Position numbers and translations under genes: made by a program. Under the pieces are notes generated by a model. That model did not search any database and was not told the origin of the DNA. It saw only the letters and a program-made list of their open reading frames with translations. A stretch of 64,000 nt of DNA, from the NCBI RefSeq assembly GCF_000527135.1, contig NZ_AZUP01000001.1:3993535-4057534 (forward strand), given 5' to 3'. Origin of the DNA: Methyloversatilis discipulorum. Lineage in GTDB: Bacteria; Pseudomonadota; Gammaproteobacteria; Burkholderiales; Rhodocyclaceae. Within the stretch, counting starts at the first letter, position 1; every line of letters starts with the position of its first letter. Shown one piece after another: positions 1-64,000 of this stretch.

Positions 1-45
1 CCGACGCTGCGCATCGACGGCCTCACCGTCGGAGGCACGGCCTGA
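1..45 (+). CDS. 3' end of an unidentified gene
   Basis: Fourteen in-frame codons (ending ...LTVGGTA) run into a TGA at 43-45. This is the tail of a gene that begins before the window. The fragment is too short to assign to a family. It ends 17 bases before the DUF2062 gene, so the two may be co-transcribed. Confidence 0.5.
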   Translation, partial: PTLRIDGLTVGGTA

Positions 46-62
46 CGGTCAGTCGCAGCAGC

Positions 63-584
63 ATGCCCAACTGGTTGAGACGCTGGTTCCCGACGCGCGA
101 GCAGATCCTCGCCTCGCGCGTCGTCGCACCGTTCGCCCATCACCTGCGCGACGACAGCCTGTGGCACGCCAATCGCCACAGCGTCGCGAAAGCGGTGTCG
201 ATCGGCCTGTTCTTCGGGCTGATGATCCCGTTCGCCCAGTTCCTGTTCGCGATCGCCACCGCACTCTTCCTGCGTGCGCACGTCGCGATCAGCGCCGGCT
301 GCACGCTGATCACCAACCCCGTCACCTTCCCGCCAATCTACTGGGCGGCCTACGAACTGGGCAGCTTCGTGCTGGCCAAGCCGGCATCGGTCAGCGAATC
401 GACGCAGATCGAACAGAGTGCGGAAAAGATCGGCGAACTGGCGACCGGCTGGTTCGAAGGTTTCTGGATCTGGCTCAGTGCCGCCGGCCTGCCGCTGGTG
501 ACCGGGCTGTTCATCATGGCCTGCAGCGCCTCTGTGATCGGCTATTTTGCGGTCCACCTGTTGTGGCGCGAGCGCCGCAACTGA
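63..584 (+). CDS. DUF2062 domain membrane protein
   Basis: A 173-residue protein of the DUF2062 family, whose biochemical role is unknown. Visible family features are an N-terminal basic stretch, the NRHSVAKAVSIGLFFGLM segment, and two or three hydrophobic helices including one near residues 140-163. The motif ITNPVTFPPIYWAAY matches the conserved 'NP-T--P-Y' core of the family. It probably sits in the inner membrane. The window holds a second, divergent member at 37833-38402. The ATG at 63 follows the preceding stop by 17 bases, which suggests an operon with the upstream gene. Confidence 0.85.
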   Translation: MPNWLRRWFPTREQILASRVVAPFAHHLRDDSLWHANRHSVAKAVSIGLFFGLMIPFAQFLFAIATALFLRAHVAISAGCTLITNPVTFPPIYWAAYELGSFVLAKPASVSESTQIEQSAEKIGELATGWFEGFWIWLSAAGLPLVTGLFIMACSASVIGYFAVHLLWRERRN

Positions 585-627
585 GCAGGCCAGGATCCGC
601 TTGAACGAAGGAAACCCCGCGCCGGGT

Positions 628-633
628 TAGAAT
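628..633 (+). promoter_or_regulatory. possible -10 element upstream of aroG
   Basis: TAGAAT lies 51 bases before the aroG ATG. The best -35-like hexamer (TTGAAC, 601-606) is 21 bases away, which is too far for a standard sigma-70 promoter, so only the -10 is proposed. A TAGAAT also precedes the PP2C gene (12216-12221), so the hexamer may be a common local -10 form. Confidence 0.25.
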
Positions 634-684
634 CCACCGCTTTGCAACGGCACACCTGCCGGCGCGGTACCGAACAACGTAGCC

Positions 685-1767
685 ATGAACGCTCCCATGC
701 ACAAGATCACCGACGACGTCCGCATCAAGGAAATCCGCGAACTTCTGCCGCCCGCGCACGTGCTGCGCGAACTGCCGGCCAGCGATGTGGCGTCCGAAAC
801 GACGTTTGCCGCGCGCCAGGCCATCCATCGCATCCTGCGCGGCGCCGACGACCGCCTGCTGGTGGTGATCGGTCCCTGCTCGATCCACGACTACAAGGCC
901 GGCATGGAATACGCGAAGCTGCTGAAAGCGCAGCGCGAGCGTCTTTCGGCCGACCTCGAAATCGTCATGCGCGTCTATTTCGAGAAGCCGCGCACCACGG
1001 TGGGCTGGAAGGGGCTGATCAACGATCCCTATCTGGACAACAGCTTCAAGATCAACGACGGCCTCCGCCTGGCGCGCCGCATCCTGCTGGAAGTGAACGA
1101 GCAGGGCCTGCCGGCCGGCACCGAGTTCCTCGACACCATCACGCCGCAGTACACGGCCGACCTCGTGGCCTGGGGCGCCATCGGCGCGCGCACGACGGAA
1201 AGTCAGGTGCACCGCGAACTGGCGTCCGGCCTGTCCTGCCCGGTCGGCTTCAAGAACGGCACCGACGGCAATGTGCGCATCGCCTCTGACGCGATCAAGT
1301 CGGCACAGTCGCCGCACGTGTTCCTGTCGGTCACCAAGGCCGGCCACTCGGCCATCGTGTCGACCGCCGGCAACGAGGACTGCCACGTCATCCTCCGTGG
1401 TGGCAAGGAGCCGAACTACGACGCCGACGCGGTCGAGAAGGTGTGCCGCGAACTGGCCGCCGCCGGCGTGCCGGCGAAGGTGATGATCGACTTCTCGCAC
1501 GCCAACAGCCGCAAGCAGTGCGCGCTGCAGATGGATGTCGCGCGCGACGTCGCGGCGCAGATGGCCTGCGGCGAGGACCGCATCTTCGGCGTCATGGTCG
1601 AATCGCACCTGAAGGAAGGCCGTCAGGATCTGGTCGCCGGCAAGGAACCGGAGTACGGCATGAGCATCACCGACGCCTGCCTGGGCTGGGACAAGAGCGT
1701 CGAACTGCTCGACGTCCTCGCCGAAGCAGTGCGTGCACGTCGCCGTGCGCTGGCCGACCGCGACTGA
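685..1767 (+). CDS. aroG: 3-deoxy-7-phosphoheptulonate synthase (class I DAHP synthase)
   Basis: First enzyme of the shikimate pathway: condenses phosphoenolpyruvate and erythrose 4-phosphate to DAHP in the cytoplasm. The 360 residues match the usual class I length (about 350). Diagnostic segments are the GPCSIHD motif at residues 63-69, PRTTVGWKGLINDP, GARTTESQVHRELASGLS and the metal-site region DFSHANSRKQ, all characteristic of AroF/G/H. Which aromatic amino acid inhibits it cannot be read with confidence. The next gene starts 3 bases after the stop, so a glycosyltransferase and a prenyltransferase are probably co-transcribed. Confidence 0.95.
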   Translation: MNAPMHKITDDVRIKEIRELLPPAHVLRELPASDVASETTFAARQAIHRILRGADDRLLVVIGPCSIHDYKAGMEYAKLLKAQRERLSADLEIVMRVYFEKPRTTVGWKGLINDPYLDNSFKINDGLRLARRILLEVNEQGLPAGTEFLDTITPQYTADLVAWGAIGARTTESQVHRELASGLSCPVGFKNGTDGNVRIASDAIKSAQSPHVFLSVTKAGHSAIVSTAGNEDCHVILRGGKEPNYDADAVEKVCRELAAAGVPAKVMIDFSHANSRKQCALQMDVARDVAAQMACGEDRIFGVMVESHLKEGRQDLVAGKEPEYGMSITDACLGWDKSVELLDVLAEAVRARRRALADRD

Positions 1768-1770
1768 TCG

Positions 1771-3276
1771 GTGAATGCGCTGTTCTCTGCGGCGCCGGCT
1801 TCCAGCTGGCGCCGTTTCTATTTCATCAGCCTGCTGCTGACGCTGGTTTTCCGCGGCTGGCTGGGCGCCGTGCTGCCCTTCACCGGCGACGAAGCCTACT
1901 TCTACTGGTGGGGCAAGATCCCGGCCGGCGGCTTCTACGACCATCCGCCCATGGTGGGCTGGTGGCTGGCGGCGCTGATATCGGTGTCGGAAGCCGAGTG
2001 GTGGCTGCGTCTGCCGGCCATCCTGCAGCCGGCGTTGCTGTCCTTCATGCTGCTTGCCTTTCTGCGCGACGATGCCGCCGCCACACGCTGGGGCGCGGCC
2101 ACGCTGGCGCTGTTGGCGCCGGCCAGCGTGCTCGACGTGCTGATCACGACCGACATCCCGCTGGTGTATTTCAGCGTGGCGTCGGCGCTGCTGTTCCTGC
2201 ACGCGCAGCGTACGCGGTCGATGCCGGCTTTCGCGCTGGCCGGCCTGCTGCTCGGGGGCGCCTTCCTGTCCAAGTACTTCGCCGTGCTGCTCGGCCTCGC
2301 CTACATCGTGTGGGCGCTGTGGCGCCCGGCGGCGTGGAAGTGGAAGGGCCTGGCGCTGCTCGTGCTGTGCGCGCTGCCGGCCGGCCTGTACAACGCCTGG
2401 TGGAACAGCCAGCACTGCTGGGCCAACGTGATGTTCAACGTGTTCAACCGTCACGGCGGTGCCGGGCTGTCGTGGCAGACGCCACTGATGTACGCCGGCA
2501 TGATGCTGTGGCTGCTGACGCCGATGGTGGCGTGGCGACTGCTGCGTGCGCCCGGCGCGTGGATGCGCCAGGCCGCGCTGCCGGCGCTGGTGGTCGTGCC
2601 GCTGGCGGTGTTCGGTCTGCTGTCGCTGGTCAAGACCATAGGCCTGCACTGGGTGTTCTCTTTCGTGCCGCTGGCCTTCCTGATGTATGCGCGTGCGGTG
2701 CCCGACGGCGTGCTGCGTCGTACCCGCAATATCACCGCGGTGCTCGCACTGCTGCACGTGGCCGGCGTGATCGCGGTGGCGACGCAGCCGGTTGACAGCT
2801 GGGCGCAGCGACTGGGGCCGCGCAAGTACGCCGGCGTCGTGCAGACGGTGAAGGCGGACGAGGTGATCGCCGCGCTGGGCGACGACGTCGACCGCTACGT
2901 GCTGATGACCGACGGCTATTCGCCCTCGGTCACGATGGGCTACAACCACGGCCGCTACTGGCCGGTGTTCGGCCCGGCGTCCAGCCACGCGCGGCACGAT
3001 GACGTGCTGACCGACTTCCGCGCGCTGGCCGGTCGCGACATCCTGATCCTGAGCAAGGAAAAGCCGGACCTCGCCGACTACACGCCGTATTTCCGCGAAG
3101 TGAGCGAGGACACGCTGCAGGTGCGCGGTGCCACTTTCTGGCGCATCCGCGGCCACGGTTTCGACTACGCGGCCTACCATGCAGGTGTGCTGGAGCCGGC
3201 ACGCCGTCTCTGGTACGCAATACCGAAGTGGCTGCCGGACTGCGGCTGCTATTTCGAGGAACGCTACTTCAACTGA
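1771..3276 (+). CDS. family 39 (ArnT/PMT-like) membrane glycosyltransferase
   Basis: A 501-residue polytopic membrane protein with about ten hydrophobic helices. The N-terminal loop contains FTGDEAYFYWWGKIPAGGFY followed by DHPPM, the acidic 'DEAYY...DHPP' signature of GT39/GT83 glycosyltransferases. These use polyprenyl-phosphate-linked sugars to modify lipids or proteins on the periplasmic side. The start is a GTG 3 bases after the aroG stop, with no clear ribosome-binding site, so coupling is likely. The UbiA-type prenyltransferase immediately downstream could supply a polyprenyl-phospho-pentose donor; that link is inference. The acceptor is unknown. Confidence 0.8.
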   Translation: MNALFSAAPASSWRRFYFISLLLTLVFRGWLGAVLPFTGDEAYFYWWGKIPAGGFYDHPPMVGWWLAALISVSEAEWWLRLPAILQPALLSFMLLAFLRDDAAATRWGAATLALLAPASVLDVLITTDIPLVYFSVASALLFLHAQRTRSMPAFALAGLLLGGAFLSKYFAVLLGLAYIVWALWRPAAWKWKGLALLVLCALPAGLYNAWWNSQHCWANVMFNVFNRHGGAGLSWQTPLMYAGMMLWLLTPMVAWRLLRAPGAWMRQAALPALVVVPLAVFGLLSLVKTIGLHWVFSFVPLAFLMYARAVPDGVLRRTRNITAVLALLHVAGVIAVATQPVDSWAQRLGPRKYAGVVQTVKADEVIAALGDDVDRYVLMTDGYSPSVTMGYNHGRYWPVFGPASSHARHDDVLTDFRALAGRDILILSKEKPDLADYTPYFREVSEDTLQVRGATFWRIRGHGFDYAAYHAGVLEPARRLWYAIPKWLPDCGCYFEERYFN

Positions 3277-3283
3277 GACCGCG

Positions 3284-4150
3284 ATGATCGTCGCCGCCCT
3301 GCAGCTGATGCGTCCGAAGCAGTGGGTGAAGAACGGCTTCGTGTTCTTCGGCCTGCTGTTCGGCCACGCCTGGCACCAGGCCGCCATGGTGCAGTCGGCG
3401 CTGCTGGCTTTCGCCGCCTTCTGCCTGATGTCGAGCGCCGTCTATGCGCTGAACGACTTCCGCGATGTCGCGCAGGACAGGCTGCACCCGGTCAAGCGGC
3501 TGCGCCCGCTGGCGTCCGGCGCGCTGTCGCCGTCGGTGGCGGTGCTGCTGATGGGCGCGCTATCAGCCAGTTCGCTCGCGCTGGCCTGGCAGGTTGGCGA
3601 AATGCTGGTGTGGCTGCTGTGCATCTACGGCCTGATCAACCTCGGCTACAGCTACGGCCTCAAGCGCGTGGTTGTGCTCGACGTCTTCCTGATCAGCGCC
3701 GGTTTCATGCTGCGCCTGCTGGCCGGCACCACCGGCCTCGGCATCCCGCCGTCGAACTGGCTGCTGATGTGCGGCCTGCTGCTGACGCTTTTCCTCGGTT
3801 TCGCCAAGCGGCGGGCCGAAATGATGCTGATGGAGGAGGGCGGCGGCGCCCACCGCACCGTGCTGGACCAGTACTCGGCGGCGCTGCTCGACCAGTTCAC
3901 CACCATCACCGGCGCCTGCGCCGTGGTGGCCTACGCGCTGTACACGGTGGATGAGGACACGGTGCGCATCCACGGCACCGGCGACCTGATCTACACGCTG
4001 CCCTTCGTGCTGTACGGGCTGTTCCGCTATCTCTATCTGCTGCATCGCCAGGGCGCGGGCGGCGACCCGTCGCACGACCTGTTCCGCGACCCTCACCTGA
4101 TCGTCGCCATGGCGGGCTGGGTGATCGTCACCGTCCTCATCCTGCGCTGA
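3284..4150 (+). CDS. UbiA-family prenyltransferase resembling decaprenyl-phosphate phosphoribosyltransferase
   Basis: A 288-residue, eight- or nine-helix membrane protein. It begins LQLMRPKQWVKNGFVFFGLL and has NDFRDVAQDRLHPVKRLRP, the Asp-rich 'NDxxDxxxDRxHPxKxxRP' site typical of DPPR-synthase-like members (Rv3806c type). A second conserved stretch, YSYGLKRVVVLDVFLIS, also fits. Such enzymes join phosphoribose pyrophosphate to a polyprenyl phosphate. I chose the ATG at 3284, just after the glycosyltransferase stop, because family homology begins there. The stop abuts the convergent murI stop with no spacer. Confidence 0.8.
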   Translation: MIVAALQLMRPKQWVKNGFVFFGLLFGHAWHQAAMVQSALLAFAAFCLMSSAVYALNDFRDVAQDRLHPVKRLRPLASGALSPSVAVLLMGALSASSLALAWQVGEMLVWLLCIYGLINLGYSYGLKRVVVLDVFLISAGFMLRLLAGTTGLGIPPSNWLLMCGLLLTLFLGFAKRRAEMMLMEEGGGAHRTVLDQYSAALLDQFTTITGACAVVAYALYTVDEDTVRIHGTGDLIYTLPFVLYGLFRYLYLLHRQGAGGDPSHDLFRDPHLIVAMAGWVIVTVLILR

Positions 4151-4954
4151 TCAACCGCCGGTCAGCGGCTCGACCGTCGCGTCCTGCCCCCACAGCCGCT
4201 GCAGCGCCGTGCTGCGTTGCGCCGGCGGCGCGCTGCTCCAGAAACGTTCGCCGCCGTGGTGGCCGCTGCGCAGCAGACCGGCTCGGCCGAGCGCGCGCGC
4301 GAGCTGGCGGGCGACCGCATCTCCGGTGTCGATCACGCGTACCGAGGGGCCGGCCGCCTGTTCGATCAGCGGGCGCAGGAAGGGGTAATGGGTGCAGCCG
4401 AGCACGATCACGTCGGCCCCCTCGGCGATCAGCGGTTCGACGTGCGAGGCCACCAGCGCCCGCGTGTCGGGGCTGTCGAAATCGCCGCGTTCGACCGCCT
4501 CGACCAGACCGCTGCCCGGGCGGGTGACCACGTGGATGTCGCGGCCGAAGGTGTCGAGCAGTGCTGCGAAGCGACTGCTGGCCAGTGTGCCGGTGGTGGC
4601 CAGCACGCCGACCGTGCCGGTCTTCGTCGCCGCCACCGCCGGTTTGACCGCCGGTTCCATGCCGATGATGGGGAGCGCGGGCCAGCGCTCGCGCAGCGCC
4701 TGCGCGGCCGCCGCGGTGGCCGTATTGCAGGCGATCAGCAGCGCCTTGGCGCCGCGCGCGATCAGGAATTCGCCCAGTTCGGCGCTGCGTGCGCGTATCC
4801 AGTCGGCGCTGCGCTCGCCATAGGGGGCGAAGCCGGAATCGGCGACGTACAGGAAATCCTCGGCCGGCAGCGCCGCGCGCGCGTGGCGCAGCACCGACAG
4901 TCCGCCGAGGCCGGAGTCGAATACGCCTATCGGCGCGTCGGGTGTGCGGGTCAC
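4151..4954 (-). CDS. murI: glutamate racemase
   Basis: Interconverts L- and D-glutamate for peptidoglycan precursors in the cytoplasm. The 267 residues match the family length. The N-terminal motif IGVFDSGLGGLSVL and both catalytic cysteines are present: Cys76 in ACNTATA and Cys187 in GCTHYP. The gene faces the UbiA-type gene tail to tail with no bases between the stops. Upstream, the cobalamin adenosyltransferase gene ends 39 bases before the murI start, so the two minus-strand genes may form an operon. Confidence 0.95.
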   Translation of the reverse strand: MTRTPDAPIGVFDSGLGGLSVLRHARAALPAEDFLYVADSGFAPYGERSADWIRARSAELGEFLIARGAKALLIACNTATAAAAQALRERWPALPIIGMEPAVKPAVAATKTGTVGVLATTGTLASSRFAALLDTFGRDIHVVTRPGSGLVEAVERGDFDSPDTRALVASHVEPLIAEGADVIVLGCTHYPFLRPLIEQAAGPSVRVIDTGDAVARQLARALGRAGLLRSGHHGGERFWSSAPPAQRSTALQRLWGQDATVEPLTGG

Positions 4955-4993
4955 GGGCAGTGCTCGGCCGCGGACGTGTCCGCGGCCATCCCT

Positions 4994-5560
4994 TCAGTCC
5001 GTTCCGCCGTCGTGGGCGCGGCCGCGCTGCCACAGCACGTCGCCGCAGCCGACCAGCCGGTTGTAAGTGCGGCCGAGCACGAACAGCAGGTCGGACAGAC
5101 GGTTCAGATACTGCCGGCTCGCCTCCGACACCTTGCCTTCGGCGGCCGCGGCGATCACCGCGCGTTCGGCGCGACGGCAGATGGTGCGCGCGAGGTGAGC
5201 GTGCGCCGCGGCGCGGGTGCCGCCGGGCAGGATGAATTCCTTCAGCGGCGTCAGCTCGGCGTTCAGGCGTTCCAGTTCGGCATCGAGGCGGGCCACCTGT
5301 TCGGTCTTGATCAGGTGGTAGCCGGGGATGGCCAGCTCGCCGCCGAGGTCGAACAGATCGTGCTGGATTTCGGTCAGCAGCGCCGACAGATCAGCCGGCA
5401 TGTCCTCGCACAGCAGCACGCCGATCGCGCTGTTCAGTTCGTCAACGTCGCCCAGCGCGTGTATCCGCGCACTGGATTTGGAAACCCGGGTGCCGTCGCC
5501 GAGGCCGGTTTCGCCGCCGTCGCCGGTGCGGGTGGCAATCTTGGATAGTCGATGACCCAT
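4994..5560 (-). CDS. cob(I)alamin adenosyltransferase, PduO type
   Basis: Transfers adenosyl from ATP to cob(I)alamin to make adenosylcobalamin. The 188-residue protein shows the N-terminal ATP-binding signature TRTGDGGETGLGDG, then RVSKSSARIHALGDVDELNS. The C-terminal signature includes CRRAERAV and YLNRLSDLLFVLGR. This is the PduO/ATR family rather than CobA or EutT. No adenosylcobalamin-dependent enzyme is encoded nearby. The gene is divergent from the glycerate kinase gene, with a 210-base gap between them. Confidence 0.93.
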   Translation of the reverse strand: MGHRLSKIATRTGDGGETGLGDGTRVSKSSARIHALGDVDELNSAIGVLLCEDMPADLSALLTEIQHDLFDLGGELAIPGYHLIKTEQVARLDAELERLNAELTPLKEFILPGGTRAAAHAHLARTICRRAERAVIAAAAEGKVSEASRQYLNRLSDLLFVLGRTYNRLVGCGDVLWQRGRAHDGGTD

Positions 5561-5587
5561 GGCGTGTGATGACTTGGATAAGAGGTA

Positions 5588-5614
5588 TTGATTATAAGTG
5601 CGCGTAAATATAAG
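5588..5614 (+). promoter_or_regulatory. weak promoter candidate in the divergent gap before glycerate kinase
   Basis: TTGATT (5588-5593) and TATAAG (5609-5614) are separated by 15 bases within a locally AT-rich stretch of an otherwise GC-rich gap. The spacing is short and the distance to the ATG at 5771 is long (about 155 bases). Confidence 0.25.
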
Positions 5615-5770
5615 GCCGGCGCACGCTAGAATTGCACATCATCCCATGCTGGCGCCCACCCCGCGACAGCCGGATATGCGGGCGGCCATCACCCGGCAGC
5701 GCTGCGCGGTTCATGCACATACACGCAGACCACACATCCCCCGCAAACGAACAGACCAGACGGAGTTGCC

Positions 5771-7060
5771 GTGAGTACCCCCGAACCGAAAGATTTCCTG
5801 AACAAGCTGTTCCAGGCGGCGTTCGACGCTGCCAACCCCGACCTCTGCGTGCCGGCCAACCTGCCGCCGCCGCCCAAGGGCCGCACCATCGTCGTCGGCG
5901 CCGGCAAGGCCGCGGCGTCGATGGCACTGGCGGTCGAGAAGAACTGGTCGGGCGATCTGTCCGGCCTGGTGGTAACCCGCTACGGCCACGGCGCGCCGTG
6001 CCAGCGCATCGAGGTGGTCGAGGCGTCGCACCCGGTGCCCGATGCGGCCGGTCAGCAGGCGGCGAAGCGCATTCTCGACAAGGTGCAGGGCCTGAGCGAG
6101 GACGATCTGGTGATCGCCCTGATTTCCGGTGGCGGCTCGGCGCTGCTGTCGGCGCCGGCCGAAGGCCTGACGCTGGAAGACAAGCAGGCAGTCAACCGCG
6201 CGCTGCTGGCCAGCGGCGCGGCGATCCAGGAAATGAATTGCGTGCGCAAGCACCTGTCGTCGATGAAGGGCGGCCGGCTGGCGCAGGCCGCCTATCCGGC
6301 GCGCGTGTTCACGCTGGTCATTTCCGACGTGCCGGGCGACGACCCGGCGGTGGTCGCCTCCGGCCCGACGGTGCCGGACACCACCACGCGCGAGGACGCG
6401 CTGGCCATCATCCGCCGCTACAACATCGAAGTGCCGGCGGCCGTGATGGCCTGGCTGGCGAAGCCGGAATCGGAAACGCCGAAGGCCGACGATCAGCGAC
6501 TGGCGCGCTGCGAAACCCGCGTGATCTCGACCGCCCAGGCTTCGCTGCTGGCGGCGGCCGAAGTGGCGCGCGCGCACGGCGTGACGCCGCTGGTGCTGGG
6601 CGACATGATCGAAGGCGAATCGAGCGACGCCGGCAAGGTGCTGGCCGGCATCGCCAAGGCCTGCGCGATCAACGGTACGCCGGTGCAGCCGCCCTGCGTG
6701 CTGCTGTCGGGCGGTGAAACCACGGTCACGCTGGGCCAGATCAAACCGGGTCAGAAGCCGCGCGGCGGCCGCAACTCCGAATTCCTGCTGTCGCTGGCCA
6801 TCGCGCTGGACGGCATGAAGGGCATCCACGCGGTGTCGGGCGACACCGACGGCATCGACGGCAGCGAGGACAACGCCGGTGCCATCGTCACCGACGACAC
6901 GCTGGCCCGCGCCCGCGCCGCCGGCATCGACGCCCGCGCGATGCTGGACCTGCACGACGCCTACGGTTTCTTCCTCGGCATCGACGACCTCATCGTGACC
7001 GGCCCGACGCTGACCAACGTTAACGACTTCCGCGCCATCTACGTCGAAAAGAAGGTCTGA
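5771..7060 (+). CDS. glycerate 2-kinase (GckA/TtuD, MOFRL family)
   Basis: Phosphorylates D-glycerate to 2-phosphoglycerate; older annotations call this family hydroxypyruvate reductase. The 429 residues carry the GckA N-terminal region (IVVGAGKAAASMA, ISGGGSALLSAP, EMNCVRKHLSSMKGGRLA) and the C-terminal MOFRL region (GDTDGIDGSEDNAGA). It is followed by a clear terminator and then glcDEF, which makes glyoxylate. Together they suggest a glycolate-glyoxylate-glycerate route into central metabolism or the serine cycle; the connecting enzymes are not in the window. The start is an ATG/GTG cluster at 5771 with a weak ribosome-binding site. Confidence 0.88.
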   Translation: MSTPEPKDFLNKLFQAAFDAANPDLCVPANLPPPPKGRTIVVGAGKAAASMALAVEKNWSGDLSGLVVTRYGHGAPCQRIEVVEASHPVPDAAGQQAAKRILDKVQGLSEDDLVIALISGGGSALLSAPAEGLTLEDKQAVNRALLASGAAIQEMNCVRKHLSSMKGGRLAQAAYPARVFTLVISDVPGDDPAVVASGPTVPDTTTREDALAIIRRYNIEVPAAVMAWLAKPESETPKADDQRLARCETRVISTAQASLLAAAEVARAHGVTPLVLGDMIEGESSDAGKVLAGIAKACAINGTPVQPPCVLLSGGETTVTLGQIKPGQKPRGGRNSEFLLSLAIALDGMKGIHAVSGDTDGIDGSEDNAGAIVTDDTLARARAAGIDARAMLDLHDAYGFFLGIDDLIVTGPTLTNVNDFRAIYVEKKV

Positions 7061-7080
7061 ACGACCTCGGCTCTCCCCGG

Positions 7081-7107
7081 AAACGGCGCCTGCGGGCGCC
7101 GTTTCTT
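7081..7107 (+). terminator. rho-independent terminator after glycerate kinase
   Basis: A perfect 10-bp inverted repeat (AAACGGCGCC / GGCGCCGTTT) with a TGCG loop is followed by CTTTTG, 20 bases after the stop. It separates the kinase transcript from glcDEF. Confidence 0.8.
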
Positions 7108-7142
7108 TTGCCGCCTCCGAAAGCGCAGTCGCGAGCCGGGGT

Positions 7143-7169
7143 CTTGTGGGAGGGGTCTTCTGACCCCGA
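7143..7169 (+). repeat. REP-like palindromic element, copy 1
   Basis: Contains GTGGGA followed by the hairpin GGGGTC-TTCT-GACCCC. The same unit recurs at 37403-37561 and 45153-45374. It lies in the gap between the glycerate kinase terminator and glcD. Confidence 0.8.
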
Positions 7170-7319
7170 AAGCAGCCTGTATCCGGAGCCGGCGGGGTTT
7201 CCGACGCTGCATCACAAGCAGAGGTGACTTCCACGGACAGCGATCCCGCGCTGCAGGAGGCGCCGCCGGGGCACTGCGGGTATCATCTGCCGCCTGTCTC
7301 TGCCCCACCGGAAGCCGCC

Positions 7320-8828
7320 ATGAGCGCTCTGCCACAGGCCCACGAAGCCACTGCTGTTCCGCCCCCCGGAAGTACCGACCGCCCGGCCCTGATCGCCGAA
7401 CTGGCGCGTGTGCTGCCGGACGACTGCCTGATCTCCGACCTCGGCCGTTTGCGCGCCTACGAGTGCGACGGCCTGATGCTGATGCGGGAGATGCCGCTGG
7501 CGGTCGCGCTGCCGACCACCGAAGCGCAGGTGGTCGCGGTGCTGCGCACCTGTCACCGCCTTGGCGTGCCGGTGGTGCCGCGCGGCGCCGGCACCGGCCT
7601 GTCAGGCGGGGCGACGCCGCACAAGCTGGGCGTGGTGCTGTCGACCGCGCGCCTGAACCGCATCGTGTCGGTCGACCGCCTCGCCCAGCAGGCGGTCGTG
7701 CAGCCGGGCGTGCGCAATCTTGCGGTGTCGGAGGCGGCGGCGCCTTACGGTCTCTACTACGCGCCCGACCCGTCGTCGCAGATCGCCTGCAGCATCGGCG
7801 GCAACGTGGCCGAGAACTCGGGCGGCGTGCACTGCCTGAAGTACGGACTGACCGTGCACAACGTGCTGCGCGTGCGCATGGTGACGATGGCGGGCGAGGT
7901 GATGGAAATCGGCAGCGCCGCGCCGGACAGCCCGGGCTACGACCTGCTGGCCGTGACCATCGGCTCCGAAGGCCTGCTCGGCGTGGTGACCGAAGTGACG
8001 GTGAAGCTGGTGCCCAAGCCGCGCGTGGCGCGCTGCGTGCTGGCTGCTTTCGACGACATTCGCCGCGCCGGTCAGGCGGTGGCCGACATCATCGCCGCCG
8101 GCATCATCCCGGCCGGCCTCGAAATGATGGACCAGGCCACGGCGGCAGCGGTCGAGCAGTTCGTGCACGCCGGCTACCCGCTCGACGCGGCGGCCATCCT
8201 GCTGTGCGAATCGGACGGCACCGAAGAGGAGGTGCAGGACGAGATCGCCCGCGTACGTGCGCTGCTCGACACCGCGGGTGCAACCGAAATCCGCATCTCC
8301 AGCGACGAGGCCGAGCGCCTGCGCTTCTGGGCCGGCCGCAAGGCGGCCTTCCCGGCGGCGGGGCGCATCGCGCCCGACTACTACTGCATGGACGGCACCA
8401 TCCCGCGCAAGCGGCTGGCCGAAATGCTGGAGGCGATGGAGGTCATGGCGAAGAAGTACGGCCTGGGCCTGCTCAACGTGTTCCACGCCGGCGACGGCAA
8501 CCTGCATCCGCTCATCCTGTTCGATTCGAACGACCCGGATTCGGTGCACCGCGCCGAAGCTTTCGGCGTCGAAATCCTGGAACTGTCGGTGGCGCTGGGC
8601 GGCACCATCACCGGCGAACACGGCGTGGGGCTGGAGAAGATCAACCAGATGTGCAGCCAGTTCGCCGCCGACGAACTCGACATGTTCCATCGCGTGAAGG
8701 CGGCCTTCGACCCGGCCGGCCTGATGAATCCGGGCAAGGCGGTGCCGACGCTGCACCGCTGTGCCGAAATGGGCCGCATGCACGTGCATCACGGCGAACT
8801 GCCGCATCCCGAACTGCCGCGTTTCTGA
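7320..8828 (+). CDS. glcD: glycolate oxidase FAD-binding subunit GlcD
   Basis: The FAD-binding catalytic subunit of the three-subunit glycolate dehydrogenase that oxidises glycolate to glyoxylate. From the ATG at 7320 it has 502 residues, close to the usual length. The FAD-binding (PCMH) region includes VVPRGAGTGLSGGA and CSIGGNVAENSGG. The C-terminal oxidase region includes NVFHAGDGNLHP and GTITGEHGVG. An upstream in-frame extension to 7224 exists, but family homology starts after 7320. The glcE ATG follows the stop by 2 bases. Confidence 0.95.
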   Translation: MSALPQAHEATAVPPPGSTDRPALIAELARVLPDDCLISDLGRLRAYECDGLMLMREMPLAVALPTTEAQVVAVLRTCHRLGVPVVPRGAGTGLSGGATPHKLGVVLSTARLNRIVSVDRLAQQAVVQPGVRNLAVSEAAAPYGLYYAPDPSSQIACSIGGNVAENSGGVHCLKYGLTVHNVLRVRMVTMAGEVMEIGSAAPDSPGYDLLAVTIGSEGLLGVVTEVTVKLVPKPRVARCVLAAFDDIRRAGQAVADIIAAGIIPAGLEMMDQATAAAVEQFVHAGYPLDAAAILLCESDGTEEEVQDEIARVRALLDTAGATEIRISSDEAERLRFWAGRKAAFPAAGRIAPDYYCMDGTIPRKRLAEMLEAMEVMAKKYGLGLLNVFHAGDGNLHPLILFDSNDPDSVHRAEAFGVEILELSVALGGTITGEHGVGLEKINQMCSQFAADELDMFHRVKAAFDPAGLMNPGKAVPTLHRCAEMGRMHVHHGELPHPELPRF

Positions 8829-8830
8829 CC

Positions 8831-9907
8831 ATGACCCACACTTTTCATGCAGTGCTGCGCGAGCAGGTGCTGGAGGCGGCCGCGCACGGTCGCGCGCTGC
8901 GCCCGCACGGCAGTGGCTCCAAGGACTTTCTCGCCCAGTCTCTCGCCGGCGTGCCGCTGGACATGCGCGGCGCCCAGGGTGTGATCGCCTACGAACCGTC
9001 CGAGCTCTACATCACGGCACACGCCGGTACCCGTCTGTCGGCCATCGAAAGCCTGCTGGCCGAGCATAGCCAGATGCTGGCGTTCGAGGCGCCGCACTTC
9101 GGTGCCCACGCCACGTTGGGCGGCGCCGTCGCCAGCGGACTGTCCGGGCCGCGCCGCATCAGTGCCGGCAGCCTGCGCGACTTCGTGCTCGGAGTGACCT
9201 TGATGGACGGCCAGGGCCGGGTGCTGCGCTTCGGTGGCCAGGTGATGAAGAACGTCGCCGGCTTCGACGTATCGCGCCTGATCGCCGGCAGCTTCGGCAC
9301 CCTGGGCCTTCTGCTGGAGGTGACGCTGAAGGTGCTGCCGCGCCCGCAGGCGGAACAGACGCGCATGCTCGCGCTCGACGAGGCGCAGGCGCTGACCCGC
9401 ATGCGCGAGTGGGGCGCCCAGCCGCTTCCGGTGTCGGCGACGGCCTGGCTGGACGGTCGGCTGGCGGTTCGACTGTCCGGCGCGCAGACCGCGCTCGACG
9501 CGGCCGTACGCAACGTCGGCGGCGATCTGATCGATGCGGCGGAGGCGGCTGCGCTGTGGCAGTCGATGCGCGAACAGACGCACGACTTCTTCGCCGGCGA
9601 TACGCCTCTGTGGCGCCTGTCGCTGCCGCCGCTGACGCCGGTGCTGCCGCTCGACGGCGCCCGCCTGATCGAGTGGAGCGGCATGCAGCTCTGGCTGCGT
9701 AGCGAGCTCGATGCCGACACGCTGCGTCACGCGGTGAAAGCGGTCGGCGGTCACGCAACGCTGTTCCGCGGCGGCCGTGCCGTCGATCGGGCGCGTGGCG
9801 TGTTCGAGCCGCTGGCGCCTGAGGTGATGGCGGTGCACCGCCGCCTGAAGCAGGCTTTCGACCCGTCCGGCGTGTTCAGCCCCGGACGCCTGTACGCTGA
9901 ACTGTGA
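8831..9907 (+). CDS. glcE: glycolate oxidase FAD-binding subunit GlcE
   Basis: Second FAD-binding subunit of glycolate dehydrogenase, 358 residues as expected. It contains LRPHGSGSKDF near the N-terminus, FGAHATLGGAVASGLSGPRR and GGQVMKNVAGFDVSRL, all typical GlcE segments. It ends with DPSGVFSPGRLYAEL, the family's common C-terminal pattern. It is tightly packed between glcD (2-base gap) and glcF (10-base gap), so the three are one operon. Confidence 0.94.
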   Translation: MTHTFHAVLREQVLEAAAHGRALRPHGSGSKDFLAQSLAGVPLDMRGAQGVIAYEPSELYITAHAGTRLSAIESLLAEHSQMLAFEAPHFGAHATLGGAVASGLSGPRRISAGSLRDFVLGVTLMDGQGRVLRFGGQVMKNVAGFDVSRLIAGSFGTLGLLLEVTLKVLPRPQAEQTRMLALDEAQALTRMREWGAQPLPVSATAWLDGRLAVRLSGAQTALDAAVRNVGGDLIDAAEAAALWQSMREQTHDFFAGDTPLWRLSLPPLTPVLPLDGARLIEWSGMQLWLRSELDADTLRHAVKAVGGHATLFRGGRAVDRARGVFEPLAPEVMAVHRRLKQAFDPSGVFSPGRLYAEL

Positions 9908-9917
9908 GCGCCGACTG

Positions 9918-11150
9918 ATGCAGACCGGACTGGCCGATTTCATCCGCAACACCCCCGAAGGCGACGCTGCCGACACCCTGTTGCGCAAGTGTGTGCACTG
10001 TGGTTTCTGCAACGCCACCTGTCCCACCTACCAGCTGCTGGGCGACGAACTCGACGGCCCGCGCGGCCGCATCTACCTGATGAAGCAGATGCTCGAAGGC
10101 GAGGTGCCGGCCGACACCGTGCTGCCTCACCTCGACCGCTGCCTCACCTGCCGCAACTGTGAATCGACCTGTCCGTCCGGCGTGCGCTACAGCGAACTGG
10201 TCGATATCGGTCGCGCGGTGGCGGAGCGACGGGCGAAGCGCCCGCTGGCGCAGCGCGCGAAGCGCTGGCTGTTGCGCGAGGGGCTGTCGCGTCCGGCGGT
10301 GTTCAACACCGCACTGGCGCTCGGTCGGCTCGCCAAGCCGCTGCTGCCGGCGTCGCTGGCGGCCAAGGTGGCCGACGCGCGCAGCGCCGGCGCCTGGCCG
10401 CCGGTGCGCCATCAGCGCCGCATGCTGGTGCTGGCCGGCTGCGTGCAGCCGACGCTGATGCCGGATGTGAATGCCGCGGCGGCGCGCGTGCTCGACCTGC
10501 TCGGCATTTCGCTGGTCGAGATCGCGCGCGCCGGCTGCTGTGGCGCGCTGCGTTTCCACCTGAACGACCAGGACGGCGGCCGCCAGGATATGCGTGCGCT
10601 GATCGACGCCTGGTGGCCGGCGATCGAGCGCGGCGACGTCGAGGCCATCGTGATGACGGCTTCCGGCTGCGGCAGCACAGTGCGCGAGTACGGCCATCTG
10701 CTGGCCGACGATCCGCAGTACGCGGAGCGCGCGGCGAAGGTGGCGGCGATGACCCGCGATCTGTCGGAAATCCTGGCGGCCGAGCGCGTACAGATCGAAG
10801 GGTTGTTCGCCGCCGGCGCTGCCGTGCGCCGGCCGCTCGCCTACCACCCGCCCTGTTCGCTGCAGCACGGCCAGCAGGTGCGCGGTCACGCCGAGGCGTT
10901 GTTGCGCGCTGCCGGCTACGACCTGAAGCCGGTCAGTGACAGCCATCTCTGCTGTGGCTCGGCCGGCAGCTATTCGCTGCTGCAGCCGGCGCTGGCGACG
11001 ACCTTGCGCGACAACAAGCTGCGCGCGCTGCAGACCGAACAGCCGGCCGGCATCGCCAGTGCCAACGTTGGCTGCATCGCCCACTTGCAGACCGGCACCG
11101 CGACGCCGGTGCGCCACTGGATAGAGTGGCTCGACCAGGCGCTCACCTAG
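9918..11150 (+). CDS. glcF: glycolate oxidase iron-sulfur subunit GlcF
   Basis: Passes electrons from GlcDE to the membrane quinone pool. The 410 residues hold two 4Fe-4S motifs: C25-x2-C28-x2-C31-x3-C35-P and C75-x2-C78-x2-C81-x3-C85-P. They are followed by two cysteine-rich CCG domains, seen as AGCCGALRFHLND and HPPCSLQH...SHLCCGSAGSY. All ligand cysteines are present, so the complex looks functional. Confidence 0.95.
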   Translation: MQTGLADFIRNTPEGDAADTLLRKCVHCGFCNATCPTYQLLGDELDGPRGRIYLMKQMLEGEVPADTVLPHLDRCLTCRNCESTCPSGVRYSELVDIGRAVAERRAKRPLAQRAKRWLLREGLSRPAVFNTALALGRLAKPLLPASLAAKVADARSAGAWPPVRHQRRMLVLAGCVQPTLMPDVNAAAARVLDLLGISLVEIARAGCCGALRFHLNDQDGGRQDMRALIDAWWPAIERGDVEAIVMTASGCGSTVREYGHLLADDPQYAERAAKVAAMTRDLSEILAAERVQIEGLFAAGAAVRRPLAYHPPCSLQHGQQVRGHAEALLRAAGYDLKPVSDSHLCCGSAGSYSLLQPALATTLRDNKLRALQTEQPAGIASANVGCIAHLQTGTATPVRHWIEWLDQALT

Positions 11151-11289
11151 GGTCCGTTGGCATTGAATCGCGGGCCGCGCCCGACCCGGATCCGCGGCCT
11201 GCGGATCCGGGTGCGTTCCGCCGCTCAAGTCCTGTCGATGGCTGCCGTTAAAGCTCGCAGCCCGCAATACAGTTCCGAGTGAGCCCATC

Positions 11290-12144
11290 ATGCAGCAAGC
11301 TGCCGTACACGCGCCCGAGGTGATCGACGCAGTCCTCGAGTCATCCGCCGTCCTCCTTCCACCCAAGCCCCGACTGCTGCAGGACATCGAAAACCTGATG
11401 CGCAACCCGGATTTCGAGGTTGCCTTCCTGGCCGAGAGCATTTCGCGCGACCCGGGTGTGCTGGCCGCGCTGTTCAAGGTGTGCCGCTCGCCCGCCTACC
11501 GGCGCGGACGGGCGCCCGCCAATGCGGAACAGGTGCTGATGGTGGTCGGCCTCGACCAGACCATCAATCTCGTGCGCGGCATTTCGATCCGGCAGGCGGC
11601 AGGCGGTCCGGGGCCGCAGATGGAGCGCTTCTGGCAACGCTGCGAAACGATTGCCAGCCTGGCCTCGCAGATCGCCGGCGAACGCGTCGCCGTGTGCAAT
11701 GTGTTTCCCGATCAGGCCTATCTGGCCGCCATGTTCCACGACTGCGGCGTGCCGCTGCTGACGCAGCGCTTCGCCGACTACTGGACGACGCTGAACCTGG
11801 ACGAGGAGTCCTACTGGGTCGACACCGGGCTGGAGAACGTCCGCTTCCGTCTCGATCACGCGACGGTCGGCTACTGGGTCGCCCGCAACTGGGGGCTGCC
11901 TGAGCTGATCGTGCAGGCCATCCGCTATCACCACGAAATGCCGGAGGACGACACCTACGGCCTGCGCAGCACGATAGGCATCGTCGCGCTGGCGACGCAC
12001 ATCTATCTGCGCAACAAGGGCCTGCCGGATCCGATCTGGAGCATGCGTTCGGGCGAAGTGCTGCAGGAACTGGGCATACACGCGAGCGCGCTCGACGAGT
12101 ACATCGACGAGATCAACGAACACCACGTGAGCTTCTCGATGTGA
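11290..12144 (+). CDS. HDOD domain protein
   Basis: A 284-residue cytoplasmic protein consisting almost entirely of an HDOD domain, an HD-related fold lacking the full metal site and found in signalling proteins. Support includes LPPKPRLLQDIENLMRNPDF, the hydrophobic SISRDPGVLAALFKVC segment, and the helix containing AAMFHDCGVPLL. Near the C-terminus VQAIRYHHEMP resembles the usual 'AI..HH.P'. No kinase, EAL or GGDEF domain is attached. It precedes a PP2C phosphatase by 102 bases. The target is unknown. Confidence 0.85.
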   Translation: MQQAAVHAPEVIDAVLESSAVLLPPKPRLLQDIENLMRNPDFEVAFLAESISRDPGVLAALFKVCRSPAYRRGRAPANAEQVLMVVGLDQTINLVRGISIRQAAGGPGPQMERFWQRCETIASLASQIAGERVAVCNVFPDQAYLAAMFHDCGVPLLTQRFADYWTTLNLDEESYWVDTGLENVRFRLDHATVGYWVARNWGLPELIVQAIRYHHEMPEDDTYGLRSTIGIVALATHIYLRNKGLPDPIWSMRSGEVLQELGIHASALDEYIDEINEHHVSFSM

Positions 12145-12215
12145 AGAATCGTGAAATTGCACCTGTGCTTGCAGACATGAACAGCCCGTTACACGAGCGT
12201 GTGCTGTTGAGAAGC

Positions 12216-12221
12216 TAGAAT
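12216..12221 (+). promoter_or_regulatory. possible -10 element upstream of the PP2C gene
   Basis: TAGAAT lies 25 bases before the ATG of the phosphatase gene, a plausible transcript-start distance. No convincing -35 is visible at 16-18 bases. Confidence 0.3.
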
Positions 12222-12246
12222 CGGCTACAGGCATCCGGGAAGCTTC

Positions 12247-13062
12247 ATGGCGCTCAAACTAGACAGCTGCGTCGCGCAGCACATCGGCGATCGCAAGGAA
12301 CAGCAGGATCGCGCAGCGGTTTTTCCGCATTCCCGTCACAAGGGCATGCTGATGGCCGTGCTCGCCGACGGCATGGGCGGCCACAGCGGCGGCGCGATGG
12401 CGGCCGAGCAGGTCGTGCACAAGGCGCGCGAGAACTTCGAGAGCTTTGCCCCGGCGATCGAATCGCCGCACGAGCTGCTGCGCAGCGTGGTCGAGGAATC
12501 GCACGTCGTCATCAAGCTCACCCGCTTCACGTCCGAACAGGATCCGCATTCCACTGCCTGCGTGCTGCTGATGAACGGTGGCCGTGCCGACTGGGCGCAT
12601 TGCGGCGATTCGCGCATCTATCATTTCCGTGACGACAAGCTGGTCAGCTGCAGCAAGGATCATTCGCTGGTCGGCGAACTGATGCGTCAGGGCCGCCTCG
12701 ACGAAGAGGGCGCCAAGACGCACCCGCAGCGCAACCTGCTGCTGCATTGCCTCGGTGCGCAGAAGGAGCCGTTGATCGACTTCGGCGGCACCGACACGCT
12801 GTCCGATGGTGACACCTTTGTCATCTGCTCCGACGGGCTGTGGGCCTACTTCTCCGACGAGGAAATGGGCGGCGTGCTGTCGGTATACTCGGCGCGCGAG
12901 GCGGCCGAGGTGTTCATCAAGCGCGCACGCGAACGTGGCCGCCCGACCGGCGACAACGTGTCGCTGATCATCATCAAGCTGGTGGACGTCGAAGCCCGCC
13001 AGAAAGCCGAAAAAGAACGCCTCGACGCTGCCCGGCGCAAGCTCGGCAAACTTCCCGCCTGA
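12247..13062 (+). CDS. PP2C-family serine/threonine protein phosphatase
   Basis: A 271-residue cytoplasmic PP2C (PppA/Stp1-like) phosphatase that would remove phosphate from Ser/Thr. The metal-binding motifs are intact: DRAAV near residue 21, LADGMGGHSGG at 40-50, WAHCGDSRIY, CSDGLW and TGDNVSLI. The C-terminal 25 residues are charged and probably helical. No partner kinase, FHA protein or type VI secretion gene lies nearby, so its substrate is unknown. Confidence 0.9.
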   Translation: MALKLDSCVAQHIGDRKEQQDRAAVFPHSRHKGMLMAVLADGMGGHSGGAMAAEQVVHKARENFESFAPAIESPHELLRSVVEESHVVIKLTRFTSEQDPHSTACVLLMNGGRADWAHCGDSRIYHFRDDKLVSCSKDHSLVGELMRQGRLDEEGAKTHPQRNLLLHCLGAQKEPLIDFGGTDTLSDGDTFVICSDGLWAYFSDEEMGGVLSVYSAREAAEVFIKRARERGRPTGDNVSLIIIKLVDVEARQKAEKERLDAARRKLGKLPA

Positions 13063-13531
13063 CCCGCCGCGGCGTTCCGCCGCGTGCGCCTTGCCTTCAT
13101 CTCCCGTTGACCGCCATTGCATGCGCACCCACGCGTGTTGCGGTGCAGCACATGCGCTCGCCCTTTGTCAAGAACACTGAGCGGCTATGGCGTGTTGCGG
13201 CGCAACGTGCATCTTTTTTGGCACAAAGTGCTGCGCCGTGAAGCCCGACACGCTAGACTGCGCGATCCGGAAGGCGGGAGAAGGCGCACCGGCAGGTGCT
13301 CCGAGCGGGCAGTCATGCGCCTGTCGCCGGACCGGTCATGTGCGGACAGAGCCGCTGCCGACGGGCGTGTCCGCCGCCAGCGTGCGCTGGGGGCGTCAAC
13401 TGCACAAGGCCGCGACGGACAGCGTCTGCAGTGTTCGGGGCAGGTTGACGGTTCCGCCACTGCTTCTGCCCCCTGATGCGCCATCGCGCAGCAACTGACC
13501 GAATTCCAACAAATCGAGCGAGGACCTACCC
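13063..13531. other. 469-base gap before pntA with no convincing gene
   Basis: Short reading frames here (for example 13187-13498) have cysteine- and arginine-rich translations without domain character, and I treat them as noise. TAGACT at 13254-13259 could be a -10 element. The pntA ribosome-binding site is GAGCGAGGA just before the ATG at 13532. Otherwise I see nothing. Confidence 0.6.
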
Positions 13532-15166
13532 ATGACTACTGGCGCATCGAACGACAACGCCGCGGCCAGCGCGGCAGCCCCCACGCCGCAGCGCATCGGC
13601 GTCCCCCGAGAGATCTTCCCGGGTGAAAAGCGCGTGGCCACCGTGCCAGACGTGGTGGCCAAACTGACAAAGCTGGGTTTTGGCGTGGTCGTGGAGACCG
13701 GCGCGGGTGATCTGGCCGACCTGTCCGATGCCGCCTACCGCGAAGCGGGCGCCAGCATCGCCGGCTCTGCGACCGAGCTGTGGAGCAGCGCCGACATCGT
13801 GTTCAAGGTGCGTCCGCCGACCGCCGACGAGGTGGCGCTGATGCACGAAGGGCAGACCCTGATCGGCTTCGTCTGGCCGGCGCAGAACCCGGAGTTGATG
13901 CAGCAGCTGGCGGCGAAAAAGGTCACCGTGCTGGCCATCGACGCGCTGCCGCGCACCCTCAGCCGCGCGCAGAAGATGGACGCGCTGACCTCCATGGCCG
14001 GCGTCAGCGGCTACCGCGCGGTGGTCGAGGCGGCCAACGCCTTCGGGCGCTTCTTCAATGGCCAGATCACCGCCGCGGGCAAGGTGCCGCCGGCCAAGGT
14101 GTTCATTGCCGGTGCCGGTGTGGCCGGCCTGGCCGCCATTGGTGCGGCGGCCAGCCTGGGCGCCATCGTGCGCGCCAACGACACCCGCGCCGAGGTGGCC
14201 GACCAGGTCGTCTCGCTGGGTGGCGAGTTCGTCAAGGTCGACTACGAGGAAGAGGGCTCGGGCGGCGGCGGCTACGCCAAGGTCATGAGCGAAGGCTTCC
14301 AGGCCGCGCAGCGCGAGATGTACGCGCAGCAGGCACGCGAGGTGGACATCATCATCACCACCGCGCTGATTCCGGGCAAGCCTGCACCCCGTCTGATCAC
14401 GGCCGAGATGGTGCGCAGCATGAAGCCCGGCAGCGTGATCGTCGACATGGCGGCCGAACAGGGCGGCAACTGCGAACTCACCGAACCGGGCAAGGCCGTG
14501 GTCAAGCATGGCGTGACCATCGTCGGCTTCACCGACCTGGCCTCACGCATGGCACGCCAGTCGTCCACGCTTTATGGCACCAACCTGTTCCGCCTGACCG
14601 AAGAGCTGTGCAAGACCAAGGACGGCGTCATCAACGTCAACATGGACGACGATGCCATCCGTGGCCTGACCGTGATCAAGGACGGCGAGATCACCTGGCC
14701 GGCCCCGCCCATCGCCGCCGCTCCGAAGCCTGCGCCCAAGCCGGCCGCCGCAGCGGTTGAGAAGAAGAGCGGTCATGGGCACGGTCCCGGCGGCCCGATG
14801 CCCGCCAAGACGCTGGCCATCATCTTCGCCTTGGGGGCTCTGGCGTTCTGGGCCATCGGTTCGTTCGCGCCGGCCGCGTTCCTGGGCCACTTCACGGTGT
14901 TTGTGCTGGCCTGCTTCATCGGCTACATGGTGGTCTGGAACGTCACGCCCGCGCTGCACACGCCGCTGATGAGCGTGACCAACGCCATTTCCAGCATCAT
15001 CGTCATAGGTGCGCTGATCCAGATCGCGCCACCTGATGCCGGTGCGAACGGTCGACCAGACCAGCTCATCCTCTGGCTCGCCTTCGCCGGCATCGTGCTG
15101 ACCGCGATCAACATGTTCGGCGGCTTTGCCGTGACGCGCCGCATGCTGGCGATGTTCCAGAAGTAA
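13532..15166 (+). CDS. pntA: proton-translocating NAD(P) transhydrogenase subunit alpha
   Basis: Alpha subunit of the membrane transhydrogenase that drives hydride transfer from NADH to NADP+ with the proton gradient. Residues 1-~390 are the NAD(H)-binding domain I, with [15 protein letters not shown] at the start and the Rossmann motif [19 protein letters not shown] linker (~395-425) is rich in Ala/Pro/Lys and has a short His/Gly stretch. Four transmembrane helices follow. This is the fused PntAA-PntAB form (E. coli PntA type, 510 residues there). pntB starts 66 bases downstream. Confidence 0.94.
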
Positions 15167-15232
15167 GGACCCTGGGGACGGACCTTCGGCTCCGTCCCCG
15201 ACCGATCAAGACAAGAAAGAGACGAGACACCC

Positions 15233-16651
15233 ATGTCCCAAAGCCTTGCCACGGTGGCCTACCTCGGAGCCGCCATCCTGTTCATCCTCAGTCTGGGCGG
15301 CCTGTCCAACCCGGAATCGTCGCGCCGCGGCAATCTGTACGGCATGGTCGGCATGGCGCTGGCCGTGCTCGCCACGGTCTTCGGGCCGCGCGTTTCACCC
15401 GCCGGCATTCCCTGGATCGTCGGCGCGCTGGTGGTGGGCGGCAGCGTCGGCCTTTACGCCGCGAAAGCGGTCAAGATGACCCAGATGCCCGAGCTGGTCG
15501 CGCTGATGCACAGCCTGGTCGGTCTGGCCGCTTGCCTGGTCGGCTTCGCCAGCTATGTCGACACGTCGCTTCAACTCGAAGGTGCCGAGAAAGCCATCCA
15601 CGAAGTCGAAATCTACTTGGGCATCCTCATCGGTGCGGTCACCTTCTCAGGTTCGCTGATTGCCTTCGGCAAGCTCAACGGAAAGATCGGCGGCAAGCCC
15701 CTGCTGCTGCCGGCGCGCCACTGGCTCAACCTGATCGCGCTGCTTGTGGTGATCTGGTACGGCCGCGAGTTCATCCGTGCCGAAAGCGTCGCCGACGGCA
15801 TGACCCCGCTGATCATCATGACGGTGCTGGCGCTGCTGTTCGGCATCCACATGGTGATGGCCATCGGGGGAGCCGACATGCCGGTGGTCGTGTCCATGCT
15901 CAACAGCTACTCCGGCTGGGCGGCAGCCGCCACCGGCTTCATGCTCAGCAACGACCTGCTGATCGTCACCGGTGCGCTGGTCGGTTCATCGGGCGCCATC
16001 CTGTCCTACATCATGTGCAACGCGATGAACCGCAACTTCATCAGCGTGATCGCCGGTGGCTTCGGCAGTGGCGCAGGCGCGCCGGCCGCCAAGGCCGACG
16101 GCGCGGCCGCCGAGCCCCAGGGCGAGGTGACGCCCGTCAGCGCCACCGAGACCGCCGAGATGCTGCGCGAGGCCAAGAACGTGATCATCGTTCCCGGCTA
16201 CGGCATGGCCGTCGCCCAGGCCCAGCACACGGTGTTCGAGATCACCCGCACCCTGCGCGAGAAGGGCGTGAACGTGCGCTTCGGCATTCACCCCGTGGCC
16301 GGCCGCATGCCAGGCCACATGAACGTGCTGCTGGCCGAAGCCAAGGTGCCCTACGACATCGTCTTCGAAATGGACGAACTCAACGAGGACTTTCCGGACA
16401 CCGACGTGGCCATGGTCATCGGCGCCAACGACATCGTCAACCCGGCCGCGCAGGACGACCCGACCAGCCCGATCGCCGGCATGCCGGTGCTCGAAGTCTG
16501 GAAGGCCCGCACCAGCATCGTCATGAAGCGCTCCATGGCCAGCGGCTACGCGGGCGTGGACAACCCGCTGTTCTACAAGGACAACAACCGCATGCTGTTC
16601 GGCGACGCCAAGAAGATGCTCGACGAGATCCTGGTGGCGCTCAAGGGTTGA
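15233..16651 (+). CDS. pntB: NAD(P) transhydrogenase subunit beta
   Basis: Beta subunit of the transhydrogenase; 472 residues, matching E. coli PntB. About nine transmembrane helices occupy residues 1-~270. A linker follows, then the NADP(H)-binding domain III with [13 protein letters not shown], the [20 protein letters not shown] loop and [14 protein letters not shown]. The C-terminus ([18 protein letters not shown]) is complete. A ribosome-binding site (AGAGACGAG) precedes the ATG. A decayed second copy of the C-terminal region follows at once. Confidence 0.95.
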
Positions 16652-16684
16652 TCGGACACAGTGTCGGGCCGGAAGGCCTGGCCC

Positions 16685-16937
16685 GACGTGGCGCTGGTGA
16701 TCGGTGAACGACGTGGTGAACCCGGTCGCCCGCACCGACAAGACCAGCCCGATCTACGGCATGCCGATTCTCAATGCCGACAAGGCGCAGTACGTCATCG
16801 TGATCAAGCGCGGCAAGGGCGCCGGTTGTTCCGGCATCGAGAACGCGCTGTTCTTCGAGGACAACTGCTGCCTCTGCTACGGCTCGGCACAGGGCGGGGT
16901 GGCGGAAATGATCGACCATATCAAGGCCCTCAGCTGA
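16685..16937 (+). pseudogene. remnant of a second pntB (C-terminal NADP-binding region)
   Basis: The translation from 16704 (NDVVNPVARTDKTSPIYGMP...) aligns with PntB residues that read [20 protein letters not shown] in the intact upstream gene. Codons 16685-16705 give DVALVIG, matching DVAMVIG of PntB, but in the other frame: two bases are missing at the Gly-Ala junction near 16706. The rest of the gene is absent. Usual positions are changed too, for example a Cys where PntB has Tyr in the 'GYAG' segment. The relic differs from the intact copy well beyond recent duplication, so it may be the remains of an older, different pntB. Confidence 0.85.
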
Positions 16938-16959
16938 CCCGTCGTCGCTCCGGAAAAAC

Positions 16960-16991
16960 CGCGTGTCCGCGAGAGCGGTACGCGTTTTTTT
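16960..16991 (+). terminator. rho-independent terminator behind pntAB and the pntB remnant
   Basis: A hairpin with arms CGCGT..CCGC and GCGG.ACGCG, loop GAGA and small internal bulges, runs into seven T. It lies 23 bases after the end of the remnant, so it probably served the ancestral gene and now ends the pntAB transcript. Confidence 0.75.
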
Positions 16992-17074
16992 CATCCTGGC
17001 TGCCGGAAAACTGCTTGTGGGTGCGCGTCCGTCATATGACAATCAGCGCTATTCTTCCGCCCCGGTCCTTTTCG

Positions 17075-17599
17075 ATGACCCCACAACAGATCGTCGGTCT
17101 CGCGGTCAGACTCTTCGCCGTCTGGCTGGGCGTCTGGGTGATCCAGATGTTCGGCATCGCGTATGCCTTGCGCGACAGCAGCAATGCCGACATGAACGAG
17201 CTGTACCTGATGTCCGCCGCGCTCTTTTCGGTCATTGCCGTGTTCATGTGGTTGTTCCCAATGGCGCTTGCGCATCGCCTCGTGCCGCGTACCCTGCACG
17301 ACAATCGGCTCACGCTGAACGGGCAACAGGTGATCGTCGTTGCCTGCGTGACGGTCGGACTGGCGGTAATCGGGCTCAAGGCGCTCGAGCCCGCCCTGAC
17401 CTATGCAATCAGCGCAGCGCACTTTGTGAGGAATGGCTATCAGTTGAGCAACCTGACCGCCGATGCACACGCAAGTGGAATCGCGGCACTGGCACAGCTG
17501 GCTGTCGGTGTGATCATGGTGACGCAGGCCCGTCGCTTAGCCGCCTTCATCCTGCCGCCACCGCCTGAAGCCGACGCCGACGAGAGCCAGTCAGCCTGA
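17075..17599 (+). CDS. hypothetical membrane protein, four predicted helices
   Basis: I do not recognise a family. From the ATG at 17075 it has 174 residues with hydrophobic segments near 6-27, 41-63, 78-100 and 125-148, and an acidic Pro-rich C-terminus. An alternative ATG lies 39 bases upstream (17036) close to the terminator. The arrangement looks like a small integral inner-membrane protein. Its neighbours (pntB remnant and a GvpU-like gene) give no clear functional hint. Confidence 0.65.
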   Translation: MTPQQIVGLAVRLFAVWLGVWVIQMFGIAYALRDSSNADMNELYLMSAALFSVIAVFMWLFPMALAHRLVPRTLHDNRLTLNGQQVIVVACVTVGLAVIGLKALEPALTYAISAAHFVRNGYQLSNLTADAHASGIAALAQLAVGVIMVTQARRLAAFILPPPPEADADESQSA

Positions 17600-17689
17600 G
17601 CTTTCCGGGCTGATGGTTCTGCGTGCTGCTGCGGAGTACTCTTGGGATGCAGCAGAAGCAGATCACAACCCCCTCATCAAGGAGGCGCC

Positions 17690-18037
17690 ATGCAAGACCC
17701 GATACTCGAACTCATCGTCAAGTTCGCTGAATCCGAAACCAAGATGGAAACGGCGGTCACGCTGGTGGTCGATGGCTTCCTGATTTCCGGTTTCGTCATC
17801 AGCCGGGCGCAGTACATGCAGCACCACATCCTGACCACCTCGATCGAACAGGGCATCAAGGACGCGCTGGCGGCGGGCACGCCGGCGGACGACGGTGCGC
17901 GTGCCTTCATCCATCTGCGTGACGCGATGTACTTCACGCCGGGACAGGACCCGGTGCCGGCCAACGAATCGGTCGTCTGCCGCATCGGTCTGGACCGCGT
18001 GTCGGCTTTCCACCTGGGCTTCCTCGAAAGCGTCTGA
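17690..18037 (+). CDS. small GvpU-like protein
   Basis: A 115-residue soluble protein with a strong ribosome-binding site (AAGGAGG) 4-5 bases before the ATG. Its pattern VDGFLISGFVISRAQYMQ, then ARAFIHLRDAMYF and a closing VSAFHLGFLE, resembles the gas-vesicle accessory protein GvpU of Bacillus (a 'VNGVVISGTTIS...FIHL...VDGFFLG' order, from memory). No gas-vesicle structural genes are present, so it is probably a non-vesicle homologue of unknown role. The family assignment is moderate; the gene itself is well supported. Confidence 0.65.
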   Translation: MQDPILELIVKFAESETKMETAVTLVVDGFLISGFVISRAQYMQHHILTTSIEQGIKDALAAGTPADDGARAFIHLRDAMYFTPGQDPVPANESVVCRIGLDRVSAFHLGFLESV

Positions 18038-18111
18038 GTCCTGCGCGGTCCAGGCTGACGGACCGCTTGTGGCAATGCACAATCGCGGTCTGCATTCATC
18101 GGGCCGCGCAC

Positions 18112-18813
18112 ATGGCTGCACGTCAGTACCGCTACTACGACTGGGTCATGGTCGCCTTCGTGACCGTGCTGGTCTGTTCCAACCTGATCGGCCCAGCCAA
18201 GATCGCGCAGTTCGACGCGCCGCTGCTCGGCACGCTCACCTTCGGCGCCGGCGTGCTGTTCTTTCCGATCAGCTATGTGTTCGGCGACATCCTGACCGAG
18301 GTCTATGGTTACGCGCGTTCGCGTCGCGTGATCTGGACCGGTTTCGCCGCGCTGGCCTTCGCTTCGGCGATGGCCGCCGTGGTGGTGGCGCTGCCGCCAG
18401 CGCCGTTCTGGCACAACCAGCAGGCTTACGAAGTCGCCTTCGGTTCAGCGTGGCGCGTATCCATCGCGTCGCTGGTCGCCTTCTGCTGCGGCGAATTCGT
18501 CAATTCCTTCGTGCTGGCGAAAATGAAGCTGTGGATGGCCGGGCGCTGGCTGTGGATGCGCACCATCGGCTCGACGATCTTCGGCGAAGGCGTCGATTCG
18601 CTGCTGTTCTACCCGCTCGCCTTCTGGGGAACCGGCATCATTCCGGACGAACAGCTGCCGGCCGTCATGCTTGCCCAGTTCGTCGCCAAGGTCGGGGTCG
18701 AAGTCGCGTTCACGCCGCTCACCTATCGCATCGTCGCCTGGCTGAAGCGGGCCGAGAACGAGGACTACTATGACCGCGACACCGACTTCAACCCCTTCTC
18801 GCTGCGCGCCTGA
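18112..18813 (+). CDS. queuosine precursor transporter (YhhQ family)
   Basis: A 233-residue inner-membrane protein with about six helices. It shows the family segments VCSNLIGPAKIAQF, FFPISYVFGDILTEVYGY and FGEGVDSLLFYPLAF. Members of this family (DUF165/YhhQ) import queuosine precursors such as preQ0/preQ1. The ATG at 18112 is preferred over an upstream in-frame start at 18067 because homology begins at DWVMVAF. Its 3' end overlaps the next gene by 44 bases. Confidence 0.9.
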   Translation: MAARQYRYYDWVMVAFVTVLVCSNLIGPAKIAQFDAPLLGTLTFGAGVLFFPISYVFGDILTEVYGYARSRRVIWTGFAALAFASAMAAVVVALPPAPFWHNQQAYEVAFGSAWRVSIASLVAFCCGEFVNSFVLAKMKLWMAGRWLWMRTIGSTIFGEGVDSLLFYPLAFWGTGIIPDEQLPAVMLAQFVAKVGVEVAFTPLTYRIVAWLKRAENEDYYDRDTDFNPFSLRA

Positions 18814-19021
18814 GGCAAGCTCGCGCACACGCATCCGCATCGTCGGCATGAGTTGCCGGAAATGCGTGGCGGGCCTCGAAGGCGCTCTTGCTGCGCTGCC
18901 GGGCGTCCACCGTGTGACCGTGCATTTCGAACACGGCGACGCCGAGATCGAGCACGACGCGGCGCTCGCGCGGGAGCGGCTGCTGGAGACGGTCGAGGCA
19001 GCCGGTTACGACGCGGTCTGA
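18770..19021 (+). CDS. heavy-metal-associated (CopZ/Atx1-like) protein
   Basis: An 83-residue protein whose residues ~20-83 form one HMA domain. The metal-binding loop is GMSCRKC (M-x-C-x2-C), followed by LPGVHRVTVHFEHGDAEIEHD and a C-terminal VEAAGYDAV, the classic beta-alpha-beta-beta-alpha-beta pattern. It would bind Cu(I) or a similar metal ion in the cytoplasm. It overlaps the YhhQ gene by 44 bases, implying translational coupling. No P-type ATPase lies next to it. Confidence 0.85.
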   Translation: MTATPTSTPSRCAPEASSRTRIRIVGMSCRKCVAGLEGALAALPGVHRVTVHFEHGDAEIEHDAALARERLLETVEAAGYDAV

Positions 19022-19028
19022 TCCGCGC

Positions 19029-20483
19029 TCAACGGCCGCCGCCGAAGCACAGGTACTTGATGTCGAGATACTCCTCGATGCCGTAGCGAGAACCTTCGCG
19101 ACCGAAGCCTGACTGCTTGATGCCGCCGAACGGCGCCGCCTCGTTCGACAGCCGGCCGGTGTTGATGCCCACCATGCCGCACTCCAGTGCTTCGGCGACG
19201 CGCCACGCCCGGTCGATGTCGCGCGTGAAGAAGTAGCCGGCGAGACCGGCTTCCGTGTCGTTGGCGAGTGCGATCGCTTCGTCCTCGCGGTCGAAACGGA
19301 ACACCGGCGCGAGCGGCCCGAAGGTTTCCTCGCGCGCCAGCGACATGTCCGGCCGGGCACCGACCAGTACCGTCGGTTCGAAGAAGTTGCCGCCGAGCGC
19401 ATGACGGCGCCCGCCGCACAGTGCGGTGGCACCGCGCGCGATGGCGTCGGCCACCTGCTCCTCGACTCGCACGACCGCCGCGGCGCTGATCAGCGGGCCC
19501 TGCTGTACGCCGTCCTCGATGCCGTCGCCGACCTTGAGCTGCGCTGTCCGCGCGGCCAGTTGCGCGGCGAACGCGTCGTGTATGCCCGACTGCACGATGA
19601 AGCGGTTCACGCAGACGCAGGTCTGGCCGCTGTTGCGGTACTTGGCGGCGATGGCCGCGTCGACCGCGAGTTCCAGGTCGGCGTCGTCGAACACGATGAA
19701 GGGCGCATTGCCGCCCAGTTCGAGCGACAGTCTTTTCAGCGTCGGCGCGCACTGCGTCATCAACAGACGCCCGACCGCGGTCGATCCGGTGAAGGACAGC
19801 TTGCGCACCCACGGATGCGCGCACAGCTCGCCGCCGATGTCGGCCGGCTCGCCGGTGACGACATTAAGCACGCCGGGCGGAACGCCGGCGCGCTGGGCCA
19901 GATCGGCCAGCGCCAGCGCAGTCAGCGGTGTCGCCTCGGCCGGCTTGAGCACGACGGTGCACCCGGCAGCCAGCGCCGGCGCCGCCTTGCGCGTGATCAT
20001 CGCGAGCGGGAAGTTCCACGGCGTGATCGCTGCGCAGACGCCGACCGGCTGTTTGATCACCAGCAGACGCTGGCCGGGATCCGGCGACGGGATGGTTTCA
20101 CCGTAAGTGCGTTTCGCCTCCTCGGCGAACCATTCGACGAAGGAGGCGCCGTAGCGCACCTCGCCGCGCGCCTCGCTCAGCGGCTTGCCACCTTCGGCGG
20201 TGATCAGCCGTGCCAGATCGTCGGCGTGCTGGTTGATCAGCGCGAACCACGCACGCAGCCGGTGCGCGCGCTCGTGTGCGCCGAGCGCGCGCCAGGCGGG
20301 CTGTGCGCCGTGGGCGGCGTCGATGGCGCGCCGTGTTTCCGCGACACCGCAGCGCGGCACGGTCGCCAGCAGCGCACCGCTGGCCGGATTGCGTACTTCG
20401 ATCACGCCTTCGTCGTCGGCGTGCGTCCAGAGGCCAGCGATCAGGCAGTGGGTGTGCAGCAGCGATGAATCGTTCAGCAGCAT
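19029..20483 (-). CDS. succinate-semialdehyde dehydrogenase family (GabD-like)
   Basis: A 484-residue aldehyde dehydrogenase that oxidises succinate semialdehyde or a similar omega-semialdehyde to the acid with NAD(P)+. Conserved features are TPWNFPLAMITRKAAPALAAG, the catalytic Glu in LELGGNAPF, the catalytic Cys in NSGQTCVCVNR and EETFGPLAPVF. The C-terminal FGGIKQSGFGREGSRYGIEE segment matches GabD. The ATG at 20483 gives the family length; an in-frame extension to 20627 has no homology. The stop is 7 bases from the convergent HMA gene. Confidence 0.9.
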   Translation of the reverse strand: MLLNDSSLLHTHCLIAGLWTHADDEGVIEVRNPASGALLATVPRCGVAETRRAIDAAHGAQPAWRALGAHERAHRLRAWFALINQHADDLARLITAEGGKPLSEARGEVRYGASFVEWFAEEAKRTYGETIPSPDPGQRLLVIKQPVGVCAAITPWNFPLAMITRKAAPALAAGCTVVLKPAEATPLTALALADLAQRAGVPPGVLNVVTGEPADIGGELCAHPWVRKLSFTGSTAVGRLLMTQCAPTLKRLSLELGGNAPFIVFDDADLELAVDAAIAAKYRNSGQTCVCVNRFIVQSGIHDAFAAQLAARTAQLKVGDGIEDGVQQGPLISAAAVVRVEEQVADAIARGATALCGGRRHALGGNFFEPTVLVGARPDMSLAREETFGPLAPVFRFDREDEAIALANDTEAGLAGYFFTRDIDRAWRVAEALECGMVGINTGRLSNEAAPFGGIKQSGFGREGSRYGIEEYLDIKYLCFGGGR

Positions 20484-20675
20484 GGCATCGGGTCGGGCGT
20501 TGCGCAGGGAAGTACCTTGATTGTCCCAGCGAACGACGGTCGCGCACGCACGCTGGGATGAATTCCTACACGCGGCCCGGTCTCCGCCGACACGATGCGG
20601 CGTCCGTGCTCCGTACAGTGGCTGCACGACGCGGCAACGCGGCCACCGTCGAATCGCTTCCAGAGGAGATCGCCG

Positions 20676-20828
20676 ATGAACAGCATGACGACAGAACTCG
20701 AACAGCCGATGCTCCGCCCCCCTGCCGACAACGACGACGTGCAGGCGCTGTGGGGCTGCGAATGCGCGCTGCCCTTCCTCATCCCGTCCTTGCAGCTGCC
20801 TGCAGCTGCCTGCCCGCTGCAGCGCTGA
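20676..20828 (+). CDS. possible 50-residue peptide upstream of the phospholipase D-like gene
   Basis: The ATG is preceded by CAGAGGAGAT, a good ribosome-binding site 6-9 bases away. The 50-residue product is acidic at first and ends with a hydrophobic, Cys-containing stretch (LWGCECALPFLIPSLQ). I know no homologue. A 10-base direct repeat (GCAGCTGCCT) lies near its end. It stops 8 bases before the phospholipase D-like gene, so it could be a leader peptide. Confidence 0.4.
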   Translation: MNSMTTELEQPMLRPPADNDDVQALWGCECALPFLIPSLQLPAAACPLQR

Positions 20829-20836
20829 CCACGGTC

Positions 20837-22249
20837 ATGTGCGCGTCGAAGCGTCGCGGCCGGCCGCTGCTTGCGGCGCTGGCGATCTGCGCGGCCGGAT
20901 GCGTGGCGTCGCTGCCGTCTGAGCGCACGCTGCAGACGAAGGCAGAAGGCCCGGCTCCGGCAGCGCACCAGGTGGTTGCGAAGATGGACGTGACCGGACC
21001 GCGCGGACGCCTTGACCACGATCAGCGCGCGCGGCTGATCGAGCGCATCGGGCGCGAGGGTGGTGCGTCGCCGCTGAAGCGCCAGCTCGCCGCGATGGCG
21101 GAATTCGGTGACGTGGACCTGTACGCAGGCAATGCCGCCCGTCTGCTGATCGACGGGCCGGCCACCTTCGATGCGATGTTCAGCGCGATCGCGCGTGCGC
21201 GCACTTCCATCCTGCTCGAAAGCTACATCATCGACGACGCGAAGATTGCGCAGGATCTCGCCGCGCTGCTGGTGCGCAAACGTGCCGAGGGCGTGTCGGT
21301 CGCGCTGATCCATGATGCGGTCGGCTCCATCGGTACCCGTGGCGACTATTTCGAAGTGCTGCGCGCGGCGGGCGTCGCCGTGTGCGAATTCAATCCGCTG
21401 TCGCCGCTGCGCAAGCGCCGTTACCAGGACATCACCCACCGCGATCATCGCAAGATTCTGGTGGTCGATCGGGACGTGGCCTACACCGGCGGCATCAACA
21501 TCAGCGCCGTCTACGCTTCCGGTTCCTTCGGCCGACAGGCGCGCACTCCGGAATAGAACGGCTGGCGCGACACGCAGATCGAACTGCGCGGCCCGGCCGC
21601 CGCGGCGCTCGACGATCTGGTGCGCGACACCTGGCGCAGCCAGCACTGCGAGCCGGCGCTGCATTCGCCCATCGCGCCGGTGGCAGCAAAGGCCGCCGGC
21701 CCGCACGCCGTGCGCATCGTGCCGTCGTCGCCGGACGACGGGCAGAACCGCATCTACACCATGCTGCTGACCGCGATCGACGCCGCAAGCCGCAGCGTGC
21801 ATCTGACCATGGCCTACTTCTCACCCGGACAGGACATGGTCGATGCGCTGGCCGACGCGGCACGACGCGGCGTCGATGTGCAGCTGGTGCTGCCGTCGGT
21901 CAGCGATTTCTCGCCGGTGCTGCATGCCGGCCGCAGCTACTACCAGGAACTGCTCGACGCCGGCGTGCGCATCCACGAACTGCAGGACGCGGTGCTGCAC
22001 TCGAAGACGGCGGTCATCGACGGCGTGCTGTCGACGGTCGGCTCCAGCAATATGGACTGGCGCAGTTTCGTCGCCAACAACGAGGTCAATGCGGTGGTGT
22101 TCGGCGAGGACTTCGGCGACGCGATGACGCGCATGTTCGAGCGCGACGTCGCCGCGTCGCAGACCATCGACGCGCAGACCTGGCGCAGACGACCGCTGTG
22201 GCCGCGTCTGCAGGAGCGGGCGGCGCGGTTGTTCGAACGCTGGTGGTAG
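20837..22249 (+). pseudogene. cardiolipin synthase / phospholipase D-like gene interrupted by an in-frame TAG
   Basis: Cardiolipin synthases join phosphatidylglycerol molecules using two HxKx4D motifs. Here the first (HRKILVVD, with YTGGINI after it) and the second (HSKTAVID, with VGSSNMD after it) lie in the same reading frame. A TAG at 21554-21556 falls between them, just before NGWRDTQIELRGP. All else, including a lipoprotein-like N-terminus ending AICAAGC, is intact over 470 codons. A single change from CAG or GAG would explain the stop. It is either a recent nonsense mutation, a sequencing error or, less likely, readthrough. The downstream half could be translated from an ATG-like start near 21620 but would lack the first HKD motif. 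Confidence 0.85.
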
Positions 22250-22438
22250 GCCGGCGCTGTCCTACACGGCGGACGGCGCTTGTCCGACGGGCCGGCCGAT
22301 GCGTCCCCCCTAGACTGCAGTCATCGACTTGACGGATGCATGCGTGCCTGTCCGCACCGGGCACCGCCAGGATCGATTCCGTTCATTGCGCAGCGGTCGC
22401 AGCCGGCGACCAGCGTTCATCACAAGGGAGTCCCCATC

Positions 22439-22765
22439 ATGCGTTCCAATCTCATGCTCGCCACCGCCTTCTCCGCCCTGGCTGCCCTGACCGTGCTGCC
22501 GGGCTGCGCCGTCACGCGCGACCAGTCCTCGGTCGGCGAGTACATCGACGACGCGACCGTCACCGCGTCGGTGAAGGCCAAGTTCGTTGAATCCAAGGCC
22601 GTCGACGCGTCGGCCATCAGCGTCGAAACGCTGAATGGCGAGGTCATGCTGTCCGGCTTCGCCAAGGACGCTACCGAGAAGGCCGAGGCCGAGCGCATCG
22701 CGCGCGGCGTCAAGGGCGCCAAATCGGTCAAGAACGCGATCCAGATTCGCGCCAAGCACGGCTGA
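22439..22765 (+). CDS. BON-domain lipoprotein (OsmY-like)
   Basis: A 108-residue precursor with a signal peptide ending VLPGCAV, where Cys is the lipidated residue. Residues ~40-106 form one BON domain (DDATVTASVKAKFVES..., VETLNGEVMLSGFA, GVKGAKSVKNAI). BON proteins are periplasmic or membrane-attached and linked to envelope stress or phospholipid contact. A good ribosome-binding site (AAGGGAG) precedes the ATG. Its stop overlaps a possible start of the AsmA gene by one base. Confidence 0.88.
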   Translation: MRSNLMLATAFSALAALTVLPGCAVTRDQSSVGEYIDDATVTASVKAKFVESKAVDASAISVETLNGEVMLSGFAKDATEKAEAERIARGVKGAKSVKNAIQIRAKHG

Positions 22766-22800
22766 TGCTTGAGCGGGAACGCGGCGAGCCGGAGAGGCAG

Positions 22801-24780
22801 ATGAGTGCGCGTTCCACCGCGGCAGGCCTGGCCTGCCGCCTCATCCTCGCCGCCTGCTGTCTGCTGGCCACGCTGTTCGCATGGAGCGAATGGCGTGGCT
22901 GGTTTTTTCTGGCGGAGCCGGCCGAGCGCTGGCTGACGGCTGCAACCGCGCGTCCGGTGGACCTTGGCGGACGCGACACCTTCGCGCTTCGACTTCTCGG
23001 TGGCATCGACCTTCGCGTCGACCGTCTGCGCATCGGCGGTCCGGAATGGGCGCCGCAGCCGGCGCTGATGGATGCCCGCGAAGCCCGTCTGAAGCTGCGT
23101 TACACGGACGTGTTCCGCATGTTGCGCGGTGCGCCGCTGCGCATCGAAAGCCTGGTTGCCGAAGGTCTGGACCTTCACCTCGTCCGCGGCGATGACGGCC
23201 GCGCCAGCTGGCAGTTCGAGCGAACGGACAATGAACCGGCCCGACCACTGCTGGATTGGGTGCAGCCCGCACGTGTCGAGGTGGCGCGGGGGCGACTCGT
23301 GGTCGACGACGCGCCGCTCGCGCTGGCCGTGACGGCGAACTTCTCGATGCGCGACGGCAGCGAGCGGGCCGGAGATGCGCGGGACGACCGTGGCATCCGG
23401 GCGAGCGTCGACGGCCGCTATCGCCAGTCGCTGCTGACGGCGACCCTGAGCACCGGATCCACGCTGCCCTGGTTGTCCGGCGAAGACGACGTGCCGGCAG
23501 TGCCGGTCACGCTGGCGCTGAAGCTTGGTCGTGCCGCACTGTCATTCGACGGTCGTGTGCAGGATCTGCTGACGCAGCGCGGACTGGACGGGCGCTACTC
23601 GGTGAGCGGCCCTTCGCTCGCGGCGCTGGGCGACGCCCTCGCAATGACCTTGCCATCGACCCCCGCGTTCTCGCTGCAGGGCAGACTGCAGCGCAAGCCC
23701 GATGCCTGGCAGACGGCGATCGACACCGCAAGGATCGGCCGCAGCCGGCTGGCCGGCCAGTTCCGCTATGAAACGGGGCGCGACCGGGTGCCCTGGTTGG
23801 GCGGCACACTGAATGGCAGCGTACTCTGGCTGGCCGATCTCGGCCCGGCGGTGGGCGTACCGGCGGGCGAGCAAGCCCCCGCGCGACGCAACGGACGCGT
23901 GTTGCCGGACCGCCGCTTCGATCTGCCGTCCTTGCGCGCCATGAACGCCGACGTACGCATCGACATCGAGCGCTTCGAATCGGGCAGCGACGCGCTGCAG
24001 GCGATCGCACCGTTGCGCGGCAGCCTGCGTCTTGCCGATGGCGTGCTCGACATCCGCGACATCGAAGCACGACTGGCGCACGGCTGGCTCACCGGTCGCA
24101 TCGGTCTCGACGGACGTGCCGACATTGCGCAGTGGGACGTGCAGTTGCGCGGCGGCGGGCTGCGGCTGGAGGAGTGGATACGTCAGCCGCGCACCGCAGA
24201 CGCGCCACCGTACGTCGCCGGACGCGTCGGCGGACGTATCGAGCTGCGCGGTCAGGGGCGGTCAACCGCCGAATTGCTGGCGTCGTCCGACGGTCATGCG
24301 GCGCTGGTGTGGACGCAGGGCCGCGTGTCGCACCTGGCGGTCGAAGCGGCCGGCATCGACGTCGCCCAGGCGCTGGGCGTCATGCTGAGCGGCGACGCCG
24401 CGCTGCCGGTGACCTGTGGTGTCGCTGATCTGCAGGCGCGCAAGGGTCGTGTGACGGTCGCGAGCGCGCGCGTCGACACGGCCGATTCGACGCTCGGCGT
24501 CGACGGTTCGCTGTCGCTGGTCGACGAAAGACTGGACCTGGTGGCGCGCGCTGCGCCGAAGGACGTCTCGCCGCTCAGCCTGCGCACGCCGGTGCGGATC
24601 ACCGGCCGTTTCGCCCAGCCTGAGGTGTCGCTCGAAAAAGGCCCTCTGCTGGCCCGTCTGCTGCCGGCGGCGGCGCTGGCACTGGTGAACCCGCTGGCCG
24701 CGCTGCTGCCGCTGATCGATCCAGGCGACGACGACGCAAAGTCTGCCCTGACCCGCTGCAGCACGCCGTCCCGACGGTAA
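22801..24780 (+). CDS. AsmA-family protein
   Basis: A 659-residue envelope protein with an N-terminal hydrophobic anchor (residues ~8-28) and a long periplasmic part. AsmA-like proteins take part in lipid homeostasis or transport between membranes. Support is the opening topology, LRLGGIDLRVDRLRIGG-like repeats, and the C-terminal AsmA pattern ADSTLGVDGSLSLVDERLDL with PVRITGRFAQPEVSLEKGP. GGAGAGG just before 22801 favours that ATG; an ATG at 22765 overlapping the BON stop is an alternative (671 residues). It ends 17 bases from the convergent AEC transporter. Confidence 0.82.
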   Translation: MSARSTAAGLACRLILAACCLLATLFAWSEWRGWFFLAEPAERWLTAATARPVDLGGRDTFALRLLGGIDLRVDRLRIGGPEWAPQPALMDAREARLKLRYTDVFRMLRGAPLRIESLVAEGLDLHLVRGDDGRASWQFERTDNEPARPLLDWVQPARVEVARGRLVVDDAPLALAVTANFSMRDGSERAGDARDDRGIRASVDGRYRQSLLTATLSTGSTLPWLSGEDDVPAVPVTLALKLGRAALSFDGRVQDLLTQRGLDGRYSVSGPSLAALGDALAMTLPSTPAFSLQGRLQRKPDAWQTAIDTARIGRSRLAGQFRYETGRDRVPWLGGTLNGSVLWLADLGPAVGVPAGEQAPARRNGRVLPDRRFDLPSLRAMNADVRIDIERFESGSDALQAIAPLRGSLRLADGVLDIRDIEARLAHGWLTGRIGLDGRADIAQWDVQLRGGGLRLEEWIRQPRTADAPPYVAGRVGGRIELRGQGRSTAELLASSDGHAALVWTQGRVSHLAVEAAGIDVAQALGVMLSGDAALPVTCGVADLQARKGRVTVASARVDTADSTLGVDGSLSLVDERLDLVARAAPKDVSPLSLRTPVRITGRFAQPEVSLEKGPLLARLLPAAALALVNPLAALLPLIDPGDDDAKSALTRCSTPSRR

Positions 24781-24797
24781 AACGCCGACGGCGAGTG

Positions 24798-25751
24798 TCA
24801 ACCGAACAGGCCCAGCCCCATCAGCAAGGGCAGCGACAGCCAGAACAGCAGCGTGCTCCAGCCGATCAGCAGCGCCGACGCGGCGGCGTCGATCTTGAAG
24901 CGCTCGGCCAGCAGCAGCGAGGTCATGAAGGTGGGCGTGGCACACTCGACCAGCGAGGCACGCTGCGCCTCGTTCGGGGTGTCCGACACCAGCAGCACCA
25001 GCCCCCAGATCAGCAGCGGCGCGACCAGCAGCTTGACGCCGGAGGCGACCAGGATTTCGGTGCGCGGCACCAGGCGGCGCCACGGAATGGTCATGCCGAG
25101 CACGAAGATGATGACCGGAATCGCGGCCTGGCCGATGAAGCGTGCCGCCTGCACCAGCGGCGGGTAGGCCAGCCCGGTGTACTGGGCGCCGAGGCCGAGC
25201 ACGAAAGCCCAGATCGGCGGCATCATCAGCACGGTGCGCAACACGTCCGGCCGCTCGCCTTCGGCGTGCGAACCGAGGCGGGTGGCGATCCACACGCCCA
25301 GCGTCCACACGAAGGGCATGGTCATGAACATGTCGTTGAAGATGGCGTAGCGCATCGCGCCGTTGCCGAAGAAGAACTCGAGTACCGGCGCACCGACGTT
25401 GAAGGTGTTGCCGAACATGCCGCCCAGCATGATGGCGGCCCGCGTGGTGTCGTGCAGGCCCGCACCCAGCCGCGTCTTCCACAGCAGCAGGTAGAGCAGG
25501 GCGCCGTTGGCCAGCGTGCCGAGGCCGACCAGGAAGGGCACGGTCAACAGGTCGAGGCTGATTGGCGTGCTGGCCGCCACGGCGAACAGGATGGCCGGGT
25601 AGAAAACGTAGAGCACCAGCCGGTTCAGCTGCGCGCGCAGCACGTCGGCATCGCGTCCTTCGCCCATGCGCGCCGCCCACCAGCCGCCGGCCGCCACCAG
25701 CAGCGACAGCGGCAGCATCACCTGCACCATCAGGCCGATCAGCGCGTTCAT
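24798..25751 (-). CDS. AEC (auxin efflux carrier) family transporter
   Basis: A 317-residue inner-membrane carrier with about ten hydrophobic helices arranged as two halves. Recognisable segments are LNRLVLYVFYPAILF, MLGGMFGNTFNVGAPVLEFFFG and VIIFVLGMTIPWRR, with a C-terminal VECATPTFMTSLLLAERF. Bacterial members export or import small organic anions such as malonate or malate; the substrate here is unknown. The ATG overlaps the stop of the upstream MFS gene by four bases (ATGA), so the two are translated together. Confidence 0.88.
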   Translation of the reverse strand: MNALIGLMVQVMLPLSLLVAAGGWWAARMGEGRDADVLRAQLNRLVLYVFYPAILFAVAASTPISLDLLTVPFLVGLGTLANGALLYLLLWKTRLGAGLHDTTRAAIMLGGMFGNTFNVGAPVLEFFFGNGAMRYAIFNDMFMTMPFVWTLGVWIATRLGSHAEGERPDVLRTVLMMPPIWAFVLGLGAQYTGLAYPPLVQAARFIGQAAIPVIIFVLGMTIPWRRLVPRTEILVASGVKLLVAPLLIWGLVLLVSDTPNEAQRASLVECATPTFMTSLLLAERFKIDAAASALLIGWSTLLFWLSLPLLMGLGLFG

Positions 25752-27049
25752 CCGTGCGATTCCGTCAGGTTGCGGCCGCCGGTTTCGCGGACGAAGCAGG
25801 CAGCGACGAAGCCGCCCAGCGCAGCCAGCGCGAGCACGCGTATGCCCATGGTCACCGCCTCGTGCGTCGCTTCGGCGATGGACGGCGAATACAGTTCGAT
25901 CACCCAGCCGACCAGCGGCTGCAGCAAGGCGGCGCCCAGAAAGCAGCCGACATTGACCAGGCTGGTCGCCATGCCGGACAGCGCCGGTGGATTCACTTCC
26001 TTGGCACAGGCCCAGGTCAGCGAGAAGGCGGCAGCCGAGGCGCCGATCAGCGCGCACGCGGCATAGGTCGCCAGCGGCGGCAGCGCGCCGTCGGCCAGCG
26101 CGAAGGGCAGCCAGCCGGCGACATAGAGCGCGGCATAGCTCAGCATGACCGGCTTGCGTCGGCGCAGGTGGTCGGACAGCCGGCCGATCAACAGGCAGCT
26201 GCAGGCGAACACGACCAGCAGCAGCGTGGTGTGCTGCGCGGCGACCGCGCGTTCCATGCCGTGCGCCGCCATCAGATAGGGCACGCCCCACAGGCCGGCG
26301 AAGGAGAACAGGCTGCCGGCGATGCCGGCGTTGACGAACAGCCCCGGCCAGCTGGCGCGGTTGCGTGCGACCTGGCGCAGCCCGGCCCGCCAGTCACCGA
26401 CCGGCAGCGGCGCATGCGCCGGCTTGCCGTCCAGCTCGCGCATGGTGGGCAGCCCGGCGTCCTCCGGCCGGTCGCGTACGCGCAGCCAGGTGACCAGTGC
26501 GAGCAGCATGGACAGCAGGCCCAGCGCCACGAACACCGTGCGCCACGACACCAGGGTCACCACCCAGGCCAGCGGCAGCGCCGCGCTCGCGGCGCCCAGA
26601 TTGCCGATGAACATGGTGACGCCATTCAGCGTGGCGAAGCGGCTCTCGGGAAACCAGGCGGCGTTGATCTTGAGCAGGGCGATGAAGGGGAAGGACACGC
26701 CGAGGCCGACCAGCGTGCGGCCGATCACTGCGACCCACAGCGTGTCGGCCAGTGCGAAGGTGATCGAGCCGATGCCGGCGATGACGCCGCCGAGCGCAAC
26801 GATGCGCCGCGGGCCGAGCGTGTCGGCGAGCACCCCGGTCGGGATCTGCATCACCATGTAGATCCAGAAATAGCTGGATGCCAGCGCGCCGAGCGAGGCC
26901 GGGCCGACGTTGAAGTCGCGCGCCAGTTCGCTGGCGATGGCGGCAGGTGCCGTTCGGTGGAAGAACACCAGCACATAGGCGCCGGCGAGCAGGAAGAAGG
27001 CTGTCCAGCGCAGGCGGATCAGCAGGCGGGTGTGTTCGGCGGAAAGCAT
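25748..27049 (-). CDS. major facilitator superfamily transporter
   Basis: A 433-residue, 12-helix transporter. The loop-2/3 signature is present as GVLADTLGPRRIVALGG, and a second-half equivalent as GRLSDHLRRRKPVML. The first helix region holds YVLVFFHRTAPAAIASEL, which is common in MFS members near anion:cation and NarK-like groups, but the substrate cannot be told. It overlaps the AEC gene by four bases. The preceding terminator at 27073-27102 separates it from the TRAP genes, so it must have its own promoter in the short gap. Confidence 0.85.
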   Translation of the reverse strand: MLSAEHTRLLIRLRWTAFFLLAGAYVLVFFHRTAPAAIASELARDFNVGPASLGALASSYFWIYMVMQIPTGVLADTLGPRRIVALGGVIAGIGSITFALADTLWVAVIGRTLVGLGVSFPFIALLKINAAWFPESRFATLNGVTMFIGNLGAASAALPLAWVVTLVSWRTVFVALGLLSMLLALVTWLRVRDRPEDAGLPTMRELDGKPAHAPLPVGDWRAGLRQVARNRASWPGLFVNAGIAGSLFSFAGLWGVPYLMAAHGMERAVAAQHTTLLLVVFACSCLLIGRLSDHLRRRKPVMLSYAALYVAGWLPFALADGALPPLATYAACALIGASAAAFSLTWACAKEVNPPALSGMATSLVNVGCFLGAALLQPLVGWVIELYSPSIAEATHEAVTMGIRVLALAALGGFVAACFVRETGGRNLTESHG

Positions 27050-27072
27050 CGGTCCGATTCTACGTTGCGGCC

Positions 27073-27102
27073 AAAAAAACGACGGCGCCGCAGCGCCGTC
27101 GT
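27073..27102 (-). terminator. rho-independent terminator of the TRAP transporter operon
   Basis: Read on the minus strand: a perfect 10-bp stem (ACGACGGCGC / GCGCCGTCGT) with a 4-base loop followed by a run of seven or more T. It lies 32 bases past the dctM stop. Confidence 0.9.
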
Positions 27103-27133
27103 CGTCAGAACACCCTGATCTGTACCGTTGCGA

Positions 27134-29104
27134 TCAGTTGTACAGATAGTTGGGCAGCCAGAGGCCGATGCCCGGGAACAGGTAGAGCAGGATCAGTGCA
27201 ATCACCTGTATGCCCATGAAGGGCAGCATCCCGGCAAAGATCTGGTTCAGCGTCACGTGCGGCGGCGCCACGCCCTTCAGGTAGAAGGCCGACATCGCCA
27301 CCGGCGGTGACAGGAAGGCCGTCTGCAGGTTGATCGCTACCAGCAGGCCGAAGAACAGCGGATCGATGTTGAAGTGCGCCAGCAGCGGGATGAAGATCGG
27401 CATGAAGATGACGATGATTTCGGTCCATTCCAGCGGCCAGCCCAGCACGAAGATGATGAACTGGGCCAGGATCATGAACTGGATCGGCGTCAGGTCCAGC
27501 GCCAGCACGAACTTCTCTACCAGCTCCTGTCCGCCCAGCAGCGCGAACGCGGCCGAGAAGATCGCGCTGCCGACGAACAGCCAGCACACCATGGCCGAGG
27601 TCTTGGCGGTCAGGAACACCGATTCCTTCACCACGCCGAAGTTGAGCTGGCCGTAGGCCGCCGCCAGCAGTGCGCCACCGAAGGCGCCGATCGCCGCGGC
27701 CTCGGTCGGCGTCGCCAGGCCGAACACGATGGTGCCGAGCACCGCCAGGATCAGGATGGCCAGCGGGAAGAAGGACGACAGCAGCATCTTGAAGATTTCC
27801 AGCCGCTCGAAGCTCAGCATCGCGTAGTAGGCGAACATCAGCACCGCACACACCGCAACCGCGATCCAGAAGCTGCGTGGCGCAGACTTCGCCTCGGCCA
27901 CCTCTGCCGGCGCGGCCTTGGCCTCGGCGGCCGCCGGCTCAGCCAGCGACGGCGCAGCGGGCTCGGCGACGGTCGGCTCGACACCCGGCGGTTCCGCCAG
28001 ATCTCCGCCGGTCGTCGGCGGTTCCGCGAGGCCGTCGGCTGCAGGCGGTTCCTGCAGTCCGCCGTCGTCGGCCGGCGGTTCGGCCAGATCGCCGCCCGAG
28101 TAGTCGCTGTCGAAGGACTGCAGGCTGTCGGGCAGCGCGTCGGCCACCGCGTCGGCCTTCGTGAGGTTGCCGTGTATGGACACCAGCGCCACCGCGACCG
28201 CGATCAGCGGCAGCAGCGTCACGAGCAGTTGGCGCATGATCGTGCCGGTGGCCACGCCGGCGTTGCGCGGGCCCTTGAGCGCAGCCAGCAGCGCCGGCAG
28301 TGCACGCTGGCCATACTGCTTCGCCACCCCTGCCGTCGACGGCGGCAGTTCGACGTGACGCTCCGCGTCCGGCAACGGCGGCGCCATGTCCGGGCGCAGC
28401 TTGGCCACCAGGATCACGTACAGCATATAGAGGGCGGCCAGCATCAGGCCCGGGAAGAAGGCGCCTGCATACAGCTTCACCACCGACACGCCGGCGGTCG
28501 CGCCATAGACGATGAGCATGACCGAAGGCGGGATCAGGATGCCCAGGCAGCCGCCGGCGGTGATCACGCCGGCCGACAGGCGCACGTCATAGCCGGCGCG
28601 CAGCATGGCGGGCAGCGCCAGCAGACCCATCAGCGTCACCACCGCACCGACGATGCCGGTGGCGGTGGCGAAGATGGCGCAGGTCACCAGCGTGGCGACC
28701 GCCAGCGAACCGGGCAGCCGGGCCATCGCCAGGTGCAGACTCTTGAACAGCTTCTCGATCAGATTGGCGCGTTCGACCAGATAGCCCATGAACACGAACA
28801 GCGGGATCGAGATCAGCACGTCGTTGGTCATGACCGAGAAGGCGCGCTGCACCATCAGGTCCAGCGTCTGCTGGGTGGCGATGTCCGGGTTCTGCATCCG
28901 GTAGGCCAGCCAGGAGAACAGCACCCCCATGCCCATCAGCGTGAAGGCGGTCGGGAAGCCGAGCATGATGGCCACCACCACCAGCGCCAGCATCAGCAGG
29001 CCGAGGTGGCCGCCGGTCCATTCGGACGGCGCCGGCATCAGGATGGCCGTGGCGGCGATGATGATCGCCATCAGGCCGAAGCCGAAACGGAGTTCCTTTC
29101 TCAT
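27134..29104 (-). CDS. TRAP transporter large permease (DctM) with a Pro/Ala/Glu repeat insert
   Basis: The 656-residue ion-coupled channel subunit of a tripartite periplasmic transporter. DctM segments are clear: NDVLISIPLFVFMGYLVERA, GGCLGILIPPSVMLIVYGA, FGLATPTEAAAIGAFGG and MILAQFIIFVLGWPLEWTEI. A standard DctM is about 430 residues; this one is about 220 longer. Residues ~331-405 form a hydrophilic stretch of imperfect LAEPP units flanked by Ala/Glu-rich sequence, between extra hydrophobic helices at ~305-325 and ~415-435. The insert should form a loop on one membrane face. Its start overlaps the dctQ stop by four bases. Confidence 0.9.
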   Translation of the reverse strand: MRKELRFGFGLMAIIIAATAILMPAPSEWTGGHLGLLMLALVVVAIMLGFPTAFTLMGMGVLFSWLAYRMQNPDIATQQTLDLMVQRAFSVMTNDVLISIPLFVFMGYLVERANLIEKLFKSLHLAMARLPGSLAVATLVTCAIFATATGIVGAVVTLMGLLALPAMLRAGYDVRLSAGVITAGGCLGILIPPSVMLIVYGATAGVSVVKLYAGAFFPGLMLAALYMLYVILVAKLRPDMAPPLPDAERHVELPPSTAGVAKQYGQRALPALLAALKGPRNAGVATGTIMRQLLVTLLPLIAVAVALVSIHGNLTKADAVADALPDSLQSFDSDYSGGDLAEPPADDGGLQEPPAADGLAEPPTTGGDLAEPPGVEPTVAEPAAPSLAEPAAAEAKAAPAEVAEAKSAPRSFWIAVAVCAVLMFAYYAMLSFERLEIFKMLLSSFFPLAILILAVLGTIVFGLATPTEAAAIGAFGGALLAAAYGQLNFGVVKESVFLTAKTSAMVCWLFVGSAIFSAAFALLGGQELVEKFVLALDLTPIQFMILAQFIIFVLGWPLEWTEIIVIFMPIFIPLLAHFNIDPLFFGLLVAINLQTAFLSPPVAMSAFYLKGVAPPHVTLNQIFAGMLPFMGIQVIALILLYLFPGIGLWLPNYLYN

Positions 29105-29700
29105 TTGGACGCTCCTTCGCTGCCTTCAGGCAGATCGGCATGCACCATGTGGCGCAGTTTCTCGACATCGACCTCCTCGACGTCGTGCGTGCGCGACGGC
29201 CATTCGCCCTGCTGGATGCAGACGATGCAGCGCAGGATTTCGACCACGCCCTGCAGCATCAGCACCGCACCGGCCAGCGGGATGATGGCCTTGAACGGAT
29301 AGATCGGCGGGCCATCGGAGGTGACCGACGAATGTTCGTTGATCGCCATCGACTCGCTGAAGAAGTCCCAGCCCGCCCAGCACAGCGCGAGCACGCCGGG
29401 GATGAAGAACAAGAAATAGAGAATGAGGTCCAGCGTGGCCTGCGTGCGCGGCCGGAAGAAGCCGTACAGCACGTCGCCGCGCACGTGGCCGCCAGTGGCG
29501 AGCGTGTAGGCACCGGCCATCATGAACAGCGTGCCGTAGAGCATGTAGGTGGCGTCGAACACCCAGGCGTGAGGCGAATTCAGCACGTAGCGCGAAAACA
29601 CCTCCCAGGTGATGAGCAGCGTGAGCCCGACTATGGTCCACGCGAAGGCGTGACCGACCAGCGTGTTGAACTGGTCTACGCGCAGGAGAAGTTTCTGCAT
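29101..29700 (-). CDS. TRAP transporter small permease (DctQ)
   Basis: A 199-residue subunit with four helices (near 15-35, 50-70, 90-112 and 140-162) that pairs with DctM. FAWTIVGLTLLITWEVFSRYV and the HAWVFDATYMLYGTLFMMAGAYTL stretch match the DctQ/YiaM family. The C-terminal ~45 residues are a charged tail not needed in shorter homologues. It overlaps dctM by four bases. Confidence 0.9.
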   Translation of the reverse strand: MQKLLLRVDQFNTLVGHAFAWTIVGLTLLITWEVFSRYVLNSPHAWVFDATYMLYGTLFMMAGAYTLATGGHVRGDVLYGFFRPRTQATLDLILYFLFFIPGVLALCWAGWDFFSESMAINEHSSVTSDGPPIYPFKAIIPLAGAVLMLQGVVEILRCIVCIQQGEWPSRTHDVEEVDVEKLRHMVHADLPEGSEGASK

Positions 29701-29747
29701 GGCATCAAGCGGACACCTGTGGGTGCCCGTCCTTTTCTTTTGGAGTC

Positions 29748-29782
29748 AAAAAAGCCGGCGCCCCTTTTGGAGACGCCGGCTC
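29748..29782 (-). terminator. intra-operon hairpin between dctP and dctQ
   Basis: On the minus strand GAGCCGGCGTC pairs imperfectly with GGGGCGCCGGC across an AAAA-containing loop and ends in TTTTTT. It stands 19 bases after the dctP stop and before dctQ. Such a partial terminator would let the binding protein be made in excess of the permease. Confidence 0.7.
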
Positions 29783-29800
29783 GTTTGCAGCGGTGCGGCC

Positions 29801-30928
29801 TCAGCCCTTCTTCGAGAAGAAGTGGTCGTAGGCCATTTTGAAATTCACCGTCGTGTCGTTCTGCCACTTCGCGGTGCGACGGGCGAAGGCGCGCTGCGAT
29901 TCCAGCACCTTCTTGAACATCGGGTTCTCGGCCGCCTTCTTCTCGGTCACCTTGTCCCAGGCGGCGAGCTGCGCCTTCAGGATGGGGTCCGGCGTCTTGT
30001 AGAACTTGACGCCCTGCTTTTCCTGCATTTCCTGGTAGGCGGTGGAGTAGCGGTCGATCGCCTTCCACGACATTTCGGCCGAAGCGGCCGGCACCGCGTT
30101 GGCGATGATGGCGCGCAGGTCGGCCGGCAGCGACTCCAGACGCTTCTTGTTGAACAGGATTTCGAACTGTTCCGAGGCCTGGTGGAAGCTCTGCAGCATG
30201 CACACCTTGGACACGTCGGGGAAGCCGAGCACCTGGTCGGAGGCGGCGTTGTTGAACTCGGCAGCGTCGAGAAGGCCGCGGTCCATCGCCGGCACGATTT
30301 CACCGCCCGGCAGCGCATTGACCGACACACCCATGTCGGTGAATACGTCGATCGACAGGCCGACGGTGCGGAACTTCAGGCCCTTCATGTCCTCGGCCTT
30401 GGTGACCGGCTTCTTGAACCAGCCCAGCGGCTGGGTCGGCATCGGGCCGTACATGTAGGACACGACGTCCATGTTCAGGCTCTTGTAGATCTCGTCCAGC
30501 AGCGCCTTGCCGCCGCCGAACTCGTGCCAGGCCAGCAGCATGTTGGCGTCCATGCCGAAGGCCGGACCGGAGCCCCACAGCGCGAGCGCCGAATTCTTGC
30601 CGTACCAGTAGGCGATCACGCCATGGCCGCCGTCCAGCGTGCCCTTGTTGACCGCGTCCAGCAGATCGAAGGCCTTCACCACCGAGCCGGCGGGCAGCAC
30701 GTCGATCTTGAGGCGGCCGCCGGACATGTCATTGACCAGCTTGGCGTAGTCCTGTGCGAATTCGTGGAAGATGTCCTTCGCCGGCCAGGTCGACTGGAAA
30801 CGCAGGGTGACCGGGGACTGGGCGACGGAAATGCTGGGGAAGGCGATGGCGGCGGTACCGGCGGCGGTGCCTGCAGCCTTGGCCAGGAAGTTACGACGGC
30901 CCGACTGCGTCTTGTTCTGTTCAGACAT
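29801..30928 (-). CDS. TRAP transporter solute-binding protein, TakP/DctP family
   Basis: A 375-residue periplasmic binding protein that delivers substrate to DctQM. The precursor begins with a twin-arginine signal (GRRNFLAKAA then a hydrophobic stretch ending VAQ). The mature part shows RFQSTWPAKDIFHEFA, LKFRTVGLSIDVF and AAEFNNAASDQVLGFPDVSK. The last resembles the ligand-site region of TakP-like proteins that bind 2-oxo acids such as pyruvate, so a monocarboxylate or 2-oxoacid substrate is likely but inferred. It leads the P-Q-M operon. Confidence 0.9.
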   Translation of the reverse strand: MSEQNKTQSGRRNFLAKAAGTAAGTAAIAFPSISVAQSPVTLRFQSTWPAKDIFHEFAQDYAKLVNDMSGGRLKIDVLPAGSVVKAFDLLDAVNKGTLDGGHGVIAYWYGKNSALALWGSGPAFGMDANMLLAWHEFGGGKALLDEIYKSLNMDVVSYMYGPMPTQPLGWFKKPVTKAEDMKGLKFRTVGLSIDVFTDMGVSVNALPGGEIVPAMDRGLLDAAEFNNAASDQVLGFPDVSKVCMLQSFHQASEQFEILFNKKRLESLPADLRAIIANAVPAASAEMSWKAIDRYSTAYQEMQEKQGVKFYKTPDPILKAQLAAWDKVTEKKAAENPMFKKVLESQRAFARRTAKWQNDTTVNFKMAYDHFFSKKG

Positions 30929-31173
30929 GGTTGATGCTCCTCCTCGTGGTGGTGGGTGCTTCGTACTGTCCGCTACAGGGGGTTGCCCGCAACGGACAAA
31001 AAACGATGCCGCGCGATGCTAACCCTGCCGGGAATCCGTCACAAGGCGCACTGCAGCGTGACGCCGGAATGACCGTTTCCCGCGCTGCGGCGCGGCGGCG
31101 TGCGACCGCATGGCCGCGCGCATCCGGTGTCCGACACAAATGTATGCAGATCCTCGTCGCTGCCTGCGTCGGA

Positions 31174-32517
31174 CTACTTGACGACGCCCCAGGCCTGCAG
31201 CCGCTGGAAGGCGAACTGGGCCTGCGCGTCCTTGCTGCCGCTGCGGATGTAGGCCGCGTAGTGCTGGCTGGCGGCGCGCTTGTCCTGCATCGTTTCGTAG
31301 GCCACGCCCTTCAGGAACAGCGTGGTCGGGTTGCCCGGCAGCACGCGGTCGTAGGCGTTGAAGGCGGCCAGCGCTTCCGGCGCCCGGCCCAGCGCCAGCT
31401 TGGACACGCCGCGCTGGTACATGGCCTGACCCTCGCCCGGATACACCTCGGCGGCGCGCGCGAAGTGGCGGTCGGCGTCGGCGTATTGCTTCTGCGCCAG
31501 CAGGCACTTGCCCATCAGCACATTGCCGCAGTAGTCGTCCGGCGCGACCTTGAGCGACTGCGCGAAGCGCGTTTCGGCGTCGTCCAGTGACTTCTTCGCC
31601 ATCAGCGACTCGCCTTCCTGCTGCGACTTGATCGCCGGGGCGAGCTTGCGCAGGCCTGCCGTGTGGTCCATATAGCGCTCGCGCGACAGCTTCTTGTTGC
31701 GCAGGCTGCCGTAGGTGTCCAGCGCTTCCCGCTCGGCGGTGGCGTAGCGCTCGTCCGACATCGGGTGCGACGAGAACATGGTCTGCAGCAGGCTGGGCTT
31801 TTCCTTGTGCTGGCTGCGCAGCATGTCCATCAGGTTCACCATGCCGTCCGGGTTGTAGCCGGCGCGCGTCATGTACTCCATCCCCAGTGCGTCGGCCTGT
31901 CGTTCGTCGGCGCGCGAATAGCCGGCCAGCAGCGCGCTGGCACCGACCTGGGTGGCGATGTTGGCGAGCGGTGCTGCGCCGCGGTAGTCAGACATCGCCA
32001 CCGCGACATTGACCGCCGTCGCGCCGACCTGGGCCATCATCGTGCGCCCGGCCTGCTTGGCGCTGTGGCGCGCGTTCACGTGTCCGGTCTCGTGGCCGAG
32101 CAGGGCCGCCAGCTCGTCCTCACTGTCCATGTCCAGCATGATGCCGCGCGTGCACGCCATGCTGCCGCCGGGGAAGGTGTAGGCGTTGATGTAATTGGCG
32201 TTCACGACGCGCGCGCTGTAGGGCACATCGGGCCGATGCGTGTTCTTGGCCAGTGACAGTTCGATGTCGTTCACGTAGCGGTTCAGTTCGGCGTCCTGAA
32301 CTGCGCCGTAGTCGGACGAGAACTGCTGCGGCGAGTGCTTGCGGTCGATGCCGATCTCGTCCTGCTCGGACAGGCCGACCAGCACCTGCTGGCCGGTGAT
32401 CGGGTCGGTGGCACAGCCGGAAAGCTGCGGCAGCGTCACTGCGGCGCCGGCGATGCCGGACAGCCACAGGAAGTCGCGGCGGCTCATTTCGCGGCGGAAA
32501 AAGCGGTCGTGAGACAT
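31174..32517 (-). CDS. M48-family zinc metalloprotease with TPR region (BepA/YfgC-like)
   Basis: A 447-residue envelope protease. The N-terminus combines SRRDFLWLSG (Tat-like) with a lipobox LSGC at ~34, so it is probably a lipoprotein. The zinc site is HETGH (HExxH) with the third ligand in YSRADERQAD. FSSHPMSDERY after it is typical of M48. Residues ~290-440 form tetratricopeptide-like helices (KVAPDDYCGNVLMGKCLL and KLALGRAPEALAAFNAY). The related E. coli BepA degrades or helps assemble outer-membrane proteins. It lies 89 bases downstream of recJ. Confidence 0.9.
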   Translation of the reverse strand: MSHDRFFRREMSRRDFLWLSGIAGAAVTLPQLSGCATDPITGQQVLVGLSEQDEIGIDRKHSPQQFSSDYGAVQDAELNRYVNDIELSLAKNTHRPDVPYSARVVNANYINAYTFPGGSMACTRGIMLDMDSEDELAALLGHETGHVNARHSAKQAGRTMMAQVGATAVNVAVAMSDYRGAAPLANIATQVGASALLAGYSRADERQADALGMEYMTRAGYNPDGMVNLMDMLRSQHKEKPSLLQTMFSSHPMSDERYATAEREALDTYGSLRNKKLSRERYMDHTAGLRKLAPAIKSQQEGESLMAKKSLDDAETRFAQSLKVAPDDYCGNVLMGKCLLAQKQYADADRHFARAAEVYPGEGQAMYQRGVSKLALGRAPEALAAFNAYDRVLPGNPTTLFLKGVAYETMQDKRAASQHYAAYIRSGSKDAQAQFAFQRLQAWGVVK

Positions 32518-32606
32518 GGTCGTCGTCCTTCGTTGAGGTCTTCAGCGATAACGCCGGAAGATCGCCGCCGCTGACAGGGCAAGGTCGCGCCGGCGCTTTG
32601 TCCTGA

Positions 32607-34298
32607 TCAGGCCGGTTCGGCGTGTTCCACCATCAGCTGCACCCGGCGCACGCCCTGGTACTCGTTGATGTCCAGCCGGTAGGCTGCGGTCACCCGCGCC
32701 GGCAGCGGTTCGGCGCGGTTGAACCATATTGCGTCGAACACGTTACCGTCCTTCGCCAGCGACAGCTTCAGGTGCTTGTCCTTCAGCAGGCGCTGGTTGC
32801 GCACTTCGAAATGGTCGCTGAATACCGGCGGCGGGAAGCCCTGGCCCCAGGTTTCGGCTTCCATCAGTGTCGCCGCGTGCAGGTTCATCAGCGACGCTTC
32901 GAGCGCGCCGTCGGTCTCTATGGTGCGGGTGAGCGCCGAAGGTTCCACCATGTCGGCGACTGCCTGTTCGAAGGCGTCACGGAAGCGCTCGAAATCGTGC
33001 TCGTGCACGGTCAGGCCGGCCGCCATCGCGTGGCCGCCGAAGCGGATGAGCAGGCCCGGTTCGCGCTTGGACACCAGATCGAGCGCGTCGCGCAGGTGCA
33101 GGCCGGGTATCGAGCGGCCGGAGCCCTTGATTTCGCCCTCGTTGCCGCGCGCGAAGGCGATGGTCGGCCGGTGCGCGCGCTCCTTGACGCGCGAGGCGAC
33201 GATGCCGATCACGCCCTGGTGCCAGTCCGGGTGGAACAGCGCCAGCGATTTCGATTCGCCGATGTCGATGCCGGCCAGCTGCGCTTCCGCCTCTTCCTGC
33301 ATGCCCTGTTCGATCTCGCGCCGCTCTCGGTTCATCGCGTCCAGCTGCTGCGCCAGCGACAGCGCGCGCGCGAAGTCGTCGGTGATCAGGCATTCGATGC
33401 CGAGCGACATGTCGGACAGCCGGCCGGCCGCATTCAGGCGCGGGCCGATGGCGAAGCCGAGATCGAAGGAGGTGGCGCGCTCCGGCTCGCGGCCGGCGGC
33501 GGCGAACAGTGCGCGCAGGCCCGGCGTGAGCTTGCCGCCGCGGATGCGCTGCATGCCCTGGGTCACCAGCACGCGGTTGTTGTGGTCCAGCTTCACCACG
33601 TCGGCCACCGTGCCGAGCGCGACCAGGTCGAGCAGATTGCCGAGGTTGGGCTCCTCGCGGCCGGCGAAGGCGCCGCGCCGGCGCAGTTCGGCGCGCAGCG
33701 CCAGCATGACGTAGAACATGACGCCGCAGCCGGCAATGGCCTTGCTCGGGAAGGCGCAGCCCGGCTGGTTCGGGTTGACGATGACGTCGGCCAGCGGCAG
33801 TTCGTCGCCCGGCAGGTGATGGTCAGTCACCAGCACCGATACGCCCAGTTCGTTGGCACGCGCCACGCCCTCGACGCTGGCGATGCCGTTGTCCACCGTG
33901 ATGATGATGTCCGGCTCCGCGTGCGCGGCGAGATCGACGATTTCCGGCGTCAGCCCGTAGCCGTACTCGAAGCGGTTAGGCACCAGATAGCTCACGTTGG
34001 CGCCCATCGCCCGCAGCGCGCGGATGCCGAGGGCGCAGGCGGTGGCGCCGTCGCAGTCGTAGTCGGCGACGATGAGCAGGCGCGCGTCGGCCTCGATCGC
34101 GTCGGCCAGCATCTGCGCCGCTTCGGCGGTGCCGGTCAGCGCGTCCGGCGGCAGCAGCGCCTTCAGCGAATAGTCGATCTGGCTGCGGTCCTGCACGCCG
34201 CGCGCGGCGTAGAGCCGGGCCAGCAGCGGATGGATGCCCTGCTGTTCGAGCAGCGCAGAACTGCGCGCCGGGATGGGGCGGTTGAGGATGAGGGTCAC
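32607..34298 (-). CDS. recJ: single-stranded-DNA exonuclease RecJ
   Basis: A 5'-3' exonuclease acting in recombination and mismatch repair. The 563 residues match the family. DHH-domain motifs are present: VADYDCDGATA, VTVDNGIAS, VLVTDHHLPG and GTVADVV; the DHHA1 part has RSIPGLHLRDAL and IRFGGHAMAAG. The C-terminal OB-like domain is present. The start is a GTG 8 bases beyond the CTAGGGG repeat array that also holds the stop codon of the upstream gene. Confidence 0.95.
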   Translation of the reverse strand: MTLILNRPIPARSSALLEQQGIHPLLARLYAARGVQDRSQIDYSLKALLPPDALTGTAEAAQMLADAIEADARLLIVADYDCDGATACALGIRALRAMGANVSYLVPNRFEYGYGLTPEIVDLAAHAEPDIIITVDNGIASVEGVARANELGVSVLVTDHHLPGDELPLADVIVNPNQPGCAFPSKAIAGCGVMFYVMLALRAELRRRGAFAGREEPNLGNLLDLVALGTVADVVKLDHNNRVLVTQGMQRIRGGKLTPGLRALFAAAGREPERATSFDLGFAIGPRLNAAGRLSDMSLGIECLITDDFARALSLAQQLDAMNRERREIEQGMQEEAEAQLAGIDIGESKSLALFHPDWHQGVIGIVASRVKERAHRPTIAFARGNEGEIKGSGRSIPGLHLRDALDLVSKREPGLLIRFGGHAMAAGLTVHEHDFERFRDAFEQAVADMVEPSALTRTIETDGALEASLMNLHAATLMEAETWGQGFPPPVFSDHFEVRNQRLLKDKHLKLSLAKDGNVFDAIWFNRAEPLPARVTAAYRLDINEYQGVRRVQLMVEHAEPA

Positions 34299-34305
34299 TG
34301 GTTTT

Positions 34306-34326
34306 CTAGGGGCTAGGGGCTAGGGG
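34306..34326. repeat. CTAGGGG heptamer array (3 copies)
   Basis: Three exact tandem CTAGGGG units followed by a degenerate fourth (TCAGGGG). On the minus strand it provides the TAG stop of the RpfE-like gene and lies just before recJ. The same heptamer occurs four times at 40922-40949. Confidence 0.9.
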
Positions 34327-35305
34327 TCAGGGGGAGCGGGCGGCGCCAGAATTTCCACAGGTCGCGGCGTTCGGTGGTTACGGCGACGGCGGCTTCGTCG
34401 CCGCTGAGGCGCACGGTGACCGACTGCACGTCGCCGCGGCGCAGCGCGTCGAGCGCCGGCGCGATCCAGTCGCGGTCGAGTGCTTCGACCGCCTCAGTCC
34501 ACGCTGCGGCGTCCAGGTAAAGGGCCGGTGCAAGCGCGTGCTGCAGCAGCACGAGATTGCCTTCCTGCAGCGCGACGCCGGTCTTGTCCGGCAGCGGCGC
34601 GGCGCGCACGCCGGCGGCGTGCGCCAGGCCGTGCGCCAGCGCGTCGTCCGCCCACAGCTGCATGCAGGGAATGTCGGCCCGTACCGGCAGGCTGCCGGCG
34701 CCCCAGAACCACAGACTGTTGATGGCCGGCCGGCCCGCTTCTTCGCGTGCGACGTTGACCGGGTGGGCGTGGAACAGCATCTGTGTCTCGTTCATCCACT
34801 GGCGCAGCTTCGCGCCGTCGCGGCCGGCTGGCATCGAGGCGTCGATCTTGCGCCCGAGCGCGGCGCCCGGCGGCACCGTGTCGACGTCCAGCGGCTCCAG
34901 CAGCGACAGGTGGCCGTGGCCGCCGGCCGGCAGGTGCAGCCAGCCGACATTGGCGAAGTGGGCGTTCCACGACGCGGCCAGCGCGGCGGCCTCCTGCGCG
35001 TCCGGGGCGACGTCCGGGCGGTCGGTCAGCATCAGTGCGTCGCGCGCGAAGCGCAGATGGGTAGCGTCGGCCGCCAGCCAGCAGCGGGTGTCGGCCGGCT
35101 CGCCGGTGCCGGCCCAGCGCAGCGCGCCGAGCGGCGCCCGCTCGTCGAGGCCGAACAGCTCGGCCAGCAGGTGTTCGGGCGCCCGCGCGGCCCGTGAGGT
35201 CCGGCGACCTCGGCCCAGCAGCAGCGACAGCGCCGGGGTGCGGGGGGGCGGCAGCGGTGAAGTCGACGGCCAGAGCAGGCCGGGGAGGACGAGATGCAGG
35301 GACAT
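34313..35305 (-). CDS. RpfE-like, phosphoglycerate-mutase-related protein
   Basis: A 330-residue cytoplasmic protein of a family often found beside recJ and lolCD in betaproteobacteria, annotated as RpfE regulatory protein or cofactor-independent phosphoglycerate mutase-related. Typical segments are NVGWLHLPAGGHGHLSLLEP, WMNETQMLFHAHPVN and INSLWFWGAGSLP. I see no complete phosphoglycerate-mutase metal site, so an enzymatic role is not assured. The ATG at 35305 begins LHLVLPGLLWP; a far longer upstream extension is the antisense of lolC. It is divergent from lolC. Confidence 0.72.
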   Translation of the reverse strand: MSLHLVLPGLLWPSTSPLPPPRTPALSLLLGRGRRTSRAARAPEHLLAELFGLDERAPLGALRWAGTGEPADTRCWLAADATHLRFARDALMLTDRPDVAPDAQEAAALAASWNAHFANVGWLHLPAGGHGHLSLLEPLDVDTVPPGAALGRKIDASMPAGRDGAKLRQWMNETQMLFHAHPVNVAREEAGRPAINSLWFWGAGSLPVRADIPCMQLWADDALAHGLAHAAGVRAAPLPDKTGVALQEGNLVLLQHALAPALYLDAAAWTEAVEALDRDWIAPALDALRRGDVQSVTVRLSGDEAAVAVTTERRDLWKFWRRPLPLTPSP

Positions 35306-35437
35306 GGCCGGGAGTTTACCCGGCTTGCGGCACGCCGCGCGGGGGACTGGCCGGTGCCCGGTCGGCGCAATCCGACACGGCGCTGCCGCATCATCCCTGG
35401 CGGGCGCGCGGCCGCCATCCGGTACCATGCCGACCCC

Positions 35438-36682
35438 ATGAACTACGAAATCCTGCTCGGCCTGCGCTATGTGCGGGCGAAACGGCGCAACGGCTTCATT
35501 TCCTTCATTTCCCTGATCTCCACCTTCGGGCTGGCGCTCGGGGTGGCAGCGCTGATCACCGTGCTGTCGGTGATGAACGGCTTCCAGAAGGAGTTGCGCA
35601 CCCGCATCCTCGGCGTCGCCTCGCACATCCAGGTGACCGGCTACGACAATGAGCTGGCCGACTGGCAGCAGGTGGCCGACGCCGTGTTGAAGAATCCCGA
35701 GGTCAAGGCAGCCGCGCCCTATGTCAGCGAACAGGCCATGCTGTCCTTCGACCAGACAGTGCGCGGTGCCATGGTGCGCGGCGTGCTGCCGGCGGCCGAG
35801 GACGGCGTGGCCGACTTCAGCCAGCACATGCGCGCCGGCAAGCTCACCGATCTGCAGCCCGGCGGCTATGGCGTGGTGCTGGGCATCGAACTGGCGCGCG
35901 CGCTGCAGGTGCAGTTGGGCGACAAGGTGACGCTGATCGCGCCGCAGGGGCTGGTGACGCCGGCCGCCGTGCTGCCGCGGCTCAAGCAGTTCACCGTGGT
36001 CGGCGTGTTCGAGGCGGGCCATTTCGAGTACGACGCCAGCCTCGCGCTGATCCACATGCAGGACGCGCAGACGCTGTACCGGATGGAAGACCGCGTGTCC
36101 GGCGTGCGGCTCAAGCTGGGCGACCTGTTCGACGCGCCGCGCGTGGCGCGCGAACTGCACGCCCAGCTGTCCGGTCAGGAGCTGCTGGTCGGCGACTGGA
36201 CCCGCCAGCACGCCAACTTCTTCCGCGCCATCGCGATCGAGAAGAACATGATGTTCATCATCCTGTCGCTCATCGTCGCGGTGGCGGCCTTCAACATCGT
36301 GTCCATGCTCATCATGGTGGTGACCGACAAGCAGGCCGACATCGCCATCCTGCGCACGCTGGGCGCCAGCCCGGCCAGCATGATGGCGGTATTCGTCGTG
36401 CAGGGCGCCATCATCGGCGGCTTCGGCCTGCTGCTCGGCGTCGCCGGCGGCGTGCTGCTGGCGGCCAATCTCGACGTCGTGGTGCCGGCCATCGAGAAGA
36501 TCGTCGGCGTGTCGCTGTGGTCGTCCGAGGTGTATTTCATTCCCGAACTGCCGTCGGAAATCCTGATGAGCGACGTGGTGACGGTGACGCTGATCGGCGG
36601 CGTGCTGACCCTGGTCGCCACGCTGTACCCGAGCTGGCGCGCGTCGCGCGTGCAACCGGCGGAGGCGCTGCGCTATGAGTGA
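35438..36682 (+). CDS. lolC: lipoprotein-releasing ABC transporter permease (LolC/LolE family)
   Basis: The 414-residue inner-membrane subunit that extracts outer-membrane lipoproteins and hands them to LolA. It starts [20 protein letters not shown] with the first helix [28 protein letters not shown] large periplasmic domain follows, then three C-terminal helices with [20 protein letters not shown] and a final [21 protein letters not shown]. Only one LolC/E-type gene is present here, as in bacteria with a LolF-type homodimer. lolD begins within its last codons (8-base overlap). Confidence 0.93.
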
Positions 36683-37361
36683 CATCGTGCTCAGTGACAT
36701 CGTGATGAGCTGCCGTGGGCTGACCAAGGTTTTCCACCAGGGCAAGGTCGAGGTGCCGGTGCTGTCCGGCGTCGATCTGGACGTGATGCGCGGCGAGCGC
36801 GTGGCCATCGTCGGCGCCAGCGGCTCCGGCAAGAGCACGCTGCTGCATCTGCTGGGCGGGCTCGACGTGCCGACCGCGGGCAGCGTGACGCTGCTCGGTC
36901 AGGACTATTCCTCGCTCGGCGAGGCGGCGCGCGGCAGTTTGCGCAACCGCGCGCTGGGTTTCGTCTACCAGTTCCACCACCTGCTGGCCGAGTTTTCGGC
37001 GCTGGACAACGTGGCGATGCCGCTGATGATCCGCCGGCAGACGCGCGCCCAGGCGCGCGAAGCCGCGGCGGCCATGCTGGCCGAAGTCGGGCTGGCGCAT
37101 CGGGTCGAGCACCAGCCGGGTGAACTGTCGGGCGGCGAGCGCCAGCGCGTCGCCATCGCGCGCGCGCTGGTGACGCAGCCGGCCTGCGTGCTGGCCGACG
37201 AACCGACCGGCAATCTCGACAGCAGGACGGCCGATGGCGTGTTCGACCTGATGCTGACGCTGAGCCGCACGCGCGGCACCAGCTTCGTCATCGTCACCCA
37301 CGACGAGCGGCTGGCGGCGCGCACCGACCGCACGGTGCGGCTGGTGGACGGCCGGTTCTGA
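36675..37361 (+). CDS. lolD: lipoprotein-releasing ABC transporter ATP-binding protein LolD
   Basis: The 228-residue ATPase of the Lol system. Walker [11 protein letters not shown]-loop [18 protein letters not shown], signature [15 protein letters not shown] and Walker [12 protein letters not shown] are all intact, with the switch His in [14 protein letters not shown] after the Q-loop is a LolD hallmark. The ATG overlaps the end of lolC by eight bases. Confidence 0.95.
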
Positions 37362-37372
37362 GCGGTTCTGCG

Positions 37373-37393
37373 GCGGCCTTGCGGGAAGGCCGC
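37373..37393 (+). terminator. hairpin after lolCD
   Basis: An 8-bp stem (GCGGCCTT / AAGGCCGC) with a 5-base loop starts 12 bases after the lolD stop. There is no T-run, so termination may be weak or factor-dependent. Confidence 0.45.
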
Positions 37394-37402
37394 AGACGCG
37401 CC

Positions 37403-37561
37403 TTCTGTGGCAGCGGCCTTGGCCGCGACACGGCCTCCGCCTCCGCGGGCTTCGATAAAGGCGGCTGTCGGGGTCAGAAGACCCCTCCCACAAAACCCTG
37501 CGCAGGCTCGGGTCGTGGACTAGGCGCATCACCCCTGTGGGAGCGGTCTTCTGACCGCGAC
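37403..37561. repeat. REP-like cluster, copies 2-4
   Basis: Three palindromic units fill the gap between lolD and the next minus-strand gene. The first is forward (37403-37429, hairpin core GCGGCC-TT-GGCCGC). The second is inverted (37467-37493, GGGGTC-AGAA-GACCCC). The third is forward (37534-37561, GCGGTC-TTCT-GACCGC). All carry the TGTGG(G/C)AG leader on one side. Confidence 0.85.
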
Positions 37562-37584
37562 ACGGCGGGCGAAGGTGCGCGGCG

Positions 37585-37839
37585 CTACGGCTGCGCGCTG
37601 CCCCACAAGGCCGCGCGCAGATCGGCGTCGGCGATCTCGTCCAGCCGCAGCCGCACCGTCATCGCGAACGCTTCCGACGCGCGACCCGACCTGAGCACGG
37701 CGATCTGCACGCGCAGTTCGTCGATCAGCGCCCACTCCGCGTCCGGCAGCAGCGCGCGCGTGTCCGGTGCCATCCGCGTGCGGGCGTCGAGGTCACCGCC
37801 GAAGCGCTGGTAGAGCGCGAACTGCTCTGGCGTCAGCAT
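37585..37839 (-). CDS. 84-residue hypothetical protein overlapping the DUF2062 gene
   Basis: The ATG overlaps the stop of the upstream DUF2062 gene by seven bases, indicating translational coupling. The product is soluble, mostly helical in appearance (LTPEQFALYQRFGGDLDART, RLRLDEIADADLRAALWG), and has no signal peptide or known motif. I do not recognise a family. Coupling suggests it works with or beside the DUF2062 membrane protein. Confidence 0.6.
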   Translation of the reverse strand: MLTPEQFALYQRFGGDLDARTRMAPDTRALLPDAEWALIDELRVQIAVLRSGRASEAFAMTVRLRLDEIADADLRAALWGSAQP

Positions 37840-38402
37840 CCGGATGTCTTCCGTCTTTCGGCCCGGCGGCGCCAGTTGCGCACCAGGTGCCAGCGCCAGC
37901 TGCCGAGCACGGCGACATAGCCGAGTCCGGCCAGCGTCAGCGCCAGCAGCGGCAGTCCGATCAGCAGCGGCTCGCCGAGCGCGAAGAACCAGTCGGCCAG
38001 CGCGTGCATCCATCCGCTGAAACCGGCGTCGTCCGGAATGACCGGCGCGTGAAACTGCGCGCCCTCCGGCATCTGCAGACCGAGCAGCGGCATCACCAGC
38101 CGGCCGTAGGCCCAGGCGACCGCGTACAGCGGCACGATGGTGAGCGGGTTGCTGTAGAAGGTGACCACCATCGCCAGCGGCAGGTTCACCCGCAACAGCA
38201 CCGACAGCAGGGCGGCGCTCAGGATCTGCAGCGGACCGGGGATCAGTCCGGCGAACAGGCCGACCGCGACGCCGCCGGCGCAGCTGTGTCGGTTCAGCCG
38301 CCACAGGCGCGGGTGGCCCAGCGTATCGGCAAAAGGCGCCAGCCAGCGGTTGCGGCGCAGGCTTTCGGTGTCGGGCAGGTAACTGCGGATGATCTTTTTC
38401 AT
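37833..38402 (-). CDS. DUF2062 domain membrane protein (second copy)
   Basis: A 189-residue membrane protein of the DUF2062 family. The core motif appears as YSNPLTIVPLYAVAWAYG and the N-terminal helix as NRHSCAGGVAVGLFAGLIPG, matching the protein at 63-584 in layout but diverged in sequence. A C-terminal helix (~155-175) precedes a basic tail. The ATG at 38402 is chosen because KKIIRSYLPD is the usual family start; eight extra codons upstream are possible. It is divergent from comEC. Confidence 0.85.
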   Translation of the reverse strand: MKKIIRSYLPDTESLRRNRWLAPFADTLGHPRLWRLNRHSCAGGVAVGLFAGLIPGPLQILSAALLSVLLRVNLPLAMVVTFYSNPLTIVPLYAVAWAYGRLVMPLLGLQMPEGAQFHAPVIPDDAGFSGWMHALADWFFALGEPLLIGLPLLALTLAGLGYVAVLGSWRWHLVRNWRRRAERRKTSGC

Positions 38403-38573
38403 GGGTGGGGGCGGGTCGTCGCGCACAGCGTAGCGTCAAGACGAGCCGACGGGGCGTGGCCGACGTCGCATCCTGCCTGCTCTGGATCGGCGCCGCGAGC
38501 GGAGGTTCCGGCCGTGCGCGGCAGAGAGTGTCATTCGTATATGCCATATGGGTTGATAGGCGATAATCGATGA

Positions 38574-40925
38574 ATGTCCATCCGCCTCGCATCGTCACTG
38601 GTAGTCGGCGCCTTCCTGGCGTCGCGGCTCGCACGGCTGCCTGATTGGCCGCAGATCGGCGCGCTGGCGGTGCTGGCGCTGGTGTGCATGCTCGCCGGCC
38701 GTCACTGGCGTGGGCTGTCCTGTTTCGGCGTGCTGCTGGCGTCGTTCTGCTGGGCGGCCGGCTGGGGGCTGACACAGCTCGACCGGCGTCTGGACGGCGC
38801 GCTCGAAGGACGTGACATCGACATCGTCGGCGTTGTCGCCGGCCTGCCCATGCGCACCGAGCGCGGCCTGCGCTTCGATTTCGAGGTCGAGCGGGCGCCG
38901 CCCGGCGTGCCGCCGCGCATCGTGCTGAACTGGTACGACGCGCGCGGCGAGCAGGCGTCGTGGGCGCGCCCCGCGCTGCCGGCCGGCAGTCGCTGGCAGC
39001 TGCGCGTGCGACTGAAACGGCCGCACGGCAATATGAATCCGCACGGCTTCGATTACGAAGGCTGGCTGTTCGCACGCGGCATCGGCGCCACCGGTCATGT
39101 GCGCACTTCTGGCGATGCGGCGCCGAAGATGCTGGAAGCCGAGGCGGCCGGCGTCGGCAACGCGGTGCAGCGCGCGCGGCAGGCGGTACGCGCGCGCTTC
39201 GAACGCGTGCTCGGCGTCGTCGACGGTGTGTCCGTCACCCATCCGTGGGCGGGCGTACTGATCGCGCTGGCGATCGGCGACCAGCGCGCCATTTCGCCAG
39301 CACAGTGGGACCTGTTCGAGCGAGCCGGCCTGACCCATCTGGTGTCGATTTCCGGCCTGCACGTGACCATGGTGGCGGCGCTGGCCGGCTGGCTGTGTGC
39401 GGCCGTCTGGCGTCGCGTTCCGATACTGGCGCTGCGCTGTCCAGCACAGCGGGCGGGGGTACTGGCCGGGCTGCTGGCCGCCGCTGCCTACTGCGCGCTG
39501 GCCGGCTTCGGCATCCCGGCCCAGCGCACGCTGATCATGCTCGCCGTGGCCGGACTTGCGCTGCTCGCCGGGCGCTTCTCGTCGCCATCGCACGCGCTGG
39601 CGCTGGCGGTCGCTGTCGTGCTGCCGCTGCATCCGCTGGCGGTGATCGACGCTGGTTTCTGGCTGTCCTTCGGTGCAGTGGCGGTGCTGTTCTATGCGGC
39701 CACGAGCGAACTGGGCGCGCGTCATCCGCTGCGTCGCTGGTTGCGCGCGCAGGCGGCGATCACCATCGGGCTGGCGCCGCTGACGCTTGCGCTGTTCGGC
39801 CGCATGTCGCTGCTGGCACCGCTGGTCAATCTGTTCGCGATACCGCTGGTCAGCGGGCTGATCACGCCGCTCGCCCTGCTGGCGGTGCTGCTGCCCGTCG
39901 ACCTGCTGCTCATCTGTGCGCATGCGCTGACGTCGGTGCTGATGAGCATTGCGGCAACGCTGACGACGCCGGACTGGGCGCTGTGGCACGGCGCTGCGCC
40001 GCCGCCGTGGGCGGTGCTGGCCGGTGTCGTCGGCGCTGGCTGTGCGCTGGCGCCCGCCGGGTGGAGCGGGCGCGTTCTCGCTCTGCCGCTGATGCTGCCC
40101 TTGCTGCTCTTCACGCCGCCGCGACCTGCGCCCGGCGACATGACGGTCACCGTGCTCGACGTCGGGCAGGGGCTGGCGGTGCACGTGCAGACGGCGGCGC
40201 ACGATCTGGTGTTCGACACCGGCCCGCGCTATGGCGCGGAAGCCGATGCCGGCGAACGCCTGCTGCTGCCCTATCTGCGCGCCGGCGGCGTGCGCCGGCT
40301 CGACCTGCTGCTGGTCAGCCACGCCGACAGCGACCATTCGGGCGGCGCCGCTTCGCTGCTCGACGGCATGCCGGTTGACCGTGTGCTGTCGTCGGTACCG
40401 GCGCACGACGGGTTGCGGCTGCTGCGGCCCGACACCGAGGACTGCACCGCCGGGCAAAGGTGGTCCGTCGACGGCGTGCGCTTCGAACTGATGTACCCGC
40501 CGCCCGGCGCGGTGGCGCGCGGTGCGCGTTCGAGCAACGCGCTGTCCTGCGTACTGCGGGTGCAGTCGGCGCACGGCGTCGCGCTGATCACCGGCGACCT
40601 GCTGGCCGACGGCGAAAGCGCGCTGCTGGCGGCAGGCGCGCCGCTTGCTGCATACCTGCTGGTCAGCCCGCACCACGGCAGCCGCACCTCGTCCACTCAG
40701 GCCTTTGTCGATACGGTCGCGGCGCGCGAGGTGGTGCATGCGGTCGGCTACCGCAACCGCTTCAATCACCCGCATCCGGCCGTCGCGGCGCGTTACGCGG
40801 CCGCCGGTGCGACGCAGCGGCGCAGCGATCGCGATGGCGCGGTGCGCTACCGCTTCACTGCGCAGGGTGTTGCGATCGAACGCAGCCGGGAGCAGGACGC
40901 GCGCTACTGGCACAATGAGTTCTAG
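38574..40925 (+). CDS. comEC: DNA internalization protein ComEC/Rec2
   Basis: The 783-residue inner-membrane channel that carries transforming DNA into the cytoplasm. The N-terminal part has two helices and an OB-like DUF4131 region (RPHGNMNPHGFDYEGWLFARG). The Competence domain follows with LVSISGLHVTMVAALAG and GFGIPAQRTLIMLAVAG. The C-terminal metallo-beta-lactamase region has VLDVGQGLAVHV, SHADSDHSGG and SPHHGSRTSS. All parts are full length. The TAG stop lies inside a CTAGGGG repeat array. No other competence gene is in the window. Confidence 0.92.
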   Translation: MSIRLASSLVVGAFLASRLARLPDWPQIGALAVLALVCMLAGRHWRGLSCFGVLLASFCWAAGWGLTQLDRRLDGALEGRDIDIVGVVAGLPMRTERGLRFDFEVERAPPGVPPRIVLNWYDARGEQASWARPALPAGSRWQLRVRLKRPHGNMNPHGFDYEGWLFARGIGATGHVRTSGDAAPKMLEAEAAGVGNAVQRARQAVRARFERVLGVVDGVSVTHPWAGVLIALAIGDQRAISPAQWDLFERAGLTHLVSISGLHVTMVAALAGWLCAAVWRRVPILALRCPAQRAGVLAGLLAAAAYCALAGFGIPAQRTLIMLAVAGLALLAGRFSSPSHALALAVAVVLPLHPLAVIDAGFWLSFGAVAVLFYAATSELGARHPLRRWLRAQAAITIGLAPLTLALFGRMSLLAPLVNLFAIPLVSGLITPLALLAVLLPVDLLLICAHALTSVLMSIAATLTTPDWALWHGAAPPPWAVLAGVVGAGCALAPAGWSGRVLALPLMLPLLLFTPPRPAPGDMTVTVLDVGQGLAVHVQTAAHDLVFDTGPRYGAEADAGERLLLPYLRAGGVRRLDLLLVSHADSDHSGGAASLLDGMPVDRVLSSVPAHDGLRLLRPDTEDCTAGQRWSVDGVRFELMYPPPGAVARGARSSNALSCVLRVQSAHGVALITGDLLADGESALLAAGAPLAAYLLVSPHHGSRTSSTQAFVDTVAAREVVHAVGYRNRFNHPHPAVAARYAAAGATQRRSDRDGAVRYRFTAQGVAIERSREQDARYWHNEF

Positions 40926-40949
40926 GGGCTAGGGGCTAGGGGCTAGGGG
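40922..40949. repeat. CTAGGGG heptamer array (4 copies)
   Basis: Four exact tandem CTAGGGG units that start at the comEC stop codon and end 5 bases before the next ATG. It matches the array at 34306-34326. Confidence 0.92.
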
Positions 40950-40954
40950 GCGAC

Positions 40955-41869
40955 ATGGGCGTGATCGACAAGGTGGCGGGGTGGTTCGGGCGGGCGCGGG
41001 TGAGCGAACAGCCGCGGCTGCTGCACGTGCAGTGCGCCAATCCGAAAGGACTGCACCGGATGGCCTACGCCGAGTGGGGCGATCCGGACAATCCGCGCGT
41101 GCTGGTGTGCGTGCACGGCCTGACCCGGGTCGGCCGCGATTTTGATTTTCTCGCGCAGCGACTGTCCCAGCATTACCGCGTCGTCTGCCCGGACGTGGTC
41201 GGGCGCGGTCGCAGCGACTGGCTGCCGGATGCGGCCGGTTACGGTGTGCCGCAGTACGTCGGCGACATGGTCACGCTGATTGCCCGCCTCGGCGTCGAGC
41301 ACGTGCACTGGTTCGGCACCTCGATGGGCGGGCTGATCGGCATGGCGCTGGCCGCGCTGCCGCAGACGCCGATCACGCGCATGGTGCTGAACGACGTCGG
41401 TCCGGTGGTGACCGCAGTCAGCCTGCGCCGTATCGCCGAGTACGTCGGCAAGGCGCCGAAGTTCGCATCGCTGGACGAGGCCGAGCGCTATATCCGCGTG
41501 GTCAGCGCGCCTTTCGGCCCGCTGACCGACGCGCAGTGGCGCCACCTGACCGTGCACGTGACGCGGCCGACGGCTGAGGGCGGTTTCGAAATGGGTTACG
41601 ACCCGGACATCGGCAAGCCGCTCGCCGCCATGCAGTTCCTCGGCGACATCGAGCTGTGGAACCTGTACGACGCGATACGCTGCCCGACGCTGTGCGTGCG
41701 CGGTGCAGAATCCGACCTGCTGACGCACGACACGCTGACGCAGATGAGCGCGCGCGGCCCGAGGGCGCGCACGCTCGAAATACCCGGTGTCGGTCACGCG
41801 CCGATGTTCATGGACATCGCGCAGACCGCACCGGTCGAACAATTCCTCACTGAAGACACGGTTTCATGA
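40955..41869 (+). CDS. alpha/beta-fold hydrolase
   Basis: A 304-residue cytoplasmic hydrolase of unknown substrate. The oxyanion-hole segment CVHGLTRVGRDFDFLA, nucleophile elbow GTSMGG (Ser123) and a late catalytic His in GVGHAPMF are present. The acid probably lies in CVRGAESDLLT. The ATG follows the CTAGGGG array by five bases, with GGGGGCGAC as the only ribosome-binding-like sequence. Its stop overlaps the DUF1415 start by four bases. Confidence 0.85.
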   Translation: MGVIDKVAGWFGRARVSEQPRLLHVQCANPKGLHRMAYAEWGDPDNPRVLVCVHGLTRVGRDFDFLAQRLSQHYRVVCPDVVGRGRSDWLPDAAGYGVPQYVGDMVTLIARLGVEHVHWFGTSMGGLIGMALAALPQTPITRMVLNDVGPVVTAVSLRRIAEYVGKAPKFASLDEAERYIRVVSAPFGPLTDAQWRHLTVHVTRPTAEGGFEMGYDPDIGKPLAAMQFLGDIELWNLYDAIRCPTLCVRGAESDLLTHDTLTQMSARGPRARTLEIPGVGHAPMFMDIAQTAPVEQFLTEDTVS

Positions 41870-42423
41870 ACAAGGACGACATCATCGCCGCCACCCGCCA
41901 CTGGATAGAGAAGGCGGTCATCGGGCTCAATCTGTGCCCGTTCGCCAAGGCGGTGTATGTGAAGGAGCAGGTGCGTTACGTGGTCAGCGAGGCGAAGCAC
42001 CTCGACGGTCTGCTCGAAGACATTGATCGCGAGATCAGCTTTCTTGCCGCGGCCGATCCGCAGCAGGTCGATACCACGCTGATCATGCACGCCTCGCTGC
42101 TTGAGGACTTTCTCGATTTCAACGACTTCCTCGACATCGTTGACGAAGCCGTCAGCGAGCAGGGCCACGAAGGCGTGATCCAGGTCGCCGCCTTCCACCC
42201 GCAGTGGCAGTTCGCCGAAACCGAGCCGGACGACATCGGCAACTACACCAACCGCGCACCCTTCCCGACTATACATCTGCTGCGCGAGGCCAGCGTCACG
42301 CGTGCGGTAGATGCTTTCCCGGAGGCGGAAAGCATCTACGAGCGCAATATCGAAACGCTGCAGAAGCTGGGCATCGAGGGCTGGCGCGCGCTCGGTCTGC
42401 CGGACGGGCGACGCCAGCGCTGA
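41866..42423 (+). CDS. DUF1415 family protein
   Basis: A 185-residue soluble protein of the DUF1415 family. Characteristic segments are WIEKAVIGLNLCPFAKAVY, DTTLIMHASLLEDFLDFNDF, QVAAFHPQWQFA and APFPTIHLLREASVTRAV. The biochemical function is unknown. It overlaps the alpha/beta hydrolase by four bases, so the two are co-translated and may act together. Confidence 0.9.
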   Translation: MNKDDIIAATRHWIEKAVIGLNLCPFAKAVYVKEQVRYVVSEAKHLDGLLEDIDREISFLAAADPQQVDTTLIMHASLLEDFLDFNDFLDIVDEAVSEQGHEGVIQVAAFHPQWQFAETEPDDIGNYTNRAPFPTIHLLREASVTRAVDAFPEAESIYERNIETLQKLGIEGWRALGLPDGRRQR

Positions 42424-42428
42424 CGCGC

Positions 42429-42701
42429 TCAATCGAACTCGGAATAGGTGTTCAGTTCGGCGCTCAGCTTCGCCCAGTCACAGGCCTGATGGTGCAGCCC
42501 CGACGGCGTCGGGATGTCGATGGCGAAGCTGCGACCGTCGGCGCTGAGCAGGCCGGTGCCGTGGATCGCCGGCCCGTCCGGGTGCGCCGGGTCGCGCACC
42601 ACCACCTTCATCGGACGCCCGGGCACGGCGGATTCGAGCCGCAGGCGGTTGGAATGATTCGTCAGGTCGACGACGTATTCACATGCGTGTGCATCAGTCA
42701 T
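42429..42701 (-). CDS. 90-residue hypothetical protein
   Basis: A short soluble protein with an excellent ribosome-binding site (GGGAGGTGAG) before the ATG, which supports it as a real gene. It has a likely beta-rich middle (MKVVVRDPAHPDG, GLLSADGRSFAIDIP) and a closing CDWAKLSAELNTYSEF. No family is recognised. It lies between the convergent DUF1415 gene (5 bases away) and the histidine kinase gene (54 bases upstream). Confidence 0.65.
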   Translation of the reverse strand: MTDAHACEYVVDLTNHSNRLRLESAVPGRPMKVVVRDPAHPDGPAIHGTGLLSADGRSFAIDIPTPSGLHHQACDWAKLSAELNTYSEFD

Positions 42702-42755
42702 GACTCACCTCCCGCTGGATGGTGTCCTCAATCTAGCACCGTCAGTGCATCCATG

Positions 42756-44087
42756 TCAGGCCGCGACCGTTTCCGGCTCCGCCACCCGGGTGGCCACGCT
42801 GGCGCGTGCAAGGGGCATTTCGACGATGAAACGCGCACCGCCGCCCGGCGGTGACTCGGCGCGGATGCGCCCGCCGTGGCGCGACACGATGCGCGACACG
42901 ATGGCCAGACCCGCACCCACGCCCGGATGTTCGGACGCCGGATGCAGGCGTTCGAACACGCGGAACAGCCGGTGCGCTTGCGACGGGTCGAAGCCGGGGC
43001 CGTTGTCGCTGACCGCGTAGCAGGCGCGGCCCGCTTCCATCCAGCCTTCCACCGTCACTTCGCTGAGCGGTTGCGCGCGCGAGAACTTCAGCGCGTTGTC
43101 GATCAGGTTCTGCCACACCTGCCGGAACAGCACCGGGTCGGCCAGCGTGTCGGGCAGCGCGCCAATGTCTACGCTGACGCGCTTGTCGTCGCGGTAGCCG
43201 GGGTGCGATGCGACCACCTCGCGCACCAGCGCGGCCGGATTGATGCGCTGTACCTGCGGCGACTTGCTGCCGATGCGCGAGAAATCGAGGATGGCGTCGA
43301 TCAGCTCGCCCATGCGCACCGTGTTGGCGACGATGCGGTCCAGATACAGCCGTTGTTCGTCATTCAGGCTGGCCGCCGCCTCTTCCAGCAGGATGCGCGA
43401 GAAGCCGTCGATGGCGCGCAGCGGCGTGCGCAGATCGTGCGCGCACGAGTAGCCGAAGGCGGCCAGATCGTCGTTGAGCTGGCGCAGTTCCAGCGTGCGC
43501 GCGGCGACGCGCTCTTCGAGGTGTTCGTTCATGTCGCGCAGGCGGCGCTCCGACGTTTCGAGTGCGCGCCGGGTGCGCGCCTGGCGCAGCGTGGCGCGGC
43601 GCAGTTCGAGTTGCGAAATGACGTGACGCGCCAGTGCGGCCAGCGATTCGACCTGTCCTGCGCTGAGCTGGCGTGCCACGTGATCGGCCACGCACAGCGC
43701 GCCGACCGCATGACCTTCCGGCGTCACCAGCGGCGCGCCGGCGTAGAAGCGGATGTGCGGCGCGCCGGTCACCAGCGGATTGCCGGCGAAGCGCACGTCG
43801 GCGTGCGTGTCTTCGACCACGAACACTTCGCGCTGCGCGATCGCGTGGCTGCACAGCGCAACGCTGCGCGGCGTCTCGTCCGGCCCGCCGCCGGTACGTG
43901 CCTTGAACCACTGGCGGTCGTGGTCGATCAGGCTGATATAGGCCATCGGTGTCCCGCACAGCCGGGTGGCCAGCAGCACGAAGTCGTCGTAGAGCGGATC
44001 GGCGTCGGTGTCGAGGATGGCGTACTCGGCCAGCGCGGCGAGTCGTTCTGCCTCGTCGGGCAGGGCAGGGGCGGGCGTGAAGTGCAT
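42756..44087 (-). CDS. GAF-domain sensor histidine kinase
   Basis: A 443-residue cytoplasmic kinase without membrane helices. Residues ~15-165 form a GAF domain (LCGTPMAYISLIDHDRQWFK, RFYAGAPLVTPEGHAVGALC). A coiled-coil linker follows. The HisKA domain has the phospho-acceptor His at ~215 in YSCAHDLRTPLRAIDGF, the phytochrome-like/PHY-associated form. The HATPase part shows NLIDNALKFS, DNGPGFD and GVGAGLAIVSRIVSRHGG. No response regulator is adjacent. The ATG at 44087 (HFTPAPALPDEAER) is chosen over an unconserved extension to 44195. Confidence 0.9.
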   Translation of the reverse strand: MHFTPAPALPDEAERLAALAEYAILDTDADPLYDDFVLLATRLCGTPMAYISLIDHDRQWFKARTGGGPDETPRSVALCSHAIAQREVFVVEDTHADVRFAGNPLVTGAPHIRFYAGAPLVTPEGHAVGALCVADHVARQLSAGQVESLAALARHVISQLELRRATLRQARTRRALETSERRLRDMNEHLEERVAARTLELRQLNDDLAAFGYSCAHDLRTPLRAIDGFSRILLEEAAASLNDEQRLYLDRIVANTVRMGELIDAILDFSRIGSKSPQVQRINPAALVREVVASHPGYRDDKRVSVDIGALPDTLADPVLFRQVWQNLIDNALKFSRAQPLSEVTVEGWMEAGRACYAVSDNGPGFDPSQAHRLFRVFERLHPASEHPGVGAGLAIVSRIVSRHGGRIRAESPPGGGARFIVEMPLARASVATRVAEPETVAA

Positions 44088-44246
44088 TGTCTGGGCGACC
44101 TCGGATGGGTGGTGTGGCCGGTCAGTGGCATACGCGCCGCACGCTGCGGCAGCGCAGCCAGCCTGGGCAGGCCAGCGGGGACCGGACGGCCGCATGGTGC
44201 CGCGGCACGCGCATGTTCATGTTGATCATGGACAAGGTTCATGCCG

Positions 44247-44265
44247 GGCATATCTTTGGCATATC
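44247..44265. promoter_or_regulatory. direct repeat in the divergent kinase/truC gap
   Basis: GGCATATC occurs twice, 11 bases apart start to start (44247-44254 and 44258-44265), which places both on the same DNA face. It sits in the gap between the divergent kinase and truC genes and is AT-richer than its surroundings. An operator is possible. Confidence 0.35.
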
Positions 44266-44347
44266 ACTTTGGTTTACACCGATTCCCCGTGCCATTCCTC
44301 GGACGGGTGGTGCATGATCCGCGGCTCTCATGGAAGCGGACGTCCAC

Positions 44348-45118
44348 ATGCTCGACATCCTGTACCGCGACGAGGCCATGATCGCCATCGACAAGCCGTC
44401 CGGCCTGCTGGTGCATCGGACGGCGCTCGATCGCCACGAAACCGAATTCGCGGTGCAGCAGCTGCGCGACCAGATCGGCCAGCGCGTGTGGCCGGTACAC
44501 CGGCTGGACCGCGGCACTTCGGGCGTGCTGGTGTTCGCGCTCGACGCCACCTCGGCGCACGCGCTGGCACAGCAGTTCGCGCAGCACCTGCCGGCCAAGC
44601 GCTATCTCGCCGTGGTGCGCGGTCACCCGCCGGAGGCGGGCGAGATCGATCACCCGTTGCGCCGCATCGACGACGCGATCGACCCGCGCGGCGCGCGCGA
44701 GGGTGCCGAACCGGTGGCTGCGCAGCCTGCCGTCACCCGCTACCGGCGTCTGGCCGTGGCCGAAATGCCGGTGGCGATAGACCGCTACCCGAGCAGCCGC
44801 TACGCGCTGGTCGAGGCGATGCCGCTGACCGGCCGCACGCACCAGATCCGCCGTCACCTCAAGCACATTGCCCATCCGGTCATCGGCGACGCCAGCTACG
44901 GCAAGGGTGCGCACAACCGCTACGTCGCCACGCTGTGCGGCCAGTCGCGGCTGCTGCTCGCCTGTATACATATGCATATCCGCCACCCGATCAGCGGCGC
45001 TGACATCGAACTGCGCTGCGGGCCGGGCACGGCTTTCGAGCGGCTGGCAGAGGTATTCGGGTGGGATGCGGCGGTGCTGCGGCCTGAGGCTGTGCATCCG
45101 CTGCGTGGCAGTCAGTAG
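44348..45118 (+). CDS. truC: tRNA pseudouridine synthase C (RluA family)
   Basis: Makes pseudouridine 65 in tRNA. The 256-residue protein opens LDILYRDEAMIAIDKPSGLL, then HRTALDRHETEFAVQQLRDQ and the catalytic-Asp motif HRLDRGTSGVLVFAL. PLTGRTHQIRRHLKHIAHPV lies in the C-terminal half. The TruC-specific 'LVHR..LDRHET.FAVQ.LRDQIGQ.V.PVHRLDR' order separates it from RluC/RluD. An ATG six codons upstream (44330) is possible; homology begins at 44348. Confidence 0.88.
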   Translation: MLDILYRDEAMIAIDKPSGLLVHRTALDRHETEFAVQQLRDQIGQRVWPVHRLDRGTSGVLVFALDATSAHALAQQFAQHLPAKRYLAVVRGHPPEAGEIDHPLRRIDDAIDPRGAREGAEPVAAQPAVTRYRRLAVAEMPVAIDRYPSSRYALVEAMPLTGRTHQIRRHLKHIAHPVIGDASYGKGAHNRYVATLCGQSRLLLACIHMHIRHPISGADIELRCGPGTAFERLAEVFGWDAAVLRPEAVHPLRGSQ

Positions 45119-45152
45119 GCTGCACTGCACCCACCCGCATACGCTTGCGCGC

Positions 45153-45374
45153 TCTGTGGGAGGGGTCTTCTGACCCCGACTGCAGCCTGGATCGAAGCTG
45201 GCGGACCCGCAACCGCTGCGTCGCGGTCAGAAGACCGCTCCTACAGTAGGTGCGCGCACGATCCGCCACCGAAGCCGTGATTCTGTGGGAGGGGTCTTCT
45301 GACCCCGACATGAGCCTGTATCGGAGCCTGGGGACTGCAGCCGCCGTGTCGCGGTCAGAGGACCGCTCCTACAG
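45153..45374. repeat. REP-like cluster, copies 5-8, in two facing pairs
   Basis: Forward unit 45153-45180, inverted unit 45219-45246, forward 45282-45309 and inverted 45348-45374. Each pair is joined by a related spacer (both contain GCAGCC or GAGCCTG and a CGTCGCGG/GTGTCGCGG join), and the pair repeats with a period of about 129 bases. Forward units have GGGGTC-TTCT-GACCCC cores; inverted units have GCGGTC-AGAA-GACCGC or GCGGTC-AGAG-GACCGC. They fill most of the 399-base gap between truC and the exbB gene. Confidence 0.88.
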
Positions 45375-45424
45375 GGGGGGCTGATCGGTTCGGTGCGGCC
45401 TCCAGTATCGATGCACAAGCCGCG

Positions 45425-45442
45425 ATAGTCCGTTCGGACTAT
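45425..45442. promoter_or_regulatory. palindrome ATAGTCCGTTCGGACTAT upstream of the exbB operon
   Basis: A perfect 8+8 inverted repeat with two central bases, 76 bases before the ATG of the exbB fusion gene. The first 13 bases recur at 51308-51320 upstream of the PEP-CTERM gene. It could be a regulator site shared by the surface locus. Confidence 0.45.
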
Positions 45443-45517
45443 CCATCCCCATATTTCATGTCATGGCAAGGACACCTTGGGCCGCGAGAATCCGGCCTGA
45501 AATTTTCCCTGCCTGCC

Positions 45518-47194
45518 ATGAAAAACATCATTGCCCTCGGCGCCCTGCTGGCGCTCGCCCCTTCTTTTGCCAACGCCTGGTGGGACGAGGCGTGGACTGC
45601 CCGCCGCACCATCACGCTCGACACCTCCGCCACCGGCGTGGCGATCACTGCGCCGCAGTCGTCGGTGCCTGTCGCAGTGCGCCTGCACAGCGGCAATTTC
45701 GATTTCACCGCAGCGAAGGAAGACGGCTCCGACCTGCGTTTCGTCGCCGGCGATGACAAGACGGTGCTGAAGCACCACGTCGAGCGCTACGACAGCCTGA
45801 ACGAGCTGGCGGTCGTGTGGGTACAGGTGCCGCTGATCGCGCCGGGCCAGAGCACGACACTGTATGCCTACTTCGGCAATGTCGCGGTCGGTGGTGCTCA
45901 GGACAGCAAGGCGACCTGGGACGGCTCGACCGTCGGTGCCTGGCAGTTCGCCGAAGCGGCACCTCTGGCCGACGCCTCGGCCAGCGCGCTGACCGCGACT
46001 GGCAACGTCACACTGCAGAAGGCTGCGCTGCTGGGCGACGCGGCTATCTTCAACGGCAGCGCGCTGCGCGTGCCGGCCGCGCCGCAACTGGCGACCAGCG
46101 CCGGCGGCGCATGGACGATGTCGGCCTGGATCAAGCCGGTCGCCGCGCAGCAGGCCACGCTGTACGCGCAGGGCACGCTGACGGTGAAGATCGAGGACAG
46201 CGCCTATGTGCTGAACGTGGGCGCCACCCGCGTGGCCGGCGGCGCACTGAAGCCGGGCGCCTGGCAGCACGTCGCGGCGACGGTCGGCGGTGGCAAGGCG
46301 ACGCTCTATGTCGACGGACAACCGGTCGCTTCGGCCGACGCCGCGCTGCCGGCCGAACAGGCCGAGGTGGTGATCGGCGACGCATACAGCGGCGAGCTCG
46401 ACGAACTGCAACTGGCAAACACGGCGCGCAGCGCCGACTGGATCAAGCTGGCCGCCGCCGGGCAGGGCGCCGACGCCACCTTCGTGACGGTGCGCGAAGA
46501 CGCGGCCGAGGGCGAAGAGGGCGGCCACAACTACTTCGGCATCCTGATTGACAACCTAACGGTCGACGCCTGGGTGGTCATCGTCATCCTCGCCGTCATG
46601 TTCGTCATCAGTTGCTGGGTGATGATCGCCAAGGCCATGCTGGTCGGCCGCATCGACGGCGACAACCGCGCCTTCCTGCAGCGCTTCCGCGGCGCCAGCA
46701 CGGACTTTCTGAAGCTCGATCAGGGCGCCACGCACAAGAGCTCGTCGCTGTTCCGCCTGTACGGCGCCGGCCTGCGCGAAATCCGCAAGCGTTTCGACGC
46801 CCAGGGCGAGGCGGCCGGCCTGACCGGTGCGTCGATGGACGCGATCAAGGCGTCGATCGACGCCGACCTGGTGCGCGAGTCGCACAAGCTCAATTCGCAG
46901 ATGGTGCTGCTGACCATCGCCATCTCCGGCGGTCCTTTCCTCGGCCTGCTCGGCACGGTGGTCGGCGTCATGATCACCTTCGCGGCGATCGCCGCTGCGG
47001 GTGACGTGAACGTGAACGCCATCGCGCCGGGCATTGCCGCCGCGCTGCTGGCCACGGTGGCCGGCCTCGCCGTCGCCATTCCGGCGCTGTTCGGCTACAA
47101 CTACCTCGCGTCGCGCATCAAGAACATCAGCGCCGACATGCAGATCTTCGTCGACGAGTTCATCACCCGCGTCGCCGAAGTTCACGGCCGATAG
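45518..47194 (+). CDS. ExbB/MotA/TolQ proton-channel protein with N-terminal DUF2341 and LamG-like domains
   Basis: A 558-residue fusion. A signal peptide (1-~21, ending FANA) leads into a DUF2341 domain at ~22-130 (WWDEAWTARRTITLD, YFGNVAVGGAQ). Next is a concanavalin/LamG-like domain at ~140-330 (WTMSAWIKPV, WQHVAATVGGGKATLYVDGQ). A transmembrane helix at ~349-370 starts the ExbB part. TM2 is at ~464-495 (GGPFLGLLGTVVGVMITFAAIA) and TM3 at ~509-531. Plain ExbB is about 240 residues. The lectin-like part should face the periplasm. It heads a tight run with two exbD genes and a tonB-like gene, and powers that complex with the proton gradient. Confidence 0.9.
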   Translation: MKNIIALGALLALAPSFANAWWDEAWTARRTITLDTSATGVAITAPQSSVPVAVRLHSGNFDFTAAKEDGSDLRFVAGDDKTVLKHHVERYDSLNELAVVWVQVPLIAPGQSTTLYAYFGNVAVGGAQDSKATWDGSTVGAWQFAEAAPLADASASALTATGNVTLQKAALLGDAAIFNGSALRVPAAPQLATSAGGAWTMSAWIKPVAAQQATLYAQGTLTVKIEDSAYVLNVGATRVAGGALKPGAWQHVAATVGGGKATLYVDGQPVASADAALPAEQAEVVIGDAYSGELDELQLANTARSADWIKLAAAGQGADATFVTVREDAAEGEEGGHNYFGILIDNLTVDAWVVIVILAVMFVISCWVMIAKAMLVGRIDGDNRAFLQRFRGASTDFLKLDQGATHKSSSLFRLYGAGLREIRKRFDAQGEAAGLTGASMDAIKASIDADLVRESHKLNSQMVLLTIAISGGPFLGLLGTVVGVMITFAAIAAAGDVNVNAIAPGIAAALLATVAGLAVAIPALFGYNYLASRIKNISADMQIFVDEFITRVAEVHGR

Positions 47195-47208
47195 GCACAG
47201 GCCCGCCC

Positions 47209-47619
47209 ATGTCCGCCGACGTCAAGGACGACAACCAGCCCTACGACGAAATCAACGTCACGCCGATGCTGGACCTGGCCTATGTGCTGCTCGTGGTGTT
47301 CATCATCATGACCACCGCTTCGGTGCAGGGCATCAAGGTCGAGGCGCCGCAGACGCAGACCGTGTCGTCGCTCGCCAAGCCGCAGACCAAGGCCATCACC
47401 ATCACCGCCGCCGGCGACGTGTTCCTCGATGCCTACCCGGTCGACATGGCCACGCTCGAAGCGCGGCTCGGCCAGTACAAGAGCGCCAACCCGGCACTGC
47501 CGGTGGTGCTCAAGGGCGACGCTGCCGCGCACTACGAGAAGGTGTCGGCGGTGCTGGAAATCTGCAAGCGGCTGGACATCACCGAAGTCGGGCTGGTGAC
47601 CAAGAAGGTCGCGGGCTGA
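47209..47619 (+). CDS. ExbD/TolR family protein, first copy
   Basis: A 136-residue inner-membrane subunit of a Ton-type motor. The single helix follows INVTPMLDLAYVLLVVFIIM, with the essential Asp (D25-type) in PMLDL. The periplasmic part ends EICKRLDITEVGLVTKK, the usual ExbD pattern. It starts 14 bases after the exbB fusion gene and ends 10 bases before a second exbD. Confidence 0.92.
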   Translation: MSADVKDDNQPYDEINVTPMLDLAYVLLVVFIIMTTASVQGIKVEAPQTQTVSSLAKPQTKAITITAAGDVFLDAYPVDMATLEARLGQYKSANPALPVVLKGDAAAHYEKVSAVLEICKRLDITEVGLVTKKVAG

Positions 47620-47629
47620 GGTCGCGCTC

Positions 47630-48034
47630 ATGCAAATCAATACAGAGGCGAAGCCCTACGACTCGATCAACGTCACGCCGATGCTGGATCTGGCCTACGT
47701 GCTGCTGGTCGTGTTCATCCTGATGACGACCGCCGGCGTGCAGGGCCTGACGATGACGCTGCCCAAGCCGTCGAACAAGCCGAGCACCGAACAGCACGAA
47801 GTGAAGATCGTGCAGGTGATGGAAAGCGGGGCGCTGATGGTCAATGGCGTCGGCGTCACGCTGGACCAGCTCGAAGGTCAGCTCAATGCGGCGCGCGCAC
47901 GCGACCCGAAATTCAGCGTGATGATCCGTGGCGAAGCGCGTGCGCCCTACAACGGTGTCATCCAGGTGGTCGATCTGGTGAACCGCATGGGCATAGCGAA
48001 CGTCGGCCTCATCACCTCGCGGATCGGCACCTGA
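47630..48034 (+). CDS. ExbD/TolR family protein, second copy
   Basis: A 134-residue paralogue with the same membrane motif (INVTPMLDLAYVLLVVFILM, pore Asp kept). The periplasmic domain differs (LTMTLPKPSNKPST, VVDLVNRMGIANVGLITSR). Two different ExbD subunits could make a heterodimer inside the ExbB ring. Its stop overlaps the tonB-like ATG by one base. Confidence 0.92.
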   Translation: MQINTEAKPYDSINVTPMLDLAYVLLVVFILMTTAGVQGLTMTLPKPSNKPSTEQHEVKIVQVMESGALMVNGVGVTLDQLEGQLNAARARDPKFSVMIRGEARAPYNGVIQVVDLVNRMGIANVGLITSRIGT

Positions 48035-48738
48035 TGAGCGCGCTGGCCGAAGATTCCGTCGAGCTGTCGCGCGGCGCGCGCGCGCTGCGCTTCGTCGCGC
48101 TGGTGCTGGGCGTCGCCTTGCTGGTGGCGGCCGGCATGTGGCTGAAGGACCTGTTCTCGAAGCCGTCGGCGCCGACGCGCCAGGTGACGAAGATTTCCAT
48201 CATTCCGGACACGCCGCCGCCGCCTCCTCCGCCGCCGAAGGAAGAGAAGCGACCCGAGCCGCCGAAGGACATGAAGGAGGTGAAGGTCGAGCAGCCCAAG
48301 CCGGTCGAGGCACCGCCACAGCAGGCCGAGCAGCTGAAGATGGAAGGCGCGGCCGGCGACGGTCCGAGTCCGTTTGCCGCCGGCAGCGTCACCAACGAGT
48401 ACAAGGGCGGCGACGTCGGCACCACGATAGGCGGCGGCCCGGCCAAGCCCAACCGCATGCAGTACGCCTTCTTCACCAACGCGCTGCAGCGTCACATCCA
48501 GGAAGAGCTGGCGCGCAACCGCGAAGTGAAGCTGCTCGACTACCGCGTCACCGTCGCCATCTGGCTGGGCCGCGACGGCAGCGTGCGGCGCGCCGAACTG
48601 GTGGACAGCACCGGCGACGACAAGGCCGACGCCGCCCTGTCTGCCGCGCTGGCCCAGATGCGCGCCTTCCGCGACGCGCCCCCCTCTGACATGCCGCAGC
48701 CGATACGCCTGCGCATCACCAACCGGATGACCGGTTGA
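48034..48738 (+). CDS. TonB-like energy transducer
   Basis: A 234-residue protein with a cytoplasmic N-terminus, one helix at ~20-40, a Pro-rich region at ~58-95 (eight consecutive prolines, then Lys/Glu/Pro) and a C-terminal TonB-like domain (~150-234, with YRVTVAIWLGRDGSVRRAEL and ending RLRITNRMTG). It should transmit energy from ExbBD across the periplasm. The ATG overlaps the second exbD. TonB boxes in the downstream surface proteins were not recognised. Confidence 0.88.
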   Translation: MSALAEDSVELSRGARALRFVALVLGVALLVAAGMWLKDLFSKPSAPTRQVTKISIIPDTPPPPPPPPKEEKRPEPPKDMKEVKVEQPKPVEAPPQQAEQLKMEGAAGDGPSPFAAGSVTNEYKGGDVGTTIGGGPAKPNRMQYAFFTNALQRHIQEELARNREVKLLDYRVTVAIWLGRDGSVRRAELVDSTGDDKADAALSAALAQMRAFRDAPPSDMPQPIRLRITNRMTG

Positions 48739-48772
48739 CGCACCCGATACACGACACTCCGGAACCGAAGTG

Positions 48773-50425
48773 ATGAAGAAAGCCCTGCCCACGCTCGCGC
48801 TTGCCGCGCTGTTCGCACTGCCCGCGCAGGCGAACGAAGGCGCATCGATCGACACCCTGCGCCAGACCACGATGAACCTGATCGACGCCCTGGTCGATAC
48901 CGGCGTGCTCACCCGCGAGAAAGCCGACGAACTGATCAAGGCCGCCGAAGCCAAGGCGGCGAAAACTGCGGCGAAGGCGAAGAAAGACAGCACCGTGCGC
49001 GTGCAGTACGTGCCGGAGTCGGTCAAGGCGGAAATACGCGAGCAGCTGAAGCAGGAAGTGCTGGCCCAGGCACGCACCGAAGGCTGGGCGGCGCCGAATG
49101 CGATTCCGGAGTGGACTGAGCGGATCAAGATCGAAGGCGATCTGCGGGTGCGTTACCAGAATGACCGCTTGTCCGACGGCAATACGCCGATCGCCGGTTA
49201 TGCACCGAATGCGATCGGCAATCCGGCCGCCACCAACGATGACTTTCCGCTCGCCACGCGCTTTCCGGGCGCGACCGATCTCGACGGCAACGGCTTTCCC
49301 ACCGGCAACGTCGCCGACAGCGTCAATCGCATGCGCTTGCGTGCACGTCTCGGTGTGCTGGCCAAGATCAACGACAGCGTAAGCGCCGGACTGCGCTTCA
49401 CCACCGGCAACGTGACCGACCGCGTATCGACCAATCAGACGCTGGGCAACAATTTCAACAAGTACAGCTTCCTGGTCGATCGCGCCTACATCAAGTTCGA
49501 TCCGGTGGAGTGGGCGTCGGTCAGTGGTGGTCGCATTCCCAACCCCTGGTTCTCGACCGATCTGGTGTGGGACGAAGACCTCAATTTCGACGGCGTGGCC
49601 GTCAGTCTGCGTAACGTGACACCGACGCAGTCACTGCGGCCATTCGTCACCGCCGGCTGGTTCCCGCTGCGCGCGGACAACCCGCCGGGTGCTGACAAGC
49701 AGTGGCTGGCCGGCGGCCAGATCGGTGCCGAGTACGACCTGAGCAGCAACACGCGCCTGCGCGTCGGTCTCGCGAAATACCGTTACGGCCGCGTCGAGGC
49801 GCAGACCGACACGGCCTATGACGCAGTCGATGGACCGCTCCAGGGATACGGCCGCTACGCCTACTCGTCGGCGCTGCGCGCAAAGGGCAACACGCTGGTG
49901 CTGACCAACAGCCCGATCGACAGCACCGAAGCACCCATCTACGGTCTGGCATCGAAGTTCGAACCCTGGGTGCTGACCGCAACGGCCGACCTTGCCCACT
50001 TCGATCCGGTCCATGTGCTGCTGTCCGCCGAGTACGTCAAGAACACCGGCTTCGACCGCGGCGACATCCTGCGCCGCACCGGTCTGAACCTCACCGACGG
50101 CAAGGACACCGCGTACCACCTGCGCCTGATGGTGGGCATGCCGTCGGTGCGTCTGGCCGACGACTGGCAGGTGTTCGCCTCGTACAAGTACATCGGGTCG
50201 GATGCGCTGATTGACGGCTTCACCGACTCCGACTTCGGTCTCGGCGGCACCAACCTGAAGGGCTTTGTGCTCGGCGGCAGCTACGGCCTCTACCGCGACA
50301 CCGCGGTCGGCCTGCGCTGGTACTCGGCGCGCAACATCCAGGGCATGACCTACGACCCCGCGGTCGTCGCCGGCCAGCGCTACGAGGTCGACACCGTCAT
50401 GGTCGACATGAACGTGAGGTTCTGA
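48773..50425 (+). CDS. putative outer-membrane porin (Porin_5 type)
   Basis: A 550-residue protein with a signal peptide ending PAQANEG. An N-terminal helical segment (LRQTTMNLIDALVDTGVLTREKADELIK and a Lys/Ala-rich stretch) is typical of this porin family and may bind peptidoglycan. A long beta-barrel follows (GDLRVRYQNDR, RMRLRARLGVLAKINDSVSAGL, VDRAYIKFDP). It closes with VMVDMNVRF, ending in the terminal Phe of outer-membrane proteins. A GTG three bases earlier is an alternative start. It lies 34 bases after the tonB-like gene. Confidence 0.85.
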   Translation: MKKALPTLALAALFALPAQANEGASIDTLRQTTMNLIDALVDTGVLTREKADELIKAAEAKAAKTAAKAKKDSTVRVQYVPESVKAEIREQLKQEVLAQARTEGWAAPNAIPEWTERIKIEGDLRVRYQNDRLSDGNTPIAGYAPNAIGNPAATNDDFPLATRFPGATDLDGNGFPTGNVADSVNRMRLRARLGVLAKINDSVSAGLRFTTGNVTDRVSTNQTLGNNFNKYSFLVDRAYIKFDPVEWASVSGGRIPNPWFSTDLVWDEDLNFDGVAVSLRNVTPTQSLRPFVTAGWFPLRADNPPGADKQWLAGGQIGAEYDLSSNTRLRVGLAKYRYGRVEAQTDTAYDAVDGPLQGYGRYAYSSALRAKGNTLVLTNSPIDSTEAPIYGLASKFEPWVLTATADLAHFDPVHVLLSAEYVKNTGFDRGDILRRTGLNLTDGKDTAYHLRLMVGMPSVRLADDWQVFASYKYIGSDALIDGFTDSDFGLGGTNLKGFVLGGSYGLYRDTAVGLRWYSARNIQGMTYDPAVVAGQRYEVDTVMVDMNVRF

Positions 50426-50427
50426 CG

Positions 50428-51084
50428 ATGAGGATGTCGCTGATCGCATGTGCGCTGCTGTTCGCAGCCGGCCCGGCGCTGGCGCAGAACGCCTCGCGTG
50501 AACAGGAACAGCTGCGCCGGCTGCGTGCGCAGGCGCAGCAACTGCAGCAGGCGCTGTCGGCCGAACAGCAGCAGCGCCAGGCGGCTGCAGCGGAACTGCA
50601 GTCGCTGAAGCAGACCCAGGGCGCCGAGCTGGAAAAGCTGGGCGAAGAGGCGCAGTCGGCGCGGCGCCGCGCCGGCAGCATGCAGAAGCAGCTCGACCAG
50701 ACGCAGCGGGAGCTGGAAGAACTGCGCGCCGCGCACAGCGCACTGACCGCCCGCCACGAACAGACGGCCAGCCGCCTGGCCGAGCGCGAGCGCGATCTGG
50801 GCGACACACGCAACACGCTCGCGACGACGGCGCGCGAACTCGAACAGACACAGGCCCGCGCCGGCCAGCTCGGCAGCCGCCTCGACCAGTGCACGCAGGA
50901 CAACGCCGAGCTCTACCGCACCGGCGTCGAAGTGCTGGACCGCTGGAACGCACGCACGCTGGGTGAACGCGTGGGTCAGGGCGAACCCTTCGCGCAGATC
51001 GGCCGGGTCAAGCTGGAGAACCTCGCCGAAGCCTGGCGGGACCGCATGGACGAACACCGGGTGTCGGACGCGGAAAGGCGATGA
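50428..51084 (+). CDS. periplasmic coiled-coil protein
   Basis: A 218-residue secreted protein with a signal peptide ending GPALAQN. Residues ~22-155 are nearly all heptad-like Gln/Glu/Arg/Leu sequence, a long coiled coil. The last 60 residues (LYRTGVEVLDRWNARTLGER, VKLENLAEAWRDRMDEHRV) are a distinct helical end. I know no precise family; such proteins occur next to Ton-type clusters in other Gram-negatives, as I recall. It starts 2 bases after the porin stop. Confidence 0.75.
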   Translation: MRMSLIACALLFAAGPALAQNASREQEQLRRLRAQAQQLQQALSAEQQQRQAAAAELQSLKQTQGAELEKLGEEAQSARRRAGSMQKQLDQTQRELEELRAAHSALTARHEQTASRLAERERDLGDTRNTLATTARELEQTQARAGQLGSRLDQCTQDNAELYRTGVEVLDRWNARTLGERVGQGEPFAQIGRVKLENLAEAWRDRMDEHRVSDAERR

Positions 51085-51450
51085 CAGGTCGCTGCAACCT
51101 GCAGGCGTGCGTCGTCCGCCACCCCGATTGATGCTTTTCCCCTTGTGTGCGGACTACGTCGCAACGGGCTTCTGCAAAGGGTTTTCGGGCAGGGATCAGT
51201 CGAGATGAGCCAAACGGATCATGTTTCGACGGCCACGCCTGAAACACGAATGTCACCTTGTCTGACTACCTTCGCCCCAGGTCAACGGACGGAATTTCTT
51301 ACACCCCATAGTCCGTTCGGCTTACGCATCGATTGCCGCCCGACGCGAAGCGTGTAACGCGCGCTCATCACCATGACCCCGCTTCCTCGTGGAGCAGGGA
51401 GGTCGGGCTTGTCGCCGGAATCCACCCACGAAACTACCCAGGAGATTTAT
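51085..51450. other. 366-base gap before the PEP-CTERM gene
   Basis: No gene is seen. It holds the 13-base motif ATAGTCCGTTCGG (51308-51320), listed separately, and a good ribosome-binding site (CAGGAGA) just before 51451. A 5-bp inverted pair (CGGAC ... GTCCG, 51287-51315 approximately) flanks the AT-rich segment GGAATTTCTTACACC. A promoter for the next gene is expected here. Confidence 0.55.
51308..51320. promoter_or_regulatory. ATAGTCCGTTCGG motif upstream of the PEP-CTERM gene
   Basis: Identical over 13 bases to one side of the palindrome at 45425-45442; the right arm here is imperfect (CGGCTTAC). It lies 131 bases before the ATG. Confidence 0.4.
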
Positions 51451-52284
51451 ATGTTCAAGACCAAACTGATGCTCGCGATCGCCGCGCTCGGCATGTCGGC
51501 CGTGGCCAGCGCCGATATCGGCGGCAGCACCGCGAACGGCGAGTTCGTGTTCTCCGCCTTCGACCGTGATTCCGGCGTGGGCTACACCTACGAGCTGGAC
51601 GATGCCGGCTTCAATTCGCTGTTCGGCAGCGATGTACGCATGAACAGCCTTATCGGCAGCACCAACACGACCTCGGCGGTCGGCTTCACCGTAACGCAGA
51701 ACGCCGCTGGCGGCGTCATCTTCGATTACGCGCTCCCGTCCTTCACCGACTTCCTGTCTGGCGCCGTGCCGGCCAACGTGGTGTGGAACATCACGTCGAT
51801 CGATACCTCCGGTCTGCGTCGCCTGGTACAGACCGTCAATGCGGTTCCGGCGGCCACTCCTTACACCAACGCAGCCCTCAATGCGTCGGCTGCCAAGCTT
51901 AACGAGTACTTCGGTGCCGTGAACGGCAAGATCGAGGGTGCAGACGACGGCTATGCCCTGACGGTTGAAGCCGACTCGAGTGCCTACGCCGGTTTCAATG
52001 GCCGCAACTTTGGCGGCCAAGGCTATGACAGCTTCGGCAGCCTGGATGCGTCGCTGAACATGTTCGTGTTCGGCGGTACGTCGAGCTCGAGCTCCAGCTC
52101 GGCTGCCTCGTTGATGGGCCAGATGCAGGACGCCAACGGCATGGACGTGCTTGCCAAGGTCTACATGGGCCAGGACGGCATGTACCACCTGCAGATCACC
52201 GCCGTGCCCGAGCCCTCGACCTACGCCATGCTGCTGGCCGGTCTGGGTCTGCTCGGTTTCGCCGCCCGCCGCGCTCGCGGCTGA
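51451..52284 (+). CDS. PEP-CTERM sorted surface protein
   Basis: A 277-residue secreted protein. The signal peptide ends AVASAD. The body is rich in Gly, Ser, Asn and Asp, including a run of seven Ser at ~213, and shows no enzymatic motif. The C-terminus is a PEP-CTERM sorting signal: VPEPSTYAML, a hydrophobic helix and a basic tail RRARG. An exosortase would cut it and attach or release it; no exosortase gene is in the window. It is the first gene after the coiled-coil gene and has its own long leader. Confidence 0.92.
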   Translation: MFKTKLMLAIAALGMSAVASADIGGSTANGEFVFSAFDRDSGVGYTYELDDAGFNSLFGSDVRMNSLIGSTNTTSAVGFTVTQNAAGGVIFDYALPSFTDFLSGAVPANVVWNITSIDTSGLRRLVQTVNAVPAATPYTNAALNASAAKLNEYFGAVNGKIEGADDGYALTVEADSSAYAGFNGRNFGGQGYDSFGSLDASLNMFVFGGTSSSSSSSAASLMGQMQDANGMDVLAKVYMGQDGMYHLQITAVPEPSTYAMLLAGLGLLGFAARRARG

Positions 52285-52302
52285 TCCATCCTGACTGTTT
52301 CC

Positions 52303-52330
52303 GCAGGGCGCGCCACCTGAGCGCGCCTGC
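52303..52330 (+). terminator. hairpin after the PEP-CTERM gene
   Basis: A 10-bp stem (GCAGG-CGCGC against GCGCGCCTGC, one bulged G) with a 7-base loop. There is no T-run, and a second GC-rich hairpin follows at about 52333-52352. It may reduce readthrough into the next gene. Confidence 0.45.
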
Positions 52331-52374
52331 GCCGGGCGGGCTTTGCCCGTCCCGACCTCATCTGGAGAGAAAGA

Positions 52375-53928
52375 ATGAAACTGAAGCATCTCGCTTTCGC
52401 CGTTGCCGCCATGTCGGCCGGCTTCGCTGCCCAGGCTGCCGGCACCGTTAACATCGGTGGTGTCGCCCACAACGTGGTCTACTTGTCGGGTGCCTCGGCA
52501 CCGGACAACTTCCTGGCTGACATCGCCGAAGGCATGATGACCGGCGTCACCCACTACACCGCCAGCAACTACAAGGCCTTCGCCGGTTCGGCCAACGGCA
52601 TTCCGGGTATCGCCAACGGCACCAAGGTGCTGTTCATCAAGCGTTCTGCCGGCGGTTCGGCCTTCGGCGTGGGCCCGGTCGCCCGTGCCCAGCGCGTCAA
52701 GACCATCGACGTGAACAACTGCACCTCGGGCGCCGGCACCAAGGCCAGCCCCTTCAGCTGCGCCATCGTCGGTACCGATCCGGGTGAAGTGGGTCACGAA
52801 CTGACCACCAACGCCGGTCTGGTGCCGGATCTGGGCGTGTCGGACGTCGAGCCGGCCTTGTTCCAGGAGCCGTACAACACCGAGAACGACACCGCTGCGC
52901 TGAGCTCGGCCGAGACCGCACGCCTGAGCGCTACCCCGATCAACCAGCTGATGATGGGCCTGGTTGCCACCAAGACCGTGCCGGCGTCGACCTATCTGTC
53001 GCGCTCGACCTACGGTGCCATGCTGTCGAACCAGATCCAGACCTGGGACCAGGTCGATCCGTCGCTGTCCGGCGACGTCGTCGTGTGCCGCCGTGTCGAA
53101 GGTTCGGGCACCCAGACCTCGTACAACTGGTTCTTCAACAACTTCCCGTGCTCCGCTACGGGTTCGACCGAGCCGGCCCGCATGACCGACAGCTACGGCT
53201 GGAAGGAATCCGGTTCGGGCACCGCCGCCGATCCGTACATCATCAACCCGGCCGCTGGCTACACCGTGATCGAGAACTCGTCGTCGGGTAACGTGCGTTC
53301 GTGCCTGCAGGCTGCGGACAACGGCACCGACTACACCTTCACGTCGTGGGATCCGGAAGAGCAGAAGAACAACACCTTCAAGGTGACCTTCTCGGAATCG
53401 GGCCCGGTCAAGGCCATCGGCGTGCTGTCGCTGGATTCCTACACCAGCTCGACCGCGACCGGTGACTTCAGCTTCCGTCATCTGGATGGCGCGGGCGAGT
53501 ACCTGTACGACGCCGCCACCAAGACGCTGTCGTCGTCGGCAGGCGCCACCGGCATCGCTCCGTCCAAGGCCAACCTGATCGCCGGCAAGTACGACTTCGT
53601 GGTCGAACTGTCGATGCAGAACCGCAACGTGGCCGTGAGCAACGAGCAGGGCGACAACGTGCCGGCCATCGCTGGCGTGCAGTCCGCCTTCGCCACCGAG
53701 TTCGCCAAGCGTGCCGGCTCGCCGCAATTCACCGGCAACTTCGAGAACACCGGCACCCAGGTCAGCACGCCGGAAGCGTTCGCGTCGCTGCCGCAGTTCT
53801 GGGCAGGCCTGACCAACGGCTCGGGCAGCGACGTCAACGGCAGCGGCGTCCGCTTCGCCGACCTGTACGTGTCGAAGTTCACCCGCACCGCCAACACCTG
53901 CTCGCCGCTGAAGTACGTCGGTAACTAA
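52375..53928 (+). CDS. secreted PstS-like (phosphate-binding-protein fold) protein
   Basis: A 517-residue secreted protein; the signal peptide ends FAAQAAG. It begins with VYLSGASAPDNFLADIAEGM and contains VVVCRRVEGSGTQTSYNWFF, which resembles the R-x-(D/E)-GSGT phosphate-site motif of PstS-type periplasmic binding proteins. It is much longer than PstS (~320) and has Cys pairs (~246/268 region and near the end). No ABC permease is nearby. It may be an exported or surface binding protein rather than a transporter component. No PEP-CTERM or lipobox is present. The fold assignment is inferred from motif and length. Confidence 0.65.
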   Translation: MKLKHLAFAVAAMSAGFAAQAAGTVNIGGVAHNVVYLSGASAPDNFLADIAEGMMTGVTHYTASNYKAFAGSANGIPGIANGTKVLFIKRSAGGSAFGVGPVARAQRVKTIDVNNCTSGAGTKASPFSCAIVGTDPGEVGHELTTNAGLVPDLGVSDVEPALFQEPYNTENDTAALSSAETARLSATPINQLMMGLVATKTVPASTYLSRSTYGAMLSNQIQTWDQVDPSLSGDVVVCRRVEGSGTQTSYNWFFNNFPCSATGSTEPARMTDSYGWKESGSGTAADPYIINPAAGYTVIENSSSGNVRSCLQAADNGTDYTFTSWDPEEQKNNTFKVTFSESGPVKAIGVLSLDSYTSSTATGDFSFRHLDGAGEYLYDAATKTLSSSAGATGIAPSKANLIAGKYDFVVELSMQNRNVAVSNEQGDNVPAIAGVQSAFATEFAKRAGSPQFTGNFENTGTQVSTPEAFASLPQFWAGLTNGSGSDVNGSGVRFADLYVSKFTRTANTCSPLKYVGN

Positions 53929-53991
53929 GCAGTACGCAGGAAAGCCGCGCCCGGAAACGGTTTGAGCGCGTTCCGGCGCGCGGATGAACAG

Positions 53992-54018
53992 ACGGCCCGC
54001 CATCCGGCGGGCCGTTTG
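53992..54018 (+). terminator. terminator after the PstS-like gene
   Basis: A perfect 10-bp stem (ACGGCCCGCC / GGCGGGCCGT) with an ATCC loop followed by TTGC. It lies between this gene and tpsB, so tpsB must have its own promoter or depend on readthrough. Confidence 0.7.
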
Positions 54019-54057
54019 CATGATTGCAGTAGCGAAACGAACTCCTTCAAGGCAGGC

Positions 54058-55677
54058 ATGTCGCACCTCCTCTTCCGCCACATCTCATTCCTGTGCCTGA
54101 TGCTTGCGCTGTGTGGCGCAGCCCGCGCGCAACCGGCGACCGGCTCGCAGGAACCGGCGTCCGCCCGCTTCGACATCTTCGAGTACGTGGTCGAGGGCAA
54201 CTCGGTATTGCCGGACGAAGCGATCGAGCGTGCGGTCTATCCCTATCTGGGCGAGCGACGCAACGCCGACGACGTGAACAAGGCGGCGCAGGCGCTCGAA
54301 AAGGCCTATCAGGACGCCGGCTACCTGACGGTGGCGGTAGGCATTCCCGAACAGGCGGTGACCACCGGGGTGGTGACGCTGCAGGTGACCGAGGGCCGGG
54401 TCGAACGGCTGCGCGTGACCGGCGCCGAGTACACGCTGCCCAGTCGCGTCCGCGAGCAGACGCCGGCGCTGGCCGAGGGTGAGGTACCGAATTTCTCCGA
54501 GGTGCAGGCGGACCTCGGTCGTGTCGGCCGCAACGCCGACCTGCGTGTGACACCGCTGCTGCAGGCCGGGCGCACGCCGGGATCGGTGGTGGTCGAACTG
54601 CAGCTCGAAGACAGCTTTCCGCTGCATGGATCGATCGAACTGAGCAACAAGCGCAGCGCCGACACCGACACCGGGCGTCTCGAGGCGTCCATCCGCTACG
54701 ACAACCTCTGGCAGCGCCGGCATTCGATCGGCCTGTCCTACTTCGTCGTGCCCACCGAGCGCGACCAGATCGAGGTGTGGGGCCTGAACTACGCCGTGCC
54801 GCTGGAGAACAGCTTTGTCGCCGGTTTCTTCGCGCGGTCGAATAGCAATATCCCGACCCTGTTCGACACCACCTCGCTCGGCCGCGGCGACGTGATCGGC
54901 CTGCGCTGGATACGACCTTTGCCGACGCGCACCTTCGACATCAACCACACCTTGAGCCTCGGGCTGGACTGGAAGGACAACGAACAGGACACGGTGGGCA
55001 TCGCCGGCACCACGCTGACCTTGAGCCAGCCGGTGAAGTACTGGCTCATGAGTGCCCAGTACGGTCTGACCGTGCCTTATGCGTCCGGCGCGCGGCTGCG
55101 CTTCAGCGGCACGGTGAACGCCGGTGCGGCGGGCATGAACGAGCGGACCATCGACTGCAACGGCATCCGTGTCGACCAGTTCGACTGCCGTCGTCCGGGC
55201 GCCACGGCGGATTTCTTCGTCGCGCGTTTCGAGCTCGAGGCGGCGTTGCCACTCGGCGCCGGCTGGGGGCTGGGCGCACGGGCCGACATCCAGCGCAGCA
55301 ACGACCTGCTCATCAACAGTGAGCAGTTCTCTGCCGGTGGCTTCGATTCGGTGCGCGGTTACCTCGAATCGGAGCGTTTGGGCGACGAGGGCGAACGTGT
55401 GCGCGCCGAACTGCTGACGCCGCAATGGCAGCCCTTCGACGGCTACGCCATGCGCGGGTTGATGTTCTACGACTGGGCGGGGCTGCGCATCCGCCAGCCC
55501 TTCGTCGGCCAGGACGGCCGCGCTGCGCTGGAAGCGACCGGACTGGGCATCCGCATGCAGGCGCCACGTGGATTCAGGCTGGATGCCGACTGGGCGCTGG
55601 CCTTGCGCGATGGTGCGGCCGGCCGCACCGAAAAGGGCGACAGCAGGCTACTGGTCCGGCTGGGCTACGAATTCTGA
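54058..55677 (+). CDS. two-partner secretion transporter TpsB (ShlB/FhaC/HecB family)
   Basis: A 539-residue outer-membrane transporter. The signal peptide ends AARAQ. A POTRA_2 domain lies at ~35-110 (FDIFEYVVEGNSVLPDEAIE, LEKAYQDAGYLTVAVGIPEQ), then a second POTRA-like region. A C-terminal barrel follows with SAGGFDSVRGYLESERLGDEG, the FhaC/ShlB substrate motif (V-R-G-Y), and final residues RLGYEF. It would secrete the TpsA exoprotein encoded next. An in-frame extension to 53962 is discounted because the hairpin terminator lies in it. Confidence 0.93.
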   Translation: MSHLLFRHISFLCLMLALCGAARAQPATGSQEPASARFDIFEYVVEGNSVLPDEAIERAVYPYLGERRNADDVNKAAQALEKAYQDAGYLTVAVGIPEQAVTTGVVTLQVTEGRVERLRVTGAEYTLPSRVREQTPALAEGEVPNFSEVQADLGRVGRNADLRVTPLLQAGRTPGSVVVELQLEDSFPLHGSIELSNKRSADTDTGRLEASIRYDNLWQRRHSIGLSYFVVPTERDQIEVWGLNYAVPLENSFVAGFFARSNSNIPTLFDTTSLGRGDVIGLRWIRPLPTRTFDINHTLSLGLDWKDNEQDTVGIAGTTLTLSQPVKYWLMSAQYGLTVPYASGARLRFSGTVNAGAAGMNERTIDCNGIRVDQFDCRRPGATADFFVARFELEAALPLGAGWGLGARADIQRSNDLLINSEQFSAGGFDSVRGYLESERLGDEGERVRAELLTPQWQPFDGYAMRGLMFYDWAGLRIRQPFVGQDGRAALEATGLGIRMQAPRGFRLDADWALALRDGAAGRTEKGDSRLLVRLGYEF

Positions 55678-55824
55678 TCGACCGGCCTGATCGGGCCACG
55701 AGGGCATGCCGGCGATCGACTGCGTCACGGTATGCCCCGGCAGTGCGGGTCACCGACATACGCACTACACACAAGCCGCCGACCATGAAGGCATGACACC
55801 TGTCCGGCGAGCAAGGAGCAAGAC

Positions 55825-58800
55825 ATGAACCGTGATCTTTACCGTCTGAAGTTCAACTGCGACACCGGCCTCTGGGTGCCGGTGGCCGAATGCATGCGCG
55901 CGCGCGGCAAGCAGGGGCGCTCCGCGCTCACCCGCACGGTGCTTGCAGCGTCGATCGCGCTGGGTCTCGCGCCGGCGGTACACGCGCAGCGCAATCTGCC
56001 GGTAGCGGCGGAACAGTTTATCGCCCAGGGCGTGGCCGCGATGGCGACCCAGGGCAACACGATGACCATCACGCAGTCGTCGTCGTCGCCGGTGCTGCTG
56101 CAGTGGAACAGCTTCGACATCGGCAAGGGCTACACCGTCCATTTCGACCAGGCGAGCAGTTCGATGCGCGCCGTGAATGTGGTCATGCCGGGTGGTCCGC
56201 GCAGCGACATCAACGGCAACCTGACGGCCAAGGGTCAGGTGTTCCTGTTCAACCAGGCCGGCATCCTGTTCGGCGAATCCGCGCGCGTCGATGTCGGCGG
56301 TCTGGTGGCGTCCTCGCTCAAGCTCAATGACAAGCTGATCGAGAGCGCGCTGAACTCGCTCGGTGCGACCGAAGCGGCCTTCTCCGCCTTTTCCGACGGC
56401 GACTATGCCGGACGGGCGACCGGTGACGTCACCGTGGCGCGTGGTGCGCGCATCATCGCCGCGAAGAATGGACGCGTACTGCTGGCCGGCCCCAACGTGA
56501 ACGTCGGCACCGAAGTTACGCTGGACCCGGACATTACTGCTGAACAGAAGGCTGCACTTGGCAAGGCGCATATCGAAGCCGAAGAAGGCCAGATCGTGCT
56601 GGCCGCCGGCCAGAAGGTGTATGTCGCCGATCCGCTGGACAGCCGCCTGCGCGGCTTCCTGGTCGAGGTGGACAACGGCGGCAAGGTGACCACCGAAGCG
56701 GCCAGCGAGTTGCTGACCGAACGCGGCAACATCACGCTGGTGGCCTTGAACATCCGCCACGGCGGCGCGGCGAAAGCGACCACCTCGGTCACGCTGAACG
56801 GCACGGTGTTCCTGAAGGCGCGCGACGGGGTGACCGCACTCGGTGCGGACGACATGTTCCCGGACGCCGACGAACTGGGCGAAGGCGAAACCGTGATGGT
56901 CGGCAGCAACACCGGCCGCATCGAGCTGGCCGCCGGTTCGAAGATCGACATCGCACCGGATACCGACACGGAGAAACAGACCTTGCGCGACGACGTGCTG
57001 TTCCGTCGTTCCGAGGTGAACCTGTACGGTCGTGAAATCATCATCGAGGACGGTGCGAATGCCGCATCCGGCGCCTCGATCACCGCGCCGGGAGGCGTGC
57101 TGCGGATCACCAGCGGCTACGGTGCCAGCGGTGTCATCGGCGGCGGCGCGGCCGCCCGCACCTACATCGGCCGTCACGCGAACATCGACCTGTCCGGCGT
57201 GGACGCCTTTGCCGACGCCGACCGCGAAATCGTGCGCGTGGAACTGCGCGGCACCGAAACCGCCGGTTCGCCGCTGCTGCAGGATGAAGCGTTTGGCCGC
57301 GCGTTGTTCGGTGAGGAAATCTGGGTCGATACGCGCAAGGGCACGCAGCTGGCCGACGTGTCGGGCTATCTGGGCAGCATCGAACGCACCGTTTCGGAAA
57401 AGAGTGCCGCTGGCGGTGAACTGGTGATCAGCTCCGCCGGCTCGGTGCTCACCCACGCCGACAGCCATATCGACCTGTCGGGCGGCACGGTCACCTATCG
57501 CGCCGGCGAAGTCGGCTACAGCGTGCTCACGTCGGCGGACGGACGTTCCGTGGCGGTCGAGGACGCGCTGGCGGACCGCGTCTACACCGGCACCACTGAT
57601 CGCACGCGCACCGTGGGTCAGGTGGTGGAGGGACGCGATGCCGGGTCGATCACCATCACGGCGAACGCCGCCGCACTCGACGGCCGCATCGACGCCGGTC
57701 GCACGGTCGGTGTCACGCAGCGCACCTTGCAGACCCGCTGGGTCGGCCCCGGCGTGAAGGAAACGCTGGCCGCACCGCAGGCCGGGCGCTTCTCGCTCAC
57801 GCTCACACAGGCGACCGACCGCCAGTCGCTCACCTTCGTGAATGGCGCGCCGACGCGCAGCGTGAGCGCGGCGGGCGCCGTACCGGACGAACTGCTCATC
57901 CGCAGCGATCTGTTCGACAACGGCATCGGTAGCTTCACCGTCGATGGTGCCGGCGCGGTGGTGCTGCCCGAGGATGTCAAGCTGACCGTCACGCCGACTG
58001 CGCGGGTCGACGCCGATGGCAACTGGTCCGACGGCAGTCTGCTGTCCATCCGTGCGACCTCCTTCGACATCGACGGCACCATCACGGCCTATGGTGGCGA
58101 CGTGGTATTCGACGCCTCGGCCAGCGATCCGAACCTGAGCGCAGCCGACCGCGCGATACGCTTCGGCAACAACGCCCGCGTTTCGGTCGCCGGACGCTGG
58201 GTGAAGGATGCGCGCGGCGCCGTCGGCAACTGGGTGGCGATGGACGCCGGCAGCGTGCGCGCCGAAACCGCGGGCAATGTGGTGCTGGCGGAGGGCGCCT
58301 CCATCGATGCGTCGGCCGGCGCCTGGCGCACTGCGGACGGCGGCGTGAAGCTGGGCGACGCCGGAAGCATTTCGCTGCTCGCCGGCGCCGCCATCAACAG
58401 CGGCTCTGGCGTGCCCGGTGCGATCGGCGCCTATTACGGCACGCTCACGCTGGACGGCAGTCTGAGCGCCTGGGGCGTGACACGCGGGCGCGAGGCCGGC
58501 GGGGCCGGCTCGCTGACGCTGCGCAGTTCGAAGGTCGTCATCGACGGCCGCGATACGGGCGTGACCGATGACGGCACGCTGCTGCTCGGTCAGGACCTGT
58601 TCACCGATTACGGCTTCGCAGATTTCTCCATCGAGGGTGGCAGCGGCGTAAGCATCGGTCGCAGCGATGGTGCGCCCATGCTGTTGCGCCCGGAAGTGCG
58701 CATGCGCCAGTTGCTGGGTCTGCCGGCGGCTGGGCAGGCTACGCTCGATGGCGTCGGTGCCACCGTTGCGGTCGGGCGCGAACGTCGCGAACAGGCCACG

Positions 58801-61800
58801 ACCCTGAAGTTCGCCGCGCTGTCCAACTTCGACGGCCGGGTCGAGGTGTTCAAGGGAGCCACCGTCGAAACGGACGCAGGCGGCGCCGTCACGCTGACCG
58901 GCAACCGGGCGATCACGGTCGCGGGCACGCTGCGCGCACCGGGCGGCACGATCACGCTGGACCAGGAGGAGGTGGGCGCAGGCACCAACAAGGACTCGAC
59001 CGAGTTCGGCGACATCTATCACGGCGCGACCGTGTTCCTGGCACCGACCGCGGTGCTCGACGTATCTGGCACCTTCCTGCGCGCACCGGATCTGCCTTAC
59101 GTCGATGGCACGGTGTTCGACGGTGGCGACATCACGCTGGCGGCACGGCGCGGCTTCCTGGTCGTCCAGGAGGGCGCGCAGCTCAAGGCCGATGGCAGCA
59201 GCGCGCTGCTCTCGCAACCGGTGGGCAACGGCCGCAGTACCGTGCGGGTGGACAGTGGCGGCGGCGACATCGTGCTCAATGCGCGCGAAGGCCTTTACGT
59301 CGATCCGGTGCTGTCGGCAAAAGCCGGTGGCAGCACGGCGGTCGGCGGTGCGCTGACGGTGGAACTGGTGCAGGGGGCCAACGGCTGGCAGGACCAGGCG
59401 ACGCTGCCCGGGGTCAGCAATCCGCGTACGCTCGTACTGTCGCAGGACGATGCCAGCGGAGCGGCGTCCCTGACGCCGGGCCTCGCGCCGGATGCAGCGG
59501 CGCTGGCCGGTGGCGGGCGTTTCGCGCTCGATCGCCTCGACGGTAGCGGCATCGTGGACCTGACCGTGCGCGCCACCGATCTGAACCGCCATGGTTCGAT
59601 CGCCTTCGCCGAAGACATCGACGCTGCCGTGGCGGGCAATCTGGTTCTCGACGCCGCCAATCTGGTCGGTCGCAATGGCGCCGACGTGCACCTGTCGGCG
59701 TCGGTACTCGACTGGATGAATGTCGGCAGCGCACAGAAGAACCACGCGCAGGCGACGTCCGTGGCGGCGGGTGACGGCGTGCTGACGCTGTCCGCGGATC
59801 TGATCAATGTGCGCGGCAATCTCGCGGCCGACCGCTTCGCGGCGGTGAACCTGCAGGCGCGCGGCGATCTGCGCGCCAGCGCTGCGGCCGCCTACTTCAA
59901 CGAAGGATCGACGCTGGCCACCAGCGGCGATCTGACGTTGACCGCGGCGCAGGTCTATCCGACCAGCGGATCGAAGTACGCCTTCGAAGTGCAGAACAAT
60001 GCCACCGGCACGCTCACCGTAAAGCACTCGGGCGCCGCGGCCGGCCCGGTGTATTCGGCGCTCGGCGAGCTGACGCTGGCGGCACCGAACGTGGTGCAGG
60101 ACGGTCGCGTGGTGGCGCCGCTCGGTACCGTGAACATCGTGTCCCAGACGATCACGCGCAGCAGCGGCATCATTTCGTCGGCGACGCGCAGCGAAGCGGC
60201 GGACGGCCGCGTCGAACTGGCGGCTGGCAGTGTCACCTCGGTGTCCGCCGACGGCCTTCTGCTGCCTTTTGGCCAGACCACGCTCAGTGGTGCCGAGTGG
60301 ATCTATCAGACCGGCACCGGCGAGTTCCTGAACATCGACGGCACACCGCAGAAGGCGGTGGTGGTGAATGGCGCGAACGTGATCATCGCCGACGCCGAGG
60401 ACGGCAAGGACAAGGCGCGCATCGACCTGTCGGGCGGTGGTGACATCCAGGGCTGGGAGTGGATTCCGGGCAGCGGTGGCAACACCGACATCCTCGGGGG
60501 TGAAGCGGCCAAGGATGCCTACGCCATCGTGCCCGCGCTGGGCACGGCCTGGGCGCCGTACGACACCGCGATGGCCGCCGATGATCCGAACGGCCTGCAG
60601 GCGGGGCAGGCGATCACGCTGCTGGCCGATGCCAACGGACTGAAGGCCGGCACCTACACGCTGCTGCCGGCGCGCTACGCGCTGCTGCCGGGCGCCTATC
60701 TGGTGCGCGTGTCGCGCGACGATCAGTCGGTGGCGGCGGGGCGCGCGGTCACGCTGAACGATGGCACCTCACGCGTGTCGGTGCGCGACGCGCGTGTGAC
60801 GGCGGACGGCGTGGTCAGCGGTGGCAAGAGCCTGGTGGCGACGGTACTGACGCAGGAACAGGTGCAGCAACGCGCCGAGTACCTGCTGTCGACCAGCGGC
60901 GACGTATTCGACGACGGACGCAGCACGGGCGACGCAGGCCGCCTGTCGATACAGGTCGGCAAGTCGCTCGAACTGGCGGGCGCGCTCGATACCACGCGCG
61001 TGGCAGGCGCCCGCGGAGCGCAGCTCGATCTGACCGCGCGCGCGCTGGCGCTGTTGGGCGAGGGGGCCGAAGCGCGTGCCGGCGAGGTGGGCGTATCGGT
61101 CGCCGCGCTGAACGCGCTGAATGCGGAAAGCGTGCTGCTGGGCGGTACGCGCAGCGGCGTGGCCGACGGTACGGGCGCCACCCTGGTGCAGACCGGGGAC
61201 GCCAGCGACAGCGGTCTGCCGATCTATGGTGCGGAGACCGTACGCCTGGACAACGCGAACGGGCCGGCGCTCAGCGCGCCCGACGTCGTGCTGGTGGCGC
61301 GCGATGCCGTAACGCTGGAATCCGGCAGCCAGATCGCGGCGAGCGGGACGTCGACACCGGAACTGCTGCAGGTGGCCGGCAGCGGCGCCGACGCGGATGG
61401 TGCTGCGCTGCGCGTGTCGGCATCGGGCGATGCATCGGCGCTGCTGCGCGACGCCCCGGCGGGTACGCGCGGTACGCTCACGCTGGAAAGCGGCGCACGC
61501 ATCGACGGACGTGCCGTGGTGCTCGACAGTACGCTCAACACGGACAACCGGGGCGCCGATATCCGCCTGCCCGAAAGCGGCGGTGCGTTGGCGCTGACCG
61601 GCTCGCGCATCAGCGTAGGTGAGGTGCCGGCCGGCACCGGCGGTCTGGTGTTCGACATGGCGTCGCTGGCCGAACTGGGCAACCCGGATCGCCTGACCCT
61701 CAAGTCCTACGGCAGTCTCGACCTGTATGGCGAGGTCACGCTGGGCAGTGCCGACCTGTCGCTGCTGCGCATCGATACTGCGGGCATTACCGGTCACGAC

Positions 61801-64000
61801 AACGCAGGCGGTGCGCAGCACATCGTTGCCGGCGAAATCCAGCTGGCCAATTCGGCCCCGGGTGGCGGCACGCTGACGGCTGCCGGTCAGGGCGGACAGC
61901 TCACCCTGACGGCCGACACGGTGCGCATCGACGGCGGCGGCGATTTCGCCATTGCCGGACACAATGCGGTGAACGTGGTGGCGTCCGAAGGCCTGGTGCT
62001 GGGCGGAGCGGGGCGCGTGCAGGTCGATCGCGACCTCAGCGTCAGCACGCCGCGCATTTCGGCAGCGGCCGGCGCCAACGTGGAACTGACGGCCGGCGGC
62101 GTGCTGGCCATGACCGGCACACCCGCCGCCGCGTCGGCCGGCAGCTCGGCCGTCGGCGGGCGCTTCGTCGCACGGGCCCAGTCGGTCACGCTCGATACGC
62201 TGATCGACCTGCCCTCGGGCACGGTCACGCTGGCGGCGACCGGCGCGGATGCGGCCGGTGGATCGGTAACCGTCGGTACGCACGGGCGCATCGAGGCGGT
62301 CGGTCGCGCGAAGGACTATCTCGGCAAGACGGTGGAAACTCCGGGCGGGGCGGTCACCCTGTCGTCGGCCCACGGCGACATCGTCGTCGCGCAGGGCGCG
62401 CGTATCGACGTGTCGGCGGCGAAGGATGCGCAGGCCGGTTCGGTCACACTGGCGGCGCCCGAGGGGCAGGTGCAGGTGGCGGTAGGCGCGCTGAAAGCGA
62501 AGTCTTCGTCGTCCGAACAGGGCGGTGCACTGCAACTCGATGTCGGCGCACTCGCTTCACTCGATGCGATGGTGACGGCGAGCGGCGATTTCACGCGACG
62601 CTGGGAAGCACGTGTGCGCGAAGGCGACACGCGTCTGGACGCCGACCTCAAGGCAGCGGAAATCGTGCTGTCCGCCGACGCCGGCAGTCTGGTCGTCGGT
62701 GGCACGCTGGACGCCTCGGGTAGCACGCGCGGCGGCAAGATAGAACTGAGCGCCCAGCGCGCCGCCGGTTACACGGCCAGCGACGCGAGCGGCGCCGGTG
62801 ACGTGGTGCTCACGTCAAATGCCGTGCTGGACGCGCGCGCCCGCACCGCGGTGACAGTGGCTGAGGGCACGCAGGGCGAAGGCGGCAGCGTGGTGGTGAC
62901 TGCAGCGGTGCGCGATGCGTCGGGGACGGCGGGCAGCGTGCGCATCGCCGACGGCGCGCGCATCGACGTCGGCGCAGCCGAAGGCAGCGTTGCGCGCGAT
63001 GGTCTGGTCACGGTGCGCGCGGCGCGTGTCGGTAACGCGTCGGTCGCCATCGAAGGCAATGTGGCGCAGGCCGTCAGCGGCGCGCGCGATGCCTTCATTG
63101 AAGGCACGGCGGTGCATGAGTTCGCGGCCGGGGCAACGGTGAATCTTGCGACGGCGAATACGTCGGCGGCCGCCTTCATGAGCGACGCCAACGTTGCCGC
63201 GATGCGTGCCGCGCTGGGGCTGCCGGGCGATGGCAGCGGCAACTGGCACGTACGGCCGCACGTCGAGGTACGCGGCGCCGGTGATCTCACCATGGCGGCA
63301 ACCGATCTGTCCGCATTCACGTACGCGGGCGGTACCGAAGCCGGCACGCTCACCGTGCGGGCGGCCGGTACGCTCAACATTACCGGCGCGATCAGCGATG
63401 GTTTCGGGCGCGCGCGCTCAGGATCGGTGAGCAATCTGCTCGGTGCGCTCAATTCGAGCGATCTGGCCAACACCAGCTACTTCGGACTGGGCGAGCGTGA
63501 CAACGCGTGGTCGATACAGATGGCTTCCGGCGCCGATCTCGGCGGCGCGCGTGCGCTGTCGGTGCAATCGCTGGCGGCGCTCGAGGCGGCCGGCAGCGGC
63601 GATCTCGTGCTGGGCGCGTCCAGCCAGATCCGCACCGGTGTCGGCGAAATTGAAGTGACGGCGGGTCGCGATCTCGTGCTGTCCGGTGCGAACTCCGCCA
63701 TCTATACCGCGGGTCTGCAGGACAATCGTGGGAGCGCGTTCGACACGTCAACGCAGCTGAACATCAACGGTTCCGGCAACCGACGTGCCGAGTACGCGCA
63801 CGATGGCGGCGACGTCACCGTGGTCGCGCAGCGCAATCTGTCGGCCGTGCAGAACAACCAGACGCTCGGCGGCTGGCTGTTCCGGCAGGGCCGCATCGAG
63901 AACGACGGCACGCTGTCCGGCGGCAGTGCATCCGCGCTGCGCAATCCGACCTGGTATGCCCGTATCGACCAGTTCGGCAGTGGCATCGCCACCTTCGGTG
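55825..64000 (+). CDS. giant two-partner-secretion exoprotein TpsA (filamentous haemagglutinin-like), 3' end beyond the window
   Basis: An open frame of at least 2725 codons with no stop before the end. It begins with an extended signal peptide (MNRDLYRLKFNCDTGLWVPV, then basic residues and a hydrophobic core ending VHAQ), the ESPR form typical of TpsA and autotransporters. The TPS domain (~56-170) shows NSFDIGKGYTVHFDQ and NQAGILFGESARVDVGGLVA. The rest is a repetitive parallel beta-helix rich in Gly, Ala, Val, Asp and Thr. A ribosome-binding site AAGGAG lies 9 bases upstream. TpsB is encoded 147 bases before it. Confidence 0.92.
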   Translation, partial: MNRDLYRLKFNCDTGLWVPVAECMRARGKQGRSALTRTVLAASIALGLAPAVHAQRNLPVAAEQFIAQGVAAMATQGNTMTITQSSSSPVLLQWNSFDIGKGYTVHFDQASSSMRAVNVVMPGGPRSDINGNLTAKGQVFLFNQAGILFGESARVDVGGLVASSLKLNDKLIESALNSLGATEAAFSAFSDGDYAGRATGDVTVARGARIIAAKNGRVLLAGPNVNVGTEVTLDPDITAEQKAALGKAHIEAEEGQIVLAAGQKVYVADPLDSRLRGFLVEVDNGGKVTTEAASELLTERGNITLVALNIRHGGAAKATTSVTLNGTVFLKARDGVTALGADDMFPDADELGEGETVMVGSNTGRIELAAGSKIDIAPDTDTEKQTLRDDVLFRRSEVNLYGREIIIEDGANAASGASITAPGGVLRITSGYGASGVIGGGAAARTYIGRHANIDLSGVDAFADADREIVRVELRGTETAGSPLLQDEAFGRALFGEEIWVDTRKGTQLADVSGYLGSIERTVSEKSAAGGELVISSAGSVLTHADSHIDLSGGTVTYRAGEVGYSVLTSADGRSVAVEDALADRVYTGTTDRTRTVGQVVEGRDAGSITITANAAALDGRIDAGRTVGVTQRTLQTRWVGPGVKETLAAPQAGRFSLTLTQATDRQSLTFVNGAPTRSVSAAGAVPDELLIRSDLFDNGIGSFTVDGAGAVVLPEDVKLTVTPTARVDADGNWSDGSLLSIRATSFDIDGTITAYGGDVVFDASASDPNLSAADRAIRFGNNARVSVAGRWVKDARGAVGNWVAMDAGSVRAETAGNVVLAEGASIDASAGAWRTADGGVKLGDAGSISLLAGAAINSGSGVPGAIGAYYGTLTLDGSLSAWGVTRGREAGGAGSLTLRSSKVVIDGRDTGVTDDGTLLLGQDLFTDYGFADFSIEGGSGVSIGRSDGAPMLLRPEVRMRQLLGLPAAGQATLDGVGATVAVGRERREQATTLKFAALSNFDGRVEVFKGATVETDAGGAVTLTGNRAITVAGTLRAPGGTITLDQEEVGAGTNKDSTEFGDIYHGATVFLAPTAVLDVSGTFLRAPDLPYVDGTVFDGGDITLAARRGFLVVQEGAQLKADGSSALLSQPVGNGRSTVRVDSGGGDIVLNAREGLYVDPVLSAKAGGSTAVGGALTVELVQGANGWQDQATLPGVSNPRTLVLSQDDASGAASLTPGLAPDAAALAGGGRFALDRLDGSGIVDLTVRATDLNRHGSIAFAEDIDAAVAGNLVLDAANLVGRNGADVHLSASVLDWMNVGSAQKNHAQATSVAAGDGVLTLSADLINVRGNLAADRFAAVNLQARGDLRASAAAAYFNEGSTLATSGDLTLTAAQVYPTSGSKYAFEVQNNATGTLTVKHSGAAAGPVYSALGELTLAAPNVVQDGRVVAPLGTVNIVSQTITRSSGIISSATRSEAADGRVELAAGSVTSVSADGLLLPFGQTTLSGAEWIYQTGTGEFLNIDGTPQKAVVVNGANVIIADAEDGKDKARIDLSGGGDIQGWEWIPGSGGNTDILGGEAAKDAYAIVPALGTAWAPYDTAMAADDPNGLQAGQAITLLADANGLKAGTYTLLPARYALLPGAYLVRVSRDDQSVAAGRAVTLNDGTSRVSVRDARVTADGVVSGGKSLVATVLTQEQVQQRAEYLLSTSGDVFDDGRSTGDAGRLSIQVGKSLELAGALDTTRVAGARGAQLDLTARALALLGEGAEARAGEVGVSVAALNALNAESVLLGGTRSGVADGTGATLVQTGDASDSGLPIYGAETVRLDNANGPALSAPDVVLVARDAVTLESGSQIAASGTSTPELLQVAGSGADADGAALRVSASGDASALLRDAPAGTRGTLTLESGARIDGRAVVLDSTLNTDNRGADIRLPESGGALALTGSRISVGEVPAGTGGLVFDMASLAELGNPDRLTLKSYGSLDLYGEVTLGSADLSLLRIDTAGITGHDNAGGAQHIVAGEIQLANSAPGGGTLTAAGQGGQLTLTADTVRIDGGGDFAIAGHNAVNVVASEGLVLGGAGRVQVDRDLSVSTPRISAAAGANVELTAGGVLAMTGTPAAASAGSSAVGGRFVARAQSVTLDTLIDLPSGTVTLAATGADAAGGSVTVGTHGRIEAVGRAKDYLGKTVETPGGAVTLSSAHGDIVVAQGARIDVSAAKDAQAGSVTLAAPEGQVQVAVGALKAKSSSSEQGGALQLDVGALASLDAMVTASGDFTRRWEARVREGDTRLDADLKAAEIVLSADAGSLVVGGTLDASGSTRGGKIELSAQRAAGYTASDASGAGDVVLTSNAVLDARARTAVTVAEGTQGEGGSVVVTAAVRDASGTAGSVRIADGARIDVGAAEGSVARDGLVTVRAARVGNASVAIEGNVAQAVSGARDAFIEGTAVHEFAAGATVNLATANTSAAAFMSDANVAAMRAALGLPGDGSGNWHVRPHVEVRGAGDLTMAATDLSAFTYAGGTEAGTLTVRAAGTLNITGAISDGFGRARSGSVSNLLGALNSSDLANTSYFGLGERDNAWSIQMASGADLGGARALSVQSLAALEAAGSGDLVLGASSQIRTGVGEIEVTAGRDLVLSGANSAIYTAGLQDNRGSAFDTSTQLNINGSGNRRAEYAHDGGDVTVVAQRNLSAVQNNQTLGGWLFRQGRIENDGTLSGGSASALRNPTWYARIDQFGSGIATFG

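Follow-up and report, generated by a model that had tools for sequence, protein, structure and literature searches.

The window, a stretch of 64,000 nucleotides from the methylotrophic bacterium Methyloversatilis discipulorum, carries ten genes that all run in one direction and in the order listed by a sequence-only reading of this DNA; every one was recovered on the + strand as an open reading frame (ORF), and most also match Pfam- or TIGRFAM-type profiles. The genes and associated features are as follows.

45425..45442, + strand: palindromic putative operator ATAGTCCGNNCGGACTAT, upstream of exbB, a match to AGTCCGTTCGGNNTA
45518..47194 (ORF from 45458), + strand: exbB, in which a signal peptide and periplasmic DUF2341 and LamG domains precede an ExbB/TolQ-type proton channel (PF10102, PF13385, PF01618)
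47209..47619, + strand: exbD, first copy (PF02472, 89.4 bits)
47630..48034, + strand: exbD, second copy (PF02472, 87.3 bits)
48034..48738, + strand: tonB-like energy transducer, with a proline run and a TonB C-terminal domain (PF13103, TIGR01352)
48770..50425, + strand: Porin_5 outer-membrane barrel with an N-terminal periplasmic stalk (PF16930, 539.8 bits)
48998..49018, + strand: porin segment R-V-x-Y-V-P-E, candidate TonB docking strand, a motif kept in motor-linked porins
50428..51084, + strand: exported coiled-coil protein, with a conserved C-terminal motif (N159, P187, V194, E197; alignment of 25)
51308..51325, + strand: second operator copy ATAGTCCGTTCGGCTTAC, upstream of the PEP-CTERM gene, with a weaker site at 51205-51222
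51451..52284 (ORF from 51373), + strand: PEP-CTERM gene, pepct (PF07589, 38.9 bits)
52375..53928, + strand: secreted PstS-like protein of phosphate-binding type (profile matches and structure model)
53092..53112, + strand: PstS-type R-x3-S-G-T motif (R240, S244, G245, T246; alignment of 29 sequences)
54058..55677 (ORF from 53962), + strand: tpsB, outer-membrane transporter (POTRA_2 68.9 bits, ShlB 61.3 bits)
55825..64000, running on to window-equivalent 66414, + strand: tpsA, giant exoprotein of 3529 aa (ESPR, TPS, DUF3739)

The starts at 45518 for exbB, the position already proposed, at 51451 for pepct and at 54058 for tpsB are likely ones, judged by eye on the signal peptides.

The ExbB protein yields matches to MotA_ExbB (98.5 bits), Laminin_G_3 (58.1 bits) and DUF2341 (53 bits). 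Residues of its channel region, T500 and T533 among them, are conserved at 90% identity or above in the alignment, as is D22 of ExbD. We take these, from the TolQ/ExbB literature, to be channel and ion-site residues, and the ExbB channel and ExbD ion site accordingly assigned appear intact. The TonB-like protein matches TonB_2 (PF13103) weakly, with 26.4 bits against a cutoff of 22, and TIGR01352 with 30.3 bits against a cutoff of 27.1. The conserved channel residues and the TonB-type C-terminal domain recall the ExbB-ExbD-TonB systems that work with TonB-dependent transporters, but the present motor differs in the signal-peptide-like start and DUF2341-LamG region of its ExbB and in its presumed partner, a porin; no Pfam domain of a TonB-dependent receptor (barrel with plug) was found in the ten proteins of the cluster. 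Assignment to gliding motility (one ExbB, two ExbD and a weak GltJ match) was set aside since many related clusters carry a single ExbD. The named organisms that carry the cluster are also not known to glide. Extra DUF2341 motors without a porin occur at loci L224-L226. A 2025 survey (PMC12505986) gives DUF2341 as a domain of unknown function.

The AlphaFold model of the porin (pLDDT 81.5) has 16 long strands by our count, and its best match in the PDB is OmpM1 of Veillonella, which likewise has a periplasmic N-terminal stalk. From such attachment porins it differs in having no SLH domain among its Pfam hits and in bearing a stalk motif seen only in motor-linked members of Porin_5: the expression R-V-x-Y-V-P-E, composed after inspection of the alignment, matches 71 of 73 motor-linked porins and none of 7 unlinked Porin_5 proteins. 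It also matches three of four plasmid porins, the fourth having RVPYVSP. The model places the segment within, or next to, a low-confidence linker that joins two helices; it may be the strand on which TonB docks, but is TonB-box-like by position and shape only. The neighbouring coiled-coil protein has no Pfam hit. A short unlinked Porin_5 relative at locus L198 is flanked by phoR on one side and a PBP/PstS-like gene on the other, and phoU is close by, a setting that speaks for a link with phosphorus.

TpsA has ESPR and TPS domains at its start and DUF3739 near its C-terminus, and the two-partner secretion (TPS) domains PF05860, PF13018, PF08479 and PF03865 all score above their cutoffs. The TPS domain, ESPR, POTRA_2 and ShlB are those of classical two-partner secretion (FhaB/FhaC type, type Vb), from which the pair in the window is set apart by a dedicated Ton motor and porin, by a segment before POTRA1 of TpsB that is usually short as judged by eye, and by a tail motif at the C-terminus of TpsA, here ILTVELVGLGD. 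Of the 53 TpsA (54 tails less one row, L096, a Bacteroides record), 43 carry within their final 60 residues a motif of the type (I/L)-(T/S)-V-E-V-L-G-F-G, an expression composed once the tails had been seen and whose count is descriptive; the control is the rate in the 133,471 inner residues, with 9 occurrences. A C-terminal Cys pair as the anchor, an idea from other TPS proteins, was abandoned in favour of this motif since it is present in only 10 of 54 tails, and a search by eye for a TonB box in the N-termini of 58 aligned TpsB found none.

The tail bears on the question of what the motor drives, and a serious if lesser possibility is that its target is the exoprotein: the TpsA tail would be held in the periplasm by TonB, or by the LamG heads and the coil, and the proton gradient would serve to complete secretion, keep TpsA anchored, or pull and release it. 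The concentration of the motif in the tails argues for this, as do its retention in both Pdt-type plasmid TpsA in view (near, not at, the very end), the usual position of tpsA directly upstream of exbB and the LapD-type gene that adjoins one cluster (L172). The lack of a TonB-box-like segment at the TpsB N-terminus counts against it, however, and the tail may merely anchor in TpsB; moreover, the porin, the most constant partner, would be left without a role, and classical TPS needs no external energy according to a review (PMC5422565).

The PEP-CTERM signal of the pepct product is accompanied in the genome by two matches to the exosortase family (PF09721), at 3715033 and 1047286, so that both elements of exosortase/PEP-CTERM sorting are predicted to be present. 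Its homologues beside pstS elsewhere end, by eye, in PEP-CTERM or in VPEA/VPLPA-like sequences, with the exception of L217. Although the adjoining PstS-like protein has no Pfam hit, a PDB search with its family profile retrieves phosphate-binding proteins (best E 9.4e-7) and its model (pLDDT 86.8) matches PstS and DING proteins. The R, S and G of the R-x3-S-G-T motif are invariant in the 29 PstS-like sequences, with T conserved at 90% or above. The fold and ligand residues of PstS thus appear to be present, and phosphate binding is predicted. Where the protein departs from the PstS/DING group is in its length of 517 aa and in having no ABC-transporter (pstCAB-type) genes among its nine companions. 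Gene maps of related loci show that the PstS-like gene is not seen in every cluster.

Searches of other genomes found 60 loci, from which L092-L096 were dropped, matching only LamG or another short stretch. From the 55 kept, tpsB and exbB lie in one stretch in 29 of the 35 genomes searched; the gene maps came from a greedy ORF picker, and some misses in the linkage and motif counts may be ORF artefacts. In other genomes the genes are usually arranged as [PEP-CTERM]-[PstS-like]-tpsB-tpsA-exbB-exbD(-exbD)-tonB-porin-coil, and the gene set is kept together across many Proteobacteria. Full-length Porin_5 proteins occur in 24 of 369 genomes of the class. All 21 genomes with the TpsB subfamily, delimited by score (at least 236.9 bits versus at most 185.1 bits), are among these 24 (P ~2e-31), as are all 22 with a DUF2341-LamG ExbB (P ~2e-33), both values being uncorrected for kinship and the surveys having scored the best few candidates per genome, such that extra copies may be missed. 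The linkage of the cluster parts is far beyond chance.

These results strongly support the proposal of the sequence-only reading that a private Ton motor is functionally tied to the PEP-CTERM and TPS genes beside it. Homologous clusters consistently lacking tpsBA or the PEP-CTERM gene were looked for and did not occur, with tpsBA the more constant of the two; the PEP-CTERM gene was found within two genes of 35 of the 51 PstS-like genes. To judge from the sequences, the genes form one conserved system rather than a set of chance neighbours, with motor, porin, coil and TPS pair inherited together. That the Ton, TPS and PEP-CTERM parts are separate modules, adjacent through chance or within a generic island of surface genes, is most improbable. 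Tight linkage is admittedly not universal, since genome G231 has the tps genes 25 kb from the motor and G405 has them on a different contig, and the motors without a porin point the same way; yet the TpsB subfamily and the ExbB are confined to porin genomes without exception among the 369, and the same operator stands before both transcription units.

That operator also bears on function. Exact matches to AGTCCGTTCGGNNTA number two in the 4.3 Mb genome, one before exbB and the other before the PEP-CTERM gene, where shuffling predicts 0.01 in the window. With at most one mismatch it is found before exbB in all 10 Methyloversatilis loci examined, our own included; of the 9 loci in which pepct is present, 8 have it upstream of that gene as well. 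At two mismatches the genome gives 25 matches as against 9 for the reversed pattern, both counted per strand, and many of these weaker sites are therefore due to chance. Ten good sites lie outside the cluster, five of them without a phosphatase; within this genome a site stands upstream of each of the three strong PhoX genes, of one of two PhoD genes and of a LamG-metallophosphoesterase. None was seen before the second PhoD gene or before two weak PhoX-domain matches (54.4 and 34.6 bits). The shared sites suggest that the cluster is switched on together with secreted phosphatases. PhoB as the regulator was rejected for the window, in which no significant Pho box was found, the best scoring 10/14, the background level. 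In the wider set, which includes related genomes, Pho boxes of at least 11/14 on the + strand precede 12 of 58 tpsB genes (4 of the 12 from Methylobacillus loci) versus 21 of 576 other genes. In L084 and L173 the cluster is followed, after a few genes, by one for an alkaline phosphatase. The handling of surface glycan, as first envisaged for this locus, was rejected: the conserved core contains no glycan enzyme, and the operator shared with phosphatases and the gene neighbourhood point instead to the scavenging of phosphorus.

The same evidence weighs on a further alternative, an adhesion or floc/biofilm system under incidental nutrient control, in which the PstS-like protein would be a structural surface protein. 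Some clusters (L084, L172) have GGDEF/EAL genes as neighbours, the title of PMC9850573 links a PEP-CTERM gene to floc formation, and adhesins are common among TPS proteins (PMC5422565). Such a system would nevertheless need neither invariant PstS-type ligand residues nor an operator common to PhoX/PhoD genes, nor a constant porin and motor, and we consider it unlikely.

A known relative is the Pseudomonas aeruginosa locus pdtA-phdA-pdtB-exbB2-exbD2-tonB4-PA0696 to PA0701 (gene list from PMC7035377), described as lying beside LapA under PUMA3/VreI and PhoBR control, its Ton genes being "still uncharacterized" in 2020. By locus number, the PstS-superfamily LapA/LapB (PA0688, PA0689) adjoin it. 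With the PAO1 side taken from that gene list, the common core comprises TpsA, TpsB, ExbB, ExbD, TonB, a putative porin and the exported PA0697, to which the window adds the PEP-CTERM gene, the adjacent PstS-like gene, a second exbD and a different operator; its ten genes include no YbjN, PpiC or Vre gene. The connection is made through plasmid homologues that resemble the pdt locus in content and, for the most part, in order: loci in Cupriavidus, Klebsiella and Methylosinus match the window, by Pfam and profile searches, in DUF2341-LamG ExbB, TpsB, TonB, Porin_5 and coil. The Klebsiella locus has the pdt gene order except for phdA; the other two have the same genes with PpiC/YbjN and TpsA placed differently, although no TpsA is annotated in the Cupriavidus stretch. 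VreA-VreI-VreR-type genes are annotated in the Methylosinus locus and absent among the ten of the cluster. The suggestion that the combined system was undescribed consequently holds in part, its core being known from the pdt locus. Beyond the P. aeruginosa work, no description of the composite was recognised in mainly open literature, covered as titles, abstracts and extracts. What is new is the breadth of the family, the PEP-CTERM/PstS-like branch, the porin motif, the TpsA tail motif and the palindromic operator before both transcription units.

On balance we lean, with modest confidence, towards a single machine of the pdt (PUMA3-regulated) family that scavenges phosphorus at the cell surface, with the motor driving the porin. 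TpsB would export TpsA, which would stay attached through its C-terminal tail and form, with the PEP-CTERM and PstS-like proteins, a surface layer to gather phosphate, or phosphorylated molecules, set free by PhoX/PhoD-type enzymes. ExbB structures have five copies per motor, and each copy would put a DUF2341-LamG head into the periplasm. Using the proton gradient, the ExbB-ExbD motor would move TonB. TonB may dock on the R-V-x-Y-V-P-E strand in the stalk of Porin_5, opening or pulling on the pore to let uptake proceed, and the coil would be a periplasmic partner. The outer-membrane partner of the motor is the least certain step, the porin being the most likely candidate and the TpsA tail the next. 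It counts against the phosphorus reading that the solved fold nearest to the porin, OmpM1, is that of an attachment porin and not of a phosphate porin.

More tentatively still, one may picture an energised form of two-partner secretion in which the DUF2341-LamG Ton motor engages the TpsA tail, and with it the porin stalk, works mechanically on the giant surface filament and pulls captured phosphorus-containing polymer to the porin. If true, this would be a type V system coupled to the proton gradient.

A widespread gene set places a dedicated proton motor beside a secretion route regarded as working without one, a set so far known, in the literature found, mainly as an unexplained part of the P. 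aeruginosa pdt locus. Its recognition as one conserved system and two short sequence handles, in the porin stalk and the TpsA tail, along with an operator shared with PhoX/PhoD genes, make its function directly testable, and suggest what ExbB-like proteins with DUF2341, as well as one set of PEP-CTERM proteins, may do.

The gene cluster under study lies on the forward strand of the window (G000:C1:3993535-4057534; genome of 4.31 Mb in a single contig, nearest named relatives in the genome collection being Methyloversatilis species). Gene calls and domain searches recovered the full set of genes that the sequence-only reading had placed in one direction:

Gene cluster of the window, in order
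45458 to past 64000, + strand throughout: exbB, exbD, exbD, tonB, Porin_5 gene, coiled-coil gene, PEP-CTERM gene, PstS-like gene, tpsB, tpsA

The ExbB has an unusual layout in which a signal-peptide-like start is followed by DUF2341, a LamG domain and the channel region, while TpsA, of 3529 aa, has its C-terminus beyond the window. At 45119-45400, 5' of the exbB operator, are GC-rich inverted repeats (TGTGGGAGGGGTCTTCTGACC... and GCGGTCAGAAGACCGCTCCTACAG) that by eye look like dispersed repeats of the REP/BIME type.

Neighbourhood conservation was assessed through an ExbB scan that gave 60 named loci, 55 of which were retained (L037-L091; exbB labelled on the maps of 53). Where at least 5.5 kb of downstream sequence was present, exbD, tonB and Porin_5 each follow exbB in 38 of 39 loci and the coiled-coil gene in 33. 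The usual order outside Methyloversatilis is tpsB, giant tpsA and a directly adjoining exbB; in Methyloversatilis tpsBA lies 3' of the motor. A genome-wide TpsB search covered 35 of the 55 loci, the remaining 20 being Methyloversatilis-type loci or short contigs, and found tpsB and exbB within one fetched stretch in 29 of the 35 genomes, in keeping with the earlier proposal that motor and two-partner secretion (TPS) genes are linked. The TpsB match is on a different contig in five (G070, G078, G081, G089 and G090); the one other genome is G082. PEP-CTERM membership, also proposed earlier, finds support around the 51 distinct PstS-like proteins: the PEP-CTERM family lies no more than two genes away in 35, and tpsB or tpsA in 46.

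In Methylobacillus glycogenes (L083, L154) exbB, tonB, tpsB, tpsA and one exbD each seem to be split in two frames, through decay or draft errors. Two clusters (L057, L079) sit in records labelled Verrucomicrobia, possibly as misbinned contigs or through transfer. Second DUF2341-LamG ExbB-ExbD-TonB sets, lacking a porin, occur in G231, G245 and G011 (L224, L225 and L226), in the first two near a protein that by eye resembles a V-type ATPase subunit.

Three surveys were made over 369 genomes spread across the class, selected independently of the window ExbB, with the best few candidates per genome scored. Full-length Porin_5 is present in 24 (E <=1e-139; next match 1.8e-34), and these include all 21 genomes with the TpsB subfamily (at least 236.9 bits; the first score under the cut, 185.1 bits, is a paralogue from the window's own genome) and all 22 with a DUF2341-LamG ExbB. 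Neither was seen among the best few candidates of the other 345 genomes, 12 of which have more distant TpsB proteins (E <=1e-30). Hypergeometric P values for co-occurrence with Porin_5, kinship not being allowed for, are about 2e-31 (TpsB) and 2e-33 (ExbB). The three Porin_5 genomes without the TpsB subfamily are 78, 82 and 85% complete; the two without an ExbB match are G196, in which the contig breaks off within exbB (L189), and G295, at 64% completeness. Linkage was counted at 24 porin loci from 23 genomes other than our own: the motor is in reach at 21, and the other three lie on contigs 3-7 kb long, where tonB adjoins the porin in every case. TPS genes are linked at 16 of 18 judgeable loci, three further loci being cut by contig ends; the exceptions are G231, where they lie 25 kb off (L227, with the PEP-CTERM, PstS-like, tpsB and tpsA genes), and G405, where they are on a separate contig. 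In contrast, the motor is missing from all six loci that were retrieved because of a short, weak match to Porin_5 (L198-L203). It is nearly certain that the cluster genes form one system.

The protein families are known already, as is, in outline, a related locus of P. aeruginosa. PMC7035377 and PMC2729926 list pdtA, phdA, pdtB, exbB2, exbD2, tonB4, the putative porin PA0696, PA0697 and YbjN-family, PpiC and LysR genes, under VreI control, with the Ton genes described as 'still uncharacterized'. That TPS, ExbBD and PA0696 are also associated elsewhere among bacteria is noted in PMC2729926. A plasmid search with the window porin gave 12 records, of which five were examined, four of them annotated. 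The Klebsiella locus (filamentous haemagglutinin, tpsB, exbB, exbD, tonB, porin, hypothetical, YbjN, PpiC, hypothetical, LysR) follows the published P. aeruginosa order except for phdA. The gene set is shared by Cupriavidus and Methylosinus, with other positions for PpiC and YbjN; TpsA follows YbjN in Methylosinus, and no TpsA is annotated within the Cupriavidus stretch. Aquabacterium shows POTRA protein-tpsA-DUF2341 ExbB-exbD-exbD-tonB-porin. In all three Pdt-type plasmid loci (Klebsiella, Cupriavidus, Methylosinus) domain searches identified ExbB as DUF2341, LamG and MotA_ExbB, and TpsB, TonB, porin and coiled coil match profiles made from the window's system. From these sequence comparisons we conclude that a single system includes both the window cluster and the Pdt-type locus as branches, PAO1 entering through its published gene list and homology through the plasmid loci. 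The system can be plasmid-borne, since L281 (NZ_CP084804.1) lies on a Klebsiella quasipneumoniae plasmid typed conjugative. Type II secretion genes adjoining the Cupriavidus locus, in an arrangement resembling Hxc/LapA of Pseudomonas, stand beside a protein with trypsin-type and DNA/RNA non-specific endonuclease domains (L279:1036-3138). The earlier view that the combined system was undescribed must therefore yield as regards the pdt outline; for its breadth, the PEP-CTERM/PstS-like branch, the operator with its putative regulon of phosphatases, and the two motifs below, no description was found in the portions of literature searched.

Two motifs, whose expressions were both composed after inspection of the sequences, bear on the partner of TonB. 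R-V-x-Y-V-P-E, between two periplasmic helices of the porin, occurs in 71 of 73 motor-linked Porin_5 proteins against none of seven unlinked ones, and in three of four plasmid porins (the fourth having RVPYVSP); in the porin model it falls in or beside a low-confidence linker and might be a docking strand. The Ton motor would then power uptake via the Porin_5 pore by binding the porin stalk. The chief competing reading has the motor act instead on the flexible TpsA tail, in which a V-E-V-L-G-F-G-type motif lies within the last 60 residues in 43 of 53 proteins (9 occurrences among 133,471 inner residues), with looser versions, by eye, in about 6 of the 10 misses. By eye it is absent from the three visible C-termini, a small sample, of exoprotein-like ORFs beside the own genome's other tpsB genes (one with a TPS domain; a fourth C-terminus is cut), and no TonB box was seen in TpsB. 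Whether the porin rather than TpsA is the main TonB partner we consider evenly balanced. Two motor clusters have LapD-type and GGDEF/EAL proteins as neighbours (L172:4-1564, L084:5350-7194), a hint of c-di-GMP control of the exoprotein.

A palindrome, ATAGTCCGNNCGGACTAT, precedes exbB, and a partly degenerate form the PEP-CTERM gene; the genome contains the exact core AGTCCGTTCGGNNTA at these two places and nowhere else. With at most one mismatch, this operator precedes exbB in all 10 Methyloversatilis loci and the PEP-CTERM gene in eight of the nine containing one. A search matrix was trained on Methyloversatilis genomes other than this one; in several further genera it found sites upstream of tpsB, PEP-CTERM genes or exbB (62 in 2.44 Mb when all kinds are taken, overlapping loci counted twice, vs 12 with the reversed matrix, per strand). 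In the own genome, up to two mismatches give 21 places, two in the cluster and 19 elsewhere, and chance accounts for a fair proportion of the weak sites, since the reversed pattern has nine matches against 25 for the true one, both per strand. Ten of the 19 score at least 17. Five of these precede phosphatase-type genes: PhoX (three; at one a PEP-CTERM gene stands first, and another falls within a called ORF, 5' of the PhoX domain), PhoD (one) and a LamG-metallophosphoesterase (one). Two precede PEP-CTERM genes, one within a called ORF 5' of recognised domains, and nothing recognisable lies behind the other three. All three strong PhoX genes of the genome have a site, as does one of two PhoD genes; two weak PhoX-domain matches have none. 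The metallophosphoesterase (L262:1940-4453, near 1631000), which an operator-like site precedes, itself contains a LamG domain and RTX-like repeats, making LamG a recurring feature of the putative regulon.

Other evidence also concerns phosphorus. The PstS-type ligand motif is conserved in an alignment of the PstS-like family; the family profile matches phosphate-binding proteins, as does a predicted model of the protein, DING proteins included. No Pho box of note lies within the window. In other genomes Pho boxes precede tpsB in 12 of 58 cases, four of them Methylobacillus, against 21 of 576 for other genes (P 9e-6), with weak enrichment before exbB (8/76, P 0.013); nearly all lie on the coding-direction strand, the opposite strand having one for each gene. 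In L084 and L173 an alkaline phosphatase gene follows the cluster after a few genes. Among six control loci with short unlinked Porin_5, BLAST clustering found a PhoU-like family in four, and in L198 the porin relative has phoR on one side and a PBP/PstS-like gene on the other, phoU being close by. According to PMC2225411, a 4083-aa haemagglutinin-type gene of P. fluorescens has as its neighbour a DING phosphate-binding gene, and the latter has a Pho box.

The analysis establishes what the parts of the cluster are, that they are inherited together, that an operator is shared and that the ligand site is conserved. The cluster probably has a role in phosphorus acquisition, in which TpsA, PEP-CTERM and PstS-like proteins may form a surface layer that would collect phosphate or phosphoesters.
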